DNA from: Burkholderia puraquae
GTDB lineage: Bacteria > Pseudomonadota > Gammaproteobacteria > Burkholderiales > Burkholderiaceae
Direction: 5' to 3'
Length of the DNA: 64,000 nt
Assembly: GCF_002099195.1 (NCBI RefSeq)
Contig: NZ_NBYX01000015.1
Location: 62,001 to 126,000 of the forward strand
Of this stretch, positions 1 through 64,000 are shown in pieces (position 1 is the stretch's first letter; every line of letters starts with the position of its first letter). The position numbers and the translations under genes are program-made. A model generated the notes under the pieces. That model had not been told where the DNA came from, searched no databases, and saw only the letters and a list, made by a program, of their open reading frames with translations.

Positions 1-1275
1 TCGGGCTGTACCGCGAACGCCGCGGGTTTCGCTCAGGCGTTCGGCGACGATGTCGCGATTCGCGCCGCCATGCTCGAGAACCGGCCCGGCCTCGCCGAAG
101 CGGTCGGCCGCGCCGGCGCCGCGATGATCCCGCTCGCGCAAATCCATTGCGAAGTGTCGGGCGAAGTCGCGCGAATACTAGGCCTCTCCAGCGCCACGGA
201 AACCGCGCTGCGGCACATTTTCGAAAGCTGGGACGGCAACGGGCTGCCCGCACGGCTCGCGCGGGAACAGGTGCCGGCCGCCGTGTCGATCGTCACGCTC
301 GCGGGCGATCTCGACGTATTCAGCCGCACGTACGGCATCGAGCAGGCTATCGAATGGATCGGGCAACGCGCGGGCGCACGCTATCCGAGCGCGCTCGTCG
401 AGGCAGCCGCGCACGACGCCGCGCGCTGGCTCGCAGCGCTCGATCACCTGTCGCCCGACGATCTCGATGCCGCATTGGCCACGCCCGGCATGCAAGGCGC
501 GACCTCCGCCGAATTGATCGCGGACGTCATCGATCTGAAACTCCCGTGGATGACCGGGTTCTCGCGTTCGGTCGCCGCGACGGCGGCCGCGTGTTACGAG
601 CGTCTGTCGCCGGATGCGGCCGCGCGCGAACGCGTCTACCGCGCCGGGCTGATTCATGGCATCGGCCGGGCCGCGGTGCCGAACGACGTGTGGAATCTTC
701 CGGCGCGGCTGCCGGCGAGCGCGTGGGAAAAGGTGCGGCTCGTGCCGTACTGGACCGAGCGTGCCGGCAGGCAGACCGGCGCGCTCGGTGAAGCCGCGGT
801 GTTGGCGTCGTATGCGTACGAGCGGCAGGACGGTTCCGGCTATTTTCGCGGCGTGCGCGATGCGGCGCTGACGCTGGAAGCGCGCGTACTCGCGGCATCG
901 CTGGCGTGGGTCGCGTTGCGCTCGGCGCGCCCGTGGCGGGCGGCGCTCAGCGATGCGGCCGCCGCCGGCCAATTGCAGGAAGAAGCGGCGCGCGGCCGGC
1001 TATGCGGCGACGTGGTCGCGGCGCTCGTCACGGGTGGCGCGCCAGCGGCCCGGCGCATGGCCGCACGCGCGTCGCACGACGGCCCGCGCCTGTCGCCACG
1101 GGAAATCGACGTACTGCGGGCAATCTCCCGAGGGGCGAGCAACAAGCAGGTCGCGCAGGCGCTCTCGATGAGTCCGAGCACGGTGCGCACCCATGTCGAG
1201 AAGGCGTTTCGCAAGCTCGAATGCTCGACACGCGCCGCGGCGACGCTCAAGGCGTCGGCGATGGGCTTGCTCTGA
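1..1275 (+). CDS. HD-GYP-like domain / LuxR-type response regulator, 5' end outside window
   Basis: The reading frame is open from base 1, so the gene starts upstream of the window; the first internal ATG is at 70. The middle resembles an HD-GYP fold: a GLIHGIGR segment, a VPNDVWNLP segment and a YERQDGSGYFRG segment stand where the HD, the P-D-I-L-K-P stretch and the HHE-DGxGYP motif are expected. A second DGNGLP-like motif lies near the N-terminus. The metal-binding HD pair is HG and HHE is YAYE, so phosphodiesterase activity is unlikely. The last 60 residues are a LuxR/FixJ helix-turn-helix beginning LSPREIDVLRAISRG. Inference: a DNA-binding regulator with a degenerate HD-GYP sensor. It ends about 170 bp before the convergent EthD-like gene. 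The family assignment is firm for the C-terminus and moderate for the rest. Confidence 0.8.
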   Translation, partial: SGCTANAAGFAQAFGDDVAIRAAMLENRPGLAEAVGRAGAAMIPLAQIHCEVSGEVARILGLSSATETALRHIFESWDGNGLPARLAREQVPAAVSIVTLAGDLDVFSRTYGIEQAIEWIGQRAGARYPSALVEAAAHDAARWLAALDHLSPDDLDAALATPGMQGATSAELIADVIDLKLPWMTGFSRSVAATAAACYERLSPDAAARERVYRAGLIHGIGRAAVPNDVWNLPARLPASAWEKVRLVPYWTERAGRQTGALGEAAVLASYAYERQDGSGYFRGVRDAALTLEARVLAASLAWVALRSARPWRAALSDAAAAGQLQEEAARGRLCGDVVAALVTGGAPAARRMAARASHDGPRLSPREIDVLRAISRGASNKQVAQALSMSPSTVRTHVEKAFRKLECSTRAAATLKASAMGLL

Positions 1276-1446
1276 CGCGACGCACGACGCGCGATGTGCA
1301 TACGCTTCCGTGCATGTGTCGACGCACGCCCCGGCCGACATGAGGTTCAAGGTTCGCCGGTCCAGCCGTATACGTCGTGAATCGAAAATGACGTTACGCC
1401 ATTCAGGTCGGCCAGTCGCTCGTCGGTCCCCTGAGACCAGCGGCAT

Positions 1447-1755
1447 TCATTCGACGCGCGAGAACACGTCCGTGATGTAGCGATCGGGCGCGATATCGGT
1501 GAACGCGTCGATATCGGCCATGATGTCGGCCGTCTCCACGGACGCGAACGCGGCGTCGAGCGCTGCCCGATCCGTGAAGCGGCACATGGCCACGACGGCC
1601 ACCTCGCTGTCCTGCCGTGCGGGGAAGAACGCGTCGACGGATTCGAGCCCGTACGGTTTCCACGACTTTTCCACCAGAGGAATGTGCTGCTCGACGTAGT
1701 AGCGGGCATCGAATCGCGTACCCGTTGCGCGGCGATAGGAAACGACGAAAACCAT
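1447..1755 (-). CDS. EthD-domain dimeric alpha/beta-barrel protein
   Basis: This 102-residue protein has the size and pattern of the EthD/ferredoxin-like barrel family. It opens with a beta strand (MVFVVSYRR), continues with an FDARYYVEQHIPLV segment that carries the typical central H, and ends with an AxxDIDAFTDIAP stretch. Family members are small cytoplasmic proteins often found beside oxidative degradation or efflux genes; their chemistry is mostly undefined. It lies 60 bp downstream of the MFS pump on the same strand and may be co-transcribed with it. No particular substrate can be inferred. Confidence 0.75.
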   Translation of the reverse strand: MVFVVSYRRATGTRFDARYYVEQHIPLVEKSWKPYGLESVDAFFPARQDSEVAVVAMCRFTDRAALDAAFASVETADIMADIDAFTDIAPDRYITDVFSRVE

Positions 1756-1815
1756 GAGGAACCTCCGGGTTGGACGGATGCAACGTTGAATGTCGATACG
1801 GGCGATCTCGGGCGA

Positions 1816-3297
1816 TCACGGTCGTTTGCGCGCGGGGCCGAAGGCCGGCTGGCCGGCGGAGCGCACCGACGACGGTGCGGCCGGTGCACGCGCGAGCGAG
1901 ATGCCCAGCGCGGCGCCGACGGCGAGAAACGCCGAGATCGACAGGAGTGCGACGATGAACGCGTGCGCAATGGCTGCCGGATCCTGGCGCGCGCCCAGAA
2001 CCGTATAGAAAACCCCGCCGATGATCGCGACGCTGAGCGACGTGCTGACCTGCAGCGTCGAGCTGGCGATACCGGCGATCATCCCCGACACCGCGGGTGC
2101 GACACGCCCCGTCACCATGCGCATCAGCGTCGGCAGCGCGAGGCCTTGGCCGAACCCGATCACGAAGAGCGCGGCGGCGAGCGGCACGGAAGCGAGCGGC
2201 ATCCCGATCGGCGTTGCCTCGATCAAGCAGGCGAGTCCGACGAGCCCCACGATCTCGAGGCCCATGCCGAGCGGATTCACATAAGCGCCGATCGCACGCG
2301 TGCACAACGGCGTCGACAGCGGGCCGAGCAGAAACCCGACGCCGAACGGCAAGAACACGAGGCCCGCGCTCAACGCATCGACGTGCAACGCATTCTGCAG
2401 ATACACCGAGAACAGCAGGAAGAACGCGCCGATCGAGTACAGCAACAGCGCGATCAGCAATGCCCGGCCCAGCCCCGGTGCGCGCAGTGCGGACGGATCG
2501 AGCAGCGGTGCGCCGCCGAGGCGGCCCAGCCGGCTCTCGTAGCGCCAGAAGCCCCACGCGAGTGCCGGCGCCGCGATCAGCGATACCCATGCCCACACGG
2601 GCCAGCCCGCCTCGCGCCCTTCGATCAGCGGCACGATCAACGCGCCGAGCGTCAGCATCGACAGCGCGGTGCCGCCGAGGTCGAGCTTGCGCGCATGCTG
2701 CGCACGCGTTTCCTTCAACAGCGGAATGCCGAACACGACGACCAGCATCGCCAGCGGCAGGTTGACGAGGAAGATCGTCCGCCAGCCCAGGTTCAACAGA
2801 TTCAACGAGATCAGGATTCCGCCCAGCGCCTGCCCGACGACGGCGGCGAGGCCGAAGACCGCGCCATACAAGCTGAGCGCGAGCGGCTTTTCCGATTCCG
2901 GGAAGATCGCCTGGATCGACGCGAGCGCTTGCGGCGCCATGATCGCGGCCGTCACCCCCTGCAATGCACGCCCGACGATGAGCATCCCCGGCGAACCGGC
3001 GAGGCCGCACAGCGTCGAGGCCGTCGCAAAGCCGATCAACCCGAGAAAGAACACGCGGCCGCGACCGTACAGATCGCCCAGTCGCCCGCCGGTGATCAGC
3101 GTCACCGCGTACAGGCCCGCATACGACGAAATCACCAGTTGCTCGGCGGACGACGATGCGCCCAGTTCCGCGCGGATCGACGGCAGCGCGACATTGACGA
3201 TGAAGAAATCCAGCGGCGGCAGGAACGCGCCGACGAGCAGGACCGAAAACATTGCCCAGCGACGCGGGTCGGGCGATACGAGGTCATTCCGTGACAT
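1816..3297 (-). CDS. MFS drug/metabolite efflux transporter, DHA2 (14-TM) type
   Basis: This is an inner-membrane proton-driven exporter of about 493 residues with many hydrophobic helices, the size expected for the 14-helix EmrB/QacA group. A DHA2-type motif in the first helix (LDFFIVNVALPS, residues about 29-40) and MFS motif A in the first cytoplasmic loop (GGRLGDLYGRGR, about 70-81) are visible. I chose the ATG at 3297 (MSRNDL) over one eight codons upstream because a GGAGAG ribosome site lies 5-6 bases before it. The gene diverges from a TetR regulator on the promoter side only in the sense of shared control: both are on the minus strand, with the TetR gene upstream. A 16-bp near-palindrome at 3314-3329 lies in its leader. 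Substrate unknown. Confidence 0.88.
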   Translation of the reverse strand: MSRNDLVSPDPRRWAMFSVLLVGAFLPPLDFFIVNVALPSIRAELGASSSAEQLVISSYAGLYAVTLITGGRLGDLYGRGRVFFLGLIGFATASTLCGLAGSPGMLIVGRALQGVTAAIMAPQALASIQAIFPESEKPLALSLYGAVFGLAAVVGQALGGILISLNLLNLGWRTIFLVNLPLAMLVVVFGIPLLKETRAQHARKLDLGGTALSMLTLGALIVPLIEGREAGWPVWAWVSLIAAPALAWGFWRYESRLGRLGGAPLLDPSALRAPGLGRALLIALLLYSIGAFFLLFSVYLQNALHVDALSAGLVFLPFGVGFLLGPLSTPLCTRAIGAYVNPLGMGLEIVGLVGLACLIEATPIGMPLASVPLAAALFVIGFGQGLALPTLMRMVTGRVAPAVSGMIAGIASSTLQVSTSLSVAIIGGVFYTVLGARQDPAAIAHAFIVALLSISAFLAVGAALGISLARAPAAPSSVRSAGQPAFGPARKRP

Positions 3298-3313
3298 GGA
3301 CGGCTCTCCATAC

Positions 3314-3329
3314 GGAACCAATCGGTTCC
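3314..3329. promoter_or_regulatory. Candidate TetR operator before the MFS gene
   Basis: The sequence GGAACCAATCGGTTCC is an inverted repeat with 7 of 8 matching positions per arm. It lies 17 bp upstream of the chosen transporter start, between it and the TetR gene. A related half-site occurs upstream of the TetR gene at 3992-4006. Position and symmetry fit a repressor operator; binding itself is inferred. Confidence 0.6.
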
Positions 3330-3345
3330 AAATTGGGTAAAAAAA

Positions 3346-3942
3346 TCAATCGAGAATGCGCATCGTGCGGTCGACCACCGCGAGCATGTCGGCTTCGGGC
3401 ACGCCGGTTTTGCCCAGCACGCGCATGCCCTCGACCTGGCACACGAGAAAGCGCGCGAGCACCTGTTCGTCCTGCTCGGCGATCTCGCCGCTTGCCTGAC
3501 CGCGCACGATCGCGCCGGCATAGAGCTGCTGCAAGCGGCGGAACATGCGTCCCGTACGCTCCGCGACATCCGCGTCGCGGGCGGCCAATTCAGTGGTCAT
3601 CGCGATTGCGAGACAGCCGCGTCGGCCCGCCTCGCCGACGGACAGGCGGGCATAGCGCAGCAGCGAGTCGCGAATGGCCTCCTTCACGGTGCCGGGTTGC
3701 GACAGGATGTCCGCAGTTGCCTTGAGCCCATCGGCCATATACAGGTCGAGCGCTGCCAGCAGCAGCGCCTTCTTGTCGCCGAAGGCCTTGTACAGGCTGC
3801 CCCGCGACAAGCCCGTGCCGGCAATCAGGTCGGGTAGGGACGCGCCTTCGTATCCGTGGTCCCAGAAGACTTCCATCGCGTCGCGCGCGGCGTCTTCAAG
3901 TTCGAATTCGCGCGGGCGGCCCACGCCAGCCGGATTTGCCAT
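3346..3942 (-). CDS. TetR/AcrR family repressor, likely regulator of the adjacent MFS pump
   Basis: The protein is about 198 residues from the ATG at 3942 (MANPAGVGRPREFEL); an in-frame ATG five codons upstream is possible. The N-terminal domain has the TetR three-helix pattern, with GASLPDLIAGTGLSRGSLYKAFGD-type residues around positions 32-55 as the recognition helix. The C-terminal half is all-helical, as usual for a ligand pocket. The gene is immediately upstream of the MFS transporter on the same strand, with only about 48 bp between them, and the palindrome GGAACC-N4-GGTTCC sits in that gap. A similar element precedes its own start, so autorepression and pump repression are likely. Ligand unknown. 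Confidence 0.85.
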   Translation of the reverse strand: MANPAGVGRPREFELEDAARDAMEVFWDHGYEGASLPDLIAGTGLSRGSLYKAFGDKKALLLAALDLYMADGLKATADILSQPGTVKEAIRDSLLRYARLSVGEAGRRGCLAIAMTTELAARDADVAERTGRMFRRLQQLYAGAIVRGQASGEIAEQDEQVLARFLVCQVEGMRVLGKTGVPEADMLAVVDRTMRILD

Positions 3943-3991
3943 TGATCGGTTTCGCAAACGATGCGGTGTCCAGGAATGGCATCGATTATAT

Positions 3992-4006
3992 GGACTGATC
4001 GGTTCC
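3992..4006. promoter_or_regulatory. Second candidate TetR operator, upstream of the TetR gene
   Basis: GGACTGATCGGTTCC lies 50 bp upstream of the TetR start. On the minus strand it shares the half-site GGAACCGAT with the palindrome before the MFS gene, but the other arm is one base short. It fits an autoregulatory site. Confidence 0.45.
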
Positions 4007-4074
4007 TATGTCAATGCGCACTCTTCGGCCGGGCAGCGCGATGCCGTCGTCACGGATCGCGCGCGTCCGTCGGG

Positions 4075-5547
4075 TCAGTCCAGGCCGCCCTGGCACAGAT
4101 ACTTGATCGACAGGTAATCGTCGAGCCCGTAGCGCGAGCCTTCGCGGCCGTAGCCCGATTCCTTCACGCCGCCGAACGGTGCGGCCTCGCTCGCGAGCGC
4201 GCCTTCGTTGATGCCGACGATGCCCGTTTCGAGCCGTGCCGACACACGCGCGATGCGGCGCACGTCCTGCGTGTAGAAATACGCGGCGAGGCCGAACGGC
4301 GTGTCGTTCGCGGCGTCGACGGCTTCGTCCTCGGTGTCGAAGCGGAACAGCGCGGCCACCGGGCCGAAGGTTTCCTCGCACGTGAGCTGCATGTCGGCGG
4401 CTGCATCGGCCAGCACCGTCGGTGCGTAGAAGTTCGGTCCCAGCTCGGTCAGGCGCTTGCCGCCCGTCAGCACGCGCGCGCCGCGCTCGATCGCATCGCC
4501 GACGTGGCGCGCGATCTTGTCGACCGCACGCGCATTGATCATCGGGCCGATCTGCGCAGCCGGGTCGGTCGCCGGTGCAACCTTCAGCGCGGCGACGCGC
4601 GCCGCGAGCTTCGCGGCGAACGCATCGTACACGCCGGCCTGCACGTACACGCGGTTCGGCGACACGCACGTCTGCCCGCCGTTGCGGAACTTCGCGGCCA
4701 TCAGCCCGTCGACCGCGGCATCGAGCTCGGCATCGTCGAACACGATGAACGGTGCATTGCCGCCCAGCTCCAGCGACAGCTTCTTCAACGTCGCCGCCGA
4801 GTCGCGCGCGAGCAGCTTGCCGACGGCCGTCGAGCCGGTAAACGTGATCTTGCGCACGCGGCTGTCGGCGAGCCAGTCGGCGGCCGCGTCGATGCCGCGC
4901 TCGCGTGACGCCGTGATCAGGTTCAGCACGCCCGCCGGCACGCCGGCTTCGTGCGCGAGGAATGCGAGCGCGAGCGCGGTGAGCGGCGTGTCCTCCGCCG
5001 GCTTCGCGACGACCGTACAGCCGGCCGCGAGCGCCGGCGCGATCTTGCGCGCGATCATCGCGAGCGGGAAGTTCCACGGCGTGATCGCGGCGACGACGCC
5101 GATCGGCTCCTTCACCGCACTCAGCCGCTTGCCGCGCTGCTGCTGCGGAATGATGTCGCCGTACGTGCGCGTCGCTTCCTCGGCGAACCACAGCACGTAC
5201 GACGCGCCGTACGCGACTTCGCCGCGCGCCTCCGCGAGCGGCTTGCCCTGTTCGCGCGACATCAGCTTTGCGAGATCGTCGGTATTGGCGACGATCGCCG
5301 CATGCCATGCACGCAGGATCGCCGCGCGTTCGCGAGCGGGCGTCGCGCGCCACGCGGGCAGCGCGCGCACCGCCGCATCGGTCGCCGCGCGCGCGTCGGC
5401 GGCGCCGCTGTCGGGTGCGTGGGCAACGGTGTCGAGCGTCGCCGGATCGGTCACGCCGAAACGGCGGCCGTCGAGTGCGTCGCGCCACGTGCCGTCGATC
5501 AGGTTGGCGGAGCGCAGGAGTTCGGTGCGGGTCAGCGAAAGCGGCAT
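4075..5547 (-). CDS. gabD: NAD(P)-dependent succinate-semialdehyde dehydrogenase
   Basis: An aldehyde dehydrogenase of 490 residues, the usual GabD length. The ATG at 5547 (MPLSLTRTELL) is preceded by AAGGAA at good spacing; a 28-codon upstream extension is unlikely. Visible family signatures are AAITPWNFP (about 153-161), GSTAVGK in the cofactor fold, the general-base Glu in LELGGNAPF (Glu260) and the nucleophilic Cys in GGQTCVSPNR (Cys294). The close PFGGVKESGYGREGSRYGLDDY ending is typical of the SSADH branch; broken here into PFGGVKESG and GREGSRYG. It probably oxidises succinate semialdehyde to succinate. With the aminotransferase at 6235-7635 it would complete a GABA-type degradation route. 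A paralogue lies at 38826-40319. Confidence 0.85.
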   Translation of the reverse strand: MPLSLTRTELLRSANLIDGTWRDALDGRRFGVTDPATLDTVAHAPDSGAADARAATDAAVRALPAWRATPARERAAILRAWHAAIVANTDDLAKLMSREQGKPLAEARGEVAYGASYVLWFAEEATRTYGDIIPQQQRGKRLSAVKEPIGVVAAITPWNFPLAMIARKIAPALAAGCTVVAKPAEDTPLTALALAFLAHEAGVPAGVLNLITASRERGIDAAADWLADSRVRKITFTGSTAVGKLLARDSAATLKKLSLELGGNAPFIVFDDAELDAAVDGLMAAKFRNGGQTCVSPNRVYVQAGVYDAFAAKLAARVAALKVAPATDPAAQIGPMINARAVDKIARHVGDAIERGARVLTGGKRLTELGPNFYAPTVLADAAADMQLTCEETFGPVAALFRFDTEDEAVDAANDTPFGLAAYFYTQDVRRIARVSARLETGIVGINEGALASEAAPFGGVKESGYGREGSRYGLDDYLSIKYLCQGGLD

Positions 5548-5656
5548 GGCAGTTCCTTGGATGAAGCGGTTCGGCGACGACGGCGACGGTGCCGGCGCGC
5601 GACTGTCCCGCACGGACAGCGAAGCTGCCATGTTCGCGGGTGCCGCACGCGGTGTG

Positions 5657-6154
5657 TCAGTGACGCTCGCCGAACAGCGATTCGAGCGGGTAGTGCCGTT
5701 TGACGAACGGCGACTTGATGATCACGTAACTGAAATACTTCTCGATGCCGATGTTCTGCTCGAGCAGCCCTTCGACGATCGTCTGGTAATGGCTCACGCT
5801 GCGCGTGATGAACTTCAGCAGATAGTCGTAGCCGCCGCTCGCGAGGTGGCATTCGACGATCTCGTCGACGTTGCGGATCGCGGCCACGAAGCGGTCGAAA
5901 TCCTCGCGGCGGTGGTCGGCCAGCGTGACTTCGGTAAACACGACCTGCACGTCGCCGAGTTTCTCGAGCTGGATGTGCGCGCCGTAGCCGCCGATGTAGC
6001 CGGCCTTCTCGAGCCGCTTCACGCGGATCAGGCAGGGACTGGGCGACAGCCCGACCGCATCGGCCAGCTCGACGTTGGTCATGCGGCCGCGCTTCTGCAA
6101 CTGGGAGAGGATGCGCAGGTCGATGCGATCCAGCTTGCTGTCCGTCATGTTCAC
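5657..6154 (-). CDS. Lrp/AsnC family transcriptional regulator
   Basis: The 165-residue length is standard for the family. The N-terminal winged helix includes LDRIDLRILSQLQKRGRM and the recognition helix VGLSPSPCLIRVKRLEKAG (about 35-53), followed by a linker strand and a C-terminal RAM/ligand-binding domain with IVECHLASGGYDYLLKF. It lies between the dehydrogenase and the aminotransferase on the same strand, which suggests it controls the flanking amine or amino-acid genes in response to a substrate amino acid. ATGs at 6154 and 6148 are both possible starts. Confidence 0.88.
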   Translation of the reverse strand: MNMTDSKLDRIDLRILSQLQKRGRMTNVELADAVGLSPSPCLIRVKRLEKAGYIGGYGAHIQLEKLGDVQVVFTEVTLADHRREDFDRFVAAIRNVDEIVECHLASGGYDYLLKFITRSVSHYQTIVEGLLEQNIGIEKYFSYVIIKSPFVKRHYPLESLFGERH

Positions 6155-6234
6155 GTGAGAGCGGAAAAATGGAATGTCCGGTTACTTTAGAGTCGAACGA
6201 TGGCCGCCACAAGCCCGGCTTTCCCTTGGCCGGC

Positions 6235-7635
6235 TCAGGCCGGCTGCGCGTGCGCGGCGTCGAGCGCGCGCTGCACGCCCGCGTCGGCCAGCACGTCGTC
6301 GAGCGTCTTGCGCACGCGTTCGAACATCAGGTCGAACTCGCCCGCGGTGAAGCTCAGCGCCGGCGCAAAGCCGAGCACGCCGTCGCCGAATGCGCGGAAC
6401 ACCACGCCGTTCGCGTACGCGGCCGCCGCGATCTTGTCCGGAACGTTCAGCGACGCGTCGAAGCGCGTCTTGCGCGCCTTGTCGGACACCAGTTCGAGCG
6501 CGCCGAGCAAGCCGGCCGAACGCGCGTCGCCGACGAGCGGATGCGCGCGCAGCGCATCGAGCCCCGCCGCGAAGCGCGGCGCCATCGCCTGGCCGTTCGC
6601 GAGCAGCCCGCCTTCGTGATAGAGCTTCAGCACCTCGAGGCCGATCGCCGCGCTCACCGGGTGCGCGGAATACGTATGCCCATGACCGACCACGGCCGAC
6701 TCCGCGCGGCTGCCTGCGAGGCCTTCGTAGATTTCGTCGGACATCAGCACCGCGCCCATCGGCGCATAGCCCGCGGTCAAGCCCTTCGCAACGGTCATCA
6801 GGTCCGGATCGACCTGCTCGGCCTCGCACGCGAACAGCGGGCCCGTGCGGCCGAAGCCGGTGATCACCTCGTCGGCGACGAACAGGATGCCGAGGCGCCG
6901 GCACGCGTCGCGCATCGCCTTCAGCCAGCCGGCCGGCGGCACGATCACGCCGCCGGAACCCTGCACGGGCTCGCAGAAGAACGCGGCGACGTTGTCCGCG
7001 CCCAGTTCGGCCACCTTCGCTTCGAGCGCGGCGACCGACGCGGCGATCAGCGCCTGCGGGTCATCGCCGAGCGGGTGGCGGTACGGGTACGGCGACGGGA
7101 TATGGTGCTGATCGGCGCGCGGCAGGTCGAAATGGCGATGGAACGCCGGCAGCGCGGTGAGGCCGGCGCCGATCGACGACGAGCCGTGATAGCCGCGTTC
7201 CAGCGCGATCATGTGCTTTTTCGACGGGCGGCCGGTCGCGTTGAAATAGTGCGTGATGAAGCGCACCGCGGAGTCGACCGCATCCGAGCCGCCGAGCGTG
7301 AAGTACACCCGATTCAGCGACGGCGGCGCGAGTGCGGCGAGCCGCTCGGCAAGCTCGATCGCCGGCTGCGAGCCGAAATGGAAGTAGCCGGTCGCGTACG
7401 GCAGCTTCGCCATCTGATCGGCGGCGGCTTTCACGATGCTGTCGCGGCCGTAGCCGACGTTCACGCACCACAGGCCCGAGAACGCGTCGAGCAGCGTATG
7501 GCCGGCGGCGTCGCGCAGGAATACGCCGTCCGCGGATTCGAGCACGGTGACGCCGCGCGCCTCGTGCGTACGGTAGTTGACGACGGGGTGGATCAGGTGT
7601 TGACGATCGGCTTCGATCAGCGCGGCTTGGTTCAT
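6235..7635 (-). CDS. Class-III (omega) aminotransferase, GABA/putrescine type
   Basis: This PLP enzyme of 466 residues has the full class-III layout: the GLWCVNVGYG entrance near residue 55, ERGYHG (about 146-151), the cofactor-binding Asp in ADEVITGFGRTG (Asp255), and the Schiff-base Lys in TVAKGLTAGY (Lys284). It moves an amino group from an omega-amino acid or diamine to pyruvate or a similar acceptor. Because it neighbours SSADH and an Lrp regulator, GABA, putrescine or beta-alanine are the most probable donors, but sequence alone cannot separate these. The gene is 80 bp upstream of the Lrp gene on the same strand. Confidence 0.85.
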   Translation of the reverse strand: MNQAALIEADRQHLIHPVVNYRTHEARGVTVLESADGVFLRDAAGHTLLDAFSGLWCVNVGYGRDSIVKAAADQMAKLPYATGYFHFGSQPAIELAERLAALAPPSLNRVYFTLGGSDAVDSAVRFITHYFNATGRPSKKHMIALERGYHGSSSIGAGLTALPAFHRHFDLPRADQHHIPSPYPYRHPLGDDPQALIAASVAALEAKVAELGADNVAAFFCEPVQGSGGVIVPPAGWLKAMRDACRRLGILFVADEVITGFGRTGPLFACEAEQVDPDLMTVAKGLTAGYAPMGAVLMSDEIYEGLAGSRAESAVVGHGHTYSAHPVSAAIGLEVLKLYHEGGLLANGQAMAPRFAAGLDALRAHPLVGDARSAGLLGALELVSDKARKTRFDASLNVPDKIAAAAYANGVVFRAFGDGVLGFAPALSFTAGEFDLMFERVRKTLDDVLADAGVQRALDAAHAQPA

Positions 7636-7795
7636 GGCAGGCAGGACTCTCGTGAGGTGTCAGCGGTGAGTTCATGCTACCGGGCGACCCGTCCGCATGC
7701 GTTTTCAAATTGCGGCCCGAAACGTATGAATGCGGCGTTTGCACGGGGCGCTTCGGCATTTTCTGCTGCGCGCCCCGCGAGGCCGGACATGCATG

Positions 7796-8722
7796 TCAGT
7801 AGCCGCGAGCGCGATCGACGACGCCGATCATCGGCTGTCCCGCGCGATGACGGGCGAGGTTCGCGAGCACCGCGTCGACCGCGGTGTCGGGCCGCGTCGC
7901 GCTGGCGATGTGCGGCGTGATGCGAATGCGCGGATGCGTCCAGAACGGATGGCCGGCCGGCAACGGTTCGGGGTCCGTCACATCGAGGATCGCGCTGTCG
8001 ACGCGGCCGCTCGCAAGTGCTGCGAGCAGCGCGGCCGAATCCAGTTGCGGCCCGCGCCCGACCTGCACGAGCGACGCGCCGGCCGGTAGCGCATCGAATA
8101 CGCGCGCGCCAAGCAGGCCGCGCGTGCCGTCGGTGAGCGGCAGCAGGCAAATCAGGATGTCGGTGCGGGCCAGGAACGCGTCGAGTGCCGAGTCGCCCGC
8201 GTAGCAATCGATGCCGTCGAGTGTGCGCGGCGTGCGGCTCCAGCCGGCGCACGGGAAGCCGAAGCGCCGCAGCGTGTCGAGCACGGCCTGGCCGAGCGTG
8301 CCGAGCCCGAGCACGCCGATGCGCCGCGATGCTGCCGCCCGTACGGGCTTCTCGTGCCACACCTGTTCGCGTTGCTGCGCCGCATAGTCGAACACGTCGC
8401 GATGAATCGTCAGCACGGCCTGCGTTACATATTCGACCATTCCTTCGACGATGCCGGGCTCGATCATCCGTACGACCGGAATGTGCGCGGGCACGCGCGA
8501 CAGGTCGAACTGATCGATGCCGGCGCCGACCGAGAACACGACTTCGAGATTCGGCAGCAGGGCGGCCGGGTCGTCGGGCGGCTGCCATGCGGCGAGATAG
8601 CGGACGGCCGCGGCGTCGCCGATGTCCGGCCAGATCCGGAACGGCAGGTCGGGCGCCAGTTGCGCGAAGCGTGCCGCCCACTGCGCGCCGCGTACCGGGT
8701 CGGCCTTGTACAGGAAGCTCAT
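7796..8722 (-). CDS. ghrA: Glyoxylate/hydroxypyruvate reductase A-like D-2-hydroxyacid dehydrogenase
   Basis: The 308-residue protein matches the GhrA branch. It has a Rossmann motif GLGTLG at about 139-144, a catalytic Arg in QVGRGPQLD, and the Glu and His of the relay in DPEPLPAGHPFW and TPHIAS. The N-terminal half has the short GhrA-type substrate domain (VVFSVGAGIDQFDLS). It would reduce glyoxylate or hydroxypyruvate with NADPH in the cytoplasm. It is followed on the same strand by nothing until the aminotransferase 160 bp away, and it is preceded 12 bp upstream by a GNAT gene, so those two probably share an operon. Confidence 0.82.
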   Translation of the reverse strand: MSFLYKADPVRGAQWAARFAQLAPDLPFRIWPDIGDAAAVRYLAAWQPPDDPAALLPNLEVVFSVGAGIDQFDLSRVPAHIPVVRMIEPGIVEGMVEYVTQAVLTIHRDVFDYAAQQREQVWHEKPVRAAASRRIGVLGLGTLGQAVLDTLRRFGFPCAGWSRTPRTLDGIDCYAGDSALDAFLARTDILICLLPLTDGTRGLLGARVFDALPAGASLVQVGRGPQLDSAALLAALASGRVDSAILDVTDPEPLPAGHPFWTHPRIRITPHIASATRPDTAVDAVLANLARHRAGQPMIGVVDRARGY

Positions 8723-8734
8723 CGTCGGTGCCCT

Positions 8735-9595
8735 TCAGCCGAGTGCCTGGTTCACGATCGCGAACGCACGCAGCGCCGGGTCGCGCGCTGGCGTGGCGCC
8801 GCGCGCCATCGCGACGACGGTATCGACGCGCGGCAGCCCGAGCCCCTCCAGCCAGTCGGACAGCCCGCTGTCGCTGGGCAAGTCGAGCCGCACGAACATT
8901 CCCTCGTTCAATGCGAGCCAGTGGCTGATCAGCGCCTGCGCGCGCAGCGCATCCGGCGCGAGCACCGGGCCGATCACGTGGCCGGGGCCGAAACGGCGGA
9001 ACAGCGCGAAGCCGAGCAGCTCGCCGTCGCGATCGAGCGCGATGCCGTTCGCGACGTCGAGCAGCGCATCGGTCACCGCGCTCCGTTCGTAGCCCGCCGC
9101 GCGCGACGCGAGCGCGGCGAGGCGCGGCCCGTCGTTGGTGCCGAGCGGGCGCAGGCGCTCGCCGGGCGGCAGCGAGATCAGCGGCGGCCGGAATGCCGCG
9201 CCCTGATGCTGGTCGATCGTATCGATCGGCTCGAAGCCGAACGCCGCGTACAGCGGCTCGCGTCCCGGCGTCGCATGCAGAAAGACGGTTCGTGTGCCGA
9301 AGCTGTCGAGCGCGCGTGCGAGCAGTTCGCGCTCGATGCCGCCGCCCGCACGCTCGGGCGACACGATCAACATGCCGAGCGCCGCGTGCGATTCGCCGAG
9401 GCGCCAGCCGAGCGCGGTCCCCACGACGCCGGCTTCGTCTTCGGCCACGATGCCGCCGCCGAGCTGGAACACGAAGCGCCAGTCCTCGAGCCGGTGCGGC
9501 CACTTGACCGCCTCCGACAGCCGATGGGCGGCGGGCAGGTCGGTTTCGGCGAACGGGCGATAGGTGAGCGTGCGGGAAGGGTTGAGGTCGGACAC
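8735..9595 (-). CDS. Double-domain GNAT N-acetyltransferase (YitH-like C-terminal domain)
   Basis: The 286-residue protein has an N-terminal acetyltransferase fold (MLIVSPERAGGGIERELL is the acetyl-CoA loop, though the usual Q/R-x-x-G-x-G/A is altered to ERAGGG) and a second, YitH-type domain after about residue 150 (ELLGFALFRRFGPGHVIGPV). It is clearly paralogous to the gene at 25017-25919: both share VFLHATPxxxPLY, LPxGERLR, RRFGxGxVxGPV and the same ending pattern. It overlaps none of its neighbours and sits 12 bp upstream of the GhrA-like gene. The acetylated substrate is unknown; the position in an amine-catabolic region makes an amine or amino acid plausible. Confidence 0.8.
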   Translation of the reverse strand: MSDLNPSRTLTYRPFAETDLPAAHRLSEAVKWPHRLEDWRFVFQLGGGIVAEDEAGVVGTALGWRLGESHAALGMLIVSPERAGGGIERELLARALDSFGTRTVFLHATPGREPLYAAFGFEPIDTIDQHQGAAFRPPLISLPPGERLRPLGTNDGPRLAALASRAAGYERSAVTDALLDVANGIALDRDGELLGFALFRRFGPGHVIGPVLAPDALRAQALISHWLALNEGMFVRLDLPSDSGLSDWLEGLGLPRVDTVVAMARGATPARDPALRAFAIVNQALG

Positions 9596-10034
9596 GCCGG
9601 ACTCCGGATGGGTGGAAATGACATATTCACTCTGCCAGCGCGGTTGCGGCGCGGATAGGACGATTCGCCTGTTTTCGGGCGGCTTGGGCCGCTTGCGCGG
9701 GATCGACGCCGGCAGGCTCGATCGGCGCGCGTGAATGCGCCGGTCGTGCCGACGCGGGCCGGCGCCCCGGCCGTTCCTGCCGTCGAAACGCCACTACGAT
9801 GAAAGCACGGTGCGCCGACGCGTGCAGACGAGTGCAGACACGTGCCGACGGGCCGCGGCGGCCGGGCCCGCGGGGCGCGCCGCATATCGTGCCGCCAGCG
9901 TCGTGCAACACGCGGCGATTCTGCGTTTCGGGCGGCGCCAAACGACGCGCACGGGATTTTTTGCCTTGATTCAATTTCGTACAACCCAGCCCGTCCCCGG
10001 CCTTGCCGGGGCTTCACACCGACAGGACACCACC
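9596..10034. other. Divergent intergenic region between GNAT and HAD genes
   Basis: These 439 bp separate two divergently read genes and must hold promoters for both. I see no convincing coding segment; overlapping open frames are shadows of high GC. A small AT-rich patch with a run of T near 9957-9975 lies just upstream of the HAD gene. Confidence 0.5.
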
Positions 10035-10703
10035 ATGATCCAGTTTGAACCGAAGTACATCACTTTCGACTGCTATGGCACGCTGACCCATTTCCGGATG
10101 GCCGAGACGGCGCGTGAAGTCTATGCGGACCGGCTGTCGCCGGTCGCGATGGAGGCGTTTGTGCGCGCCTTCGCCGCCTATCGCCTCGACGAGGTGCTCG
10201 GCGCATGGAAGCCGTACCGCGACGTCGTCGTCAATGCGATCCGTCGCACCTGCGCGCGGATCGGCGTGAAGTTCGACGAAGCCGAGGCCGAACGCTTCTA
10301 TCTGGCGGTGCCGACGTGGGGCCCGCATCCGGACGTGCCGGCCGGGTTGTCGCGGCTCGCGAGCAAATACAAGCTGGTGATCCTGTCGAACGCGATGGAC
10401 GAGCAGATCATGAGCAACGTCGACAAGCTCGGCGCGCCGTTCCACGCGGTATTCACCGCCCAGCAGGCGCAGTCGTACAAGCCGCGCATGCAAGGCTTCG
10501 AGTACATGTTCGACAAGCTCGGCTGCAAGCCCGAGGACGTGCTGCACGTGTCGTCGAGCCTGCGCTACGACCTGATGACGGCCGAGGATCTCGGCATCAA
10601 GCACAAGGCGTTCGTGAACCGCGGCCACGAGCCCGGCACGCCGTTCTACAACTATTACGAAGTGTCGGACATCGGGCACCTCGCGACGCAGCTCGGGCTG
10701 TAA
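10035..10703 (+). CDS. Type II haloacid dehalogenase-like HAD hydrolase
   Basis: The 222-residue protein starts at the ATG at 10035. The HAD nucleophile motif is FDCYGTL with Asp12; later come the Ser/Thr motif in VILSNAMDE and the Lys of motif III in AQSYKPRM. The type II 2-haloacid dehalogenase pattern is seen in the FDCYGTL start and the cap helices. Real dehalogenation is not proven: many relatives in amine gene clusters act on other substrates. The nearest downstream genes are the ABC importer, 520 bp away on the same strand. Confidence 0.8.
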   Translation: MIQFEPKYITFDCYGTLTHFRMAETAREVYADRLSPVAMEAFVRAFAAYRLDEVLGAWKPYRDVVVNAIRRTCARIGVKFDEAEAERFYLAVPTWGPHPDVPAGLSRLASKYKLVILSNAMDEQIMSNVDKLGAPFHAVFTAQQAQSYKPRMQGFEYMFDKLGCKPEDVLHVSSSLRYDLMTAEDLGIKHKAFVNRGHEPGTPFYNYYEVSDIGHLATQLGL

Positions 10704-11225
10704 GCGGCACGTCGGCTGCGCGGCGTTCGTCGCGCGGCCGGCTGCCGGGCGGCCGCGCCGACGGGGGAAAACCCGTGCCTGCGGCAGGCCGCCGGCGCCG
10801 CACCGGCGCACACGCGTGCGCGCACCGCGCCGCGCCGTCGGGATGCACGCTTCGACGCGTCGATGCCGCGACCAATCCTCTGAACTTTCACGCAGGTGTG
10901 CCGGGCGAGGCGGGCAGCCGCACATCGGCACGCAGCCGGTACGGGGCGACATCAGTCGACATCGTGCCCCGATGCACCGCATGCGTGCGGGAGGCGCACG
11001 GCGAAACCGACGGCGGTGCACGCAGCAAATCATGCTGCGCAGGCTACCCAAAACGGTCGATTCGTATCGTGAGGGCGCGTCGAATCGGGACAACCGGCAT
11101 TTTGGCGGTGCTTAAATGAATTGCATGTGCACGACGTCACGCCCGCCACCAGCAAGCGGGCGCGGCGGGATTGAACAACCACGCTGGACCCTTGGACCCA
11201 CTTTCCACAGTCAGGAGCAGTTCGG
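10704..11225. other. Leader region before the ABC importer operon
   Basis: No gene is supported in these 522 bp. The segment contains several GC-rich inverted repeats (for example around 10768-10795) and a slightly AT-richer stretch at 11040-11115 where an operon promoter could sit. No known riboswitch was recognised. Confidence 0.4.
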
Positions 11226-12809
11226 ATGAGCGACGAAATCGACAATGGCGGCAAGGGCGGCTTGACGCGCCGCGACATGATGAAGGTCATGGCGGCGGGC
11301 GGCATGATGGCCGCCGGCGCCGGCGGACTGCTGATGACCCCCGGCTCTGCGTTCGCCGCGCCCGCGCCCAAGCGCGGCGGCAAGATCCGGGTCGCGAACG
11401 AAGCCGGCTCGACGGCCGATACGCTCGACCCGGCCAAGGGCTCGACGGGCGCGGACTACACGCGCTTCTTCATGTTCTACAGCGGCCTCACGCAGCTCGA
11501 TGCGAGCCTGACGCCGCAGATGAACCTCGCCGAGTCGCTGCAGACGACCGACGCGAAGACGTGGATCATCAAGCTGCGCAAGGGCGTCACGTTCCACGAC
11601 GGCAAGCCGGTCGGCCCGGCCGACGTGGTGTTTTCGCTGATGCGCCACAAGAACGCGGCCACCGCGTCGAAGGTCAAGACGCTTGCCGAACAGTTCACGG
11701 ACGCGAAGGCGACCGGCCCCGACGAAGTCACGTTGACGCTCGCCAGCGCGAACGCCGATCTGCCGGTGATCCTCGCGACGCCGCAGCTCGTGATCGTCAA
11801 GGACGGCACGACCGACTTCTCGGCCGGCATCGGCTGCGGCCCGTACAAGCTGAAGTCGTTCAAGCCGGGCGTGTCGACCGTCGGCGTGCGCAACGACAGC
11901 TACTTCAAGCCGGGCAAGCCGTATCTCGACGAGATCGAGCTGATCGGCATCAGCGACAGCGCCGCGCGCCTGAACGCGCTGCTGTCGGGCGACGTGCACC
12001 TGATCAACGCGATCGATCCGCGCTCGACGCAGCGGGTCTCGTCGACGCCGGGCTACGCGCTGAAGGAAACCAAGTCGGGCCTCTATACCGACCTGATCAT
12101 GCGCAGCGACAACCCGATCGTCTCGAGTCCCGATTTCGTCGAAGGGATGAAGTACCTGTTCGATCGCGAGCAGCTCCGCACGGCGGTGTTCCGCGGCTAC
12201 TCGGTGATCGGCAACGACCAGCCGATTCCGCCGGGGCACCGCTACTTCAACGCGTCGCTGCCGCAGCGGGCGCACGATCCGGACAAGGCGAAGTTCCTGT
12301 TCCAGAAGGCGGGCGCGCTCGGCGCCACGTTGCCGCCGATCTATGCGACGTCCGACGCGAACGGGTCGATCGAAATGGCCGTGCTGCTGCAGCAGGCCGG
12401 CCAGAAGATCGGGCTGAACCTGCAGGTCAACCGCGCGTCGCCCGACGGCTACTGGTCGAACCACTGGATGAAGCACCCGCTCACCTTCGGCAACATCAAC
12501 CCGCGCTCGAGCGCCGACGTGCTGTTCACGCAGTTCTTCAAGTCGGATGCGCCGTGGAACGAGTCGGGCTGGAAGAACGCGAAGTTCGACCAGTTGCTGC
12601 TCGCCGCGCGTTCGGAAACCGACGACGCGAAGCGCAAGCAGATGTACGGCGACATGCAGGTGATCGTGGCGCAGCAGGGCCGGGTCGGCATTCCGGCGTT
12701 CATCAGCTTCCTCGACGGCTACGACAAGCGGCTCGCGGGCCTCGGCTCGATCCCCACCGGGCCGATGATGGGCTTCACGTTCGCCGAGAACGTGTGGTGG
12801 AACGCATGA
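11226..12809 (+). CDS. Periplasmic substrate-binding protein of a peptide/opine-type ABC importer, Tat-exported
   Basis: The 527-residue protein begins with a twin-arginine signal (TRRDMMK, Arg15-Arg16), a hydrophobic Ala/Gly/Met stretch and a likely cleavage after SAFA at about residue 44. The remainder is an SBP family 5 fold: LAESLQTTDAKTWIIKLRKG, GVTFHDGKPVGPADVVFSL and GYWSNHWMKHPL segments. Family 5 proteins bind di- or oligopeptides, opines, nickel chelates or amino-acid conjugates. It is the first gene of a four-gene importer; an intrinsic terminator-like hairpin follows it and would raise its dose relative to the permeases. An AGGAGC ribosome site lies 8 bases before the ATG. Confidence 0.9.
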   Translation: MSDEIDNGGKGGLTRRDMMKVMAAGGMMAAGAGGLLMTPGSAFAAPAPKRGGKIRVANEAGSTADTLDPAKGSTGADYTRFFMFYSGLTQLDASLTPQMNLAESLQTTDAKTWIIKLRKGVTFHDGKPVGPADVVFSLMRHKNAATASKVKTLAEQFTDAKATGPDEVTLTLASANADLPVILATPQLVIVKDGTTDFSAGIGCGPYKLKSFKPGVSTVGVRNDSYFKPGKPYLDEIELIGISDSAARLNALLSGDVHLINAIDPRSTQRVSSTPGYALKETKSGLYTDLIMRSDNPIVSSPDFVEGMKYLFDREQLRTAVFRGYSVIGNDQPIPPGHRYFNASLPQRAHDPDKAKFLFQKAGALGATLPPIYATSDANGSIEMAVLLQQAGQKIGLNLQVNRASPDGYWSNHWMKHPLTFGNINPRSSADVLFTQFFKSDAPWNESGWKNAKFDQLLLAARSETDDAKRKQMYGDMQVIVAQQGRVGIPAFISFLDGYDKRLAGLGSIPTGPMMGFTFAENVWWNA

Positions 12810-12848
12810 CGTTGTGGCTGGCCGCCGTCGCGCGGCCGGTGCGGACCA

Positions 12849-12873
12849 CCGCGCCGGCCACGCGCGGTTTTTT
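12849..12873 (+). terminator. Intrinsic terminator/attenuator between the binding protein and permease genes
   Basis: The arms CCGCGC (12849-12854) and GCGCGG (12862-12867) form a 6-bp stem, extended by an A-T pair, with a 7-base loop, and are followed directly by six T residues. It stands 40 bp after the binding-protein stop and 15 bp before the first permease start, where partial termination is common in binding-protein operons. Confidence 0.7.
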
Positions 12874-12888
12874 CGGGAGTGCCGCACC

Positions 12889-13842
12889 ATGAACCGAATT
12901 CTCATCGGGCTGATCGGCCGGCGCATCGCGGTCACCGCGCTGACGCTGCTGATCGTGTCCGCGATCATCTTCACGATCACGAACCTGCTGCCGGGCGACG
13001 CCGCGCAGGCCGCGCTCGGCCAGTCGGCGACGCCGGAGACGGTCGCCGCGCTGCGCCAGCAGTTCGGTCTCGACATGCCGGCGCACGTGCGTTACCTGCA
13101 CTGGCTCGGCGGGCTGCTGCACGGCGACTTCGGCCGGTCGTTTTCCGGCGACATGCCGGTGTCGGAGCTGATCGGCGGGCGCCTGCCGAAGTCGCTCGCG
13201 CTGGCGGCGATCACCACCGCCGTGTCGGTGCCGATCGCGCTGCTGCTCGGGATCCTCGCGGCGGTCAAGCGCGAGACGGTGGTCGACCGCGTGATCAGCC
13301 TCGGCACGCTGTCGCTCGTCGCGACGCCGGAGTTTCTGATCGCGACGGTCGCCGTGCTCGTGTTCGCGGTGAAGCTGCGCTGGTTGTCCGCGCTGTCGTA
13401 CAGCGGCCCGATCGAAAGCCTGCACGATTTCCTGCGTGCGTACGCGATGCCCGTGCTGACGCTGTGCGCGGTCGTGATCGCGCAGATGGCGCGGATGACG
13501 CGCGCCGCGGTGATCGAGCAATTGAGCGCGTCGTATGTCGAGATGGCCGTGTTGAAGGGCGCGAGCCCCGCACGCGTCGTGCTGCGCCATGCGTTGCCGA
13601 ACGCGATCGGCCCGATCGCCAATGCGATCGCGCTGAGCCTGTCGTATCTGCTCGGCGGCGTGATCGTCGTCGAGACGATCTTCAACTATCCGGGCTTGGC
13701 GAGCCTGATGGTCGACGCCGTCAGCAACCGCGATTTCCCGCTGGTCCAGGCGTGCACGCTGATCTTCTGCGTCGCTTACCTGACGCTCGTGCTGTTCGCC
13801 GACCTGTGCTCGATCGTGTCGAACCCGCGACTGCGCACCTGA
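12889..13842 (+). CDS. ABC importer permease, DppB type
   Basis: This 317-residue inner-membrane protein has an N-terminal helix (RIAVTALTLLIVSAIIF) and the DppB opening NLLPGDAAQAAL. The cytoplasmic coupling loop is seen in KGASPARVVLRHALPNAIG, the EAA-type motif that contacts the ATPase. The start at 12889 (MNRILIG) has GGGAG upstream; longer upstream frames are not needed. It pairs with the second permease and the fused ATPase that follow. Confidence 0.9.
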   Translation: MNRILIGLIGRRIAVTALTLLIVSAIIFTITNLLPGDAAQAALGQSATPETVAALRQQFGLDMPAHVRYLHWLGGLLHGDFGRSFSGDMPVSELIGGRLPKSLALAAITTAVSVPIALLLGILAAVKRETVVDRVISLGTLSLVATPEFLIATVAVLVFAVKLRWLSALSYSGPIESLHDFLRAYAMPVLTLCAVVIAQMARMTRAAVIEQLSASYVEMAVLKGASPARVVLRHALPNAIGPIANAIALSLSYLLGGVIVVETIFNYPGLASLMVDAVSNRDFPLVQACTLIFCVAYLTLVLFADLCSIVSNPRLRT

Positions 13843-13872
13843 GTGTTTCGCCTTTCTTCCGAGATGCCGCCC

Positions 13873-14829
13873 ATGCAACCGATCGAACCCGTACAACGCA
13901 GCAGCGCGCTGCCGCCATCCGGCGATCCGCCCCTCGGGCGGGGCAGCGTGCCGCCTGCCGCGCCTGCCCCCGAACAGCCGCGCAAGCGCCGCGCCGTGCG
14001 CATTGCCTTGACGACCGGCGGCCGCGTCGGCCTGTCGATGGTCGGCCTGATGCTGTTCGTCGCCGTGTTCGGGCCGCTGATCGCGCCGCATGACGTCGGC
14101 GCGATCGTCACGCCCGATGTGTTCGCGCCGTTCAGCGCGAAGCTGCCGTTCGGCTCCGACTTCCTCGGCCGCGACATGCTGAGCCGGATCCTGTACGGCA
14201 CGCGGCTCACCGTGCTGCTCGCGCTGGCCGCGGTGCTGCTGGCCGCGGTGACCGGCACGACGCTCGGGCTGCTCGCGACCGTGTCGGGCCGCGCGGTCGA
14301 CGAGACGATGAGCCGGCTGCTCGATGCGCTCACGTCGATTCCGTCGAAGATGTTCGCGCTGATGTTCGTCGCCGCGTTCGGCTCATCGCTGCCGCTGCTG
14401 GTGCTCACCGCCGCGGTCAGCTACATGCCCGGCTCGTACCGGATCGCGCGCGCGCTGGCGGTCAACATCAGCACGCTCGAATTCGTGCAGGTGGCGAAGG
14501 CGCGCGGCGAAAGCGCGCTGTACATCGCGTGCGTCGAGATGCTGCCGAACATGATCCACCCGATGCTGGCGGACACCGGGCTGCGCTTCACGTTCGTCGT
14601 GCTGCTGCTGAGCGGCCTGAGCTTTCTCGGGCTCGGCGTGCAGCCGCCGTATGCGGACCTCGGTTCGCTCGTGCGCGAGAACATCGCGAGCCTCGGCGAC
14701 GGTTCGGCCGTCGCGATCATGCCCGCGGTCGCGATCGCGATCCTGACGGTGGGCGTCAACCTGATGATCGACGGTTTGCCGCATCGCGGCCGCCGCAAGG
14801 GCGCGGCCGGCGCCGCCGGAGGACACTGA
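13873..14829 (+). CDS. ABC importer permease, DppC type
   Basis: A second permease of about 318 residues, starting at 13873 (MQPIEPVQ); an ATG nine bases upstream is an alternative. After a cytoplasmic proline-rich tail of roughly 45 residues come the DppC signatures FGSDFLGRDMLSRILYG and the EAA loop in AKARGESALYIACVEMLPN. Its stop codon overlaps the ATPase start by one base (TGATG), which indicates translational coupling. Confidence 0.9.
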   Translation: MQPIEPVQRSSALPPSGDPPLGRGSVPPAAPAPEQPRKRRAVRIALTTGGRVGLSMVGLMLFVAVFGPLIAPHDVGAIVTPDVFAPFSAKLPFGSDFLGRDMLSRILYGTRLTVLLALAAVLLAAVTGTTLGLLATVSGRAVDETMSRLLDALTSIPSKMFALMFVAAFGSSLPLLVLTAAVSYMPGSYRIARALAVNISTLEFVQVAKARGESALYIACVEMLPNMIHPMLADTGLRFTFVVLLLSGLSFLGLGVQPPYADLGSLVRENIASLGDGSAVAIMPAVAIAILTVGVNLMIDGLPHRGRRKGAAGAAGGH

Positions 14830-16706
14830 TGCGACACGAATCGAATCCGCTCGTCGAGGTGCGCGGGCTGCGCGTGGTCGGCGGCCGGCCGGGCGGCGAG
14901 GAAACGACGATCGTCCACGGCGTCGACTTCGAGATCGGGCGCGGCGAGGTGCTCGCGCTGATCGGCGAATCGGGCTCCGGCAAGACGACGATCGCGCTGT
15001 CGCTGATGGGCCATGCGCGCACCGGCTGCCGGATCGCCGGCGGCTCGGTGAAGATTGACGGCACGGATGTCTGCACGCTGTCCGCGCAAGCGTTGACCGC
15101 GCTGCGCGGCCGCAAGGTCGCGTACATCGCGCAGAGCGCGGCCGCCGCGTTCAACCCGTCGCGCACGATTCTCGACCAGGTGATCGAGAGCGCGCTGATC
15201 CACAAGACGATGACGAAGCGCGACGCGCAGGCGAAGGCGATCGAGCTGTTTCGCGCGCTCGCGCTGCCGGAGCCGGAGACGATCGGCAAGCGCTATCCGC
15301 ACCAGGTATCGGGCGGTCAGCTGCAGCGGCTGATGGCCGCGATGGCGCTGATCACCGACCCGGAGCTGGTGATCCTCGACGAGCCGACCACCGCGCTCGA
15401 CGTGACCACGCAGATCGACGTGCTGCAGGCGTTCAAGAGCGTGATCCGGCGCTACGGGATGAGTGCGGTGTACGTGTCGCACGATCTGGCCGTGGTCGCG
15501 CAGATGGCCGACCGGATCGTCGTGCTGAGCGACGGCGTGATCCGCGAGGCGGGCGCGACCGAACAGATCCTGCATGCGCCGGCGCATCCGTACACGCAGA
15601 GCCTGATCGCGGCGGTCACGCCGAACGATGCCGAACGCGACGGAGAAGCACAACGACCGGCCGCGCCTGCGCCGCTGCTCGACGTGCGCGGCGTGGTCGC
15701 CGGTTACGGCGGCCGTACCGCGAAGGGCTGGCCCGCGAAGGTGATCCTGCACGAAGTCGACCTGCGCATCGGGCGCGGGCAGACGGTCGGCGTGATCGGC
15801 GAATCGGGCTCCGGCAAGACGACGCTCGCGAAGGTGATCGCGGGCCTCGTGCCGGCGACCGGCGGCGCGATCCTGCTCGACGGCGAGCCGCTCGCGCGAG
15901 ATATCGTCAAACGGACGAAGGAGCAGCACCGCCGCGTGCAGATCGTGTTCCAGAACGCCGATACTGCGCTCAACCCGGTGCATACGGTCGAGCGCACGCT
16001 CGCGCGGCCGCTCGCGTTCTATCACGGGATCCGCGGTGCGCGGGCACGGCAGCGCGTCGCGGAACTGCTCGAACTCGTGCGGCTGCCGCCGGCGGTGGCC
16101 TCGCGGCGCACCGGCGAGCTGTCGGGCGGGCAGAAGCAGCGCGTGAACCTCGCGCGTGCGCTCGCGGCCGAGCCCGACCTGATCCTGTGCGACGAGGTCA
16201 CGTCGGCGCTCGACACCGTGGTCGGCGCCGCGATCATCGAGTTGCTGCGCGACCTGCAGGCGAAGCTCGGCGTGTCGTACGTGTTCATCACGCACGACAT
16301 CGCGAAGGTGCGCGCGATCAGCGACGACATCGTCGTGCTGTACGCGGGCCATCGCGTCGAGACCGGCAGCCGCGACGCGCTGTGTGCGCCGCCGTATCAC
16401 CCGTATTCGCATCTGCTCGTGTCGTCTGCGCCGGAGTTGCGCGCGGGCTGGCTCGACGATGCGACCGAGCGTTGCCATCGGCCGCTGGTGCCGATCGGCG
16501 AGCGCGAGAACGAGGCCGAGCTGTGTCCGTTCCTGTCGCGCTGCACGATGCGCGTGGACGGCGTGTGCAACCGGACGGCCCCGTCGCTGCGCACGCTCGG
16601 GAACGGCGCGCAGGTGCTGTGCCATCGCAGCGAGGAGGATCTCGCGCGCTTCCAGGCGGAGCCGGTGCCGGCGGGCGGCACGACGGCGCAGCCGGTCCGG
16701 CTGTAA
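14829..16706 (+). CDS. Fused two-domain ABC ATPase of the peptide-type importer (DppD-DppF fusion)
   Basis: The 625-residue protein holds two full nucleotide-binding domains. The first has a Walker A GESGSGKTT at about 46-54, signature VSGGQLQR and Walker B VILDEPTTALD. The second has GESGSGKTTLAKVIAG near residue 320, signature LSGGQKQRV and LILCDEVTSALD. A Cys-containing C-terminal extension (LCPFLSRCTMR) is the oligopeptide-transporter C-terminal domain that often binds an iron-sulfur cluster. Usual systems have two separate proteins; here they are fused. It energises import of the substrate bound by the protein at 11226. Confidence 0.92.
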   Translation: MRHESNPLVEVRGLRVVGGRPGGEETTIVHGVDFEIGRGEVLALIGESGSGKTTIALSLMGHARTGCRIAGGSVKIDGTDVCTLSAQALTALRGRKVAYIAQSAAAAFNPSRTILDQVIESALIHKTMTKRDAQAKAIELFRALALPEPETIGKRYPHQVSGGQLQRLMAAMALITDPELVILDEPTTALDVTTQIDVLQAFKSVIRRYGMSAVYVSHDLAVVAQMADRIVVLSDGVIREAGATEQILHAPAHPYTQSLIAAVTPNDAERDGEAQRPAAPAPLLDVRGVVAGYGGRTAKGWPAKVILHEVDLRIGRGQTVGVIGESGSGKTTLAKVIAGLVPATGGAILLDGEPLARDIVKRTKEQHRRVQIVFQNADTALNPVHTVERTLARPLAFYHGIRGARARQRVAELLELVRLPPAVASRRTGELSGGQKQRVNLARALAAEPDLILCDEVTSALDTVVGAAIIELLRDLQAKLGVSYVFITHDIAKVRAISDDIVVLYAGHRVETGSRDALCAPPYHPYSHLLVSSAPELRAGWLDDATERCHRPLVPIGERENEAELCPFLSRCTMRVDGVCNRTAPSLRTLGNGAQVLCHRSEEDLARFQAEPVPAGGTTAQPVRL

Positions 16707-16796
16707 TGCGCGCCATCGTTCGTTCATCGCGCCCGACCGCGCCGGCGATCGACGTTGCGCATAGTGTGCTGCGGCAGGCGCGCAAAACGGCAAATG

Positions 16797-16811
16797 ACAC
16801 GCGTCGCGTGT
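16797..16811. promoter_or_regulatory. Short palindrome upstream of the first PuuB-like gene
   Basis: ACACGC-GTC-GCGTGT is an inverted repeat with 6-bp arms, about 95 bp before the oxidase start, between the importer operon and the oxidase gene. It could be an operator or a transcription-stop hairpin; no T-run follows immediately. Confidence 0.35.
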
Positions 16812-16906
16812 GCGAATACGCGGCAACTGCGCTTTTTGCTGGTGGTTAAATGATTCTCATTGGACGGTCGCCGATCGTCGTCGCCGGAATGCTCGAGAAG
16901 AATTCG

Positions 16907-18184
16907 ATGAAACTGGAATCGTACTGGCTGGATACCCGTCCCGCGTTTCGCGCCGGTAGCGAAGGGCCGGTCGAAGGGCGCGCGGACGTGGTCGTGATCG
17001 GCGGCGGCTTCACCGGATTGTCGGCGGCGCTCGCGCTCGCGCAGCGCGGTGTGTCGGTGGTCGTGCTCGACGCCGCGCAGGTCGCGGGCGAAGCGTCGGG
17101 CCGCAACGGCGGCCAGTGCAATACCGGCGTCGCGCAGGACTATGCGTCGCTTGCCGCGCGCATCGGCGCCGCGCAGGCGAAGCAGTTCTATCGCGCATAC
17201 GCTAGCGCGGTGAAGAGCGTCGAGACGATCGTCGCCGAACAGGCGATCGACTGCGATTTCCGGCGTGCCGGCAAGCTCAAGCTCGCCGCGAAGCCGCAGC
17301 ATTTCGCGGGGCTCGAAAAGACCTTCGACGCGTTGCGGCGCGACGTCGATCCCGACATCGAACTGATCGAGCCATCGCGCATCCGCGACGAAATCGGCTC
17401 CGACGGCTTCTATGGCGGGCTGTTGCAGCGCAACGGCGCGCAGATGCACATGGGCAAGTTCGGCGTCGGGCTCGCGCAAGCGGCCGTGCGCGCTGGCGCC
17501 CGCATCTACGAGCACGCGGCCGTCACGCAGCTCGAACGGCTCGACGGCGAGCGCCACACGGTCAGCAGCACGCGCGGCACGATCGTGGCCGATCGCGTGC
17601 TGGTCGCGACCGGCGCATCGCAGCACGGGCCGTTCGCGTGGTTCCGGCGGCGCATCGCGCCGGTCGGCAGCTTCATCGTCGTGACCGAGCCGCTGCCCGA
17701 TGCGCAGTTGAACCGGCTGTTCCCGCATCGCCGCGCGTACGTCACGTCGCGGCAGATCGGCAACTACTTCCGCGTGACGCCCGACAACCGGCTGCTGTTC
17801 GGCGGCCGCGCGCGTTTCGCGATGTCGAGCCCGAACTCGGACGCGAAAAGCGGCGACATCCTGCGTGCGGGCATGGCCGGCTATTTCCCGGAACTGGCCG
17901 ACGTGCGGCTCGACTACTGCTGGGGCGGGCTGGTCGACATCACCGCCGACCGGCTGCCGCGCGCGGGCCAGCATGACGGGCTCTATTACTCGATGGGATA
18001 CAGCGGCCACGGTGTGCAGATGTCGGTTCACATGGGCCGCGTGATGGCCGACGTGCTGTATGGAGCGGCCGCATCGAACCCGTGGCGCGAGCTCGACTGG
18101 CCGGCGATGCCGGGCCATTTCGGGCATGCGTGGTTCCTGCCGGTCGTCGGCGCGTATTACCGCATGCAGGATTTCCTGCATTGA
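16907..18184 (+). CDS. FAD-dependent amine oxidase, gamma-glutamylputrescine-oxidase-like
   Basis: The 425-residue DAO-fold enzyme starts at 16907 (MKLESYWLDTRP), after GAGAAG; an ATG six codons earlier is weaker. Near residues 30-45 is the FAD motif VVIGGGFTGLSA, followed by EASGRNGGQCNTG, and the C-terminal FAD-binding YYSMGYSGHGVQ. The PuuB family oxidises the primary amine of gamma-glutamylputrescine with O2. It is a close paralogue of the gene at 20966. No PuuA-type ligase or PuuD-type hydrolase is in the window, so the real substrate may be another substituted amine taken up by the importer just upstream. Confidence 0.82.
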   Translation: MKLESYWLDTRPAFRAGSEGPVEGRADVVVIGGGFTGLSAALALAQRGVSVVVLDAAQVAGEASGRNGGQCNTGVAQDYASLAARIGAAQAKQFYRAYASAVKSVETIVAEQAIDCDFRRAGKLKLAAKPQHFAGLEKTFDALRRDVDPDIELIEPSRIRDEIGSDGFYGGLLQRNGAQMHMGKFGVGLAQAAVRAGARIYEHAAVTQLERLDGERHTVSSTRGTIVADRVLVATGASQHGPFAWFRRRIAPVGSFIVVTEPLPDAQLNRLFPHRRAYVTSRQIGNYFRVTPDNRLLFGGRARFAMSSPNSDAKSGDILRAGMAGYFPELADVRLDYCWGGLVDITADRLPRAGQHDGLYYSMGYSGHGVQMSVHMGRVMADVLYGAAASNPWRELDWPAMPGHFGHAWFLPVVGAYYRMQDFLH

Positions 18185-18208
18185 AGCGAGCGCCCGGGAG
18201 AATTCGAT

Positions 18209-18649
18209 ATGACAGTGCAATTCATTGGCTCGGTTGGCTCGCCGCGCGTCGCGCAGCCCGTGTCGCCCGCGATCGGCGACGTGCTGCGCACGATCGACGC
18301 ATCGTTCGCCCAGTCGCTGAACCTCGACACGCTCGCGGCGGTGGCCGGGCTGAGCGTGTCGCGATTCACCGCGCGCTTTCGCAGCGAAACGGGGCTGTCG
18401 CCGCACCGGTACCTGTGTCTCGTGCGGGTACGGCGGGCGCAGGACCTGCTGCGCGCCGGCCTCGCGCCGTCGATCGTCGCGACCGACGTCGGCTTCTTCG
18501 ACCAGAGCCATCTGTGCCGGCATTTCCGGCGCGCACTCGGGATCACGCCGCGCGATTACGTGGCCGCACGCGGGAGCGGCGCGCCGGCGCGAACGCCATC
18601 GATCCGCCCGCGCGCCGACTGCCGCGATACGTCGTGTCACGCGGTGTAA
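18209..18649 (+). CDS. Small AraC-family regulator (DNA-binding domain only)
   Basis: At 146 residues this is little more than the two AraC helix-turn-helix units: LDTLAAVAGLSVSRFTARF-type first helix pair (about 37-60) and the second in VATDVGFFDQSHLCRHFRR (about 92-110), ending with GITPRDY. There is no recognisable sensory domain; the 30 N-terminal residues are unremarkable. It follows the first oxidase by 24 bp and precedes the bicupin gene. The bicupin may supply ligand sensing in trans, but this is a guess. Confidence 0.85.
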   Translation: MTVQFIGSVGSPRVAQPVSPAIGDVLRTIDASFAQSLNLDTLAAVAGLSVSRFTARFRSETGLSPHRYLCLVRVRRAQDLLRAGLAPSIVATDVGFFDQSHLCRHFRRALGITPRDYVAARGSGAPARTPSIRPRADCRDTSCHAV

Positions 18650-18769
18650 GCACAGGCATGGACGACATGCCCCGCTGAGGATGTCCGGCAGGAGAGCCGG
18701 CGAACGACGATTTCCGATATCGCGTGACAGCTTTCGAACGAATCCGTCACGCACCGCACAGGAGCAGAA

Positions 18770-19504
18770 ATGAGCGCAGTTTTCGTGTTGCACCGTGCCG
18801 ACGGCGCACCTTCTTCCACCCCGTTCCGCAAGCAGGCGTTCGGCGCGAGCGATCCGTTCGCGTCGCATCGCGAGATCGCGTGGGAAGGCCCCGACTCGAT
18901 GGCCGCGGGGCGCATCGGCTTCATGGGCGAACTGGACGTGCCGAACTTTCCGCACATCGAAACCCTCGTCGTCGTCCAAGGCGAGCTGACGCTCGAAGCG
19001 GCCGGGGCCGCGCCGCTGGTGGTCGGCCCGGGGCAGGGCGCCGTCATCGGCGGCGGCACGGCGCTGCGCATCGCCGCGCAATCGCCGGTGCGGCTGACGT
19101 TCTGCGCGGCAGCGTGCGCGCAGCCGACGAAACGCGGCGTCTTCGAGCTGCGCGCCGACGCGGACTTCAAACCGTCCGCCACGCTGCCGGCCGAGGTACT
19201 GCTCGGCCCGGCACCGCAATGCCGCAGCGACAACGTGTTCACCGACGACGGCGCCGGGTACTGCGCGGGCACATGGGATTCGACGCCGTATCACCGGATC
19301 GTCCGGCCGCATCGTGCGAACGAGTTCATGTTCCTGCTGGACGGCGGCGTCCGGTTCGCGGCGCCCGACGGCAGCGTGCAGTCGCTCGGTACCGGCGATG
19401 CGCTGTTCGTGCCGCGCGGCGCGTCGATCGGGTGGGAAAGCAGCGAACGCGTGGCGAAGTTCTACGTGATGCAGAACGTCAAACCCTCCACCGAACGAGA
19501 CTGA
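18770..19504 (+). CDS. Bicupin domain protein
   Basis: The 244-residue protein has two cupin barrels. The first spans about 35-120 (NFPHIETLVVVQGELTLEA), the second about 165-235 (RPHRANEFMFLLDGGVRFA, then GTGDALFVPRGASIGWES). Only a few of the usual metal-binding His and Glu residues are present, so it may bind a ligand rather than catalyse oxidation. It starts after an AGGAG site and is followed 2 bp later by the DadA-like gene, so the two are coupled. Function not established. Confidence 0.75.
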   Translation: MSAVFVLHRADGAPSSTPFRKQAFGASDPFASHREIAWEGPDSMAAGRIGFMGELDVPNFPHIETLVVVQGELTLEAAGAAPLVVGPGQGAVIGGGTALRIAAQSPVRLTFCAAACAQPTKRGVFELRADADFKPSATLPAEVLLGPAPQCRSDNVFTDDGAGYCAGTWDSTPYHRIVRPHRANEFMFLLDGGVRFAAPDGSVQSLGTGDALFVPRGASIGWESSERVAKFYVMQNVKPSTERD

Positions 19505-19506
19505 GC

Positions 19507-20832
19507 ATGTCCCCTCCGCTGCGCCATATCGAAACCTTGTCCACGCCGCCGGCCGCGGCCGACGTCGTCGTGATCGGCGGCGGCATCATCGGCGTCTTCA
19601 CCGCCTACTATCTGGCCCGCCGCGGCATATCGGTCGCGCTCGTCGAGAAGGGGCGCATCGGCGCCGAACAGTCGAGCCGAAACTGGGGCTGGTGCCGGCA
19701 GCAGAACCGCGATGCGCGCGAGTTGCCGATGGCGAGCAAGAGCATCGATCTGTGGGAACGATTCGCCGCCGAATCCGGAGAAGACACCGGCTTTCATCGC
19801 TGCGGGCTGCTGTATCTCAGCAATGACGAGGCCGAGCTGTCCCGCTGGGCCAGCTGGGGCGAATTCGCGAAGACCGCGGGCGTGACCACGTACATGCTCG
19901 ACAGCAAGCAGGCCGCCGAGCGCGGGCGCGCGACCGGGCGGCAGTGGAAGGGCGGCGTCTTCTCGCCGACCGACGGCACGGCGGATCCAGGCAAGGCCGC
20001 GCCGGCCGTGGCCGCCGCACTGATGAAGCTGGGCGGCAGTGTCCATCAGCACTGCGCGGCGCGCGGCCTCGAACTCGAAGGCGGCCGCGTCGCCGGCGTC
20101 GTCACCGAGGCGGGCGTCATCAAGACCCGAACGGTCGTGATGGCCGGCGGTGCATGGGCGTCGTCGTTCTGCCGCCAGCTCGGCATCCGGTTTCCGCAGG
20201 CGTCGATCCGTCAGTCGATCCTGAGCGTGTCGCCGGTCGAGACGCCGCTGCCGGATGCGATGTACACGTCCGGCGTGTCCATCACGCGCCGCAGCGACGG
20301 ACGCTACGCATTGGCGATCAGCGGCCGTGCGCGCGTGGACCTGACGCCGCAGTTCCTGCGCTTCGCGCCGCAATTCGTGCCGATGTTCGCGAAACGCTGG
20401 CGCAACCTGCTGCCGGGCGGCCTCGAAGGCGTGCGCGGCGGCCATGAAACGTTGAAGCGCTGGCGCCTCGACGCGCCGACGCCGATGGAAGCCGTGCGCA
20501 TTCTCGATCCGAAGCCCGACATGCCGACCGTCACCGAAACGTACCGCCGCGCGTCCGAACTGTTGCCCGAACTGCGCGACGCAAAGATCACGCACGCGTG
20601 GGCCGGGTTCGTCGACAGCACGCCGGACGGCGTGCCGGGCATCGGCGAAGTGCCGGGCGTGCCGGGGCTGATTCTCGCGGCGGGGTTTTCGGGTCACGGC
20701 TTCGGGATTGGCCCGGGCGCCGGGCACCTGATCGCCGATCTCGCGTCTGGTGCGCAACCTTTCGTGGACCCGGCGCCGTACCGGCCCGGCCGGTTCAGCG
20801 AGTCCGCATGGGGCAAGGTCGCGGATTTCTGA
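19507..20832 (+). CDS. FAD-dependent oxidoreductase, DadA/glycine-oxidase-like
   Basis: This 441-residue protein shows VVVIGGGIIGVFTAYYLARRG (split as VVVIGGGIIG and VFTAYYLARRG) for FAD binding near residues 22-42, then SSRNWGWCRQQNRD, and a C-terminal GFSGHGFGIGPGAGH FAD segment. It belongs to the D-amino-acid dehydrogenase/opine-oxidase-like DAO group and would deaminate or dealkylate an amine. Its start follows the bicupin stop after two bases, which supports one operon with it. Substrate unknown. Confidence 0.82.
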   Translation: MSPPLRHIETLSTPPAAADVVVIGGGIIGVFTAYYLARRGISVALVEKGRIGAEQSSRNWGWCRQQNRDARELPMASKSIDLWERFAAESGEDTGFHRCGLLYLSNDEAELSRWASWGEFAKTAGVTTYMLDSKQAAERGRATGRQWKGGVFSPTDGTADPGKAAPAVAAALMKLGGSVHQHCAARGLELEGGRVAGVVTEAGVIKTRTVVMAGGAWASSFCRQLGIRFPQASIRQSILSVSPVETPLPDAMYTSGVSITRRSDGRYALAISGRARVDLTPQFLRFAPQFVPMFAKRWRNLLPGGLEGVRGGHETLKRWRLDAPTPMEAVRILDPKPDMPTVTETYRRASELLPELRDAKITHAWAGFVDSTPDGVPGIGEVPGVPGLILAAGFSGHGFGIGPGAGHLIADLASGAQPFVDPAPYRPGRFSESAWGKVADF

Positions 20833-20965
20833 TGCAACGCCGTCACATGGATGAGAGGCCGCCTGCATACGATGCGCATCGAGCCGGACCGCCCGCGAGC
20901 GGCCGGATCGGTGCGGTGAGCGTTCGCCGGTCCGATAGCGCGATGCGACAGTTTGGGAGTGCCTG

Positions 20966-22243
20966 ATGCGTTTCAGTTCGTACTGGCTCGATACGTCGGA
21001 GCCATTCGTGAGCAACGCGCCGGAATTGCACGACGGCCGTTGCGACGTGCTGGTGGTGGGCGGCGGGATCACGGGATCGGCCGCCGCGCTGGCGCTGGCC
21101 AAGAAGGGCGCGCGCGTGATCGTCTGCGAGGCGGGCACCGTCGGCCAGGCGGCATCGGGTCGCAACGGCGGCATGTGCAACAACGGCTTCGCGCAGGACT
21201 ACGCGTCGCTGTCGCAACGCCTCGGCACGGAACTGGCGAACCGGCTGTATCTGGCGTTCGACGCGGGCGTCGACATGGTCGAGCGGCTCGTCAAGGAAGA
21301 GTCGATCGATTGCAATTTCGCCCGCACCGGCAAGCTGAAGCTCGCCGCGAAGCCCGAGCACTACGACAAGCTCGCGCGCAGCCAGGCATTGCTCGCAGCG
21401 AGCGTGGACCCCGACACGCGTCTGGTGACGAAGGCCGAGCTGCGCGACGAGATCGGCTCGGATCGTTATCACGGCGGGCTGCTGTTCGGCAAGAGCGCGG
21501 GGATGCATGTCGGCCGTTACGTACGTGGCCTGGCGCGCGCTGCGCAGGCGCGCGGCGCGCACATCGTCGAGCAGGCGCCGGTGCTGGAATTGAAGCGGGA
21601 CACGCGCGGCACCTATGCGGCGCGGACCCCGCTCGGCGAGATCCGTGCGCGCCAGGTCCTGCTCGCGAGCGGCATTTCGCACGTCGGGCCGTTCGGCTGG
21701 ATTCGCCGCAGGGTCGTGCCCGTGGGCGCCTTCATCATCGTCACCGAGCCGTTGCCGCGCGAGCTGCTCGATCGCCTGCTGCCGACGCGCCGGATGGCCA
21801 CCGACACGAAGAACTTCGTCAACTTCTTCCGTACGACGCCCGACGGCCGTCTGCTGTTCGGCGGGCGTGCGCGGTTCGCCACGTCGAACCCGCGTTCGGA
21901 CGAAAAGAGCGGCGCGATCCTGCGGTGTCAACTCGCCGCCGTGTTTCCCGAACTGGTCAGCGTGCGCATCGACTATTGCTGGGGCGGGATGGTCGACATG
22001 ACGGCCAACCGGCTGCCGCGCGCGGGCGAGCGGGACGGCGTTTACTACTCGATGGGCTACAGCGGCCACGGCACGCACATGGCGACGCTGATGGGCACGC
22101 TGATGGCGGAAATCATGGACGGGCGCGCGGAGCTCAACCCGTGGCAAGGCTTCGACTGGCCGGCCATTCCCGGGCACTTCGGCAAGCCGTGGTTCCTGCC
22201 GTTCGTCGGCGCCTGGTATCGACTCAAGGACACGTTGCAATGA
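20966..22243 (+). CDS. Second FAD-dependent PuuB-like amine oxidase
   Basis: The 425-residue enzyme is the paralogue of the one at 16907: both begin with SYWLDT, carry GRNGGxCNxGxAQDYASL, KLKLAAKP, RDEIGSD, FGGRARFA and YYSMGYSGHG, and end with PGHFGxxWFLPxVGA. The FAD motif VVGGGITGSAAALAL is near residue 30. An 11-residue stretch around the substrate site differs more than the rest, which suggests another amine specificity. The stop overlaps the next start (ATGA), so it is coupled to the aldehyde dehydrogenase that would take the aldehyde it produces. Confidence 0.85.
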   Translation: MRFSSYWLDTSEPFVSNAPELHDGRCDVLVVGGGITGSAAALALAKKGARVIVCEAGTVGQAASGRNGGMCNNGFAQDYASLSQRLGTELANRLYLAFDAGVDMVERLVKEESIDCNFARTGKLKLAAKPEHYDKLARSQALLAASVDPDTRLVTKAELRDEIGSDRYHGGLLFGKSAGMHVGRYVRGLARAAQARGAHIVEQAPVLELKRDTRGTYAARTPLGEIRARQVLLASGISHVGPFGWIRRRVVPVGAFIIVTEPLPRELLDRLLPTRRMATDTKNFVNFFRTTPDGRLLFGGRARFATSNPRSDEKSGAILRCQLAAVFPELVSVRIDYCWGGMVDMTANRLPRAGERDGVYYSMGYSGHGTHMATLMGTLMAEIMDGRAELNPWQGFDWPAIPGHFGKPWFLPFVGAWYRLKDTLQ

Positions 22244-23697
22244 ATTCACCTGTTGTTCACCTGATGCAAGCCGGCCGGCTGGATCGTTTCTTCATCGACG
22301 GCGACTGGGTGCTGCCCGACGGCGGCGACCGGTTCGCGGTCGTCTGTCCGTCCACTGAAGACACGTTGTGCGAGATTCCGCTCGGCAGCGCACGCGACGC
22401 CGACCGGGCCGTCAGCGCCGCGCGCCGCGCGTTCGAACGATGGTCGGCCACGTCGCCGCAGGCGCGTGCCGCGCTGCTCGATCGCGTGCACGCGTTGATG
22501 CTGGAGCGCGCCGAATTGTTCGCCACGGCGCTCGCGCTGGAAATGGGTGCGCCGATCGGCTATGCACGCGGCGCGCACGTACCGCTCGCCGCCGAACATA
22601 TTCGCGTCGCACGCGACAACCTGGCGAGCTACGCGTTCGTCAGGCAGCGCGGCACGACCGCGGTCGTACGCGAGCCGATCGGCGTATGCGCGCTGATCAC
22701 GCCGTGGAACTGGCCGATCTACCAGATCACCGCGAAGGTCGGGCCTGCACTCGCGGCAGGCTGTACGGTCGTGCTGAAGCCCAGCGAGCTGTCGCCGCTC
22801 AGCGCGCTGCTGTTCGCGGAAGTGATCGCCGATGCGGGCGTGCCCCCCGGCGTATTCAACCTCGTGAGCGGCAGCGGCGAAGCAGTGGGCGCGGCGCTTT
22901 CGTCGCACCCGGAGGTCGACATGGTGTCGATCACCGGATCGACCCGTGCCGGCGTGCTGGTCGCGCAGGCGGCGGCGACGACCGTCAAGCGCGTCGCGCA
23001 GGAGCTGGGCGGCAAGTCGCCGAACATCGTGTTGCCGGATGCGGACCTGCAGCGAGCGATTGCGCCGGGCGTGGCCGCCGCATTCCGCAACATGGGGCAA
23101 TCGTGCAGCGCGCCCACCCGGATGATCGTGCCGCGCAACGTGCTCGGCGCGGTCGAGGCACTGGCCGTCGCGGCGGTGCAAGCGCTCGTTGTCGGCGATC
23201 CGTTCGCCGAGGCCACGACGCATGGGCCGCTTGCCAATCGCGCGCAGTTCGGGCGGGTTGCGCAGATGATCGATGCGGGCATCGACGAACGCGCGAAGCT
23301 GATCGCCGGCGGCCCGGGCCGGCCTGCGGGTTTGGACCGGGGCTTTTACGCCCGGCCGACGATTTTCTCCGATGTGCGCACCGACATGACGATCGCGCAG
23401 CAGGAGATCTTCGGCCCGGTGCTCGCGATCCTTCCGTACGACACCGTCGACGAAGCGGTCGCCATTGCGAACGACACGGTCTACGGGCTCGGCGCCCACG
23501 TGCAGGGCACCGACAAGGCACAGGCACGCGCGGTGGCCGCCCGCATCCGGGCGGGGCAGGTGCATCTGAACTACCCAGCATGGGACCCGCAGGCGCCGTT
23601 CGGCGGCTACAAGCAGTCGGGCAACGGCCGCGAGTACGGGATCGAAGGCATGGAGGAGTATATGGAGATCAAGTCGATCATCGGCTTTTACGACTGA
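22240..23697 (+). CDS. NAD-dependent aldehyde dehydrogenase
   Basis: The 485-residue enzyme starts at 22240 in an ATGA overlap with the oxidase stop. Motifs are ITPWNWPIYQ (about 153-162), the base Glu in ELGGKSPNI (Glu255) and the nucleophile Cys in GQSCSAPTR (Cys289). It is of the betaine-aldehyde/aminobutyraldehyde style and resembles the gene at 60350-61810 more than the two SSADH-type ones. It probably oxidises the amino-aldehyde released by the preceding FAD oxidase. Confidence 0.87.
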   Translation: MNSPVVHLMQAGRLDRFFIDGDWVLPDGGDRFAVVCPSTEDTLCEIPLGSARDADRAVSAARRAFERWSATSPQARAALLDRVHALMLERAELFATALALEMGAPIGYARGAHVPLAAEHIRVARDNLASYAFVRQRGTTAVVREPIGVCALITPWNWPIYQITAKVGPALAAGCTVVLKPSELSPLSALLFAEVIADAGVPPGVFNLVSGSGEAVGAALSSHPEVDMVSITGSTRAGVLVAQAAATTVKRVAQELGGKSPNIVLPDADLQRAIAPGVAAAFRNMGQSCSAPTRMIVPRNVLGAVEALAVAAVQALVVGDPFAEATTHGPLANRAQFGRVAQMIDAGIDERAKLIAGGPGRPAGLDRGFYARPTIFSDVRTDMTIAQQEIFGPVLAILPYDTVDEAVAIANDTVYGLGAHVQGTDKAQARAVAARIRAGQVHLNYPAWDPQAPFGGYKQSGNGREYGIEGMEEYMEIKSIIGFYD

Positions 23698-23765
23698 CAC
23701 GGCCGCTGCGCGCGATCGCGCCGGCAGTACAGCCGGAAGCCCTCTACTTTCCGAAGGTGCCGAAA

Positions 23766-24953
23766 TTGGACAACCCCGTCATCCCCGATACATCGCTGCA
23801 AGCGCATCACGCGCACTGGGCGAAGCTTCGCCGCGACCTGCATGCGCATCCCGAGTTGCGATTCGAAGAACACCGGACGGCCGACGTCGTCGCGAGCGAG
23901 CTTGAAGCGCTCGGCTATGCGGTGTCGCGCGGGCTGGGCGGCACGGGCGTCGTCGCGAGCCTGCCCGGCGCAGACCCTGGCCGCGGCATCGTACTGCGCG
24001 CGGATCTGGACGCATTGCCGATCCGCGAAGCCAACGACTTCGCGCATGCGTCGTGCACGCACGGGATCATGCACGCATGCGGCCACGACGGCCATACCGT
24101 GATGTTGCTCGGCGCCGCGCGCATGCTGAAGGCTCTGCCGCAGTTGCCCGGTACCGTCCATTTCGTGTTTCAACCGGGGGAAGAGGGCGGCGCGGGCGCG
24201 CGCAGGATGATCGACGACGGACTGTTCGAGCATTACCCGACGGAAGCGGTATTCGGCATGCACAACTGGCCCGGCTTGCCGGCCGGGCATTTCGGGTTGC
24301 GCACCGGCCCGATCATGGCCGCGGGCTCCCGCTTCAGGATCACGGTGACGGGCAAGGGTGCGCATGCGGCGCAGCCGCATCTGGGCATCGATCCCGTCCC
24401 GCTCGCGTGCTCGATGGTGCTGCAGTGTCAGACCATCGCTGCGCGGCACAAGGACCCGGTGGATCCCGCCGTCATTTCCGTCTGCATGATTCATGCGGGA
24501 ACGACGGACAACGTCATTCCGGACAGCGCCGAGCTGCGCGGCACGATTCGCACGCTGTCGTCGGCATTGCAGCAGCAGCTGCAGCGCGACGTCCAGCTCA
24601 CGTGCGAGGGGCTGGCGCGCGCCTATGGCGCGCAGGTCGACGTGGAATTCTTTCAGTATTACCCGGCGACGGTGAACACACCGGCCGAGACCGCGCTGTG
24701 CGAGACGGTGATTCGCGACACGTTCGGCGGCGAACACCTGTCCCGCGACGTACCGCCGAACATGACGTCCGAAGACTTCGGCTTCATGCTGGAGGAGCGG
24801 CCGGGCGCTTACGTGCTGATCGGCAATGCGCAGGACGGCGCGACCGCACCGGCGCTGCATCACCCGAAATACGATTTCAACGACGACATCATTCCGGTCG
24901 GGGTCCGGTACTGGGTGGCATTGGCGCAGCATTACTTCACGCGATCGCCGTGA
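23766..24953 (+). CDS. M20 family metallo-amidohydrolase (hippurate-hydrolase/N-acyl-amino-acid type)
   Basis: The 395-residue protein must use a TTG start at 23766 (MDNPVIPD): it follows GAAGGTG at 6-7 bases, and no in-frame ATG lies near; a GTG three codons upstream is the alternative. M20D features are ADLDALPI (79-86), the metal Cys-His in HACGHDGH (103-110), PGEEGGAGA (137-145) and a C-terminal LHHPKYDFND. It cleaves amide bonds of N-acylated amino acids or amines. Lying 68 bp after the aldehyde dehydrogenase, it could remove an acyl group such as gamma-glutamyl from the oxidised product. Confidence 0.85.
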   Translation: MDNPVIPDTSLQAHHAHWAKLRRDLHAHPELRFEEHRTADVVASELEALGYAVSRGLGGTGVVASLPGADPGRGIVLRADLDALPIREANDFAHASCTHGIMHACGHDGHTVMLLGAARMLKALPQLPGTVHFVFQPGEEGGAGARRMIDDGLFEHYPTEAVFGMHNWPGLPAGHFGLRTGPIMAAGSRFRITVTGKGAHAAQPHLGIDPVPLACSMVLQCQTIAARHKDPVDPAVISVCMIHAGTTDNVIPDSAELRGTIRTLSSALQQQLQRDVQLTCEGLARAYGAQVDVEFFQYYPATVNTPAETALCETVIRDTFGGEHLSRDVPPNMTSEDFGFMLEERPGAYVLIGNAQDGATAPALHHPKYDFNDDIIPVGVRYWVALAQHYFTRSP

Positions 24954-25016
24954 TGCGTCAAATCGGCGTTGACGCCATGCGGCGTTGCATAACAACCAAT
25001 TTTTGAGGATTGCTTG

Positions 25017-25919
25017 ATGAAAAACGAATCCGATACGAAGGAGCGCAGCGCGATGCCGGCGCTTGGCTACCGGCGGTTCACCGCGGCAGACGTCCCCGCG
25101 GCCCATGCCCTTTCCATGGCGCTTCGCTGGCCGTTCAGGGCGGAAGACTGGCAGTTTTCCGCAGACACATCGATCGCGTTCGCGGCCGAGGAAAACGGGG
25201 TGGTCATCGGCACGGCGATGTGCTGGAAGTACGGTGCGGATCGCGCCGCGATCGGACATGTGATCGTGTCCGACGAGCATCAGGGCCGAGGAATCGGCCG
25301 CACACTGATGGAGATGCTTATCGACGAACTGGGGCCGCGCGTCACGTTTCTGCATGCGACGCCGGCCGGCCAGCCGCTCTACGAGAAACTGGGATTCAAC
25401 GTGTGCGGATCGTTGAGCCAGTATCAGGGCAACGTCGATCGTCCTGCCGCGGTCGCCCTGCCCGATGGCGAGCGGCTGCGTGCCGGATCGCCGGCCGACT
25501 GGCCGCGCCTGGTCGAGCTGGATGCGCGTGCTTCCGGTCTCCAGCGCGATGCGCTGTTGTCAGCCTTGCTGAAGCGGGGGGAAAGCATCGTGCTCGAACG
25601 CGACGGCGAGGTCGTCGGGTTTTCGGTGCTGCGGCGCTTCGGTCGCGGTTACGTGGTCGGTCCGGTGGTCGCACCGCGCTCGAGCGACGATGTGTATGCG
25701 AAGGCGCTGATCGGCTATTGGCTGACGAAACGACAAAACGAATTCGTCCGTATCGACGTACCTTCCGGGACCCATTTGCCGGACTGGCTGGACGAACAGG
25801 GACTGAAACGGGTGGATACCTGTTCGAAGATGGTTCGCAACGCGCCGGCCGCAGCTCACGACGGCGCGGCCGACGCGATATACGGACTGTACGCGCTCGT
25901 CAGTCAGGCCATGTTGTAG
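25017..25919 (+). CDS. Double-domain GNAT N-acetyltransferase, paralogue of the 8735-9595 gene
   Basis: About 300 residues; the ATG at 25017 follows GAGGA. The N-terminal domain has a canonical acetyl-CoA loop (VIVSDEHQGRGIGRTLMEML split as VIVSDEHQGRGIG and RTLMEML), unlike its altered paralogue. The C-terminal half from about residue 160 is YitH-like (GFSVLRRFGRGYVVGPVV). The gene closes the amine-catabolic block, 63 bp after the amidohydrolase on the same strand, and is followed by a strong inverted repeat at 26076-26098. Substrate unknown. Confidence 0.82.
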   Translation: MKNESDTKERSAMPALGYRRFTAADVPAAHALSMALRWPFRAEDWQFSADTSIAFAAEENGVVIGTAMCWKYGADRAAIGHVIVSDEHQGRGIGRTLMEMLIDELGPRVTFLHATPAGQPLYEKLGFNVCGSLSQYQGNVDRPAAVALPDGERLRAGSPADWPRLVELDARASGLQRDALLSALLKRGESIVLERDGEVVGFSVLRRFGRGYVVGPVVAPRSSDDVYAKALIGYWLTKRQNEFVRIDVPSGTHLPDWLDEQGLKRVDTCSKMVRNAPAAAHDGAADAIYGLYALVSQAML

Positions 25920-26075
25920 ACCTCGGGTCCGCCCCCGCAATTGCATGGCGTGATCGTGCCGTCTTGAATCCTGCGTTGCTGCGTGCCGTTCGTTCGAAGC
26001 GTGGGGGGCGACCGGATTCCGGCCCATACGACTGGCGCAAGCGCCCCGATTCGTTGCCCTGGCTGACACGGGACG

Positions 26076-26098
26076 GCGGCCCGGCATGGCCGGGCCGC
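26076..26098. terminator. Hairpin between convergent GNAT and cupin genes
   Basis: Perfect 10-bp arms GCGGCCCGGC and GCCGGGCCGC enclose a 3-base loop. It lies between two convergent genes and probably ends transcription in at least one direction. There is no T-run. Confidence 0.55.
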
Positions 26099-26111
26099 GG
26101 CAGCGAACGCG

Positions 26112-26516
26112 CTACTTCACCGGTGTAAGGATCGGCGCGCCCTTGTTCTTGATCAGGAACACGACGAATTTTGCCGGCTTCGTGCTGCTGGCGTTTCGTC
26201 CGACCGTGTGCACGTCGTCCGGCCCTTCATGATAGGTGTCGCCGGCATGGAGCGTGACCGTTTTCCCGCCGTTCAGGCCCATCACAATGCTGCCGTCGAG
26301 CACGTAGACGAATGCGTGTGCATCGTGACGATGCACGGGATCGACGCTGCCGGGCGGATAGTCCACGACGATCATTTCGACTTCCTTGCCCGGATATTCG
26401 GGCAACGGCTCCGTGGTCAGCTGCGCCACCCTGGCTTGCGGGGCGGCGGCCGCCGGCTGAACGGGGATCAGGAGCGACAGCGCGAGCGGGGCGAGCGCCA
26501 GCATGATGCGTTTCAT
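26112..26516 (-). CDS. Secreted single-cupin protein
   Basis: The 134-residue protein has a signal peptide (MKRIMLALAPLALSLLIPVQ then PAAAA) and one cupin barrel with metal-ligand pattern HRHDAHAFVYVLDG and DTYHEGPDDVH. Periplasmic cupins of this type often accompany carboxymuconolactone-decarboxylase-like genes. Here such a gene fragment ends four bases upstream on the same strand, so this gene has lost its original promoter and upstream partner. It may now be silent or read through. Confidence 0.8.
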   Translation of the reverse strand: MKRIMLALAPLALSLLIPVQPAAAAPQARVAQLTTEPLPEYPGKEVEMIVVDYPPGSVDPVHRHDAHAFVYVLDGSIVMGLNGGKTVTLHAGDTYHEGPDDVHTVGRNASSTKPAKFVVFLIKNKGAPILTPVK

Positions 26517-26520
26517 GTCG

Positions 26521-26662
26521 CTACTCCAGGTTGGCCTGGTCGAGCCCGAACATCTTGTCGAACGAGCCGGGCACGATGCGGAGCGCGACGTTCAGCCGGT
26601 TCCAGCAGTTGATGGCGCCCACGAGGAAGGTGAGATCCGACAGCTCGCGAACCGGAACGTGG
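26521..26662 (-). pseudogene. 3' remnant of a carboxymuconolactone-decarboxylase/AhpD-like gene
   Basis: Reading the minus strand gives a C-terminus VRELSDLTFLVGAIN then CWNRLNVALRIVPGSFDKM and a stop at 26521. This is the typical last helix pair of the CMD family (INxWNRLxxAxRxVPG). The conserved catalytic part is missing: upstream, the frame runs antisense into a LysR gene fragment with no family residues. The junction is near 26650-26662. It was evidently in one operon with the secreted cupin gene, whose start lies 4 bp downstream. Confidence 0.75.
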
Positions 26663-27195
26663 ATCTGGTGGCCGAAGGGTTCGATCTGGCGATCCGGCTC
26701 GGTGAATTGCCGGACAGCGGCCTGATCGCACGCAAGCTCGAGGACGCGGCGCTGTGCCTCGTCGCGTCGCCCGGGTACGTGGCCGCGGCCGGCATGCCGG
26801 AAAACGTGGCCGACCTCGAGCAGCATCTGTGCTTGCCGTTCATGCTGCCCAGCAGCGGCCGTATCGCGCCCTGGGTGTTCCGCGACGGCGGGCAGGACAT
26901 CGATTGGCTGCCGCCATCGAACGTGGCGGTGTCCGACGACGTGCTCGGCGTGGTCTCGATGGCGCAGAACGGCGCCGGCATCTGCCAGACGTATGACTTC
27001 GTCGTCCAGGAACAGGTCCGGGCCGGACATCTCGTCGAAGTGCTGCCCCACCTGCGCGGTCGCACACGGCCGTTCTCGGTCATCTATGCGCCGCATCGCC
27101 GCCAGTCTGCCGCTTCCCGTGCGCTGATCGACATGCTGATCGCGTCAGCCGCCGCCGGCCCCGTTTGCCGCGCACCTGTCAGTCAGATGCCATGA
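26653..27195 (+). pseudogene. 3' fragment of a LysR-type regulator gene (effector domain only)
   Basis: From about 26653 the plus frame encodes NVDLVAEGFDLAIRLGELP, then DSGLIARKL and a normal LysR substrate-binding domain down to the stop at 27195. The N-terminal winged helix and the first half of the effector domain are absent; the frame upstream is the complement of the CMD-like remnant. The original arrangement was probably a LysR gene divergent from a CMD-cupin operon, with the middle deleted. As it stands it cannot bind DNA through an HTH. Confidence 0.8.
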
Positions 27196-27236
27196 ACGAC
27201 TGCGGCTCGATACCCGCCGGGGAGGTGCTGGATTCG

Positions 27237-27608
27237 CTATAGCGCGATGACGGTGTGGCTCGACGATGCGACGGCATGCTCTCCGAGCATCGCTTTCAGG
27301 TTTCGCTCGATCGTGCCGCACAGGGTCGAGATGGGAACGTCGTTCGCCCCGCCTTCGAAAGGGTTTTCCGTGCTTTCTCCAACCTGGTCGAGCGAGGTAT
27401 ACATCCATGACACGGCGACACTGCATGGCACGACCAGCCAGACCATGTTGCCGTGCATGAAGCCGCTCACGCTATCGTTCAGCTTGTTGAATTCGTTTAG
27501 AAGACCGAACGGAAGCGACAGGCAGAAGAATCGGACGAACAGGGCGCTGACGGTCGCGTATTGACGCGGATACGGAAAATTATTGAAGCGTTCCGAGCGG
27601 GAGTACAA
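27237..27608 (-). pseudogene. 3' fragment of a bestrophin-like anion-channel gene
   Basis: The frame encodes the C-terminal part of the bacterial bestrophin family: FPYPRQYATVSALFVRFF, then a LPFGL hydrophobic segment, a second membrane segment, and GESTENPFEGGANDVP near the end, ending at a stop at 27237. The first membrane helices and pore residues are missing, so the protein is about 120 residues instead of about 300. It abuts a second LysR fragment on the opposite strand near 27600. Likely inactive. Confidence 0.65.
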
Positions 27609-27611
27609 AAG

Positions 27612-27932
27612 TACCTGCCGACCTCACGCCTCACGTTCAATGATGCTGACCTGGTGTTGCAGGCGGTTCCAAATGGGGCGGGCATTGCGCAGATGGCGGG
27701 CTACCAGGTTCGCGACCATCTCGCGTCGAACGAACTCGTCGTCGCGCTGGCGAAGCATGTGCCGGAAGATCGCGGCCACTATATCTGCTATCTGAGCCGG
27801 CAACATCTTCCGACGCGCATTCGCATCTTCGTCGATTTCATGACCGAGCAGATACGCGCACTTGACCTGAATTGCATGACCCGGTTCAACCAGGATCTCA
27901 CGGTTGCTTCATCGACGGGATGGGCTGCTTGA
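27612..27932 (+). pseudogene. 3' fragment of a second LysR-type regulator gene
   Basis: About 105 codons encode the last third of a LysR effector domain (RLTFNDADLVLQAVPNG, GIAQMAGYQVRDHL, then the final TRIRIFVDFMTEQI helix). No HTH region exists upstream; the frame instead runs antisense over the bestrophin fragment. It is a different LysR protein from the one at 26653-27195. Two such truncations of divergent gene pairs lie only 950 bp apart. Confidence 0.75.
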
Positions 27933-28513
27933 AGCATTCGTGAACGAAGACGTTGAGGGCCGGCGGTGAATCTGTCGGGCATCGCGCTCGCGGGATCAGG
28001 TGAAAATCCGTAAGCGTTCGGCGCGCGAACGCAATGACGAGGCTGGGAGAGAGAAATGCCGCGCCTGAAGTAAAGGCTGGCGGCGTGGTTCGCCCCGACC
28101 CTCTGCAATTCGTCCACGCCCCGTCGCAATCTTCGACAACGAGCCCCGAAGGGCAAAGCCGCCGGCCGAACGATCGGTAACGATCTTTTAAATGAATTGG
28201 CAGTTTATTCAATGTAGAAATTGAAGTCGATCCAAAACAGGCTGGAATGAAAAACGATTCAGGCGTTTGATTAAAATTAAAAAACTATCAATGCGGGACG
28301 TTTATTTTTCCGATTTTTGCGGATAAGGTTCGGTTCGGTGAAAGTGATTTGTCAGAAATCGTGGCGATTAATCATCGCTTGCCGCGGTTTCATTTGGCCG
28401 CCGCTTTTGCCGATCAGTGTGCGCGACGACACGTCGACAGGAGTCCCTGCCAGGGATCTTGCGGCTGGCTCGATGTGCGCATATCCGTTCCGACATCAAT
28501 GCCATGAGGGCTC
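27933..28513. other. AT-richer intergenic region before the LPMO gene
   Basis: The 580 bp has no supported gene. The part from about 28190 to 28330 is clearly AT-rich against the surroundings, with runs such as GATTAAAATTAAAAAACT. Short overlapping minus-strand frames at 27788-28212 may be decayed coding sequence, but I recognise no family. The LPMO promoter should lie here. Confidence 0.45.
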
Positions 28514-29224
28514 ATGAAAAAGATCATCCGCAGATACGTTGCTTCCGTGATGCCATGCTCGTTGGCCGGCGCGGCACTGCTGGTCGCGGCGGCCGGTGCT
28601 CACGCGCACGGCCGTTTGACCGAACCGCCTTCGCGCATCGTGCTGTGCACGCAAGGCCAGAATCCGAACTGTCATGTCGACGCCTGGCACGCGAACGCGA
28701 TGGAGAACGGCAAGTTCTTCCCCGCGACGCAAAGCGGCCTGTCCGATCCGTTTGCGCCGGACGACGCGAAGAATGCCGCACCACCGATGGACGGTGAAAT
28801 CGCCGGCGCCAGCACGAATGGCCCGCTGCCCGTGCTGAACGAGCAGTCGCCGAACCGCTGGCAGAAGATCCCGCTGCGGCCGGGCGCGTTGCAGAATTTC
28901 AAATGGGAATTCAGCGCCGTGCACAAGACGCGTCGCTGGAACTACTTCATTACTCGCGCCGACTGGAACCCGTCGGAAAAGCTGACGCGCGCGCAGTTCG
29001 AGCCCACGCCGTTCTGCACGATCCAGAATCCCGGCCAGCCATACTGGGATCCGAACGCGAACCTGGTACCACAGCAGCCGACCATTCATCAATGCCGGTT
29101 GCCGGTGCGTAGCGGTTACCACGTCATCCTGGCGGTCTGGGAAGTCGCGGATACGGCGATGGCGTTCTATCAGGTCGTCGATGCGACGTTCACCAATGGC
29201 GATACGATACGCAGCCCGTTCTGA
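28514..29224 (+). CDS. AA10 lytic polysaccharide monooxygenase (chitin-binding, CBM33 type)
   Basis: The 236-residue secreted copper enzyme has a signal peptide that ends AHA before His32 (HGRLTEPPSR). His32 becomes the free N-terminus and half of the copper-binding histidine brace; His137 in SAVHKTRRWNYF is the second brace residue. The axial aromatic residue is probably the Phe in DTAMAFYQVVD. Length and single-domain architecture match compact bacterial AA10 enzymes that oxidatively cut chitin. The GAGGG ribosome site is close to the ATG. It is followed by a strong terminator hairpin, so it is monocistronic. The nearby GH18 chitinase suggests joint action. Confidence 0.92.
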   Translation: MKKIIRRYVASVMPCSLAGAALLVAAAGAHAHGRLTEPPSRIVLCTQGQNPNCHVDAWHANAMENGKFFPATQSGLSDPFAPDDAKNAAPPMDGEIAGASTNGPLPVLNEQSPNRWQKIPLRPGALQNFKWEFSAVHKTRRWNYFITRADWNPSEKLTRAQFEPTPFCTIQNPGQPYWDPNANLVPQQPTIHQCRLPVRSGYHVILAVWEVADTAMAFYQVVDATFTNGDTIRSPF

Positions 29225-29235
29225 TACTGCTGCGA

Positions 29236-29269
29236 CATGACGCGCCCCGGCGATGGCCGGGGCGTCATG
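29236..29269 (+). terminator. Terminator hairpin after the LPMO gene
   Basis: CATGACG-CG-CCCCGGC and GCCGGGGCGTCATG pair over 14 bp with one two-base bulge and a 4-base loop, beginning 12 bp after the stop codon. There is no clear T-run, but the stem is very strong. Confidence 0.6.
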
Positions 29270-29322
29270 AATCGAAGAGCGCCCGCCGGGCGCGGGGCGG
29301 ACGGCACTGATACGGCAACCGG

Positions 29323-29487
29323 CTACCCGGCGGCCACCTGGTGGCGGCCTTGATGCTTCGCGCGGTACAGGCGTTAGTCCGCCTTGCGCAGGATCGCATC
29401 GATCGTCTCGCCGTCCCGGCCGAATGCGGAGGCGCCGACGCGCACGGTGACCTTGATCGGTTCGCCGATGCCGGCTGTCGAATGGCG
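29323..29487 (-). pseudogene. 3' remnant of a GGDEF (diguanylate cyclase) gene with an in-frame stop
   Basis: Minus-strand reading gives IKVTVRVGASAFGRDGETID, AILRKAD, then a TAA stop at 29374-29376, then RLYRAKHQGRHQVAAG and the natural stop at 29323. This is the canonical end of GGDEF domains (ADxALYRAKxxGR), with Tyr changed to stop. No GGDEF signature remains upstream; that DNA is AT-rich and unrelated. It is a short relic of a lost signalling gene. Confidence 0.75.
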
Positions 29488-30071
29488 ACAATTTCAATAT
29501 GGCAATGCGATCGCATGAGTATTTCGGATTTCGACATGGGTGAAAATAGTCGATTCCAGGGTTGATGCCGGATGATTATGTAGTATAACCAATCGAAGAA
29601 CGGATGCCGAATTGAAGCATCACTACATCGGCTGTCGAAATGTCGATGTTCGCCGCCGTGTGGCGGGCGCCATCCCAGGCCGGCATGACGACTCGACGAT
29701 ACCGCTTGCATCGCGTAGTTCCACCCATCCGGTCTTGCGCGAAAATGATGGACGACATGCTTCACCAGCATTTAACGAAGTCGTGGTGTTTTCCGTTGTT
29801 GATGTAAAGACAGAATCAATATCGAAATTTGTCTTCAATCGACAATTTGTAAGGTTGATTGCCATTGAATTCGACCCGGGCGGAGCTTTGTCAATCGAAA
29901 GATCACGATATTGATTTGGTAGTCCGTATCAATTATGCAGGCACTTGCTGTCGATGTCACATGGCGGATTTCCGCCACGCCCGCGCGGGTGGAGCCCGTC
30001 TTCCTGAAATATTTCCCGGCATGGTTTGCGTGAAAGACAGGTGCCGGTAATGCGTAAAACGCGATGAGGGC
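29488..30071. other. AT-rich intergenic region before the chitinase gene
   Basis: These 584 bp are AT-richer than the neighbours and hold only short frames with no recognisable family, including 100 codons on the plus strand at 29612-29914. It probably holds the chitinase promoter and decayed sequence. Confidence 0.4.
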
Positions 30072-31175
30072 ATGAACATGAAGAGCAACCTATCCGGAAT
30101 CATGCGGCGACCGACCTTGAGGGGCGCGCTGGCGCTTCTGCTGGCATGGTCGTCTTTCGGCACCGGCGCTGCTGCGGCGGGCGGGACGGCCACCGGCACC
30201 GGCACTGCGCCGGCATTCGTTTATAGCCCGTACAAGGATGCGACGATTTCGATGAACTGGAACACGAACGTCATCTCGTCGAACGTCACGGGTCAGATGA
30301 GCCCGGTGCTGTCGGTGCTGCCAACCGGTGTACGTACGCTGACGCTCGCGTTTGCGACCGGTGAATGCGGCAGCGAGAACTGGGCGGGCGTCGACGGCGG
30401 CGCAATGGCGGCCGCCAATGTGCCGTTGTTCACCGCGGCCAATGTGAATTACGTGATTTCCACCGGCGGCGCGGCCGGCATGTTCACGTGCGGGACGGAT
30501 TCGGGCATGGCGGCCTTCATCAATCGTTATGCATCGAGCAACCTGATCGGGATCGATTTCGATATCGAGGGCGGGCAGACGCAACAGGTGATCAACGATC
30601 TCGTCCAGCGCGTGGCAGTTGCCCAGCAGAATTATCCCGGCCTGCGCTTCAGCTTTACGCTGGCGACGCTGGCCCCTTCCCAGCAGGGCGCGACCACGGC
30701 CAGCTCCTGGGGCGCCAGCGCTCCCGACAGCTTCAACGTGTATGGCGACTGGGTCATGCAGGCGATTCAGGCGGCCGGCCTGAAGAACTACACCATCGAC
30801 CTGATGACGATGGACTACGGGTCGGCCGGGGCGGGGAACTGCGTGGTCGCGAATGGCACCTGCCAGATGGGACAGTCGGCAATCCAGGCGGCGATGAACC
30901 TGCACGATCACTGGGGCGTACCGTACAGCCAGATCGAGCTGACGCCGATGATCGGCGGCAACGATGTGAGCGGCGAAACCTTTACGCCGGCGGATGCAGA
31001 CACCGTTGCGCAGTTCGTGAAACAGAATGGTCTCGCGGGTGTCCACTTCTGGTCGTTCGACCGTGACGTCGATTGTCCGCCCGGCGCCGCATCGTCGACG
31101 TGCAATTCGATCGGCGGTGTCGGGACGCTCGGTTATGCGAACCGGTTTTCCAACGACCTGGCGCCCGGCAAATGA
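30072..31175 (+). CDS. Secreted GH18 chitinase-like glycoside hydrolase
   Basis: The 367-residue enzyme starts with a basic N-region and a hydrophobic signal (GALALLLAWSSFGTGAAAA) and a Thr/Gly-rich linker to about residue 47. The catalytic strand is LIGIDFDIEGG, in which Glu166 is the acid of the DxxDxDxE motif; substrate-assisted residues follow in DLMTMDYGS and VHFWSFDRDVDC. No carbohydrate-binding module is present. It would hydrolyse chitin or chitin oligomers outside the cell. An ATG two codons later is also possible. It is 850 bp downstream of the AA10 gene on the same strand. Confidence 0.87.
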   Translation: MNMKSNLSGIMRRPTLRGALALLLAWSSFGTGAAAAGGTATGTGTAPAFVYSPYKDATISMNWNTNVISSNVTGQMSPVLSVLPTGVRTLTLAFATGECGSENWAGVDGGAMAAANVPLFTAANVNYVISTGGAAGMFTCGTDSGMAAFINRYASSNLIGIDFDIEGGQTQQVINDLVQRVAVAQQNYPGLRFSFTLATLAPSQQGATTASSWGASAPDSFNVYGDWVMQAIQAAGLKNYTIDLMTMDYGSAGAGNCVVANGTCQMGQSAIQAAMNLHDHWGVPYSQIELTPMIGGNDVSGETFTPADADTVAQFVKQNGLAGVHFWSFDRDVDCPPGAASSTCNSIGGVGTLGYANRFSNDLAPGK

Positions 31176-31530
31176 ACGTGGATGGGCAGGGCGGAGGCCA
31201 TGCGGGTCGCCCGTATCATCGCGACGAGATTTCCCATGGTCTCCGACCTCCGCGACCGGCAACCGGAGGAATCGCCGAGTGCATGCGTTGAACGGCAACT
31301 GCCACTCGAATGCGAGCCGATCTGCAGGATCGCAGCCGCCGTGCCGACAAAAATCGACAAATCGGAACAGATGGGCGTGGTGTTCACGCCTACCATCCGG
31401 ACATGCCTCGTGCATTCCCGCACCATTGCTCCACCGCAGCGTCGGCAGATACACCGCCCGCATCCCGCTGCACGTGTCCTCCACGCTTCCTCGCATCCTG
31501 ACCCGCCGCCCAACAGGCAAAGGATTCGCC
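31176..31530. other. Intergenic region between chitinase and GH114 genes
   Basis: About 355 bp with no supported gene. Frames across it are interrupted or antisense and show no family residues. It likely holds the GH114 promoter. Confidence 0.4.
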
Positions 31531-32412
31531 GTGTCCGCCAGATCGTTCGCTTCATTCGTGCTGATGCTGCTGCTTGCCGCGTGCGGCGGCGACTCGGATT
31601 CGTCCGTGCCCGGCAGCGCCGTCGCGGCGGCCTCGGCGCGCGCGTCGCAAGCCGCCGCGTGGAAACCGCTCGTGCCCGGCACGAGCTGGCAATGGCAGAT
31701 TGACGGCAACCCGATCAACGAGAAGGTGCTGGACGGCGTGAACAACCCGCGCAAGATGTTCGATGTCGACATGGAGCTGACCGATGCCGGCACGATCCAG
31801 CGCCTGAAGGCAAAGGGCATCTATGTCGTCTGCTACATGGAGGTGGGCGGACGGGAAGACACCCGCGGCGACGCCGGCAAGTTTCCGGACAGCGTGCTCG
31901 GCAACCCCGTCGAAGGATACGAGGATCACGAACGCTGGCTGGACATCCGCCAGACCGCGATCCTGATGCCGCTGATGCTGGCGCGTCTCGACCAGGCGAA
32001 GAAAAAGGGCTGCGACGGCATCGAGCCGGACCTCGACGACAGCTATCGCCAGGAAACGGGCTTTCCGCTGACGCGCGACGATCAGTTGCGCTACAACACG
32101 GCGCTGATCGCCGCCGCGCACGATCGGGGGATGTCGATGGGCCTCAAGAACGGCTCGGGTATCGCAACTGCGATGGCGAAAGTGGCCGACTGGGCGCTCA
32201 ACGAGCAATGCAACCGATTCCACGAGTGCGACGACTACGCGAGTTTCATCGCGCTGAACAAGGCCGTGTTCAATGTCGAGTACACGCGTCCGGACGGCAT
32301 GACGCTCGCGGATTTCTGTCCGGCGGACAACCGGGCCAACTTCGATGGCATTCTGAAACTGTCGAGCGATACGCTCTCGGCGCTGCCGCGCGCGGCCTGC
32401 CGGTTCGAGTGA
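31531..32412 (+). CDS. Lipoprotein GH114 endo-alpha-1,4-polygalactosaminidase-like hydrolase
   Basis: I start the gene at the GTG at 31531 (MSARSFASFVLM) because AAAGGA lies six bases upstream and a lipoprotein signal LMLLLAAC follows, placing the lipid anchor on Cys18. The mature domain has the GH114 (TIM-barrel) order: VVCYMEVGG, ERWLDIRQ, KKGCDGIEPDLDDSY, TRDDQLRYN and GMSMGLKNGSG. Family enzymes cut alpha-1,4-linked galactosamine polymers such as fungal galactosaminogalactan and some bacterial exopolysaccharides. Together with the LPMO and the chitinase this makes a fungal-wall-directed set. Length 293 residues. Confidence 0.85.
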   Translation: MSARSFASFVLMLLLAACGGDSDSSVPGSAVAAASARASQAAAWKPLVPGTSWQWQIDGNPINEKVLDGVNNPRKMFDVDMELTDAGTIQRLKAKGIYVVCYMEVGGREDTRGDAGKFPDSVLGNPVEGYEDHERWLDIRQTAILMPLMLARLDQAKKKGCDGIEPDLDDSYRQETGFPLTRDDQLRYNTALIAAAHDRGMSMGLKNGSGIATAMAKVADWALNEQCNRFHECDDYASFIALNKAVFNVEYTRPDGMTLADFCPADNRANFDGILKLSSDTLSALPRAACRFE

Positions 32413-32706
32413 GCGGCGCGAATGCCGCGCGTGCGAACGCGGCGGGCCGCCCGGTCGACGCGTGCCATCCTCGCTTGTCGAAATGGCAAAATATGCCAAT
32501 TCATGCTGTTTTGTGGTTTTTCACGCGGATGTCATTTCGCGTCGCGATAGTGCGGGATCGGGCGACAGTCCGGGAGCGAGCGGCGCGAGCCGCGTCCGTT
32601 CGCAACGCTCCCGGGGAGGCGTCCATGGGATACAACGAGCGGCAACCCATGCGCACGGCTGCCGACGCGGCGGCGTGCCTCATCTCGACAGAAGGAACGT
32701 GCAATC

Positions 32707-33840
32707 GTGAACGCCATCGCAGCGGCGGCTTCTTATGACGTGATCGTCGTCGGCGCCGGCATCGTCGGCCTCGCACATGCCTATACGGCGGCACGCGCGG
32801 GGCTGCGCGTCTGCGTGATCGAACGCGATGCCGCATGCGTGGGCGCGTCGATCCGCAATTTCGGCTTCGTCACCGTCACCGGGCAGCACGCCGAACACAG
32901 CTGGCGGCGTGCGCGGGCGAGCCGCGAAGTCTGGGCGGCCGTCGCGCCGCAAGCCGGCATCGACGTGCTTCACCAGGGCCTGCACCTGATCGCGCGTCGC
33001 CCCGAGGCGATGCACCTGATCGATGCCTTCATGCAGACCGGCATGGCCGACGGCTGCCGGGTCATGACGCCCGGCGAAGCGGCGGCCGTGGCGCCGGCGC
33101 TGCGGCTGGACGGCGCGCAAGGCGTGCTGCACAGCCCGCATGAACTGCGCATCGAACCGCGTACCGCGATCGGGTTGCTGGCGTCGTGGCTGGCGGAACG
33201 CTTCGGCGTGCGGTTTCGCTACGGCGAGCTGGTGCACGAGGTACGCACGCCGTCGGTGCGAACGTCGCGCGGCGTGTTGCACGCGGAGCGCGTGATCGTC
33301 TGCGGCAATGCGGACAGCCGCCACTTGTATGGCGGCTGGTTCGCGCGGCACGAAGTGCGGCTGTGCCAGTTGCAGATGCTGCGCGTGCGGCCGCGCCGCC
33401 CGCTGGCGCTGCGCGCCGCGGTGATGAGCGACCTGAGCCTGCTGCGGTACGCGGGTTTCGCGGCATTGCCCGCCGCCGGCGCATTGCGCACGCGCCTGAA
33501 CGCGGAGGAGCCCGTGTGCCTCGGTTACGGCATCCACCTGATCGCGGTTCAGAGTGCCGACGGCAGTCTGGTGGTGGGCGATTCGCACGAATACGGCGCC
33601 GCACCGCTGCCGTTCGCGACGCAGGAGATCGATGCGCAGATCCTGCGCCTGCTGCGCGAGACGCTCGATGTGCCGGAGCTGGATGTCATCGAGCGCTGGA
33701 CCGGCAGCTACCCGTCGGCAGCCGATGCCGATTGCGTGATCGAGGCGCCGGACGACGCCACGCGCGTGGTCGTCGTGACGAGCGGTGCCGGGATGAGCAC
33801 GGGCTTCGGGATCGCGCAGGACGTGTTTGCCGCGTGGTGA
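32707..33840 (+). CDS. FAD-dependent oxidoreductase, TIGR03364 type
   Basis: The 377-residue DAO-fold enzyme has the FAD motif VVGAGIVGLAHAYTAARAG near residues 14-33 and the segment VGASIRNFGFVTVTG, which is typical of the TIGR03364 group often found with organophosphonate degradation genes. The C-terminus has TSGAGMSTGFGIAQ. The start is a GTG at 32707 with GGAACG-type weak spacing; an internal ATG is too far inside the FAD motif. No phosphonate gene is adjacent, so the role is open. It is isolated: an aldehyde dehydrogenase relic lies downstream on the other strand. Confidence 0.75.
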   Translation: MNAIAAAASYDVIVVGAGIVGLAHAYTAARAGLRVCVIERDAACVGASIRNFGFVTVTGQHAEHSWRRARASREVWAAVAPQAGIDVLHQGLHLIARRPEAMHLIDAFMQTGMADGCRVMTPGEAAAVAPALRLDGAQGVLHSPHELRIEPRTAIGLLASWLAERFGVRFRYGELVHEVRTPSVRTSRGVLHAERVIVCGNADSRHLYGGWFARHEVRLCQLQMLRVRPRRPLALRAAVMSDLSLLRYAGFAALPAAGALRTRLNAEEPVCLGYGIHLIAVQSADGSLVVGDSHEYGAAPLPFATQEIDAQILRLLRETLDVPELDVIERWTGSYPSAADADCVIEAPDDATRVVVVTSGAGMSTGFGIAQDVFAAW

Positions 33841-34049
33841 TGGCGTGAGCAAGCGCGTCGCGCAGTCGCCGGGTTCGCGGGATTTGGGGGATTGGGAGAT
33901 TCGTGCGGCAGATGATCGACGGGGCCGCCCGCGCCGTGCTGGTTGGGCTTGTCGATAACGCACGTCCCTGACAGGCAGGCCTGTCTGCGTGGCGGTCATC
34001 CGCGACACGGCGCACAAGCCGACTGCGGCCGTCGCGATATTGCGGCGAT

Positions 34050-34075
34050 TGCCCCCGCCGCTCGGCGGCGGGGCA
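34050..34075. terminator. GC hairpin downstream of the ALDH relic
   Basis: TGCCCCCGCCG and GGCGGCGGGGCA pair with one bulged C around a 3-base loop. It lies 23 bp beyond the relic's stop and 210 bp beyond the TIGR03364-type gene, so it could end either transcript. Confidence 0.4.
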
Positions 34076-34097
34076 TGCCTTCATCGCATGAGCCTGT

Positions 34098-34345
34098 TCA
34101 ACGCTCGTGCAGGTTTAGAAACTGGCCCGTCGTGCTGATCACGGGGGGGCCGCGTTTCCAGATACGGGGCCCGCGCGTCGAAGCCGATTTCGCGCCCCCG
34201 GCCGCCGGCCTTGAAACCGCCGGACGGCGTCGGCTCGCGCAGGCACGAGCAGGTGTTGACCCGGGCCATGGCGGTGCCGATGCGGTTCGACACGCGATGC
34301 GCGCGTCCGACATCGCGCGTCCAGCGGCCCGTGGTCATGCAGCCG
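34098..34345 (-). pseudogene. 3' remnant of an aldehyde dehydrogenase gene with a frameshift
   Basis: The minus strand encodes RWTRDVGRAHRVSNRIG, MARVNTC, PSGGFKAGGRGREIGF and APYLETR, which is the normal aldehyde dehydrogenase C-terminus (VNTY..PFGGFKxSGxGRExG..YLETK). A run of seven G at 34144-34150 then shifts the frame, and the family ending ISTTGQFLNLHER continues in the next frame to a stop at 34098. The catalytic Cys and Glu parts are missing. Its broken 5' edge meets the end of the zinc-ribbon membrane gene. Confidence 0.75.
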
Positions 34346-35551
34346 TCACGCGTGACGGCGGGCACCGCATTCGCCGCAGAACAGGTCGTCGGCGGCCATC
34401 GGCTTGTGGCACTGCGCGCATGCTGCGGCCTCGTCCGCGGCGGGCGAGGCCGTATCCGACGCCGGCAGCGAAGCCGTGCCCGCCGCGCCGGCGGCGTGCG
34501 AGTCGCGTGCTTTCGCGAGGCGATCGGCGGCGCGCTCGCGTGCCTGTTCGGCGTGGCGTTTCGCGTCCGCGACGTGCTGGCTCAGTTTCTCTTCCGTCGC
34601 GGAGAAATCGACGCCGCTGATCGTCTGCAGATAGATGAGGCACGTGCCGTTGACGAACGTCAGGAACGGAATCACGAGGCCGATCGCGAACAGCAGGCCG
34701 TTGCCGAAGCCGTACGCACCCAGGTAGGCCATGCTGCGGTAGTCGAATCCCCCCTCCGCCGCACCCGCGCCGAGGCCGTAGGCGCCCATCCCGTATGCGC
34801 CGGCGTGCCGGCCGAAGCCGCCCAGGCCGCCAAGCGTGCCCATCAGGCCGCCCAACGGGCTGGTACCGGTTGCCGCCGAGATCGACGACGCGATCGCGGC
34901 GCCTGTGCCGAGAATGCCGAACACGATCGCGGACAGGACGCCGACGAGCAGCAGCAACCCGAACATCCTGACGATCACGCCGAGCAACTGGCGGCGGCCG
35001 ATCTGCAGCAGGCGCGCGGCGGTCTGCAGCGTCGAGTTGCCCTGCCAGATGGCGGGCGCGGCGAGCGGATAGCCGACGTACCACATGCCGGCGAAGATCG
35101 CGCCCGCGACGATCGCCGCGAGCGGATACGCGATCGCATACAGCAGCGGGCCGAGGCCGGGGATCTTGCAGACCAGGAACACGATCAGCAGCGCGAGCAG
35201 CAGCAGTATCCAGCCGAGCGCGAGCAGCACGCCGATCCCGAGGAGGCGGTGAACGCTGAAGGTCGCCTGCAGCAGCGCATCGACGAACCCGACCGACTCG
35301 CCCTGCGCATCGCGCATCAGCACGATACCGACCGCGGAATAGCCGATCAGCGAGATTGCAAAGGTTGCGATGATGAACAGCAGGCCGAGCACGGGGCTGT
35401 GACGGAGCACCTGGATCGTGAGCATGCCCATCAGCATGCTGGCGACGATCGCGAAAGCGCACATCGCGAGTGCGCGCCAGTTCGTGACCGCCTCGGCGGC
35501 GCGCAGCAATCCGAACTTCCCCGACACGGGGGCTTGATCGAGCGTTGACAT
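34346..35551 (-). CDS. Multi-span membrane protein with C-terminal zinc ribbon
   Basis: The 401-residue protein starts at 35551 (MSTLDQAPVSG) after AAGGAG. Hydrophobic helices cluster in two groups: about 28-170 (for example LLGIGVLLALGWILLLLALL) and about 210-320, with a Gly-rich loop (GGLMGTLGGLGGFGRHAG) between. The last 24 residues form a four-Cys ribbon (CAQCHKPMA, then FCGECGARRHA), preceded by an Ala-rich, charged helix (AKRHAEQARERAADRLAKAR). No enzymatic motif is seen. It is the last gene of a three-gene operon; the next gene upstream starts 30 bp away. Function unknown. Confidence 0.8.
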   Translation of the reverse strand: MSTLDQAPVSGKFGLLRAAEAVTNWRALAMCAFAIVASMLMGMLTIQVLRHSPVLGLLFIIATFAISLIGYSAVGIVLMRDAQGESVGFVDALLQATFSVHRLLGIGVLLALGWILLLLALLIVFLVCKIPGLGPLLYAIAYPLAAIVAGAIFAGMWYVGYPLAAPAIWQGNSTLQTAARLLQIGRRQLLGVIVRMFGLLLLVGVLSAIVFGILGTGAAIASSISAATGTSPLGGLMGTLGGLGGFGRHAGAYGMGAYGLGAGAAEGGFDYRSMAYLGAYGFGNGLLFAIGLVIPFLTFVNGTCLIYLQTISGVDFSATEEKLSQHVADAKRHAEQARERAADRLAKARDSHAAGAAGTASLPASDTASPAADEAAACAQCHKPMAADDLFCGECGARRHA

Positions 35552-35580
35552 CGTTGAATCTCCTTGCTGGTGCGGGCCGG

Positions 35581-36264
35581 TCAGTATGTGGTGGGGGCGT
35601 CGAGCAGCGCGACGACGGTGACGCCGTCGACCTGCGCGAGCTGGATGCTGGATTGCCGGATCGAGCCCGGCTTGCCGTTCAGGTAGACCTGGCTTTTCAG
35701 CGTGTACGTGCCTTGCGGCGCACCCGACGGCAGTTTCAGCGTGAAGCTGTTGTCGAATTCGCCGCTGCCCGGCGTCGCGTTGACGATCTTCTCGCCGCGC
35801 TTGAACTGCTCGCCCGACGGCGCGTAAACGGTCACGACTTCCTTGACTTCCTGGACGGGCTCGTTCGTGCCGGACACCGCGCGAATCTGCGAGGCCAGCC
35901 TGATCGGCTCGCCGGTCTTGACGGCCGAGCGCGGCGTCACGACGGTACTGTACGCATCGATCTTCGCGTAGGGCGGCAGGTTGTTGCGGTTGTTCGCGCG
36001 GTAGTCGCGATCGACTTCGGCCGCCGTCTTCGTCTGCCGCGTCGCCACTTCGATCACGGCGCATGCGGCGAGCCCGGCAACCGCGCCGCCGATTGCGCCC
36101 TTGGTGCCGCCGATCAGCGCGCCGACCAGCGCGCCGCCGGCGCCGAGCGCCGTACAGCGCAGCACGGATTCGGACGAGATCCCGCCGCTTCCATTCTGGG
36201 TAGCGCAGCCGCTGGCGAGCAAGGTGGCCGCGCAGGCCGCGGCGAGGGTTTTCTGGATTGTCAT
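35581..36264 (-). CDS. Lipoprotein with glycine zipper
   Basis: The 227-residue protein has a lipoprotein signal ending LLASGC, lipid anchor Cys20, then a glycine-zipper membrane segment (ALGAGGALVGALIGGTKGAI) at about 39-58. The C-terminal half from about residue 90 is a beta-rich domain with YAPSGEQFKRGEKIV and TYTLKSQVYLNG, resembling an Ig-like stalk. I prefer the ATG at 36264 (MTIQKT) because the signal peptide begins there. It lies 19 bp downstream of the zinc-ribbon gene. Probably anchored in the outer membrane; function unknown. Confidence 0.78.
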   Translation of the reverse strand: MTIQKTLAAACAATLLASGCATQNGSGGISSESVLRCTALGAGGALVGALIGGTKGAIGGAVAGLAACAVIEVATRQTKTAAEVDRDYRANNRNNLPPYAKIDAYSTVVTPRSAVKTGEPIRLASQIRAVSGTNEPVQEVKEVVTVYAPSGEQFKRGEKIVNATPGSGEFDNSFTLKLPSGAPQGTYTLKSQVYLNGKPGSIRQSSIQLAQVDGVTVVALLDAPTTY

Positions 36265-36283
36265 GTCGGTCTTCTCCGGCGCT

Positions 36284-37690
36284 TCATTCAAGTGTGCTGT
36301 TGTTGCGCAGTGCATCCATCTGCCGCGCCTTCGCCTTGTCGATGAGCGTCTTCGCCGGGCGGTTGCCGGGCTCGATCGCCAGGACGCTTTCCGCTGTCGC
36401 GATGGCCTTGTCGTACTGGCCGCGCGACAGGTCGCCCTGCGCGCGTTTCAGCAGGCCGTCGACCGCGGGCGCGGCTGAGTTGGCCGCCATGGGCGGGCGG
36501 ACGGGCGGTATCGGATGCGGTTTGCTGCGCGGTGCCTCCGCAACGGCGGCAGGTGCGGTTGGCGCGGGCGTGTCGTCCTGCAGTTTCGCGAAGGGCGACG
36601 GCTGCTGCGCGCTTGCAGATGCCGGCGGCGCGTTCGACGTTGGCGGTGTCGCGGGCACCGAAGTCGTCGCGACATTCGTCACGACTGCCGGGCCCGAGGC
36701 GGGTGAGGTCATGGCTGCGGCGGCGGTGGCCGTATCGATCGGCGCGGACGCCGGTGCGTCGGCCGGCGTCGTTGCAACGACCGCGCTGGCGGTGACGGAA
36801 CCGGGTCCCGCGATGTCCGATGCGGCGCTGGCCGTGGCGGCCGGAACCGTGGATGCGGCGACCGGTTCGGGCGTCGCAGGTGCGCTCGCCAGGCGGCCGT
36901 GCCACCAGAATGCGCCGCCCGCGCAGGCGACGATGACTGCGACGCCGGCTGCAATGATCTTGAGTTTTGCCGGCGTATCGTCGTTCGTCGTGGCGGGCTG
37001 CGGTATCGGCGGGGGCACCGCGCCGGATTCCGGACGCATGGATGCTGCCGAAGCCGACGGGGTATCGGCATCCGGTGCGTCGTGAGGCTCGGCAGCCGCA
37101 TCGACGGCGTTCGTTTCGTCGTTGGCAAGCGCCCCTTCGGTGTGTGCCGATGCGCCCGCACGCACGGACCGCACATCCGTGACGATGGGCCGGACATGCG
37201 ACGCAGCGACTGCATCGCCGCGATGGTCTGCTGCCGCCATGTGCGCGGCGGTTGCTGCCTCATCTTGCGATTGCAGCGGCGCGCTCGCGCGACCCGATAC
37301 CGTATCGGCAATGCCCGCGACGTGCGAGATGTCTTCCAGCGGGGTGTTCGCTGCCGGTGATTCGACGTCGATGTCCGTCCGCCGACCTTGTGCGTCGGCG
37401 GTGTCGCGCGCAGGCTCGTGAGCCGATTCCGCGGCAACGCATGCGGGTTGCTGTGCCGACTCGTCTGGCGGCGCAGGCACCTCGACCTCGATCGCGCCGG
37501 CGTGATTTGCCGATGCGACGGGCGTCCCGCACTTGTTGCAGAAACGCTGGCTCGGCGTCAGGGCGGCGTGGCAGCGCCGGCACGGCGTGCCGGCCGCTTC
37601 GGTCCGGATGGCCGCAACCGGTGTTCCGCATTGCTTGCAGAACTTGAGCCCGCCGGGCAGATCGGTTCCGCAGTGGGTGCACGCAGTCAT
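36284..37690 (-). CDS. Double zinc-ribbon protein with one membrane segment and TPR-like tail
   Basis: The 468-residue protein begins with two zinc ribbons: Cys4, Cys7, Cys18, Cys21 and Cys37, Cys40, Cys51, Cys54 (CTHCGTDLPGG, FCKQCGTP, PCRRCHA, FCNKCGTP). A disordered acidic and Ala/Pro-rich region reaches residue 240, then one membrane helix (IIAAGVAVIVACAGGAFWW, about 244-262), an Ala/Thr/Pro-rich outer region, and a TPR-like tail (LSRGQYDKAIATAESVLA). The layout implies a cytoplasmic zinc-ribbon head and a periplasmic TPR end. It leads the operon; a purine-rich AGAGGA lies about 11 bases upstream of the ATG. Unknown function. Confidence 0.78.
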   Translation of the reverse strand: MTACTHCGTDLPGGLKFCKQCGTPVAAIRTEAAGTPCRRCHAALTPSQRFCNKCGTPVASANHAGAIEVEVPAPPDESAQQPACVAAESAHEPARDTADAQGRRTDIDVESPAANTPLEDISHVAGIADTVSGRASAPLQSQDEAATAAHMAAADHRGDAVAASHVRPIVTDVRSVRAGASAHTEGALANDETNAVDAAAEPHDAPDADTPSASAASMRPESGAVPPPIPQPATTNDDTPAKLKIIAAGVAVIVACAGGAFWWHGRLASAPATPEPVAASTVPAATASAASDIAGPGSVTASAVVATTPADAPASAPIDTATAAAAMTSPASGPAVVTNVATTSVPATPPTSNAPPASASAQQPSPFAKLQDDTPAPTAPAAVAEAPRSKPHPIPPVRPPMAANSAAPAVDGLLKRAQGDLSRGQYDKAIATAESVLAIEPGNRPAKTLIDKAKARQMDALRNNSTLE

Positions 37691-38825
37691 AATTAAGTAA
37701 TCCTCTTCTTTTGATCGATCGACGCGACGGCGCCGTGCGAGCATGCGCACGTTGGTCGGAATCACGGGATGGCGGCGTACCGGCCGCGCGCTACGAAGGC
37801 GAGCGACGCGGAACGGATCGCTCAGCGCGGGATATCAGTCGGAATTGAGGCGGCCGCGCGGGAAGTGCCGGCGTAGAGAAGAAGCGATCCGGCCGACGTG
37901 ATCGGCACGTACGGCCCAACGGATCCGGATGCCCCGGTATTGAATGGCGAGTTCAAGCTTTCCCCGTTTCAGTCGCCGGATTGAGTCCGGCTGACTGTTT
38001 TCATTATTTGGATTGATAATACAAATGGTCTTCTGCAGCGGATATTACACTGAAATTACGAGGTTTTGCCATCCGCGAATCGCGTGACGGCGCGTGTCGT
38101 CGCGTGCAAACCTGACCGGATGCGCCGCGCGCACGGTCATCAGCCTGATGCCGTATTCATCGCCGGATCACACGGTTGCCCTGCTTGCCGTGATGCACAT
38201 AGGTCGCGTTAACACGCGCTCTCACCCGATTGCGGCGGGCGGCATGCCACGCGCGCGCTCCAATCCCTTGAAGTTTCGACGCTTGCTCGAGCAACTGCAG
38301 TTGCCATCCCGTGATGGGATTCACATGTCGATCGAACGGCTGCACTGGCCGGGCAAATGTCCGCCCGCCTTTCAAGGCAGGTAGCGTCACCTTCGCTCGG
38401 GTCGCCGCCGAAACGATCCGTCGGATTCTCGTTGCCAGCGCAGGCCCGAGCGATCCGACAGTCCGGCTGTCGCAACCTGCCGCGCCCATCGCCCATCGCC
38501 CAACGAGGCACCGGCAGCCCGTGGAACTACCAAGTTGCCGTAAAAAATGGTTTATGGTCAAATGACCATGTCAAATGATCTGCATGTTTGTTTCATCCCC
38601 AATTGGAAGTCACCGCTCGAGCGCGGACTTTCCCGGAGTGGGCAACATTTTGCGAAGGCTTCCGGGTGGCGCGGCAATTGGCGTACACCGGCCACTTGAA
38701 GTCAGGCGAAATCTTGGGAGATGGAGCAGGCGTACGCGTATTGCCGCCTGGGCAGTTTTCGCCTGCCGGCTGAACGCGCTTCGGTTGAAAAACAAGAATT
38801 TCTGGAGACGGTGCTCGTGGATGAA
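37691..38825. other. Long intergenic region between the zinc-ribbon operon and the ketone cluster
   Basis: About 1.1 kb with no convincing gene. The part near 37990-38060 is AT-rich and probably carries the promoter of the leftward zinc-ribbon operon. Overlapping frames at 38094-38561 on both strands match no family that I recognise. The 3' part holds the composite operator at 38554-38580 and the promoter of the rightward catabolic operon. Confidence 0.5.
38554..38580 (+). promoter_or_regulatory. Composite TetR-type operator A, before the first catabolic operon
   Basis: ATGGTCA-AA-TGACCAT is a perfect palindrome with 7-bp arms at 38554-38569. It is followed at a 13-bp step by a second, weaker copy (GTCAAATGATC). 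The same core and spacing recur at 46215, 59913, 60255 and 62762. It lies about 250 bp upstream of the aldehyde dehydrogenase gene. Confidence 0.7.
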
Positions 38826-40319
38826 ATGCACAGCAGGATGAACCAAGCGATTGACCCCTCGGCGCTACGCGCCCGGCTGCGAGACGGCGCCTTGCTGGAG
38901 ACGCGCGCGTGGCTTGCGTCGGGATGGGAGGCGGGCACGGATGGCCGTTCGTTTCCCGTAACGAATCCGGCCACGGGTGAAATCCTGGCCCGCGTGGCCA
39001 GCCTCGGCGCGGCAGAGGTGGAGCAAGCCATTGCATCGTCGGCGCTTGCACAACGAGGCTGGCAGAAACGAACCAGCCACGAGCGCGCGAAGATCTTGCG
39101 CGCGTGGTTCGACTTGATCATTGCGAATGCGGACGATCTCGCATTCATCATGACGTCGGAGCAGGGCAAGCCGCTGGCAGAGGCCCGCGGCGAAATCATG
39201 TATGCCGCATCTTTCGTGGAGTGGTTCGCCGAAGAAGCGAAGCGTGTCTACGGCGACGTCATTCCTCACCCGCAAGGCGACAAGCGCATCCTTGTCATTC
39301 GTCAGCCGATCGGCGTGTGTGCCGCGATCACGCCGTGGAATTTTCCTGCCGCGATGATCACGCGCAAGGTCGCGCCAGCACTGGCTGCGGGCTGTTCCAT
39401 CATCGTGCGCCCGGCAGACCTGACGCCGCTGACGGCGCTTGCGCTTGCCGTGCTGGCCGAGCGAGCCGGAATTCCGGCGGGTGTGCTTCAAGTAGTGTGC
39501 GGCCCGTCGCGCGAGATTGGCGCGGCCCTTACGGCCAGCCCGATTGTGCGCAAGCTTTCGTTTACCGGTTCGACCGAAGTCGGCCGCGTACTCATGAGCC
39601 AGTCGTCCGGAACGATCAAGCGGCTTTCTCTCGAGCTCGGCGGCAACGCCCCTTTCATCGTGTTCGACGATGCGGATCTCGACGCAGCGATCGAAGGCGC
39701 GATGGCGTCGAAGTACCGGAATAGCGGCCAGACCTGTGTTTGTGCCAATCGCTTTCTTGTCCAGGCAGGCATTTACGACCGCTTCGTCGACGCACTCGCG
39801 CGGCGAGTCCAGGCGCTCGAGGTGGGCAACGGACTGGAGCCCGGGGTGCAGCAGGGGCCGCTGATCCAGAAGTCCGCCTGTGACCACCTGAATCAGCTGA
39901 TTGACGATGCAGTAGGCAAGGGCGCACGAATCGTCACCGGCGGGAAAGGCCATCACCTAGGGGGCACGTTTTTCGAACCGACCGTGATTGCCGATGCGAC
40001 GCCGGCCATGCGTCTCGCGCGCGAGGAACTCTTCGGGCCCGTCGGCCCGGTGTTCCGCTTCGACGATGAGGCAGAGGCGATCGCGATGGCCAACGACACC
40101 GAGTACGGACTGGCCGCCTATCTCTATACACGCGACCACGGCCGCATCTGGCGTGTCGGCGAGGCACTCGAGTACGGCATGGTCGGCCTGAATACCGGCG
40201 TGATTTCCAACGAGGTCGCCCCGTTCGGCGGGGTAAAGCAATCGGGCCTTGGCCGTGAGGGTTCTCGTTATGGGATCGAGGAATACCTGGAAATCAAGTA
40301 CATGTGTACCCAGGTCTAA
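38826..40319 (+). CDS. Succinate-semialdehyde-dehydrogenase-like aldehyde dehydrogenase
   Basis: The enzyme is 497 residues from the ATG at 38826 (MHSRMNQAID); GTG at 38817 and ATG at 38841 are alternatives. Signatures are AAITPWNFP, the base Glu in LELGGNAPF (Glu270) and the nucleophile Cys in GQTCVCANRF (Cys304). It is a paralogue of the SSADH at 4075 and shares the GREGSRYG ending. As first gene of a five-gene operon with an alcohol dehydrogenase, monooxygenase, esterase and acyl-CoA ligase, it probably oxidises a semialdehyde or omega-oxo acid made from the ring-opened or cleaved product. Confidence 0.85.
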   Translation: MHSRMNQAIDPSALRARLRDGALLETRAWLASGWEAGTDGRSFPVTNPATGEILARVASLGAAEVEQAIASSALAQRGWQKRTSHERAKILRAWFDLIIANADDLAFIMTSEQGKPLAEARGEIMYAASFVEWFAEEAKRVYGDVIPHPQGDKRILVIRQPIGVCAAITPWNFPAAMITRKVAPALAAGCSIIVRPADLTPLTALALAVLAERAGIPAGVLQVVCGPSREIGAALTASPIVRKLSFTGSTEVGRVLMSQSSGTIKRLSLELGGNAPFIVFDDADLDAAIEGAMASKYRNSGQTCVCANRFLVQAGIYDRFVDALARRVQALEVGNGLEPGVQQGPLIQKSACDHLNQLIDDAVGKGARIVTGGKGHHLGGTFFEPTVIADATPAMRLAREELFGPVGPVFRFDDEAEAIAMANDTEYGLAAYLYTRDHGRIWRVGEALEYGMVGLNTGVISNEVAPFGGVKQSGLGREGSRYGIEEYLEIKYMCTQV

Positions 40320-40348
40320 CTGCCAACGTCTGCATCAAGGAAACGTCA

Positions 40349-41515
40349 ATGGAAATGTCCCCGCAGTCGATGCTCTTCGAAACTGTTCCGTCCATTCTCC
40401 AGGAATGGGGCTGTGTGCGCCGCCTGGGTCAGGTGATGGCGGCATGGACGGATCGCCGTCATGTCCTGATTGTTACCGACGCAGGGCTGCACAAGGCCGG
40501 CATGCTGGAGCCGGCGAAAGCGTCGTTGGCGGCCGAGGGATTCCGCGTGGCGGTTTTTGACGAGGTCGTGGCCGACCCGCCGGAGATCGTGGTCTCGCGC
40601 TGCGTCGAGTTCGCGCGCAGTGCCGAGGCAGACGTCGTCATCGGCCTGGGTGGCGGCTCGTCGATGGACATCGCAAAACTGGCTGCCGTGCTCACCGTCT
40701 CGCAGCAATCGCTCGCGGACATGTACGGAATCGGCAACGTTCAGGGGGCGCGCCTGCCATTGGTGCAGATCCCTACCACGGCGGGTACCGGGTCGGAAGT
40801 CACGAACATTTCAATCGTTTCGGTTAACGAAACAAACAAGATGGGGATCGTCGCCCGTCAACTGTATGCCGACCGGGTGATCCTGGACGCCGAACTGACG
40901 GTCGGTCTGCCGCGCAGCCATACCGCGGCAACAGGCATCGACGCGATGGTCCACGCGATCGAGGCCTATACCAGCAAGCACAAGAAGAACGCCATCTCCG
41001 ATGCCCTCGCTCGTGAGGCGCTGCGATTGCTGGTGAGCAACCTGATCCCGGCTTGCGAAAATGGCGAGGACCGGCGTGCACGAGAGGCAATGCTGCTGGG
41101 CGCCACGCTGGCGGGACAAGCCTTCGCCAATGCCCCGGTGGCTGCGGTCCATGCGCTGGCGTATCCGTTGGGTGGCCATTTCCATATCCCGCACGGCTTG
41201 TCCAACGCGTTGATGCTTGCACCCGTGCTGCGTTTCAACGCAGTGGCGGCCGCTGCGCAATATTCGGAACTGGCAGACGTCGTAGGCGCGGGTGGAAAAG
41301 GCGATGCCACCGAGCGTACGGCGGTGTTCATCGAATTCATGGACAACCTGATGGACCGGTCCGGCGCACCGCGTCGTCTCCGCGACGTTGGGGTCACGCA
41401 TTCGAGCCTGCCCACCCTGGCAGCAGATGCGATGAAGCAGCAACGCTTGCTGTTGAACAATCCCGTCGTCGTCACGGCTTCAGACGCATTGCGCCTGTAT
41501 GAACAGGCCTTTTGA
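40349..41515 (+). CDS. Iron-containing alcohol dehydrogenase
   Basis: The 388-residue family III alcohol dehydrogenase has the NAD loop GLGGGSSMDIAK (99-110), GTGSEVTNIS (147-156) and the metal ligands Asp198, His202, His268 and His282 (in IDAMVHAIEAY, AAVHALAYPLGG, IPHGLSN). AAGGAAA lies six bases before the ATG. It would oxidise a primary or secondary alcohol released by ester hydrolysis to an aldehyde or ketone. It is 29 bp downstream of the aldehyde dehydrogenase, a pairing seen in cyclohexanol-type pathways. Confidence 0.9.
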   Translation: MEMSPQSMLFETVPSILQEWGCVRRLGQVMAAWTDRRHVLIVTDAGLHKAGMLEPAKASLAAEGFRVAVFDEVVADPPEIVVSRCVEFARSAEADVVIGLGGGSSMDIAKLAAVLTVSQQSLADMYGIGNVQGARLPLVQIPTTAGTGSEVTNISIVSVNETNKMGIVARQLYADRVILDAELTVGLPRSHTAATGIDAMVHAIEAYTSKHKKNAISDALAREALRLLVSNLIPACENGEDRRAREAMLLGATLAGQAFANAPVAAVHALAYPLGGHFHIPHGLSNALMLAPVLRFNAVAAAAQYSELADVVGAGGKGDATERTAVFIEFMDNLMDRSGAPRRLRDVGVTHSSLPTLAADAMKQQRLLLNNPVVVTASDALRLYEQAF

Positions 41516-41567
41516 ACCGAGGCAGGCAAATCCGTAGTCGCAGTCACGTAAATATAGAGAGTGCACC

Positions 41568-43031
41568 GTGAACAATGTAGAAAGGATTGAGCACCACGAG
41601 GTCGTCATTCTGGGTGCAGGCTTCGGAGGCCTCGGAATGGCTGCCCGCATGAAAATCGCGGGCATCGACGACTTTGTCGTGCTGGAGAAGCGCCCCGATC
41701 TCGGTGGCGTCTGGCTGGACAATTCGTATCCCGGTGCAGCATGCGATACCGAATCGCACCTGTATTGCTACAGCTTCCACCCGCATTTGCGCGTCAGCGC
41801 CATGTATGCCGGCAGGAATGAACTGCTCAATTATCTGAAGTCGCTTGCCACGCGGTTCGCGCTGACAGAACACCTGCGGTTCAACTGCGAGATCCGCAGT
41901 GCCGAGTGGGACGCAGGTGCAAGCCTCTGGCGGTTCGAGCTCAACGACGGTTCGCGGTTGACCGCTCGCTTCTTCGTGCCGGCGTGGGGCCAACTGAACC
42001 GCCCGATGATTCCGCCGGTGCGCGGCCTGACGAGTTTCAAGGGAGACTATTTCCACTCGGCAGCGTGGCGTCATGATGTGGACCTGGGCGGCAAGCGTGT
42101 GGCAAGCATCGGAAACGCGGCAAGCGCCGTGCAGTATGTGCCGGCCATCGCGCCGAAGGTCGCGCACCTTACGGTGTTCCAGCGAAGCGCAAACTGGATC
42201 ATGCCGCGCAATCAGATCGTCTTCCCGATCGAGCAGCTCGATGCGTACGAGCGTGAGCCTCATCTTTTCGAAGAAAGCCGGAAATCGCTGCACGCTTTCC
42301 GTGAAGCGGGGTTCGAGCGTACACGGATGGGTTCCAATGCGCAGACGGAGGGCAAGAGCCTGGCGTTGGCGCATCTGCATCGCCAGGTGTCCGATCCGGT
42401 GCTCCGCGAGCAACTGACGCCGGACTATGAATACGCGTGCAAGCGGATCCTGCGATCCGACGACTACTATCCGGCGCTCATGCGCGACAACGTCGCGCTG
42501 GAAACGGCGGGCGTAGAGGCGTTCGTCGAGGACGGTATCGTGACCCGGGACGGCCGTGTTCTTCCGTTCGACGTGATCGTATTCGGAACGGGATTCGAGA
42601 GTCAGGCATTCCAGGGCAGCCTGCAGGTTCGCGGGACGGACGGCACGTTGGCACAGGCATGGGCAGACGGCCCGGAAGCCTACCTGGGCATGACCGTGCC
42701 GGGCTTTCCGAACATGTTCATGTTGTATGGGCCGAACACGAACCTGAACCACAACTCCATCGTTTCGATGCTCGAGATCCAGCAGAACTACATCATCGAC
42801 GCGATCGGTGGCATGGCTGCGGCTGGCGTGAAGGCGGTGGACGTCGACAGGGCCGTGTTTGACGAATACAACGGCAAGCTGCAGTCGGCGATGGCCGGTT
42901 CGGCGTTTTCGGCGGGCTGTTCGAGTTGGTACAAGAACGCGCAAGGCAAGGTGATCAACAACTGGCCCGGCACGGTGGACGAATACCGCGCGGCGACGCA
43001 ATGGGATCAAAGCGTGTTCGCCGCGATCTGA
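41568..43031 (+). CDS. Flavin monooxygenase, Baeyer-Villiger type (I)
   Basis: The 487-residue enzyme has the first Rossmann motif LGAGFGG (15-21), the type I Baeyer-Villiger fingerprint FKGDYFHSAAW (157-167, pattern FxGxxxHxxxW) and a second nucleotide motif IGNAASA. It would insert one oxygen next to a carbonyl, using FAD and NADPH, to make an ester or lactone. The start is GTG with GAGAG upstream. It is followed after six bases by an esterase gene, the usual partner that opens the ester. It is only distantly related to the second monooxygenase at 46293. Confidence 0.88.
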   Translation: MNNVERIEHHEVVILGAGFGGLGMAARMKIAGIDDFVVLEKRPDLGGVWLDNSYPGAACDTESHLYCYSFHPHLRVSAMYAGRNELLNYLKSLATRFALTEHLRFNCEIRSAEWDAGASLWRFELNDGSRLTARFFVPAWGQLNRPMIPPVRGLTSFKGDYFHSAAWRHDVDLGGKRVASIGNAASAVQYVPAIAPKVAHLTVFQRSANWIMPRNQIVFPIEQLDAYEREPHLFEESRKSLHAFREAGFERTRMGSNAQTEGKSLALAHLHRQVSDPVLREQLTPDYEYACKRILRSDDYYPALMRDNVALETAGVEAFVEDGIVTRDGRVLPFDVIVFGTGFESQAFQGSLQVRGTDGTLAQAWADGPEAYLGMTVPGFPNMFMLYGPNTNLNHNSIVSMLEIQQNYIIDAIGGMAAAGVKAVDVDRAVFDEYNGKLQSAMAGSAFSAGCSSWYKNAQGKVINNWPGTVDEYRAATQWDQSVFAAI

Positions 43032-43037
43032 GCGGGG

Positions 43038-44027
43038 ATGCACATGACCTCAGTGCATTGGTTGCCGCTGACGGAAGTTGCCGAAGATGCCCGGGACGCC
43101 GTTCGGGCGTTCCGCGAGCTGGGCGGGCGGCACTACGGCAGCTTTTCCGTCGACCAGTCGCGCGTGAACTTCGTGCGTGCCTGTGAATTGAACGGCATCA
43201 CGGGCAACGAGGCCGTTGCCCATGACGACATAGCGGTTCCCGTAGCGGACGGCAGCATTCGGGTACGGCTCTATCGGCCGCCCGGCGGGGATCGCGTCGA
43301 GGGCAAACCACTGGTCGTCTTCATTCACGGCGGCGGATGGGTGATCGGGAGCGTGGACACGCATGACGGCATCTGCCGTCATCTCGCACGGCATGGCGGC
43401 TGTGCTGTCGCTTCGGTGGAGTACCGGCTATCGCCGGAGCACCGGTGGCCGGGCCCGCTCGAAGACTGCGAGCGGGCACTGGGCTACCTGATCGCCCACG
43501 CGCCTGCGCTCTCCATCGACGCGTCTCGCGTGATCCTGGCGGGTGACAGCGCTGGCGGCAACATGGCGACCATCATCGCCAATGCGGAATCGGCAGCGGG
43601 TTCCGCGATCATCGGGCAGATCCTGTTTTATCCGGTGACGGACCTGACGGCGTCGCTCCCGTCTTATCGGCGCATTCAAGGGGGATTTCCGCTTGTCGCC
43701 GAATCGATGCTTTGGTTCCGGGATCACTACGTGCCGGCCGGCACGCCATTCGATCTGCCACGCCTGTCCCCGCTGCTGCATGCGGAAGGCCGGCGGCAGC
43801 CGCCGATGTTCATGGCAACGGTGGGGCTGGATCCGCTATGCGACGAAGGCATTGCCTACGCGTCATGCGCGGCACGCGCCGGGAGCAAGGTCGAGCATCA
43901 CCATCTGCCCGGGCATCACCACGGCATCGTCACCGCGGCCCGCAATATCGCGGCAGCGAGATATCTGCTGGATCGTGCAGCTTCCTTTGTTCGGCGGCTT
44001 GCCGGAAAAGACGGTTTCGAGGTTTGA
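43038..44027 (+). CDS. HSL-type alpha/beta-hydrolase (esterase) I
   Basis: The 329-residue hydrolase has the oxyanion motif HGGG (97-100), the nucleophile Ser171 in GDSAGGN, and acid/base residues in GLDPLCDEG and HHHGIV. This is the hormone-sensitive-lipase family that cleaves short esters and lactones. Its start lies six bases after the monooxygenase stop (an ATG at 43044 is also possible), so the two are translationally linked. Likely job: hydrolysis of the ester made by monooxygenase I. Confidence 0.88.
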   Translation: MHMTSVHWLPLTEVAEDARDAVRAFRELGGRHYGSFSVDQSRVNFVRACELNGITGNEAVAHDDIAVPVADGSIRVRLYRPPGGDRVEGKPLVVFIHGGGWVIGSVDTHDGICRHLARHGGCAVASVEYRLSPEHRWPGPLEDCERALGYLIAHAPALSIDASRVILAGDSAGGNMATIIANAESAAGSAIIGQILFYPVTDLTASLPSYRRIQGGFPLVAESMLWFRDHYVPAGTPFDLPRLSPLLHAEGRRQPPMFMATVGLDPLCDEGIAYASCAARAGSKVEHHHLPGHHHGIVTAARNIAAARYLLDRAASFVRRLAGKDGFEV

Positions 44028-44194
44028 CGCTTTGACCTTCGAGCGGGCTGGCGCATCGACGTGTGCCGCGGCCGGCCTGCGACGAGTTCGCCGGGGATGA
44101 CGCTCGCGTGGTTCGAGGCGCCGCGGCTGGTTCACGAGCGCGATGAGGGGATGGGCGTCGCGCCACTATTCAAATGGGACAGAGGAGAGTGGGT

Positions 44195-45817
44195 ATGGAA
44201 AAGATCTGGATTGGTGCCTATCCGCCGGAGGTTCCGGCAGAGATTGATTCCAGCGCGTATCGAAACGTCAGTGCCTTGATTGAAGAAAGCTTCGGCAAGT
44301 TTCACGCGAATCCGGCGTTCGCGTGCGACGGAAAGCAGATCACGTATGGCGAGCTCGACGCCATGTCTCGATCGCTGGCCGCATGGCTGCAATCGCGGGG
44401 GCTCGAGCATGGTGCGCGCGTCGCCATCATGATGCCGAATGTGTTGCATTACCCGGTCTCGATTTGTGCAGTCCTGCGCGCCGGCTACGTAGTCGTCAAC
44501 GTCAACCCCCTGTATACGCCCCGCGAACTGCAACATCAGCTGAACGACAGCGGCGCGGAGGCGATCGTCATTCTCGACAGCTGCATTGCAACGCTGGACG
44601 CCGTCATCGTGCACACGCAGGTGAAGCATGTTCTGATTGCCACGCAGGACAATGCTTGCGCCACGGAGCAGACCTCGAGCCCGCATACGACATTTGACGA
44701 TGCGATTGCGGCGGGACATCGGGGCAAATTCGTACCGGCTACCCGGTCACCGGATGACGTCGCCTTTCTCCAATATACGGGGGGGACGACCGGGGTGTCG
44801 AAAGGCGCGACGCTGTTGCATCGGAATATCGTCGCGAACATATTGCAGATGGACGCCTGGTTCGAGCCCGCTCGCGGTTGGCGCCCTGACGTGACGCAGT
44901 TCGTCACGGTGGCGGCACTGCCGATCTATCACATCTTTGCGCTCAGCGTTTGCTGTCTGTTGACGATGCACATGGGCGGGCTTTGCGTGCTGGTTCCGAA
45001 TCCGCGTGACATCGGCGGGATGATCAAGTCGCTCGCCGGATACAAAGTCACGACCTTCCCGGGCGTGAACACGCTCTACAACGCGATGCTCCATCATCCC
45101 GAATTCTCGCGCCTCGATTTCTCCAATCTGCTGCTGGCCAACGGCGGCGGGATGGCCACGCAAGAAGCCGTCGCAAGGCGCTGGAAGGAGATGACCGGCG
45201 CGCCGATCATCGAAGGGTACGGGCTGTCCGAGACATCACCCTGCGTCACGACCAATCCCGTGGCGCGCGGCGAGTTCAATGGCACGGTTGGCCTGCCGTT
45301 GCCGTCCACCGAAATCTCGATCCGGGACGACGACGGCAAGGAATTGCCGCCTGGCGAAGCCGGAGAGCTGTGCATTCGCGGTCCGCAGGTGATGGCGGGT
45401 TACTGGCAGCGACCGGACGAGACCGCGAAGGTGATGACCGCAGACGGCTTCTTCAGGTCGGGTGACATTGCGTCGATCTCCGAGGATGGATTCGTGCGAA
45501 TCGTCGACCGCAAGAAGGACATGATTCTCGTGTCCGGTTTCAACGTCTACCCGAACGAGATCGAAGAGGTCGTTGCCAAACACCCTGGCGTATACGAGGT
45601 CGCGGCTATCGGCGTGCCCGACGAGCATTCCGGAGAGGCCGTCAAGCTGTTCGTGGTCAGGAAAGATCCCGAGCTGACGTTCGAAGACCTGATGGTGTTC
45701 TGTAAAGGCCAGCTGACGGGCTACAAGCGCCCGAAAAGCATCGAGTTTCGCGACAGCCTGCCCAAGAGCAACGTCGGGAAGATCCTTCGGCGCGAGTTGC
45801 GGGTGCCGAACGATTGA
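44195..45817 (+). CDS. Acyl-CoA synthetase (AMP-binding, FadD-like)
   Basis: The 540-residue adenylate-forming ligase has the P-loop YTGGTTGVSKGA, the A5 motif GYGLSETSP, SGDIASISEDG, DRKKDMILVSGFNVYPNEIE (split as DRKKDMILVSG and NVYPNEIE) and the catalytic Lys in KSNVGKILRREL. It would convert a carboxylic acid to its CoA thioester with ATP. GAGGAGAG lies about eight bases before the ATG at 44195. It is last in the first operon, so it would feed the acid product into beta-oxidation. Confidence 0.9.
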   Translation: MEKIWIGAYPPEVPAEIDSSAYRNVSALIEESFGKFHANPAFACDGKQITYGELDAMSRSLAAWLQSRGLEHGARVAIMMPNVLHYPVSICAVLRAGYVVVNVNPLYTPRELQHQLNDSGAEAIVILDSCIATLDAVIVHTQVKHVLIATQDNACATEQTSSPHTTFDDAIAAGHRGKFVPATRSPDDVAFLQYTGGTTGVSKGATLLHRNIVANILQMDAWFEPARGWRPDVTQFVTVAALPIYHIFALSVCCLLTMHMGGLCVLVPNPRDIGGMIKSLAGYKVTTFPGVNTLYNAMLHHPEFSRLDFSNLLLANGGGMATQEAVARRWKEMTGAPIIEGYGLSETSPCVTTNPVARGEFNGTVGLPLPSTEISIRDDDGKELPPGEAGELCIRGPQVMAGYWQRPDETAKVMTADGFFRSGDIASISEDGFVRIVDRKKDMILVSGFNVYPNEIEEVVAKHPGVYEVAAIGVPDEHSGEAVKLFVVRKDPELTFEDLMVFCKGQLTGYKRPKSIEFRDSLPKSNVGKILRRELRVPND

Positions 45818-46051
45818 CGGCATCGACAGGGGCGATGCCGGAAGGGTGAGCGGCCCGCATCGCACGTCTGCGAACCTGCACGGGAATGGCGAGACAGGAA
45901 AAGTCCGTCGCGCGCCGGCGCCTGGCGCGACGGTGCATCAGGGGCGCCGTGCGGCCGGCACAAGACCCTGCAATCCGCGCAGCCGATCATGTAATGGAAA
46001 CCCCTGATTTAAATTGTCCCTCGACTGCATAAGACTGGGAACCGTGTAACT

Positions 46052-46065
46052 TGGTCAATTGATCA
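46052..46065 (+). promoter_or_regulatory. TetR-type operator B
   Basis: TGGTCA-AT-TGATCA has the operator core, followed by TGT as in the TetR-gene copy, but the second partial copy is weak. It lies 228 bp upstream of monooxygenase II and 150 bp upstream of operator C. Confidence 0.55.
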
Positions 46066-46214
46066 TGTTCGAGGTGCCCGGTCAAACCGGGAGGCGCGTG
46101 CCAATGACCTGCGTGCATGTCAGGTCGGGTGAGTAGGCGATCTTCCCTGGCGTTGTCTCGTGCCGGTTTGACGTGTTGTCGCTGGCGTACACGTTCGGGC
46201 GGCTCTTTGCTGCA

Positions 46215-46240
46215 TAGTCAAATGACCAAGTCGGGTGATC
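46215..46240 (+). promoter_or_regulatory. Composite TetR-type operator C, before monooxygenase II
   Basis: TAGTCA-AA-TGACCA at 46215-46228 is followed at the 13-bp step by GTCGGGTGATC, the same layout as operator A. It ends 52 bp upstream of the monooxygenase II start, a fitting place to block transcription. Confidence 0.65.
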
Positions 46241-46292
46241 TTGTCGTGAGACTTTGCGGATATTTTCAATAACGGGTCATCGGAGGGATCTC

Positions 46293-47783
46293 ATGACTAA
46301 GAAACAAACGGATTCGTGTTCGCCTGAGCACGTAGAAGTACTAATCATCGGGGCCGGAATCTCGGGGATCGACGCCGCCTGTCATCTCCGCATGCAGTTG
46401 CCGGGTCGCTCGTTCGCCATCCTGGAAGCCATGGACGGATTCGGCGGTACGTGGTGGACCCATCGCTACCCCGGGGCGCGGTCCGACAGCGACCTGTACA
46501 CGTATGCGTTCGGATTCCGCCCGTGGCAGGGCCGTTCGATCGCCACGGCGGAGGAGATCCACGGCTACCTGGGAGAGGTCATCAAGGAATATGACCTCGG
46601 CTCGAGGATCCGTTACGGGCATCGTGTCCTAACGGTGAGCTGGTCGAGCGAACAGCAGCGCTGGACGGTCGAGGTATCGCGCAACGATACGGGCGAACAC
46701 TTCTCGATGACCACCGACTTCCTGTGGCTGGGGGCCGGGTACTACGATCATCGTCGGGGCTTCACGCCCAAGTGGAACGGCTTCGATCGATACAAGGGAA
46801 CGGTCGTTCATCCGCAGCACTGGCCGGAAGACCTCGACTATGCCGGCAAGCGGGTGGTCGTGATCGGCTCGGGCGCCACCGCCGCGACGCTGATTCCGGC
46901 GTTGGCCGGCACCGCGGCGCATGTGACGATGCTTCAACGGTCGCCCACGTTCTTCACGGCCGTTCCCTGGACCCACCAGCTGGACGCCACGCTGCGCGAA
47001 CTGAACCTTCCCGAAGAATGGCGGGCCGAGATTTTGCGGCGTGCGCACCTGAAGCAGACGTTCGACCTGATCAATCTGTCTGCAGCGAACCCGGACGCCG
47101 TTCGCGACTGGCTGATCAACGAGATCCGGCAACAGCTGCCGGAAGGGTTTGACGTCGACAAGCACTTCAATCCCAGCTATCGCCCGTGGCAGCAGCGCGT
47201 GGCTGCGGTTCCGGAGGGCGACCTGTTCGCGGCCATCCGGGACGGGAAAGCCTCCGTCGTGACGGACACCATCGAATCGTTCGACGAAAGCGGCATGACG
47301 TTGGCGTCGGGCGAGCGCCTGCAGGCGGACATCGTCGTGACGGCGACCGGCTTCGACATGAGCGCTTTCGGCCAGATCGCCTTTCATATCGATGGGGATC
47401 CGGTCGACATGACCAAGCGGGTCTCGTATCGGGGAATGATGATCGAAGGTATCCCGAACATGGCGTTCATCTACGGCTACTACCGGTCGAGCTGGACGCT
47501 CCGCGCCGATCTCGTCTGCGAATTCACCTGCCGCGTACTTGCGCACATGGACAAGGTGGGTGCGAAGACGGTGGTGCCGTGCCTGCGCGCCGAAGACGCC
47601 GACATGCAGCGGCTGCCCTGGACGGACCCGAACAATTTCAACGCCGGATACGTCATGCGGTCGCAACACCACATGCATTTGCGAGGGGACCGCATGCCGT
47701 GGCAGCACCACTTCGAGTATGAGGAAGAGCGCAAGACCATTCCGGAATTGAGCCCGGATTCCGAAGTCCTCGTGTATCGCTGA
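46293..47783 (+). CDS. Flavin monooxygenase, Baeyer-Villiger type (II), EthA-like
   Basis: The 496-residue enzyme has IIGAGISGIDAACHL (18-32), the GGTWWTHRYPGARSDSD segment (51-67) that marks the EthA group, the fingerprint YKGTVVHPQHWPED (167-180) with Tyr in place of the usual Phe, and VVVIGSGATAATLIPALAG for NADPH. EthA-type enzymes act on methyl and other ketones, so this may take a linear or arylalkyl ketone, unlike enzyme I. GGAGGGA lies six bases before the ATG at 46293. It heads a three-gene operon with an esterase and a GMC oxidoreductase. Confidence 0.88.
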   Translation: MTKKQTDSCSPEHVEVLIIGAGISGIDAACHLRMQLPGRSFAILEAMDGFGGTWWTHRYPGARSDSDLYTYAFGFRPWQGRSIATAEEIHGYLGEVIKEYDLGSRIRYGHRVLTVSWSSEQQRWTVEVSRNDTGEHFSMTTDFLWLGAGYYDHRRGFTPKWNGFDRYKGTVVHPQHWPEDLDYAGKRVVVIGSGATAATLIPALAGTAAHVTMLQRSPTFFTAVPWTHQLDATLRELNLPEEWRAEILRRAHLKQTFDLINLSAANPDAVRDWLINEIRQQLPEGFDVDKHFNPSYRPWQQRVAAVPEGDLFAAIRDGKASVVTDTIESFDESGMTLASGERLQADIVVTATGFDMSAFGQIAFHIDGDPVDMTKRVSYRGMMIEGIPNMAFIYGYYRSSWTLRADLVCEFTCRVLAHMDKVGAKTVVPCLRAEDADMQRLPWTDPNNFNAGYVMRSQHHMHLRGDRMPWQHHFEYEEERKTIPELSPDSEVLVYR

Positions 47784-47816
47784 TCCCTGAGCAACGTCCG
47801 ATTACAAGGTGATGTT

Positions 47817-48767
47817 ATGGCACTCGATTTGCACCTCGCTGGTTTTCTCGAATCCTTTGCCGGGTCCGGCGCGAAACCGCTGCCGCAGTCAACCCCGGAA
47901 GAGGCGCGCGTAATGATGCAGCATCTGGCTCGCGCCGTTCGCGCACCGGAATCCGTTGTCGGCGTTCACAGCGTGGAAGACCTGACCGTTCCCGGCGCGG
48001 CCGGACCGCTGCGCGCGCGGCTCTATCGTCCGACCCGGGACCGTCATCTGCCGACGGTCGTTTATCTCCACGGGGGCGGGTTTGTCATCGGCGACCTGGA
48101 TACCCACGACAACATGTGTCGAGAGCTGGCTCGTGGCGCGAACGCGGTCGTTGTCTCGGTGGATTACCGGCTGGCTCCCGAGCATCGGTATCCGGCCGCG
48201 GCGGACGACGCGATTGCCGCAACCAGGTGGGTGATCGCGAACGCCGGTGAGTTGGGCGGAAACGACATCGTGGCGGTGGCTGGAGATAGCGCTGGCGGCA
48301 ATCTTGCGGCGGTCGTGACCCAGCAACTGCACGCCGAGGGAATTTCGCTGTCCGCCCAGTTCCTGATCTACCCCGCGGTCGCGCAAGACCGCTCCGCCTT
48401 TCCTTCGTTCAAGGAAAACGGTGAAGGCTATCTGCTCGACCTCGAGACGATCGCCTGGTTCGATCGACATTACGTGCTCGACGGTACGGACAGGCAGGAT
48501 GCGCGACTGGCCCCGATCCATGCGAAGGACCTTGCCGGGTTGCCGCCTGCGGTCATCCTCACCGCGGAATTCGATCCGTTGCGCGACGAGGGCGAGGCCT
48601 ACGGTCGCTTGCTTCACGCAAGCGGCGTCAAGGTCGAAACGATCCGGTGCGACGGCATGCTTCACGGGTTCTTCGACATGGGGGCGATCTCCCCGGGCGC
48701 GCAGGCGTGGATCGAGAAGGGTATTGCGAGTTTTCGAAAGGTGCTCGGCAGCGCGCAGCACCATTGA
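47817..48767 (+). CDS. HSL-type alpha/beta-hydrolase (esterase) II
   Basis: The 316-residue esterase has HGGG at 85-88, nucleophile Ser158 in GDSAGGN, EFDPLRDEG and GMLHGFFDM for the acid and the base. It lies 33 bp after monooxygenase II and probably hydrolyses its ester. It is a paralogue of esterase I (shared HGGGxVIGxxDTHD), so each monooxygenase has its own hydrolase. Confidence 0.88.
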   Translation: MALDLHLAGFLESFAGSGAKPLPQSTPEEARVMMQHLARAVRAPESVVGVHSVEDLTVPGAAGPLRARLYRPTRDRHLPTVVYLHGGGFVIGDLDTHDNMCRELARGANAVVVSVDYRLAPEHRYPAAADDAIAATRWVIANAGELGGNDIVAVAGDSAGGNLAAVVTQQLHAEGISLSAQFLIYPAVAQDRSAFPSFKENGEGYLLDLETIAWFDRHYVLDGTDRQDARLAPIHAKDLAGLPPAVILTAEFDPLRDEGEAYGRLLHASGVKVETIRCDGMLHGFFDMGAISPGAQAWIEKGIASFRKVLGSAQHH

Positions 48768-48989
48768 TACGTTGGCGGTAGCGACCTGATTTCGCTGTTC
48801 GCCATTTCGTGGCCGCACGCGGTTCGATGGATGACCTCCAACGTTGCCGATGCGGCCGCGCAGTTCTGATGCATGGCGGAATGAAGCCGATTGCGCAATG
48901 GCTCGTTGGGGCCGTGACGCGAGTGGTGGAATCGATGCATCAGGTAGTTGCTTGTGAAGCGTTCAAGCACCTATCCAGGACACGGACCC

Positions 48990-50609
48990 GTGAAGAATTC
49001 ATTCGATTATCTTGTTGTAGGCGGCGGCTCGGCAGGCAGTGTGCTGGCTTCGCGTTTGACCGAAGACCCTGATGTGACGCTGTGCCTTTTCGAAGCCGGC
49101 GGCACCGGTGACGGATGGCCGGTCAACGTGCCGGCCGCGTTGGTGCTGATGATCCCGTCCCGATTGAACAACTGGGCGTTCGAAACCATTCCCCAGAAAG
49201 GGCTGCTGGGGCGACGCGGCTACCAGCCGCGCGGCAAGGCGTTGGGCGGATCGTCCGCGATCAATGCGATGGTGTACACGCGCGGCCATCATGCCGACTA
49301 CGACGACTGGGCTGCGCTCGGCAACGAAGGCTGGGCCTGGAACGACGTGTTCCCCTATTTCAAGCGAAGCGAGCATAACGAGCGTCTCGGCAATGAATGG
49401 CACGGCCGTGGCGGCCCGCTTTGGGTCAGCGATCTCAGGACAGACAATCCGTTTCAGGCGCGTTGGCTGGAGGCCGGACGACAGTGCGGCCTGCCCATCA
49501 CGGACGATTTCAACGGTGCGGAGCAGGAGGGCGTCGGCATTTACCAGGTGACCCAGAAGAATGGCGAGCGCTGGAGTGCGGCACGTGCCTATCTTTTTCC
49601 GCACATGAAAGCGCGCGCCAACCTGACGGTGGAAACCGGCGCGCAGGTCAGGCGCATTGTGTTCGACGGTAACAGGGCCGTTGGCATCGAAGTCACGCGT
49701 GCAGGGACGGTCGAGACGGTCTGGGCCAAAAAAGAGGTGATCCTTTCCGCGGGCGCGCTTCAATCGCCTCAGTTGCTCATGTTGTCCGGCGTCGGGCCGA
49801 AGGGCGAACTCGAGCGTCACGGGATCAAGGTCGTAGCCGATCTCCCGGGCGTTGGAGAGAACTTGCAGGATCACCCGGATATCGTTGTCAGCTACAAGAC
49901 GAATAGCCTGGACGCGCTCGGCGTATCGGTACGCGGCGGCGTCAAGACGCTGAGCGATATCCGGCAATACCGGAATTCGCGAACCGGTACCCTGACCACC
50001 AATTTTGCCGAAGGCGGCGCCTTCCTGAAGACGCGCCCCGATCTGGACCGGCCGGACGTTCAGATGCACTTTGTCGTTGGGCCGGTCAGCGATCACGGAA
50101 GAAAGTTGAAGCTTGGACATGGTATTTCCTGTCATGTGTGCCTGTTGAGGCCGAAAAGCCGTGGATCGGTCAAGCTGCGAAGCGCGGATCCGCTTGATGC
50201 ACCGTTGATCGACCCGGCATTCCTCGAGCACGCGGATGATCTCGATGTCCTGGTCGAGGGATACAAGCTGACCCGGCGGTTGATGGCGGCGCCCGCCATG
50301 TCGGCGTTCGTGACGGAGGATGTGTTCGCGTCCCGGTCGCGATCGGACGAAGACATTCGTGCGTTGCTGCGCGAGCGGACCGACACCGTGTACCACCCGG
50401 TAGGGACGTGTCGCATGGGCAACGACGCGCTCGCCGTCGTCGACGCTCAATTGCGGGTACGGGGAACGGAGGGCTTGCGGGTCGTTGACGCCTCGATCAT
50501 GCCGACGCTGATTGGTGCAAACACGAACGCACCCACGATCATGATTGGAGAGAAAGCCTCGGATCTGATTCGGAAGATCTCCCGATTCCCGGGCGCGACG
50601 CCGACGTGA
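48990..50609 (+). CDS. GMC-family FAD alcohol dehydrogenase/oxidase
   Basis: I start at the GTG at 48990 (MKNSFDYLVVGGG), because the FAD motif VVGGGSAGSVLASRL begins eight residues later; the extended frame to 48948 has no better ribosome site. The 539-residue enzyme has GGSSAINAMVYTRG (GMC signature 1), SAGALQSPQLLMLSG (signature 2) and the active-site pair His (YHPVGTCRMG, about 470) and Asn (GANTNAPTIM, about 512). It resembles AlkJ/choline-dehydrogenase-type quinone-linked alcohol dehydrogenases and would oxidise the alcohol freed by esterase II. Confidence 0.88.
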   Translation: MKNSFDYLVVGGGSAGSVLASRLTEDPDVTLCLFEAGGTGDGWPVNVPAALVLMIPSRLNNWAFETIPQKGLLGRRGYQPRGKALGGSSAINAMVYTRGHHADYDDWAALGNEGWAWNDVFPYFKRSEHNERLGNEWHGRGGPLWVSDLRTDNPFQARWLEAGRQCGLPITDDFNGAEQEGVGIYQVTQKNGERWSAARAYLFPHMKARANLTVETGAQVRRIVFDGNRAVGIEVTRAGTVETVWAKKEVILSAGALQSPQLLMLSGVGPKGELERHGIKVVADLPGVGENLQDHPDIVVSYKTNSLDALGVSVRGGVKTLSDIRQYRNSRTGTLTTNFAEGGAFLKTRPDLDRPDVQMHFVVGPVSDHGRKLKLGHGISCHVCLLRPKSRGSVKLRSADPLDAPLIDPAFLEHADDLDVLVEGYKLTRRLMAAPAMSAFVTEDVFASRSRSDEDIRALLRERTDTVYHPVGTCRMGNDALAVVDAQLRVRGTEGLRVVDASIMPTLIGANTNAPTIMIGEKASDLIRKISRFPGATPT

Positions 50610-50641
50610 CGGTCGGAGACGCGGTTTGACGGGGCCTTTCA

Positions 50642-50663
50642 CGTGCCGGCATTCGCCGGCACG
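50642..50663 (+). terminator. Hairpin after the GMC gene
   Basis: CGTGCCGGC and GCCGGCACG form a perfect 9-bp stem with an ATTC loop, 32 bp after the stop codon. No T-run follows, but the position suits an end of the second operon. Confidence 0.5.
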
Positions 50664-51164
50664 AATGCATCAAGCGTGCAGGGTATGCGCGGCGACGTCC
50701 GCAGCCCGAAGGCCAGGGCTCGCCGCCGGTTGAGTCAGGGCGGGATGCTCCCGGGGTATTGCGAGCGTTCTCGCATCAAGCACGTGAGCGGCGCGGCCCG
50801 GTGACGCAGCCAGCCGCCGATCATGAAAGCATCGTCGCTCATTGGCGGGCAATGCGAGCAGGAGGCGAGACATGTCGCCACCGGCGGCTGAGCGCCAGGG
50901 TGGCGATCTAGGTGCGCGAATAGCGACCGGAGAAAGCCCCGTGCTTGCTACGCGGCAGCGCGCTGCAGCACCCGACGAACCATCGCTCGGCGTCCGGCCC
51001 AGGCCGGGTGCGGGAAACGTTCATCATCAGCCTCTCTCCCCGATGGCGTTCGGCGTGTGTCATGCCGAGCGCCCACTTCAATTCGTCGAGTCATGCCCGT
51101 GAACCTGGAACACTGTCCGGAAGGGATTCATGCGCTCGAAGGTCAACGACGCGGAAATGCCATC
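50664..51164. other. Intergenic region before the response-regulator gene
   Basis: About 500 bp with no supported gene. Short frames on both strands are GC shadows. The regulator's promoter should lie in the 3' part. Confidence 0.4.
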
Positions 51165-51854
51165 ATGCACTCGCTCATACTCATTGCGGACGACGCGCCG
51201 GAAAGGTCGTCAACGCTCGACACCTGCCTGACTCGCCATGGCTTTCGAACATTTCAGACCAACACCGCCGAGGCGGTGCTGGCCACGCAGCTGAACCTGA
51301 AGCCTGATCTGGTCATTCTCGACATCCGCGAACTGCGCGCGGATACCCTGGAAGTGCTCGCCGACCTCCGACGACAAAGCGATACCCCCATCGTTGTCGT
51401 CTCGGAGTGTGATCTGGACAGGGAGCGGTTGCGGGCACTGCATGCCGGCGCCGACGACTATCTTGTCAGGCCCTTCAACCCGGAAGTGGTCGTCGCGCGA
51501 TTGCTCGCGATGCTTCGCCGCGCCGGTGCGCTCGCCCCTGAACGCCGTCTCCGGGTGGGTTCGCTCGAGATCGATACGGAAAGCTACATGGCGTGCGTGA
51601 GGACGTCCTCCGGCGAAGCGCCCGTTTCCGTCACACTCGTCGAATTCCGCCTGCTGGCTCACATGGCCAAGCTGCCGAACCGTGCATTTACGCGGATCGA
51701 ATTGCTCAACGCGTGCATGGCGGACGTAAGTGCATCGACACGCACCGTGGACAGCCACATGAGCCGGCTACGGAGAAAGCTGATGGCCGCAGGGGTGTCG
51801 GGGGTCCTGGAAAGCGTGCACGGCGTCGGCTATCGTCTTCGAAAGCCCGGGTGA
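51165..51854 (+). CDS. Orphan OmpR-type response regulator with atypical receiver
   Basis: The 229-residue protein starts at 51165 (MHSLILIADDAPE). The receiver has Asp9/Asp10, phosphoacceptor Asp53 (VILDIRE) and Ser80 at the Thr position, but the invariant Lys of the YLxKPF motif is Arg102 (DDYLVRPFN). The C-terminal winged helix (about 130-225) has SVTLVEFRLLAHMAKLPN and RTVDSHMSRLRRKL. No histidine kinase is next to it. The Lys-to-Arg change often weakens phosphorylation-dependent switching. Given its position it may regulate the divergent or convergent membrane module. Confidence 0.87.
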   Translation: MHSLILIADDAPERSSTLDTCLTRHGFRTFQTNTAEAVLATQLNLKPDLVILDIRELRADTLEVLADLRRQSDTPIVVVSECDLDRERLRALHAGADDYLVRPFNPEVVVARLLAMLRRAGALAPERRLRVGSLEIDTESYMACVRTSSGEAPVSVTLVEFRLLAHMAKLPNRAFTRIELLNACMADVSASTRTVDSHMSRLRRKLMAAGVSGVLESVHGVGYRLRKPG

Positions 51855-51962
51855 GGGCGCGGGCGTCGCTCGTTGTCCGAATCCGCTCTGGTCAGGACAG
51901 CTTCGAAGCAGCGAGCCGCGTTTCGCAATCACGGCCCGCTGCGCCAATCAGACACCAGGCAG

Positions 51963-52937
51963 TTACTGTGCGACGACCCCGTCGCGAGAAAAAATCAGCC
52001 ATTTGTCGCCGGATGAGGGCAGGGCCGCGGTGTATGTCTCCCCGGTTCCGGTGTGCAGGCGCTGGAACGTCTTTCCATCATCTGCGCTTTGGGCCTGCAG
52101 CCCGTCGACACCCACCGCCAATACCGCGGAGCCTCGGGACGCAAGCGCGGTAATGGAATTCCTGGTGTCGAGCGTCGCGCGCGACCAGGTATGGCCGTTG
52201 TCCTCGCTTCGCATCAACGTGCCGCGCAGCCCGCCCACCAGAAGCACGCCATCGGGGAGTGCCACGCCGCACCAGAACGACCCCTTGTAACCGGTCTCCA
52301 CGCTCTCCCACGTGTTGCCCTTGTCCCTGGAAATAAGGAGTTGCCCCTTCTCGGCCGTGGCGAAGATTTCGCCGTTCTTGTTTGAAAAAAGGCCGAACAG
52401 ATTCAGGTCGGACTTCTTGCCATTCGGAAGAACGGCTTCTCTTTTGGTCCAGGTCTTGCCGCCGTCATCGGTGACGAGGATCAGCGACCAGAGCCCGACG
52501 GCCACGCCGTGGTTGGCATCGATGAAGTGCACGCCGAACAGCGGGCGATCCTCGGTCGTCGCGAGTCGTTGAATCTCCCACGTCTCGCCGCCGTCGGTCG
52601 TCTTCAGGATCGCGCCCCAGTGGCCGACTGCCCACCCTGTACTGGCGTCGATGAAACTGACGGACGTCAGCGTCGAACTCACGGGTACGGCCTTGGCCTG
52701 ACGGTACGTCGCACCGCGGTTGTCGGACAGGAGAACGATGCCGTTCGCACCGACACTCACGACCCGCTGGCCTGCCCACGTTGCATCCAGCACGGCCGAC
52801 TGGGTCGCAATGCTGGACTGGACGGCCGGAACGGGCTTGAGTGCCGGTGCGGATATCGCGCTTTGCATGCCGCCCAGCAGCGTTCCAAAGACGACGATAC
52901 CGGCCGACAGGGAGAGAACCTTACGATACATGGTCAT
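51963..52937 (-). CDS. YCF48-like beta-propeller protein, exported
   Basis: The 324-residue protein has a signal peptide (SLSAGIVVFGTLLGGMQ) and then a set of BNR/YCF48-type repeats: VGHWGAILKTTDGGETWE, VGLWSLILVTDDGGKTW, LLISRDKGNTWES and GTLMRSEDNGHTWSR. This fold forms a propeller, likely periplasmic. Such proteins commonly occur beside an MMPL transporter, DUF1302 and DUF1329 genes, as here: it is the last gene of that minus-strand set, 17 bp after the transporter. Role unknown, perhaps an assembly or adaptor protein. Confidence 0.85.
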   Translation of the reverse strand: MTMYRKVLSLSAGIVVFGTLLGGMQSAISAPALKPVPAVQSSIATQSAVLDATWAGQRVVSVGANGIVLLSDNRGATYRQAKAVPVSSTLTSVSFIDASTGWAVGHWGAILKTTDGGETWEIQRLATTEDRPLFGVHFIDANHGVAVGLWSLILVTDDGGKTWTKREAVLPNGKKSDLNLFGLFSNKNGEIFATAEKGQLLISRDKGNTWESVETGYKGSFWCGVALPDGVLLVGGLRGTLMRSEDNGHTWSRATLDTRNSITALASRGSAVLAVGVDGLQAQSADDGKTFQRLHTGTGETYTAALPSSGDKWLIFSRDGVVAQ

Positions 52938-52953
52938 GGAATCCTCTTCTTCT

Positions 52954-55353
52954 TCAATGGGCGAGCAGGCCGGGTGCGCGCGCGGGCCGACGTCTCGGGA
53001 AGATGCGCTCGAGCCAGACGGCGAAGGCGGGCAGCACGGTCATGGCCATGACCATGTTGACGATGAACATGAATGCCAGGAGCTTGCCCATATCGGCCTG
53101 GAACTTGAGCTCGGAGAATGACCAGGTGGCGACGCCGATCGCGAGCGTGATCGCGGTAAAGATGGTCGCCGTCCCGATCTCGAGGATCGATTGTTCGAGC
53201 GCCTTGACGATTCCGACACCGTTGGCGAGATGCAGCTGCAGGCGGTTGTAGATGTAGAACGCATAGTCGACGCCGATGCCCACTGCCAGCACCATCACGG
53301 GCAGCGTGGCGACGGTCAGGCCGATCTGCAGCTCCTTCATGAACCAGTACCCGATGAAGGTGCCGATCGTCAGCGGCAGGCAGCATGCGAGGACGGCGCG
53401 CAGGTCACGGTACGTGACGAGGACGAGCAGGACGATGGTCGTATAGACGTACAGCATCATCGGCAGTTCGCTGCGCTCGATCTCGTCGTTGACCGCGGCC
53501 AGGACGCCGGCGTTTCCGGAGGCAAGCCGGATCTTCACGCCGGGCAGCTTGTCGGTATCGCGAAAATGCTTCGCGGCGTTGATTACCTGGGTGATCGTGG
53601 TCGCCTTGTGGTCTGCCAGATAGATGTTCACCGCGGTCATGCTGCAGTCCTTGCGCATGACGCCCGGCGTGCGGGCCACCTCGCCGGCCAACGATGAATA
53701 GTTGTCGGGGTCGATGGGGATCGCAGACATCTTCGGATTGCCTTCGTTGTATCCCTCGTTGTACTGCCGCAGCAACGACGAAAACGAAACGACCGACAAT
53801 ACGCCGGGAACGGCGCGCATGGACCAGACGAAGCGATCCTGATAGGCACCGGTTTCCACGTTGTTGCAAGACTGGGGAGGCGCTTCGAAGACGATGGAAA
53901 TCCAGTCGAGACCGACGTCGTAGCTCGACGCGATGGAAACCGAATCCTTGTTGAACCGGGCATCGGCACGAAGTTCGGGCGCGCCTGCCTGCAGGGTGCC
54001 GACTACGCGGTCGCGGCTTTCCCAGGCCGCTACGCAGAACACCACGACGGCAGCGAGCAGGACGATCGCTGCATTGCGCGGAATGGCGACTTTTGCGAGC
54101 ACGCGGAGCACGCGGCCGCGACTAACGGCATGCAGTTCCGCATTCTTTGCATAATTGCCGTCGACCTTGAGCAACGACGCCGCCAGCGGAAGCATCACCA
54201 GATTCGTGACGATCTTGTACGCCACGCCGAGCGAAGCGGTGATCGCGAGCTCGCGCACCATCGGGATCGGAATCAGGATCAGCGTGACGAAGGAAACGAA
54301 AGCCGTCACCAGGGCGAGCGTACCGGGAATCAGCAGCCCGCTGAAGCTGGATCGCGCCGCTTGCTCCACCGACTTCCCGTGCGAGATCTCGCGAACGATG
54401 AAGTTGATCTGCTGGACGCCGTGTGAAACGCCGATCGCGAACACCAGGAACGGAACCAGCACGCCTAACGGGTCGAGCCCGTAGCCGAGGAGATGCAGCG
54501 TGCCAAACTGCCAGACGAGCGAGACCAGCGAGCAGGTCAGCGGCAGAATCGTCAGGCGAACGGAGCGACAGTACCAGTAGACGGCCAACGCGGTCAGGAG
54601 CAGGGCGATCGCGCAGAACTTCAGGACGGACGATGCACCGTTTGCAATGTCACCGATCTGCTTCGCGAAACCGATGATCTGGATTTCATAGTTCGAATCC
54701 TCGAACTTGGCTCGCAATTGCGATTCGAGCGCCTGATCGAATGCCACATAGTCGACCCGCTCACCTTTGGCGTCCAGCTCGTTGAGATCGGCGGTGACCA
54801 TTGCGCTGCTCTGGTCGCGCGACACGAGGCTGCCGACGAAGCCGCCCTGCGCGGTCGAGCGGGAAATGGCGCCGACCGTGTTGCTGTCGAGCTGATCGGG
54901 CGTCACGGTGCCGGGGATGAGCGGGTCGGCCCGGAACCCGTCTTCGGTGATCTCGTTGACAAACGAATTCGGAGTCCAGAGCGATTGAACGCTGCTGCGA
55001 GACACGTTCGGCAGAAACGTCACTGCCTGGGTGACTTCATAGAGTCGCTTCAACGCGGCCGGCGTCCAGATGCTGCCCTTGCGGGCCTTGACGACGACGA
55101 TCAAACGGTTGGCGCCGAGCAGGTCACCGCGATACTCGTTGAATGTCTGCGTGTACTCGTGCCCCAGCGGAAGCTGCTTCTCGAACCCGGCATCCATGCG
55201 CAGCTTGACGGCGAAGCAGGCCATGACGACCGTGAAAAGAACCAGAAGCCCCAGCACGAGACGCCTGTGACCGAACAGCGTATTTTCCAGCGATTGAAGC
55301 GTTCTTAGCAGCTTCCCGGGTCGGGCTGCGTCGGAAACAGGCGTTTGATTCAT
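52954..55353 (-). CDS. MMPL/RND family transporter
   Basis: The 799-residue inner-membrane protein starts at 55353 (MNQTPVSDAA) after GAGGT. It has an N-terminal helix (LVLGLLVLFTVVMACFAVKL split as LVLGLLVLFTVV and MACFAVKL), a large periplasmic domain, a block of five helices around 240-400 (with GVSHGVQQINFIVRE), a second periplasmic domain and a second block at the C-terminus (VGIGVDYAFYIYNRL). This is the sterol-sensing-like RND arrangement used for hydrophobic molecules. It sits 8 bp from the DUF1302 gene. Probably moves a hydrophobic substrate or metabolite across the envelope. Confidence 0.87.
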   Translation of the reverse strand: MNQTPVSDAARPGKLLRTLQSLENTLFGHRRLVLGLLVLFTVVMACFAVKLRMDAGFEKQLPLGHEYTQTFNEYRGDLLGANRLIVVVKARKGSIWTPAALKRLYEVTQAVTFLPNVSRSSVQSLWTPNSFVNEITEDGFRADPLIPGTVTPDQLDSNTVGAISRSTAQGGFVGSLVSRDQSSAMVTADLNELDAKGERVDYVAFDQALESQLRAKFEDSNYEIQIIGFAKQIGDIANGASSVLKFCAIALLLTALAVYWYCRSVRLTILPLTCSLVSLVWQFGTLHLLGYGLDPLGVLVPFLVFAIGVSHGVQQINFIVREISHGKSVEQAARSSFSGLLIPGTLALVTAFVSFVTLILIPIPMVRELAITASLGVAYKIVTNLVMLPLAASLLKVDGNYAKNAELHAVSRGRVLRVLAKVAIPRNAAIVLLAAVVVFCVAAWESRDRVVGTLQAGAPELRADARFNKDSVSIASSYDVGLDWISIVFEAPPQSCNNVETGAYQDRFVWSMRAVPGVLSVVSFSSLLRQYNEGYNEGNPKMSAIPIDPDNYSSLAGEVARTPGVMRKDCSMTAVNIYLADHKATTITQVINAAKHFRDTDKLPGVKIRLASGNAGVLAAVNDEIERSELPMMLYVYTTIVLLVLVTYRDLRAVLACCLPLTIGTFIGYWFMKELQIGLTVATLPVMVLAVGIGVDYAFYIYNRLQLHLANGVGIVKALEQSILEIGTATIFTAITLAIGVATWSFSELKFQADMGKLLAFMFIVNMVMAMTVLPAFAVWLERIFPRRRPARAPGLLAH

Positions 55354-55360
55354 ATAGACC

Positions 55361-57067
55361 TCAGAAATTTCGAGATGCGACGATTGCCACGAAGTCCCTG
55401 TCACGTAGCGGGTTGGCCAGAGGATTGGTCGGGCCCATGAAACGGGTGTAGTTCAATCCGACCTGCCAGTTCGCCGGGTTCTGTATGAAATTCACATACA
55501 GGTTCATCGCCGTCACGCCGCGCATGAACTGGGCATTCACGTTCGGCGTATTGCCAAAGAGGCCGTATCGAACGAATATCCCCGGATTGACCTGCCACCC
55601 GGGAATGACGGTGCCGTCGTAAACCCAGTTGAAATCGACGTCGATCCCGCCGGAGTATTTCGTTCCCTGAGCGCTGCCAGGCGAGTTGAGTGCGCCGGTC
55701 GCGAACAGGTCGTTGAATTCGTTCCCCCACAGAAGCGCACCGGGAGAAATCGGCGACCCGCCGTAGCTCTTGTGAAGCCCGGGATAAGCAATGATCACGG
55801 TCTCGGTCGTCAGGGTGGCGGTCTGGGCGCCGAGCAGCTTCAGGAATGCTCCGGAATTGCCTGGCTGGAGCGAGTAGAGGGTCGTCAGATGCCACTGGAA
55901 TCGCTTCTCGTCGACCCAGCAGTTCCCCCCTTGCGCGACGCATCCACTGGCCGGATTCAGCGGAACGGCATCTCGCGGGCGGTACGACAGTTCGGTACCG
56001 ATTGCCCAGTCGCCCACGGGGAAGTTGGCGCTGACACCGATCATGTGGCGGTCTTCCGGAAATCGGAAGACCGTCCCGCCCGTCGAACTCAGCGAGACTT
56101 GCGGGAACTTGTCGTGGTACGCGATCGTGTAGAAGCCGAGATTCAGGTCCGTTCCCGCGGGCTGGTAGCGAATGGAAAAGCCATACTGCCCGCCGTTTTT
56201 CGGATGAACCGTCGAGACGCCATACGCGTTGTTGCCTGGCCCGACGATCTGATTCGACCAATAGCTGCCAACCGGCGGAAGGTAATTCTGGTTCCAGTTG
56301 CTCTGGAAGTACCCTTCGACGTTCACGCCGTGACCCACGCCGGATGCGACACTCACGATCGGCGCGGGCAGGATGATCTCCTTGACCTGCGCCCCGGGCT
56401 GGGACGCGCGATTCACGTCGATCGCATTCGTCGCATTGACGCCGCCGGTTTCCCAGATGCTTTCGCCCCAGCTGACGACCTGATTACCCACACGGACGCG
56501 TGCAATCTGGTCGCCTACGTTGAACTGCTTGCTGACCCACAGGTCGAGCAAGCGCGGCTTGAAGCGGATGTTTTTCTCGGCATTGGACGGGAGCCCGCCG
56601 CTCAGGTTGGGCGACGGGTTGTAGAACAGGTCCTGTCCGCTGGTTGCGCCTGTCGTGCGGGTACCGGAGTAGTCGTATTGCCAGGTACCCCGTGCCATGA
56701 ACGTGAGCCCTTGAGACGGCATCTTCAGGACCAGCTCGTGGTTGCCCTTGAGATAGCTCGTGAAAGGATCTCCCTTGCCGTAGTTGATGTCGCCCTGATC
56801 GGAGAGGCCGCTCAATTGACCGAGTCGGCCGCCACCGGTCTGCGCACCGGTGGCCACGTTGTAGGTCGGCGATACGAGATTGCTGCTCGGCGAGGCAGTT
56901 CGAACGCCGACGCCCGCCGATATCGTCGAATCGAAACTGCCTTCAACATTCCCGATCGTGAAAGTGAAGGCGTGCGCGCTGCCGCACCCGAGGGCGACGA
57001 GCGCCGAGACCGCAGCGCGCACGAAAGCCACACTGGATCGGGGCTGAAACGAGGAGGTGGTAGCCAT
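55361..57067 (-). CDS. DUF1302 outer-membrane beta-barrel protein
   Basis: The 568-residue protein has a signal peptide (VRAAVSALVALGCGSAHAF) and then alternating amphipathic strands rich in Gly, Tyr and Trp, ending in Phe (IVASRNF) as outer-membrane barrels do. The family segment RVRVGNQVVSWGES is present. DUF1302 proteins accompany DUF1329 and MMPL genes in clusters for aromatic, terpenoid or steroid-like substrates and may be channels. Here it lies between DUF1329 and the transporter on the same strand, with a 16-bp gap upstream. Confidence 0.85.
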   Translation of the reverse strand: MATTSSFQPRSSVAFVRAAVSALVALGCGSAHAFTFTIGNVEGSFDSTISAGVGVRTASPSSNLVSPTYNVATGAQTGGGRLGQLSGLSDQGDINYGKGDPFTSYLKGNHELVLKMPSQGLTFMARGTWQYDYSGTRTTGATSGQDLFYNPSPNLSGGLPSNAEKNIRFKPRLLDLWVSKQFNVGDQIARVRVGNQVVSWGESIWETGGVNATNAIDVNRASQPGAQVKEIILPAPIVSVASGVGHGVNVEGYFQSNWNQNYLPPVGSYWSNQIVGPGNNAYGVSTVHPKNGGQYGFSIRYQPAGTDLNLGFYTIAYHDKFPQVSLSSTGGTVFRFPEDRHMIGVSANFPVGDWAIGTELSYRPRDAVPLNPASGCVAQGGNCWVDEKRFQWHLTTLYSLQPGNSGAFLKLLGAQTATLTTETVIIAYPGLHKSYGGSPISPGALLWGNEFNDLFATGALNSPGSAQGTKYSGGIDVDFNWVYDGTVIPGWQVNPGIFVRYGLFGNTPNVNAQFMRGVTAMNLYVNFIQNPANWQVGLNYTRFMGPTNPLANPLRDRDFVAIVASRNF

Positions 57068-57083
57068 TTTGTTTCGGCGCCTG

Positions 57084-58487
57084 TCAACGCTCGCTCAACG
57101 CACGGAGATTATCGGCGTTGTAGAAGCTGGGCTTGTAGTGTTGGTCCGCCGACGAGTCGACCGACCACTTCGCGTCCCGTCCGGCCGCGAGCATCGAACC
57201 GTCCACGAGGTACCGGCCGTCGACGAGGTTGTATTGAGCGAATGCGAGCGTGTCGCAGCTTCCCGTCTCATACACCGGAATGACGTAACCTTCGCGGACC
57301 TTCGAGATGTTGCCCTGCGCGTCGTAATCCACCGCGCCGAGGTAGCTCCAGCTGTCTTCGTCGATGTAGAACAGGCGCTTGGGCGCGGTATGGCGCATCC
57401 CCTGCTTGACCGCGGCTTCCACGACCCACACGCGATGGAGTTCGTAGCGACGCTTCGACGGGTTCACGAAGTCGGGGCCATAGGCATCTTCGAATTTGTC
57501 CGAGAAGTCGTACATGCCCAGGTCGTTATAGGTAACGATCATTTCCTTCTTGCCGAGCAACTTCCAGGAGAATCGGTCCGTCTGTCCGGAGAAGACCATT
57601 GCTTCATCGATGTTGTACTGGTTGTCGAATCCGATCTGGGGCGCATCGTACGCATACGACGGCATGCGACGGGTCCGGCGCTGCCCCGGGAAGTAGTAGA
57701 AGACTTCGGTCGGCTTGTCGGCGTAGTTCGTGAAGATCGCGGCCTGGCCGGCAATGGCCGCCGGGGATTTGTACGCGTAGTAAGCGTTGCCTTCGACCTG
57801 ATTGACCTTCGCGAACGTCGTGCCGGCCTTGTCACCCCACGGCTGGTAGATCCACGCGTCGGAAACGTTCTTGATCCAGTCGGACGCGCCCTTCCGCGGG
57901 GAGACGACGGTGATGATGTCGCGCATCTCGACGCCGGCGCCGCGGTAGTGCAGCTTCGCGTTCCACATCACTTCCGCGCCGGTCTTGGGCACAGGGAACG
58001 GGTAGCCGGGCAGGTGCGCATCGGTGAGTTCCGATCCGTCCGCCGACATCTTGGCGAAACCCGCGTTGTTCTTCGTGTTCTCCGCGACGAAATCGGGAAC
58101 GCCACACGTGCGCCGCGAAGGATAGACCGGCATCGTGAAGCCCTTCAGGTTCTTCAACAGCGCAATCTGGCCCGGGTTGAGCTTGTCCGCGTACTTGTCG
58201 ACATTACTGGCGTCGATCGTATACAGGGGCTTGTCGGACTTGTATTTGAAGAAATCCGCGCGGCGCTTGCCGTAAGCCCAGCCCGCCCCGACGTTGCCCA
58301 CCGGTGTCCAGGCAGGAATGCCGCTCGCGGTGCCGGCGACTTCGGCGCCCGATGGCGTATGAGACGAATCCGTACCTTCGGCCAGCGCGCCGGTCAAAGA
58401 CATCGCGACTGCGGAAGCGATGACGGACAATTTCGCTGCCGATCGGATGAGCGAAGCGGATTTCTTGAAAGAATGAGTCTTGACCAC
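57084..58487 (-). CDS. DUF1329 family exported protein
   Basis: The 467-residue protein starts at a GTG at 58487 (MVKTHSFKKSASLIRS), six bases after a perfect AAGGAG; this beats the ATG at 58583 because the signal peptide (AAKLSVIASAVAMSLTGALA) then begins properly. The rest is a beta-rich LolA/LolB-like fold with YDAPQIGFDNQYNIDEA and AEGTD at the mature start. DUF1329 proteins are periplasmic or outer-membrane and are likely lipophile carriers. It is the first gene of the leftward DUF1329-DUF1302-MMPL-YCF48 operon, so its promoter lies in 58488-58801. Confidence 0.87.
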   Translation of the reverse strand: MVKTHSFKKSASLIRSAAKLSVIASAVAMSLTGALAEGTDSSHTPSGAEVAGTASGIPAWTPVGNVGAGWAYGKRRADFFKYKSDKPLYTIDASNVDKYADKLNPGQIALLKNLKGFTMPVYPSRRTCGVPDFVAENTKNNAGFAKMSADGSELTDAHLPGYPFPVPKTGAEVMWNAKLHYRGAGVEMRDIITVVSPRKGASDWIKNVSDAWIYQPWGDKAGTTFAKVNQVEGNAYYAYKSPAAIAGQAAIFTNYADKPTEVFYYFPGQRRTRRMPSYAYDAPQIGFDNQYNIDEAMVFSGQTDRFSWKLLGKKEMIVTYNDLGMYDFSDKFEDAYGPDFVNPSKRRYELHRVWVVEAAVKQGMRHTAPKRLFYIDEDSWSYLGAVDYDAQGNISKVREGYVIPVYETGSCDTLAFAQYNLVDGRYLVDGSMLAAGRDAKWSVDSSADQHYKPSFYNADNLRALSER

Positions 58488-58801
58488 AGCAATCTCCTTG
58501 ACCTTGACCAGGTAACGTGCACCCGCCAAAGGGTTGTGCATAGGCGAATGCGGATGAACGTTCAGGAAACCCTGCCTGTTCATTAGCTATGCGAAATAAA
58601 TGAAGGTGCGCTTTTGCTTTGTTTTATTGAATCGGCGAACGCCAGGCCACCGTGACGACGTAGGCGTTCGTATTGTCCGGCTCCCTGGTGGAGGGCCGGA
58701 CGGTTGGTTGATGCATACAGCTATCGGTCGCCCACCCAAGCCGAATGCGACGGGTTCGACCGGGTCGGCTCCGTACGCGCCACTTTCGAGTGGCCTCCGG
58801 C
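58488..58801. other. Promoter region of the DUF1329 operon
   Basis: About 314 bp between the transaminase stop and the DUF1329 start, both on the minus strand. It must hold the promoter of the membrane operon. The AT-richer patch at 58585-58635 is a candidate. No copy of the TGGTCA-NN-TGACCA operator was found here. Confidence 0.45.
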
Positions 58802-59782
58802 TTATGCCGGGACCGACGAGAAGTATTCAGCCGGCTGAGCGTGCCATCCTGCCCAGCGCTTCTCCCAGTAGAGGTTGTGAATCTTCTCGGAGATCGGGCC
58901 GGGGCCGTTGCGGTTGCCGAGGGGCTGATCGTCGACGGCGCTGACGGGCATGATTCCGCCTGCGGACGAGGACGTGAAGGCTTCATCGGCTTCGCGCAGT
59001 TGGGTCGCGGTGTACTTGCCGATGTTCACCTTGATGCCGAGCTCGGCGGCGATATCGAAGACGCTCTGGCGCGTGATGCCCAGCAGGCAGCCTTCGGCGG
59101 GGGTGTGAAGCTCCCCGTTCTTGACGAAAAAGACGTTCGCGCCGGCCGCCTCGGTGAGGTTGTCGTTTTCATCGACGAGAACCGCCCAGTCCTTTTCCTG
59201 CGTCATCGCTTCGAACAGGGCGAGCTTCATGTCCATCCAGTGGAAGTTCTTGGCCGTGGGATCGACAGCCTTCGCGGAAATGCGGTTGTACCGCTTGCTG
59301 ACCAACAGGTTCGAGCCTCGCGTGCGGATCTCGTCGTCCGCCTGGAAGAAGAACGGCACGGCAAAGGCAAACATCGCGTTCTTCATTGCGCTGCGGTCGC
59401 GGCGGTCGACGCTCAGGGGGCCGCGGGTGACGCACCACCAGACGTAGGCATCCTTCAGGCCGGCGTTCCGGACGAGATTGTGGAGAATCTCCTTGACCTG
59501 GTCGCGATTGAACGGATTCTCGAGGAAGAACTTCGCCGCCGACTCTTCCATGCGCGTGAGGTGATCGTCGAGCCGGAAGAAGTTGCCGCGCGAGACGGTG
59601 ACGACGTCGTAGGCCGCGTCGGCATGCAGGAATCCTGCGTCGACGAGCGGGACGGTCGCTTCCGTGATGGGGACATATTTGCCGTCGCAGAAAGCACTGC
59701 CGGCTTCATAGCGGGGTTCGTGCGGAGCGCGAGCATGCAATGGGTTCTCATGCATGATCTGCTGTACTTGAATGATTGCCAT
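58802..59782 (-). CDS. Class-IV (fold IV) PLP aminotransferase, BCAT/(R)-amine-transaminase-like
   Basis: The 326-residue enzyme has the fold IV pattern: VPLVDAGFLHADAAYDVVTV near residue 44, RLDDHLTRM, the Schiff-base Lys in AKNFHWMDMKLALFEA, EAAGANVFFVKNG and GITRQSVFDIA. Compared with branched-chain aminotransferases, the first strand and the KNFHW segment look more like (R)-selective amine:pyruvate transaminases, as far as I can judge without alignment. It would interconvert a primary amine and a ketone or keto acid. It has its own promoter with operator D, and so belongs to the regulon. Confidence 0.83.
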   Translation of the reverse strand: MAIIQVQQIMHENPLHARAPHEPRYEAGSAFCDGKYVPITEATVPLVDAGFLHADAAYDVVTVSRGNFFRLDDHLTRMEESAAKFFLENPFNRDQVKEILHNLVRNAGLKDAYVWWCVTRGPLSVDRRDRSAMKNAMFAFAVPFFFQADDEIRTRGSNLLVSKRYNRISAKAVDPTAKNFHWMDMKLALFEAMTQEKDWAVLVDENDNLTEAAGANVFFVKNGELHTPAEGCLLGITRQSVFDIAAELGIKVNIGKYTATQLREADEAFTSSSAGGIMPVSAVDDQPLGNRNGPGPISEKIHNLYWEKRWAGWHAQPAEYFSSVPA

Positions 59783-59901
59783 GGTGATTACCTTTCGCTC
59801 CCGAGGGAGAGTTGTCGTTCGATGTTGACGTCAAAAAGCGACCGGATCGCGGTGCGCTACTTTGCGGATTGCTTACTTCCTGGCTATCCGGCGTGAAGTC
59901 T

Positions 59902-59926
59902 GACACATGACTTGATCAAGTGACCG
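59902..59926 (-). promoter_or_regulatory. Composite TetR-type operator D, before the transaminase
   Basis: On the minus strand CGGTCA-CT-TGATCA is followed by AGTCATGTGTCA, the same core-plus-partial-copy layout as operator A, oriented with the transaminase gene. It begins about 120 bp upstream of that start. Confidence 0.62.
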
Positions 59927-60241
59927 TGTAGTGGAAAGTATTGCTCGAAAAATTCCTTGTCGATGAAGGTTAACCCTCTGTGATTCGCGCTTGGATACTC
60001 GAGCGGCGAGCAGACCTGTACGTGCCGCCCGGTGAGCGTCGAACGTTCGTGCCGGTAGACCGAACCGGTCCGCCAGAGAAAAGTGGCTTCAACGTAACGC
60101 GCGCTTCGCTGGAAGTCGCCTCGTGGTTTCGTCTTCGCCGTCGTCCGGCCGCACGCATTGCAGATATTTCTGCAGTTGCATGGCTGTTCGTTCCCTGAAG
60201 CGTCCAACTTTGAAGTGCCGGCGGCAATACTGATTATTACT

Positions 60242-60268
60242 GAGTCACACGACTTGGCCAAATGATCA
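60242..60268 (-). promoter_or_regulatory. Composite TetR-type operator E, before the aldehyde dehydrogenase
   Basis: On the minus strand TGATCA-TT-TGGCCA is followed by AGTCGTGTGACTC. It ends 82 bp upstream of the gene at 60350. A TAGTAT at 60279-60284 lies ten bases past the core, in the position of a -10 box, so binding would block the polymerase. Confidence 0.62.
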
Positions 60269-60349
60269 AAAAAGACGGTAGTATGGATCCCCCGGGCGAT
60301 TCCGCGGCTGCAGGCTCGCCCCCGAGACCAACTGACATGGAGCGAACTG

Positions 60350-61810
60350 ATGCCGATCTTTGAAGCAGACCATCTTCGCAGGGCGTTCATCGGCGGCCGC
60401 TGGGTGGCGCCGGCGAACGGTGGCATTGAGCACGACATCATCGATCCGGCGACAGGCGAAGTCTCCGGCGTGTTGCTGTTCTCCGACGAAGCGGATGTGA
60501 ACCTGGCTGCGAAGGCGGCGAGCGACGCCTTCGCGGCATTCTCGAACACGCCTCTAGCCGAGCGGCTCGAGATGCTCGAGCGCGTGATCGGTGCATATAC
60601 CGAGCGGTTGCAGGATATGGCGGACGCAATTACGCTCGAGATGGGCGCACCGATGGACGCTATTTCTCGTCCGCTTCAGGCGGCGCTGGGGCTCTGGCAC
60701 CTCCATACGACCCTGGAAGTTGCAAAGCAGTATCCGTTCGAACGAACCCAGGGCACGTCGCGGATCGTGAAGGAGCCGGTGGGCGTGTGCGGGTTGATTA
60801 CGCCATGGAACTGGCCAATGAACCAGGTCATGTGCAAGGTTGCGCCGGCGCTGGTGGCGGGCTGCACGATCGTGTTGAAGCCCAGTCAGAATGCGCCGTA
60901 CTCGGCCATTGTTCTCGCCGAGATCCTTGAGAAGGCCGGTGTGCCTCCCGGCGTATTCAATCTCGTGCAGGGCTCGGGGCAGCGCCTGGGCAGAGCGATT
61001 GCTTCCAGCCCGTTGATCGACATGGTGTCGCTGACGGGTTCGACGAACGCTGGCGTGGAAGTCGCTCAGGCAGCGGCGACGACGATCAAGAGGGTGACGC
61101 TGGAACTGGGCGGAAAATCGGCGAACATCATTCTGGATAGCGAAAACTTTCAGCAGGGCGTCACGCATGGTGTGCTCCAGATGATGGCCAACTCCGGCCA
61201 GACATGCACCGCACCATCACGAATGCTGGTGCCGGCGCATCGTATCGAGGAGGCGGAACGGATTGCGGTCGCTGCATGCGGGCAGGTTGTCGTCGGCGAT
61301 CCGCGCGATCCCGGTACAACCATGGGGCCCATGGCGAACCAGCGCCAGCATCGAAAGGTGCAGGAAATGATCGGGGTTGGCCTCGAGGAGGGCGCGGTGC
61401 TCCTGTCGGGCGGGCTCGGCAATCCTCCCGGGCTTGAACGAGGCTACTACGTCAAGCCGACGATCTTCAGCCGCGTGAACAATCGCATGAAGATCGCAAC
61501 CGAGGAGATTTTCGGCCCGGTACTGGTGATCATCCCCTATCAGGATGAATCGGATGCCGTCGCCATCGCCAACGACTCGCCGTACGGATTGTCCGGCTAC
61601 GTCTATGGAGATTCGATCGAACAGGCGGAGCGTGTCGCAAGAAAATTGCGAACCGGGATGGTGCATTTGAACGGCGCGGCCGTTGATATCGCAGCACCGT
61701 TCGGCGGCTACAAGCAGTCCGGCAATGGACGCGAATGGGGCTACGCCGGCATCGAGGAGTTCCTGGAGACGAAGTCCATGTTCGGCGCGACGCCGGGCGC
61801 TGTCAGCTAG
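60350..61810 (+). CDS. NAD-dependent aldehyde dehydrogenase
   Basis: The 486-residue enzyme has LITPWNWPMNQ (149-159), base Glu252 in LELGGKSANI and nucleophile Cys286 in GQTCTAPSR. It is most like the gene at 22240 and not the two SSADH-type enzymes. It stands alone with its own operator and promoter, divergent from the transaminase. It probably handles an aldehyde formed in the ketone route. It converges with a TetR gene, with a hairpin between them. Confidence 0.87.
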   Translation: MPIFEADHLRRAFIGGRWVAPANGGIEHDIIDPATGEVSGVLLFSDEADVNLAAKAASDAFAAFSNTPLAERLEMLERVIGAYTERLQDMADAITLEMGAPMDAISRPLQAALGLWHLHTTLEVAKQYPFERTQGTSRIVKEPVGVCGLITPWNWPMNQVMCKVAPALVAGCTIVLKPSQNAPYSAIVLAEILEKAGVPPGVFNLVQGSGQRLGRAIASSPLIDMVSLTGSTNAGVEVAQAAATTIKRVTLELGGKSANIILDSENFQQGVTHGVLQMMANSGQTCTAPSRMLVPAHRIEEAERIAVAACGQVVVGDPRDPGTTMGPMANQRQHRKVQEMIGVGLEEGAVLLSGGLGNPPGLERGYYVKPTIFSRVNNRMKIATEEIFGPVLVIIPYQDESDAVAIANDSPYGLSGYVYGDSIEQAERVARKLRTGMVHLNGAAVDIAAPFGGYKQSGNGREWGYAGIEEFLETKSMFGATPGAVS

Positions 61811-61824
61811 CTGGAATCGACGGC

Positions 61825-61849
61825 GGGCGCCCATTTCGGCTGGGCGCCC
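61825..61849. terminator. Bidirectional hairpin between aldehyde dehydrogenase and TetR genes
   Basis: GGGCGCCCA and TGGGCGCCC form a perfect 9-bp stem around a 7-base loop, 14 bp after the dehydrogenase stop and 135 bp beyond the TetR stop. No T-run on either side. Confidence 0.5.
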
Positions 61850-61984
61850 TGCACGATGCCGTCGCGCATCGACGGGACAGTGACGAGATCCAGGTCTGCC
61901 ATGGAGCGGGGTGCTGGGCGAGCATGCATTGCATGCGCTCTGTCAGGGTGCCGGTTTTCGACGCAACGACGCGCGCATCGATTC

Positions 61985-62584
61985 TCAAACCCTTGCGGTC
62001 GAGTTCGAGAGGGTGGTGGCAAACGCCTCCAAAGCCGAACTCGCACTATCCAGGTTCGCCCTGAGCGTGCGAATATTCGGTTCGGCATGCCAGCTATTCA
62101 GCAATCCATCGATCAGGATGATGCTCATTCTGGCTACGGGCTCAATCATGTCGTGGTTGACTTGTGGCGCGCACTTGCCGAAGTAAGCGATCGCGCGCTC
62201 GACAGTCTGGACATAGGTTTTCAATGCGAAATCGGGGCGATGACGCTCGGCCCACTGGATCAGCTCGGACTGCACGCGGGCATACGACGGATGCTGCGCG
62301 AACCATTCGACTGTCTTGCGCAACTGCCATCCGGCGAGTTCGCCGAAAGACTGAAATTCGCGATCAGCCGGGGCGTTCGCCGCGAGAAGCTCGAACAGGG
62401 ATTCGTAGACTGCGTCGAACAGATCGTCTTTGGTATGGAATACATAATGAAGCGATGCCAGAGGGCAGCCTGCGGCTTGAGCGATTCGCCGCGTGGTGGC
62501 CCCTGCAACGCCGTGCGCGGCGATGACCTCAACGGCAGCGTCAACAAAATCTTGTCGCCGCAACGCAGCGCGAACTCTTGTCAT
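61985..62584 (-). CDS. TetR family repressor 1, candidate master regulator of the ketone cluster
   Basis: The 199-residue protein starts at 62584 (MTRVRAALRRQ) after GGAG; the frame continues upstream but across the operator, so the longer start is rejected. The HTH spans about 28-50 (GATTRRIAQAAGCPLASLHY split as GATTRRIAQAAG and CPLASLHY). The C-terminal domain, from about residue 80, contains DFALKTYVQTVERAIAY and IILIDGLLNSW. Operator F lies 44-57 bp upstream of its start, the same palindrome that precedes the catabolic operons; that makes it the best candidate for the repressor. Ligand unknown, perhaps a ketone or CoA ester. Confidence 0.87.
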   Translation of the reverse strand: MTRVRAALRRQDFVDAAVEVIAAHGVAGATTRRIAQAAGCPLASLHYVFHTKDDLFDAVYESLFELLAANAPADREFQSFGELAGWQLRKTVEWFAQHPSYARVQSELIQWAERHRPDFALKTYVQTVERAIAYFGKCAPQVNHDMIEPVARMSIILIDGLLNSWHAEPNIRTLRANLDSASSALEAFATTLSNSTARV

Positions 62585-62626
62585 TGGTAAACTCCGGTAC
62601 CCGAAAATACTCATCCGTCGTGATAC

Positions 62627-62642
62627 ATGGTCAAGTGACCAT
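62627..62642. promoter_or_regulatory. TetR-type operator F, before the TetR1 gene
   Basis: ATGGTCA-AG-TGACCAT is a perfect palindrome with 7-bp arms. It lies 43 bp upstream of the TetR1 start and is expected to give autoregulation. The flanking TGT on the minus strand matches operator B. Confidence 0.7.
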
Positions 62643-62749
62643 AACTCTCGTGAATTATGTCGGCTTCTTGAAAGTTTGTCCATGAACGGGCCGGGCCACT
62701 GGTGCCCTGCATATCCAGTTCGCTTGGTTGAGCCGACTCCGGGAAAGTT

Positions 62750-62775
62750 GATCTTATGACTTGATCAATTGATCG
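62750..62775 (-). promoter_or_regulatory. Composite TetR-type operator G
   Basis: On the minus strand CGATCA-AT-TGATCA is followed by AGTCATAAGATCA, the same core-and-second-copy layout. It lies 120 bp from operator F with no clear gene of its own on the plus side. Confidence 0.58.
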
Positions 62776-63137
62776 GACAAAGTTAAGCAGACCGAGATGC
62801 GCTGTCGATGGAGGTAAACCCGTGGGCGCGAGAGTGGCGACGTAAGACCGGGGTTGCCGGCCGGAAGTGTCCGATCGCTATGCGAATGGAAACGGGATGC
62901 CTGGCCGCAGTTGGTGTGGATTTCTGGCGGTGCCCGCTACCTCGCGTCGCACGCGTCGCGGTCGGACGCGTGCGACGGCTCCTGGAAGCACTTTTGAGCA
63001 GCGCATGCGAGTCGGGCGGCGCGTGGGACGAAGTTGCGAACGTCATGCGCCGCGAGCCGTGCGGTCATTTTGAAGAGACGACGCTGTCGCTGTGAAGGCA
63101 CCGGGGGAGTGGTGGCCTCTGGGCAGATGGCAGCAGC

Positions 63138-63767
63138 CTACTGCTTCCGTACCGACTTGCGAGCGGTCTTGGTGGTAGAGCGCGCGTCCGAAAGTGTCGC
63201 TGCATACGAGGCCAGCATCTTGCAGGCGTGGTCGACATCAGCCGCCAGACGTTTCGGATCTTCCTGGGCAAACCACGAGAAAAGCAGCCCGTCGACCAGG
63301 ATAATGGTCAGCCGCGCGATGGCATCCTGCGCCTTGGCATCCGCACGTGGCTCGGCGGAGGACAGGTTGCCGCGGGCGCCTTCCAGGGAGATGCGAAAGG
63401 CGCCAATGGCCACGTCGGGCTGATGCCTGAGTGCCCAGGTAAACAATTCCGACTGGGTCTTCGCGTATGTCGGGTTTGCTTCGAACCAGGTCATCACGGC
63501 GCGCAGGTTGAACTCCGCCAGGTCGGACAGGGTGCCGTGCTCGGGAGCCTCGGGGCTATCCGAGCGGATCAAGTCGATCAAGGATTCGTAGACGGCGAAT
63601 AACAGCTCGTCCTTTGAGTGAAAGACGTAGTGCAGGGAAGCCAGTGGGCACCCTGCAGCCTCGGCGATGCGACGGGTCGTGGCACCCTTCACGCCGTGCT
63701 CTGCAATAACCGCGACAGTCGCCGCTACGAGGTCCTGGCGGCGGACTTCAGCCCGTACTCTCTGCAT
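63138..63767 (-). CDS. TetR family repressor 2, paralogue of TetR 1
   Basis: The 209-residue protein is a paralogue of TetR1: residues 25-50 agree in 24 of 26 positions, covering the recognition helix (GATTRRIAEAAGCPLASLHY, broken into GATTRRIAEAAG and CPLASLHY). Thus both may bind related operators. The ligand domains differ more, and this protein has a basic tail (TTKTARKSVRKQ). No clear copy of the TGGTCA-NN-TGACCA palindrome precedes it; an unrelated CTTTG-TC-CAAAG repeat lies at 63790-63801. A dual-repressor arrangement for one regulon is possible. Confidence 0.85.
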   Translation of the reverse strand: MQRVRAEVRRQDLVAATVAVIAEHGVKGATTRRIAEAAGCPLASLHYVFHSKDELLFAVYESLIDLIRSDSPEAPEHGTLSDLAEFNLRAVMTWFEANPTYAKTQSELFTWALRHQPDVAIGAFRISLEGARGNLSSAEPRADAKAQDAIARLTIILVDGLLFSWFAQEDPKRLAADVDHACKMLASYAATLSDARSTTKTARKSVRKQ

Positions 63768-64000
63768 AGGCCAGAGCTCCGTTTTATGTCTTTGTCCAAA
63801 GGTGCTACCCGTGCAGGGTAGTCGAATCCTCGGATATTAGCATGACGATGAACGGCATTTCGCAAGCAACGCAAGGCATGGTCCTGCACGGATGTTGCGC
63901 TGCCATGGCGGCGCGAGAAATGCCGTTCACAGGTACGTGCGAGGCATCATCGCGGCGCCGGTGAGGCGCGGTGCCAGACAGACATCACGATGCCGATGCG
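63768..64000. other. Right end of window, no gene recognised
   Basis: The final 233 bp contain the leader of TetR2 and then GC-rich sequence with several overlapping frames, none with a recognisable product. A gene may begin or end beyond the window. Confidence 0.35.

Follow-up and report, generated by a model that had tools for sequence, protein, structure and literature searches.

The 64,000 nucleotides of Burkholderia puraquae DNA analysed here (the window) hold a catabolic gene cluster with recurring palindromes between its genes, which raises the question whether these palindromes are operators of one regulon and, if so, which protein reads them. The initial annotation had proposed a regulon of 24 kb with seven sites and either of two TetR-type proteins, TetR1 or TetR2, as binder. 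We assign a probability of roughly 0.8 to the reading that the sites are operators of a dedicated TetR-family regulon, on which TetR1 and TetR2 would act as repressors in the form of side-by-side dimers.

Occurrence of the palindromic sites in the window and in the genome

All seven operator places are present in the window. Four of them (38555, 46052, 60255 and 62628) match the core TGRTCANNTGRYCA exactly on at least one strand and three (46215, 59913 and 62762) match it with one mismatch. Perfect 7-bp arms, ATGGTCA(N2)TGACCAT, start at 38554 and 62627, as had been claimed, with the 14-bp core starting one base after them. Allowing at most one mismatch, the core gave 14 strand-matches (the 7 places) compared to 1.23 (sd 1.25, maximum 5) in shuffled windows. 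Genome-wide (8.1 Mb), the exact core was found at nine places on at least one strand, six of which lie between 100.5 and 126.5 kb of contig C7 (the four in the window and two just beyond its end) and three elsewhere. The composite site described below, with at most one mismatch, occurred at seven places in the cluster and at a single other place in the 8.1 Mb (position 432117 of contig C2), and a reversed-pattern control gave none. A chance origin of the sites is ruled out by these shuffled-window and genome-wide counts. The whole genome was searched with consensus patterns and revealed no equal motif density elsewhere; this clustering supports the regulon reading.

The intergenic position of all seven sites was confirmed, in the case of 62628 on the condition that TetR1 starts at the ATG at 62584 and not at the longer ORF start at 62683. 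Sites numbered 107 outside mapped genes (98.5 kb) versus 10 inside mapped genes (293.5 kb). The proposed extent of 24 kb with seven sites was too small: the sites are real, but the regulon spans about 35 kb with 13 operators and continues for about 9 kb beyond the window end, where six further operators lay outside the view of the initial annotation. Its remark that no operator directly precedes the DUF1329 genes holds (best composite score in that gap 9/16). These genes may share the operator of the TA4 transaminase, because they lie downstream of it on the same strand.

Tandem architecture and promoter context of the operators

The usual operator unit consists of two palindromes offset by exactly 13 bp, RTCAnnTGAY-YNR-RTCAnnTGAY. 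The initial annotation had thus described a palindrome that exists but missed its tandem partner. In 11 Burkholderia clusters, 93 palindrome pairs were spaced at 13 bp and no other spacing between 6 and 60 bp had more than 11; the corresponding numbers for 20 Pseudomonas-type loci were 67 pairs at 13 bp, 13 at 26 bp and at most 8 at others, and the peak at 26 bp reflects operators that can reach three palindromes (for example in locus L021). A partner palindrome scoring at least 6/8 accompanies 9 of the 13 operators compared to a background of 0.6%, while three have a weak partner (5/8) and one (46054) has no clear partner. Palindromes that abut or overlap at a fixed spacing, here an offset of 13 bp, are what distinguishes two-dimer TetR operators of the DarR/QacR type, and the full operator comprises 23 bp, a dyad in which the centres of two RTCAnnTGAY palindromes are 13 bp apart. 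Operators recur 5' of the same genes across 11 Burkholderia species. Pairwise mismatch over the aligned columns of the 13 operators of the window genome was 0.081 in the half-sites, 0.203 in the flank and 0.353 in the inner bases, with no genome dropped for score. Using only operators above the score threshold, a selection that favours low half-site mismatch, gave nearly equal values (0.074, 0.226 and 0.356). The helical phasing of distal and proximal operator pairs, judged by eye, followed no clean rule.

In seven of the 13 operator classes, a conserved -10 box of the sigma70 type is predicted 10-25 bp upstream of the operator start. Scored with an approximate sigma70 matrix, the -10 box 10-25 bp upstream of the operators reached 4.51 over all 13 classes versus -1.58 (sd 0.83) for random anchors (0 of 2000). 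Nine promoter-type classes scored 6.08 versus -1.53, and the four leader-type classes (BVMO2_P, NADb2_P, TA3_P and PhyH2_P) just 0.97 (77 of 2000), in a split that was drawn up after the class-by-class -10 positions had been seen. The other six classes fall outside the -25 to -10 range; at AldDH1 the peak of the box falls on the operator itself, and matrix scoring detected no convincing -10 box at the distal TA3 operator.

Along the forward strand, the AldDH1 composite operator (38557..38579, GTCAAATGACCATGTCAAATGAT, palindromes 8/8 and 7/8) precedes a putative operon of AldDH1, Fe-ADH, BVMO1, esterase 1 and an acyl-CoA synthetase (38721..45817), which was delimited by strand and gaps with ORF-based starts, that of AldDH1 being uncertain. 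All 10 genomes with a placeable AldDH1 have this operator, and the eleventh (G006) has it upstream of FeADH. Upstream of a second putative operon of BVMO2, esterase 2 and a GMC oxidoreductase (46293..50609, +) lie a predicted -10 box (46030..46035, +; TAAGAC here, TAGACT in most others, scored in 11/11 genomes), a distal operator (46052..46065, +; TGGTCAATTGATCA) whose best tandem partner in this genome reaches 4/8, and a proximal composite operator (46217..46239, +) located 80 bp 5' of the mapped gene start (11/11 genomes). On the reverse strand, the composite operator of TA4, a class IV aminotransferase (59902..59924, 11/11 genomes), and its predicted -10 box TACTTT (59935..59940, scored in 11/11) precede TA4 and the DUF1329, DUF1302, MMPL transporter and YCF48-like genes (51963..59782). 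AldDH2 (60350..61810, +) is preceded by a predicted -10 box GATTAT (60232..60237, +; scored in 10/11 genomes) and a composite operator (60244..60266, +; 11/11 genomes). The TetR1 leader contains an operator (62617..62641, -) with a strong palindrome at 62628-62641 and a weak partner (5/8), next to a predicted -10 box CATAAT (62654..62659, -; scored in 11/11 genomes) and a -35 element TGGACA (62677-62682); a distal composite operator of TetR1 (palindromes 6/8 and 6/8) follows at 62751..62775 (-).

Candidate readers of the operators

TetR1 (61985..62584, -; 199 aa) and its paralogue TetR2 (63138..63767, -; 209 aa) both score above the cut-off of 24 for the TetR_N helix-turn-helix PF00440 (41.4 and 41.0, respectively). 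The AlphaFold2 model of TetR1 (mean pLDDT 87.7) shows nine helices of at least four residues, in line with the all-helical fold of about nine helices expected of TetR/AcrR one-component regulators. An identity of TetR1 as BetI or RutR was ruled out by NCBIfam scores of 40.1 (cut-off 201.3) and 33.8 (cut-off 368), respectively. The two proteins are 48% identical overall, 96% in the DNA-reading helices and 38% elsewhere, and because of this difference they probably share one operator set as two sensors.

Among 65 Burkholderia genomes, the TetR1/TetR2 pair is present in 11. The zero-mismatch composite, a pattern derived solely from the genome that holds the window, occurs in these 11 and is absent from the 54 others (control 0; Fisher p 1e-12, uncorrected for kinship). 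As the 11 clusters look inherited as a single unit, this perfect match represents co-inheritance and not 11 independent events. In 298 Pseudomonas genomes, the zero-mismatch 13-bp tandem was found in 7 of 11 genomes with the TetR versus 1 of 287 without it, using a pattern that was written after the Pseudomonas loci had been seen, to which at least four of the 11 (G364, G365, G369 and G376) belong. Four of the 11 lack a zero-mismatch site, and the one TetR-negative genome with such a site (G610) carries it near a PALP-type enzyme. The Pseudomonas-type loci have a partly different gene set and mostly one homologous TetR, with palindromes beside the tetR gene as in the TetR1 leader; in three of them (L013, L017 and L019), the only cluster genes found together, of those searched, were the TetR gene, the operator and a divergent DUF1329 operon. 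A family-wide search (349 genomes, E up to 1e-25) detected the TetR in its own genus only (7/349). Paraburkholderia relatives carry it as well, so it is not confined to that genus. Three P. aeruginosa plasmids (437-518 kb) also encode it, at 44-45%; the one megaplasmid region examined has a gene set of the Pseudomonas type, in which three operators lie and which names no substrate. In genome G003, an off-cluster site lies on another contig beside a P450 orthologue, some 165 bp upstream of a short-chain dehydrogenase gene.

Judged from sequence, TetR1 and TetR2 are most likely the binders, because of the co-occurrence in the 65 Burkholderia and 298 Pseudomonas genomes, the three minimal Pseudomonas loci and the near-identity of their reading heads. 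One TetR dimer would sit on each palindrome, side by side over the promoter start region, and the bound dimers would block transcription until a ligand, either a substrate or a pathway intermediate, frees the operator. TetR1 and TetR2 would share the operators and sense two ligands through their diverged sensor halves, and TetR1 would repress its own gene, too. It is rather doubtful, but conceivable, that the tandem holds two unlike dimers as an AND gate, so that opening of the whole 35-kb regulon requires the two ligands at once, such as an amine substrate plus the corresponding keto product. In this scenario, the two genes would stem from a duplication within the Burkholderiaceae, after which the proteins retained the reading head and gained different ligand pockets, and the palindrome tandem would predate this duplication.

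Compatible with the repressor reading, though in our view unlikely, is that the operators are read by just one of the two proteins and that its partner uses a separate site or acts independently of DNA. In 10 of the 11 TetR-positive Pseudomonas genomes, one TetR suffices for the same operator, and the 513 bp upstream of TetR2 contain no operator (best score 9/16). However, the 23 columns of the reading head differ at one residue despite 38% identity elsewhere, and both genes were kept in all 11 genomes that carry the cluster. It is less probable still that the proteins bind the sites but activate, or act as a dual regulator. No predicted -10 box lies directly 5' of six of the 13 classes, several of the predicted promoters score poorly with the matrix, and an additional factor is suggested by a TGGAAA-containing element conserved upstream of three distal operators; on the other hand, the seven remaining classes begin over the transcription start, where activators seldom sit, and one operator lies within the leader of TetR1 itself.

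That another regulator reads the sites appears very improbable. One candidate, an orphan response regulator of the OmpR type (51057-51854), is present in all 11 Burkholderia clusters examined, and no partner kinase was noticed next to it, but in the window genome no above-threshold operator precedes its own gene (best 11/16), and a weak one (12/16) lies 5' of it in one of the 11 genomes. It was dropped as first-choice binder since a tblastn search of the 20 Pseudomonas-type loci, where these operators lie next to a TetR gene, returned no relative. Least likely of all, the sites could derive from a promoter repeat that was mobile or became duplicated and that has no regulatory role. An upstream stretch is shared by the regions before BVMO2 and NADb2, so some promoters may stem from duplication. 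Against this, half-sites are conserved between species, the inner bases vary more than the flanks and the tandem recurs in Pseudomonas beside a partly different gene set.

Content of the proposed regulon and comparison with known systems

Under the preferred reading of a TetR-family regulon, more than 20 genes of unassigned purpose become a single regulon that can be tested and has a defined switch, common to Burkholderia, Paraburkholderia and Pseudomonas and also present on a P. aeruginosa megaplasmid. The 13-bp rule eases the search for it in other genomes and points to possible off-cluster members, for example a PQQ alcohol dehydrogenase of P. japonica that has a site about 200 bp upstream. 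Should the two repressors use the same operators, they would form a compact natural two-input switch that could be useful for biosensors, and the ligand of the regulator would reveal the substrate of the pathway. The cluster includes two BVMOs, PhyH oxygenases and a P450-reductase fusion. Its TA3 aminotransferase, encoded beyond the window end, shares 57% identity over 402 aligned columns with the aminopentol aminotransferase FumI of Sphingopyxis (PDB 6hbs/6hbv; PMC2933618), which hints at long-chain 2-amino compounds. The activity that defines FumI-type enzymes is the deamination of hydrolysed fumonisin.

Pfam matches between 51963 and 58583 comprise DUF1329, YCF48-type, MMPL and DUF1302. These gene types resemble the AmeABCD cassette of Castellaniella defragrans, which is composed of a periplasmic DUF1329 protein, a photosystem-II-factor-like protein, an HAE3-type RND pump and an outer-membrane protein and is proposed to export monoterpenes (PMC6394551); DUF1302 is likened to AmeA by role only. 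The available text of that report describes no such operator. We did not recognise a description of this operator or regulon in the open-access literature, which is weak evidence of absence as subscription papers lay outside the search.

TetR operators that hold two dimers have been described before, and so have paired TetR paralogues, each on their own. DarR of mycobacteria and Rhodococcus binds overlapping palindromes with four half-sites as two interacting TetR dimers and responds to cyclic adenine nucleotides (PMC10636190). The palindromes described here likewise overlap or abut, with two-dimer occupancy predicted from their arrangement, but the DarR half-site is TxC/GxA in a 20-bp operator, whereas RTCAnnTGAY recurs here at a fixed 13-bp offset. 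In Streptomyces avermitilis, the homologous TetR pair AvaR1/AvaR2 competes for the same operators and can heterodimerise (PMC5744401). A comparable shared specificity is predicted for TetR1 and TetR2 from the contrast between their reading heads and the remainder of the proteins. AvaR1/AvaR2 answer an autoregulator in antibiotic control, whereas the TetR1/TetR2 pair is located in a catabolic cluster with a tandem operator.

Operators within and beyond the window

The initial annotation had described seven copies of a core, TGRTCA-NN-TGRYCA, lying between genes and had read them as a regulon over 24 kb. All seven places are present in the sequence (G000:C7:62001-126000, in an 8.1-Mb genome), with the unaltered core on one or both strands at four of them and a single mismatch at the other three. 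With up to one mismatch allowed, the window holds 14 strand-matches at seven places, compared to 1.23 expected. Genome-wide, the exact core occurs at nine places, six of them within 26 kb (C7:100.5-126.5 kb). The sites are real, and the regulon proved larger than proposed: the fetched locus L001, whose position 2001 equals window position 64001, reads past the window end and contains six further operators at 64293, 64458, 70907, 71077, 73227 and 73424 (window numbering carried on past its end), giving 13 operators over 35 kb. The genes behind these six are an imine-reductase-like gene (NADb2, then a PhyH oxygenase gene), a class III aminotransferase gene (TA3) and a second PhyH gene (PhyH2), after which a P450-reductase fusion gene follows.

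The stretch from AldDH1 (an aldehyde dehydrogenase gene) to PhyH2 consists of orthologous genes in largely collinear order across 11 Burkholderia genomes. The exceptions are the acyl-CoA synthetase gene (moved in four genomes, not found in G048), TA3 (absent from G030 and G059, split into two pieces in G057) and AldDH1 (not found in G006). At a fixed threshold, 107 composite sites fell outside mapped genes (98.5 kb, including genes left unmapped) versus 10 inside (293.5 kb), and seven of these 10 represent one spot in DUF1302. Pairwise mismatch for the 13 operators known from the window genome, calculated over aligned columns with no genome dropped by score, was 0.081 in half-sites, 0.203 in the 30-bp flanks on each side and 0.353 at the inner bases; an earlier estimate from selected operators gave 0.074, 0.226 and 0.356, respectively. 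Judged from the alignments, this is the pattern that would be expected of a protein-read site.

Tandem architecture and promoter geometry

The operators are composite. A partner palindrome matching at least 6/8 positions lies exactly 13 bp away in nine of the 13 operators, compared to 0.6% of positions in a 98-kb background; at a cut-off of at least 5/8 the numbers are 12 of 13 and 4.4%, with the operator at 46054 as the only one lacking such a partner. The cluster itself contains eight palindrome pairs at 13 bp and at most one at every other spacing from 6 to 40 bp, and the 11 Burkholderia clusters together contain 93 at 13 bp, with no other spacing between 6 and 60 bp exceeding 11. The 20 Pseudomonas-type loci, of which one is recorded under Pantoea and two come from the same species, gave 67 pairs at 13 bp, 13 at 26 bp and no more than eight at any other spacing; the 26-bp peak implies that some Pseudomonas operators consist of three palindromes in register. 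The consensus from 110 operators above threshold, RTCAnnTGAY-YNR-RTCAnnTGAY, is itself a dyad.

In seven of the 13 classes, an approximate sigma70 matrix predicts a -10 box that begins 10-25 bp before the operator: TetR1 proximal (CATAAT, mean score 11.4), the class IV aminotransferase gene TA4 (8.7), AldDH2 (7.2), the distal operator of the monooxygenase gene BVMO2 (6.9, from just two genomes), TetR1 distal (6.4), NADb2 distal (6.1) and PhyH2 distal (6.1). For AldDH1 and NADb2 proximal, the best predicted box lies over the operator itself, and the remaining four classes have no box scoring above 5.2. Over all 13 classes the score was 4.51, compared to -1.58 (sd 0.83) for anchors placed at random within the same upstream regions (0/2000). 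Nine promoter-type classes, singled out after the class-by-class results were known, scored 6.08 versus -1.53 (0/2000), and the four leader-type classes 0.97 (77/2000). Where the predicted starts put an operator over the first bases to be transcribed, the geometry is that of a repressor.

Two operators precede each of BVMO2, NADb2, TA3 and PhyH2. Where both are above threshold they lie 157-203 bp apart, and in the window the BVMO2 pair is separated by 163 bp. Within each pair, the downstream operator could act as a roadblock or looping partner. A TGGAAA-containing element, possibly an activator site, is conserved ahead of the distal operators at BVMO2 (window 45990-46035; 11 genomes aligned) and, in L001, at NADb2 (11 genomes) and TA3 (nine genomes).

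The TetR pair and the distribution of the operator

TetR1 (61985..62584, minus strand) and TetR2 (63138..63767, minus strand), the proposed readers of the operator, share 96% identity across the reading head and 38% outside it. Between the Burkholderia TetRs and a Pseudomonas TetR, the values are 83% and 35-37%. As the 27 rows of the alignment were retrieved with peptide patterns including the reading helix, its invariance across them is partly a product of selection, which leaves the contrast between TetR1 and TetR2 unaffected. Midpoint rooting of the 27-row tree places TetR1 and TetR2 together in a Burkholderiaceae group, separate from the Pseudomonas proteins. The predicted model of TetR1 is confident and all-helical. 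TetR2 is the one close paralogue of TetR1 in its own genome, the six other matches being distant, none stronger than E 1.3e-8.

The pair occurs in 11 of 65 Burkholderia genomes, with both members present every time. A zero-mismatch composite pattern drawn up from the window's own genome is present in the same 11 and in none of the other 54 (counts that ignore kinship), and the reversed pattern, used as a control, is absent from all 65. All matches but one lie inside the cluster; the exception, at G003:C7, adjoins an orthologue of the P450 gene that was not found in the cluster stretch of that genome. Among 298 Pseudomonas genomes, 11 encode the TetR at E <=1e-40, one of them twice. Eight carry the strict pattern, of which seven are TetR-positive, and four TetR-positive genomes lack it; these counts ignore kinship, and the pattern was drawn up after inspecting Pseudomonas loci, the genomes of which supply at least four of the 11. 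It matches 12 of the 16 genomes of the searched loci. Since most TetR-positive Pseudomonas combine the tandem operator with a single TetR, two different proteins are not needed.

Some further occurrences were recorded. Pseudomonas genome G610, without a TetR at E 1e-40, has a strict composite (L092:9162) with a gene for a PALP-type enzyme nearby. In a P. japonica genome, an off-cluster operator (L094:9630) precedes a PQQ alcohol dehydrogenase gene by about 200 bp, a possible extra regulon member. The 496-kb P. aeruginosa plasmid p12939-PER (L085) carries a Pseudomonas-type cluster with TetR and three composite operators, before DUF1329, TetR and BVMO; the TetR was also found in two more plasmid records. 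An OmpR-type response regulator (window 51057-51854) lies inside all 11 Burkholderia clusters examined, and a search of the Pseudomonas-type loci found no relative.

Probable regulated genes and known systems

DUF1329 is present in 19 of the 20 Pseudomonas-type locus stretches, each time with an operator at its start (19/19). Three of these stretches (L013, L017 and L019) contain, among the cluster genes sought, only TetR, the operator and a divergent DUF1329-DUF1302-MMPL(-YCF48) cassette. In Burkholderia, the gap before DUF1329 holds no operator, as the initial annotation had noted; the gene lies downstream of TA4 on the same strand and may therefore be transcribed from the TA4 operator. The cassette resembles AmeABCD, for which export of monoterpenes is proposed (PMC6394551).

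The combination of BVMO, esterase, alcohol and aldehyde dehydrogenases and acyl-CoA synthetase fits a route in which a ketone is oxidised to an ester and then converted to an acyl-CoA. TA4 resembles amine transaminases, and TA3 (L001:7587-8855; continued 69587-70855) is 57% identical to FumI, which scores 533 bits among solved relatives, the next reaching 164 bits. TA3 occurs in nine of the 11 TetR-positive genomes and, at 57%, in one TetR-negative genome. At the cluster end, L001:12120-15308 encodes a 1062-aa fusion of a P450 with a flavodoxin/FAD/NAD reductase, the G003 orthologue of which lies on another contig and adjoins an operator. FumI converts hydrolysed fumonisin B1 to its 2-keto form, a methyl ketone (PMC2933618). 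The substrate of the regulon might be a long-chain 2-amino compound, a guess that we rate at about one in three.

A TetR operator bound by two dimers is already known from DarR (PMC10636190), and paired TetR paralogues with shared operators from AvaR1/AvaR2 (PMC5744401). The literature searched yielded no description of these features together with a strict 13-bp register, cross-genus conservation and a single catabolic island holding 13 operators. By analogy, the operators described here would combine two features known separately, the two-dimer operator and the paralogue pair acting on shared operators.
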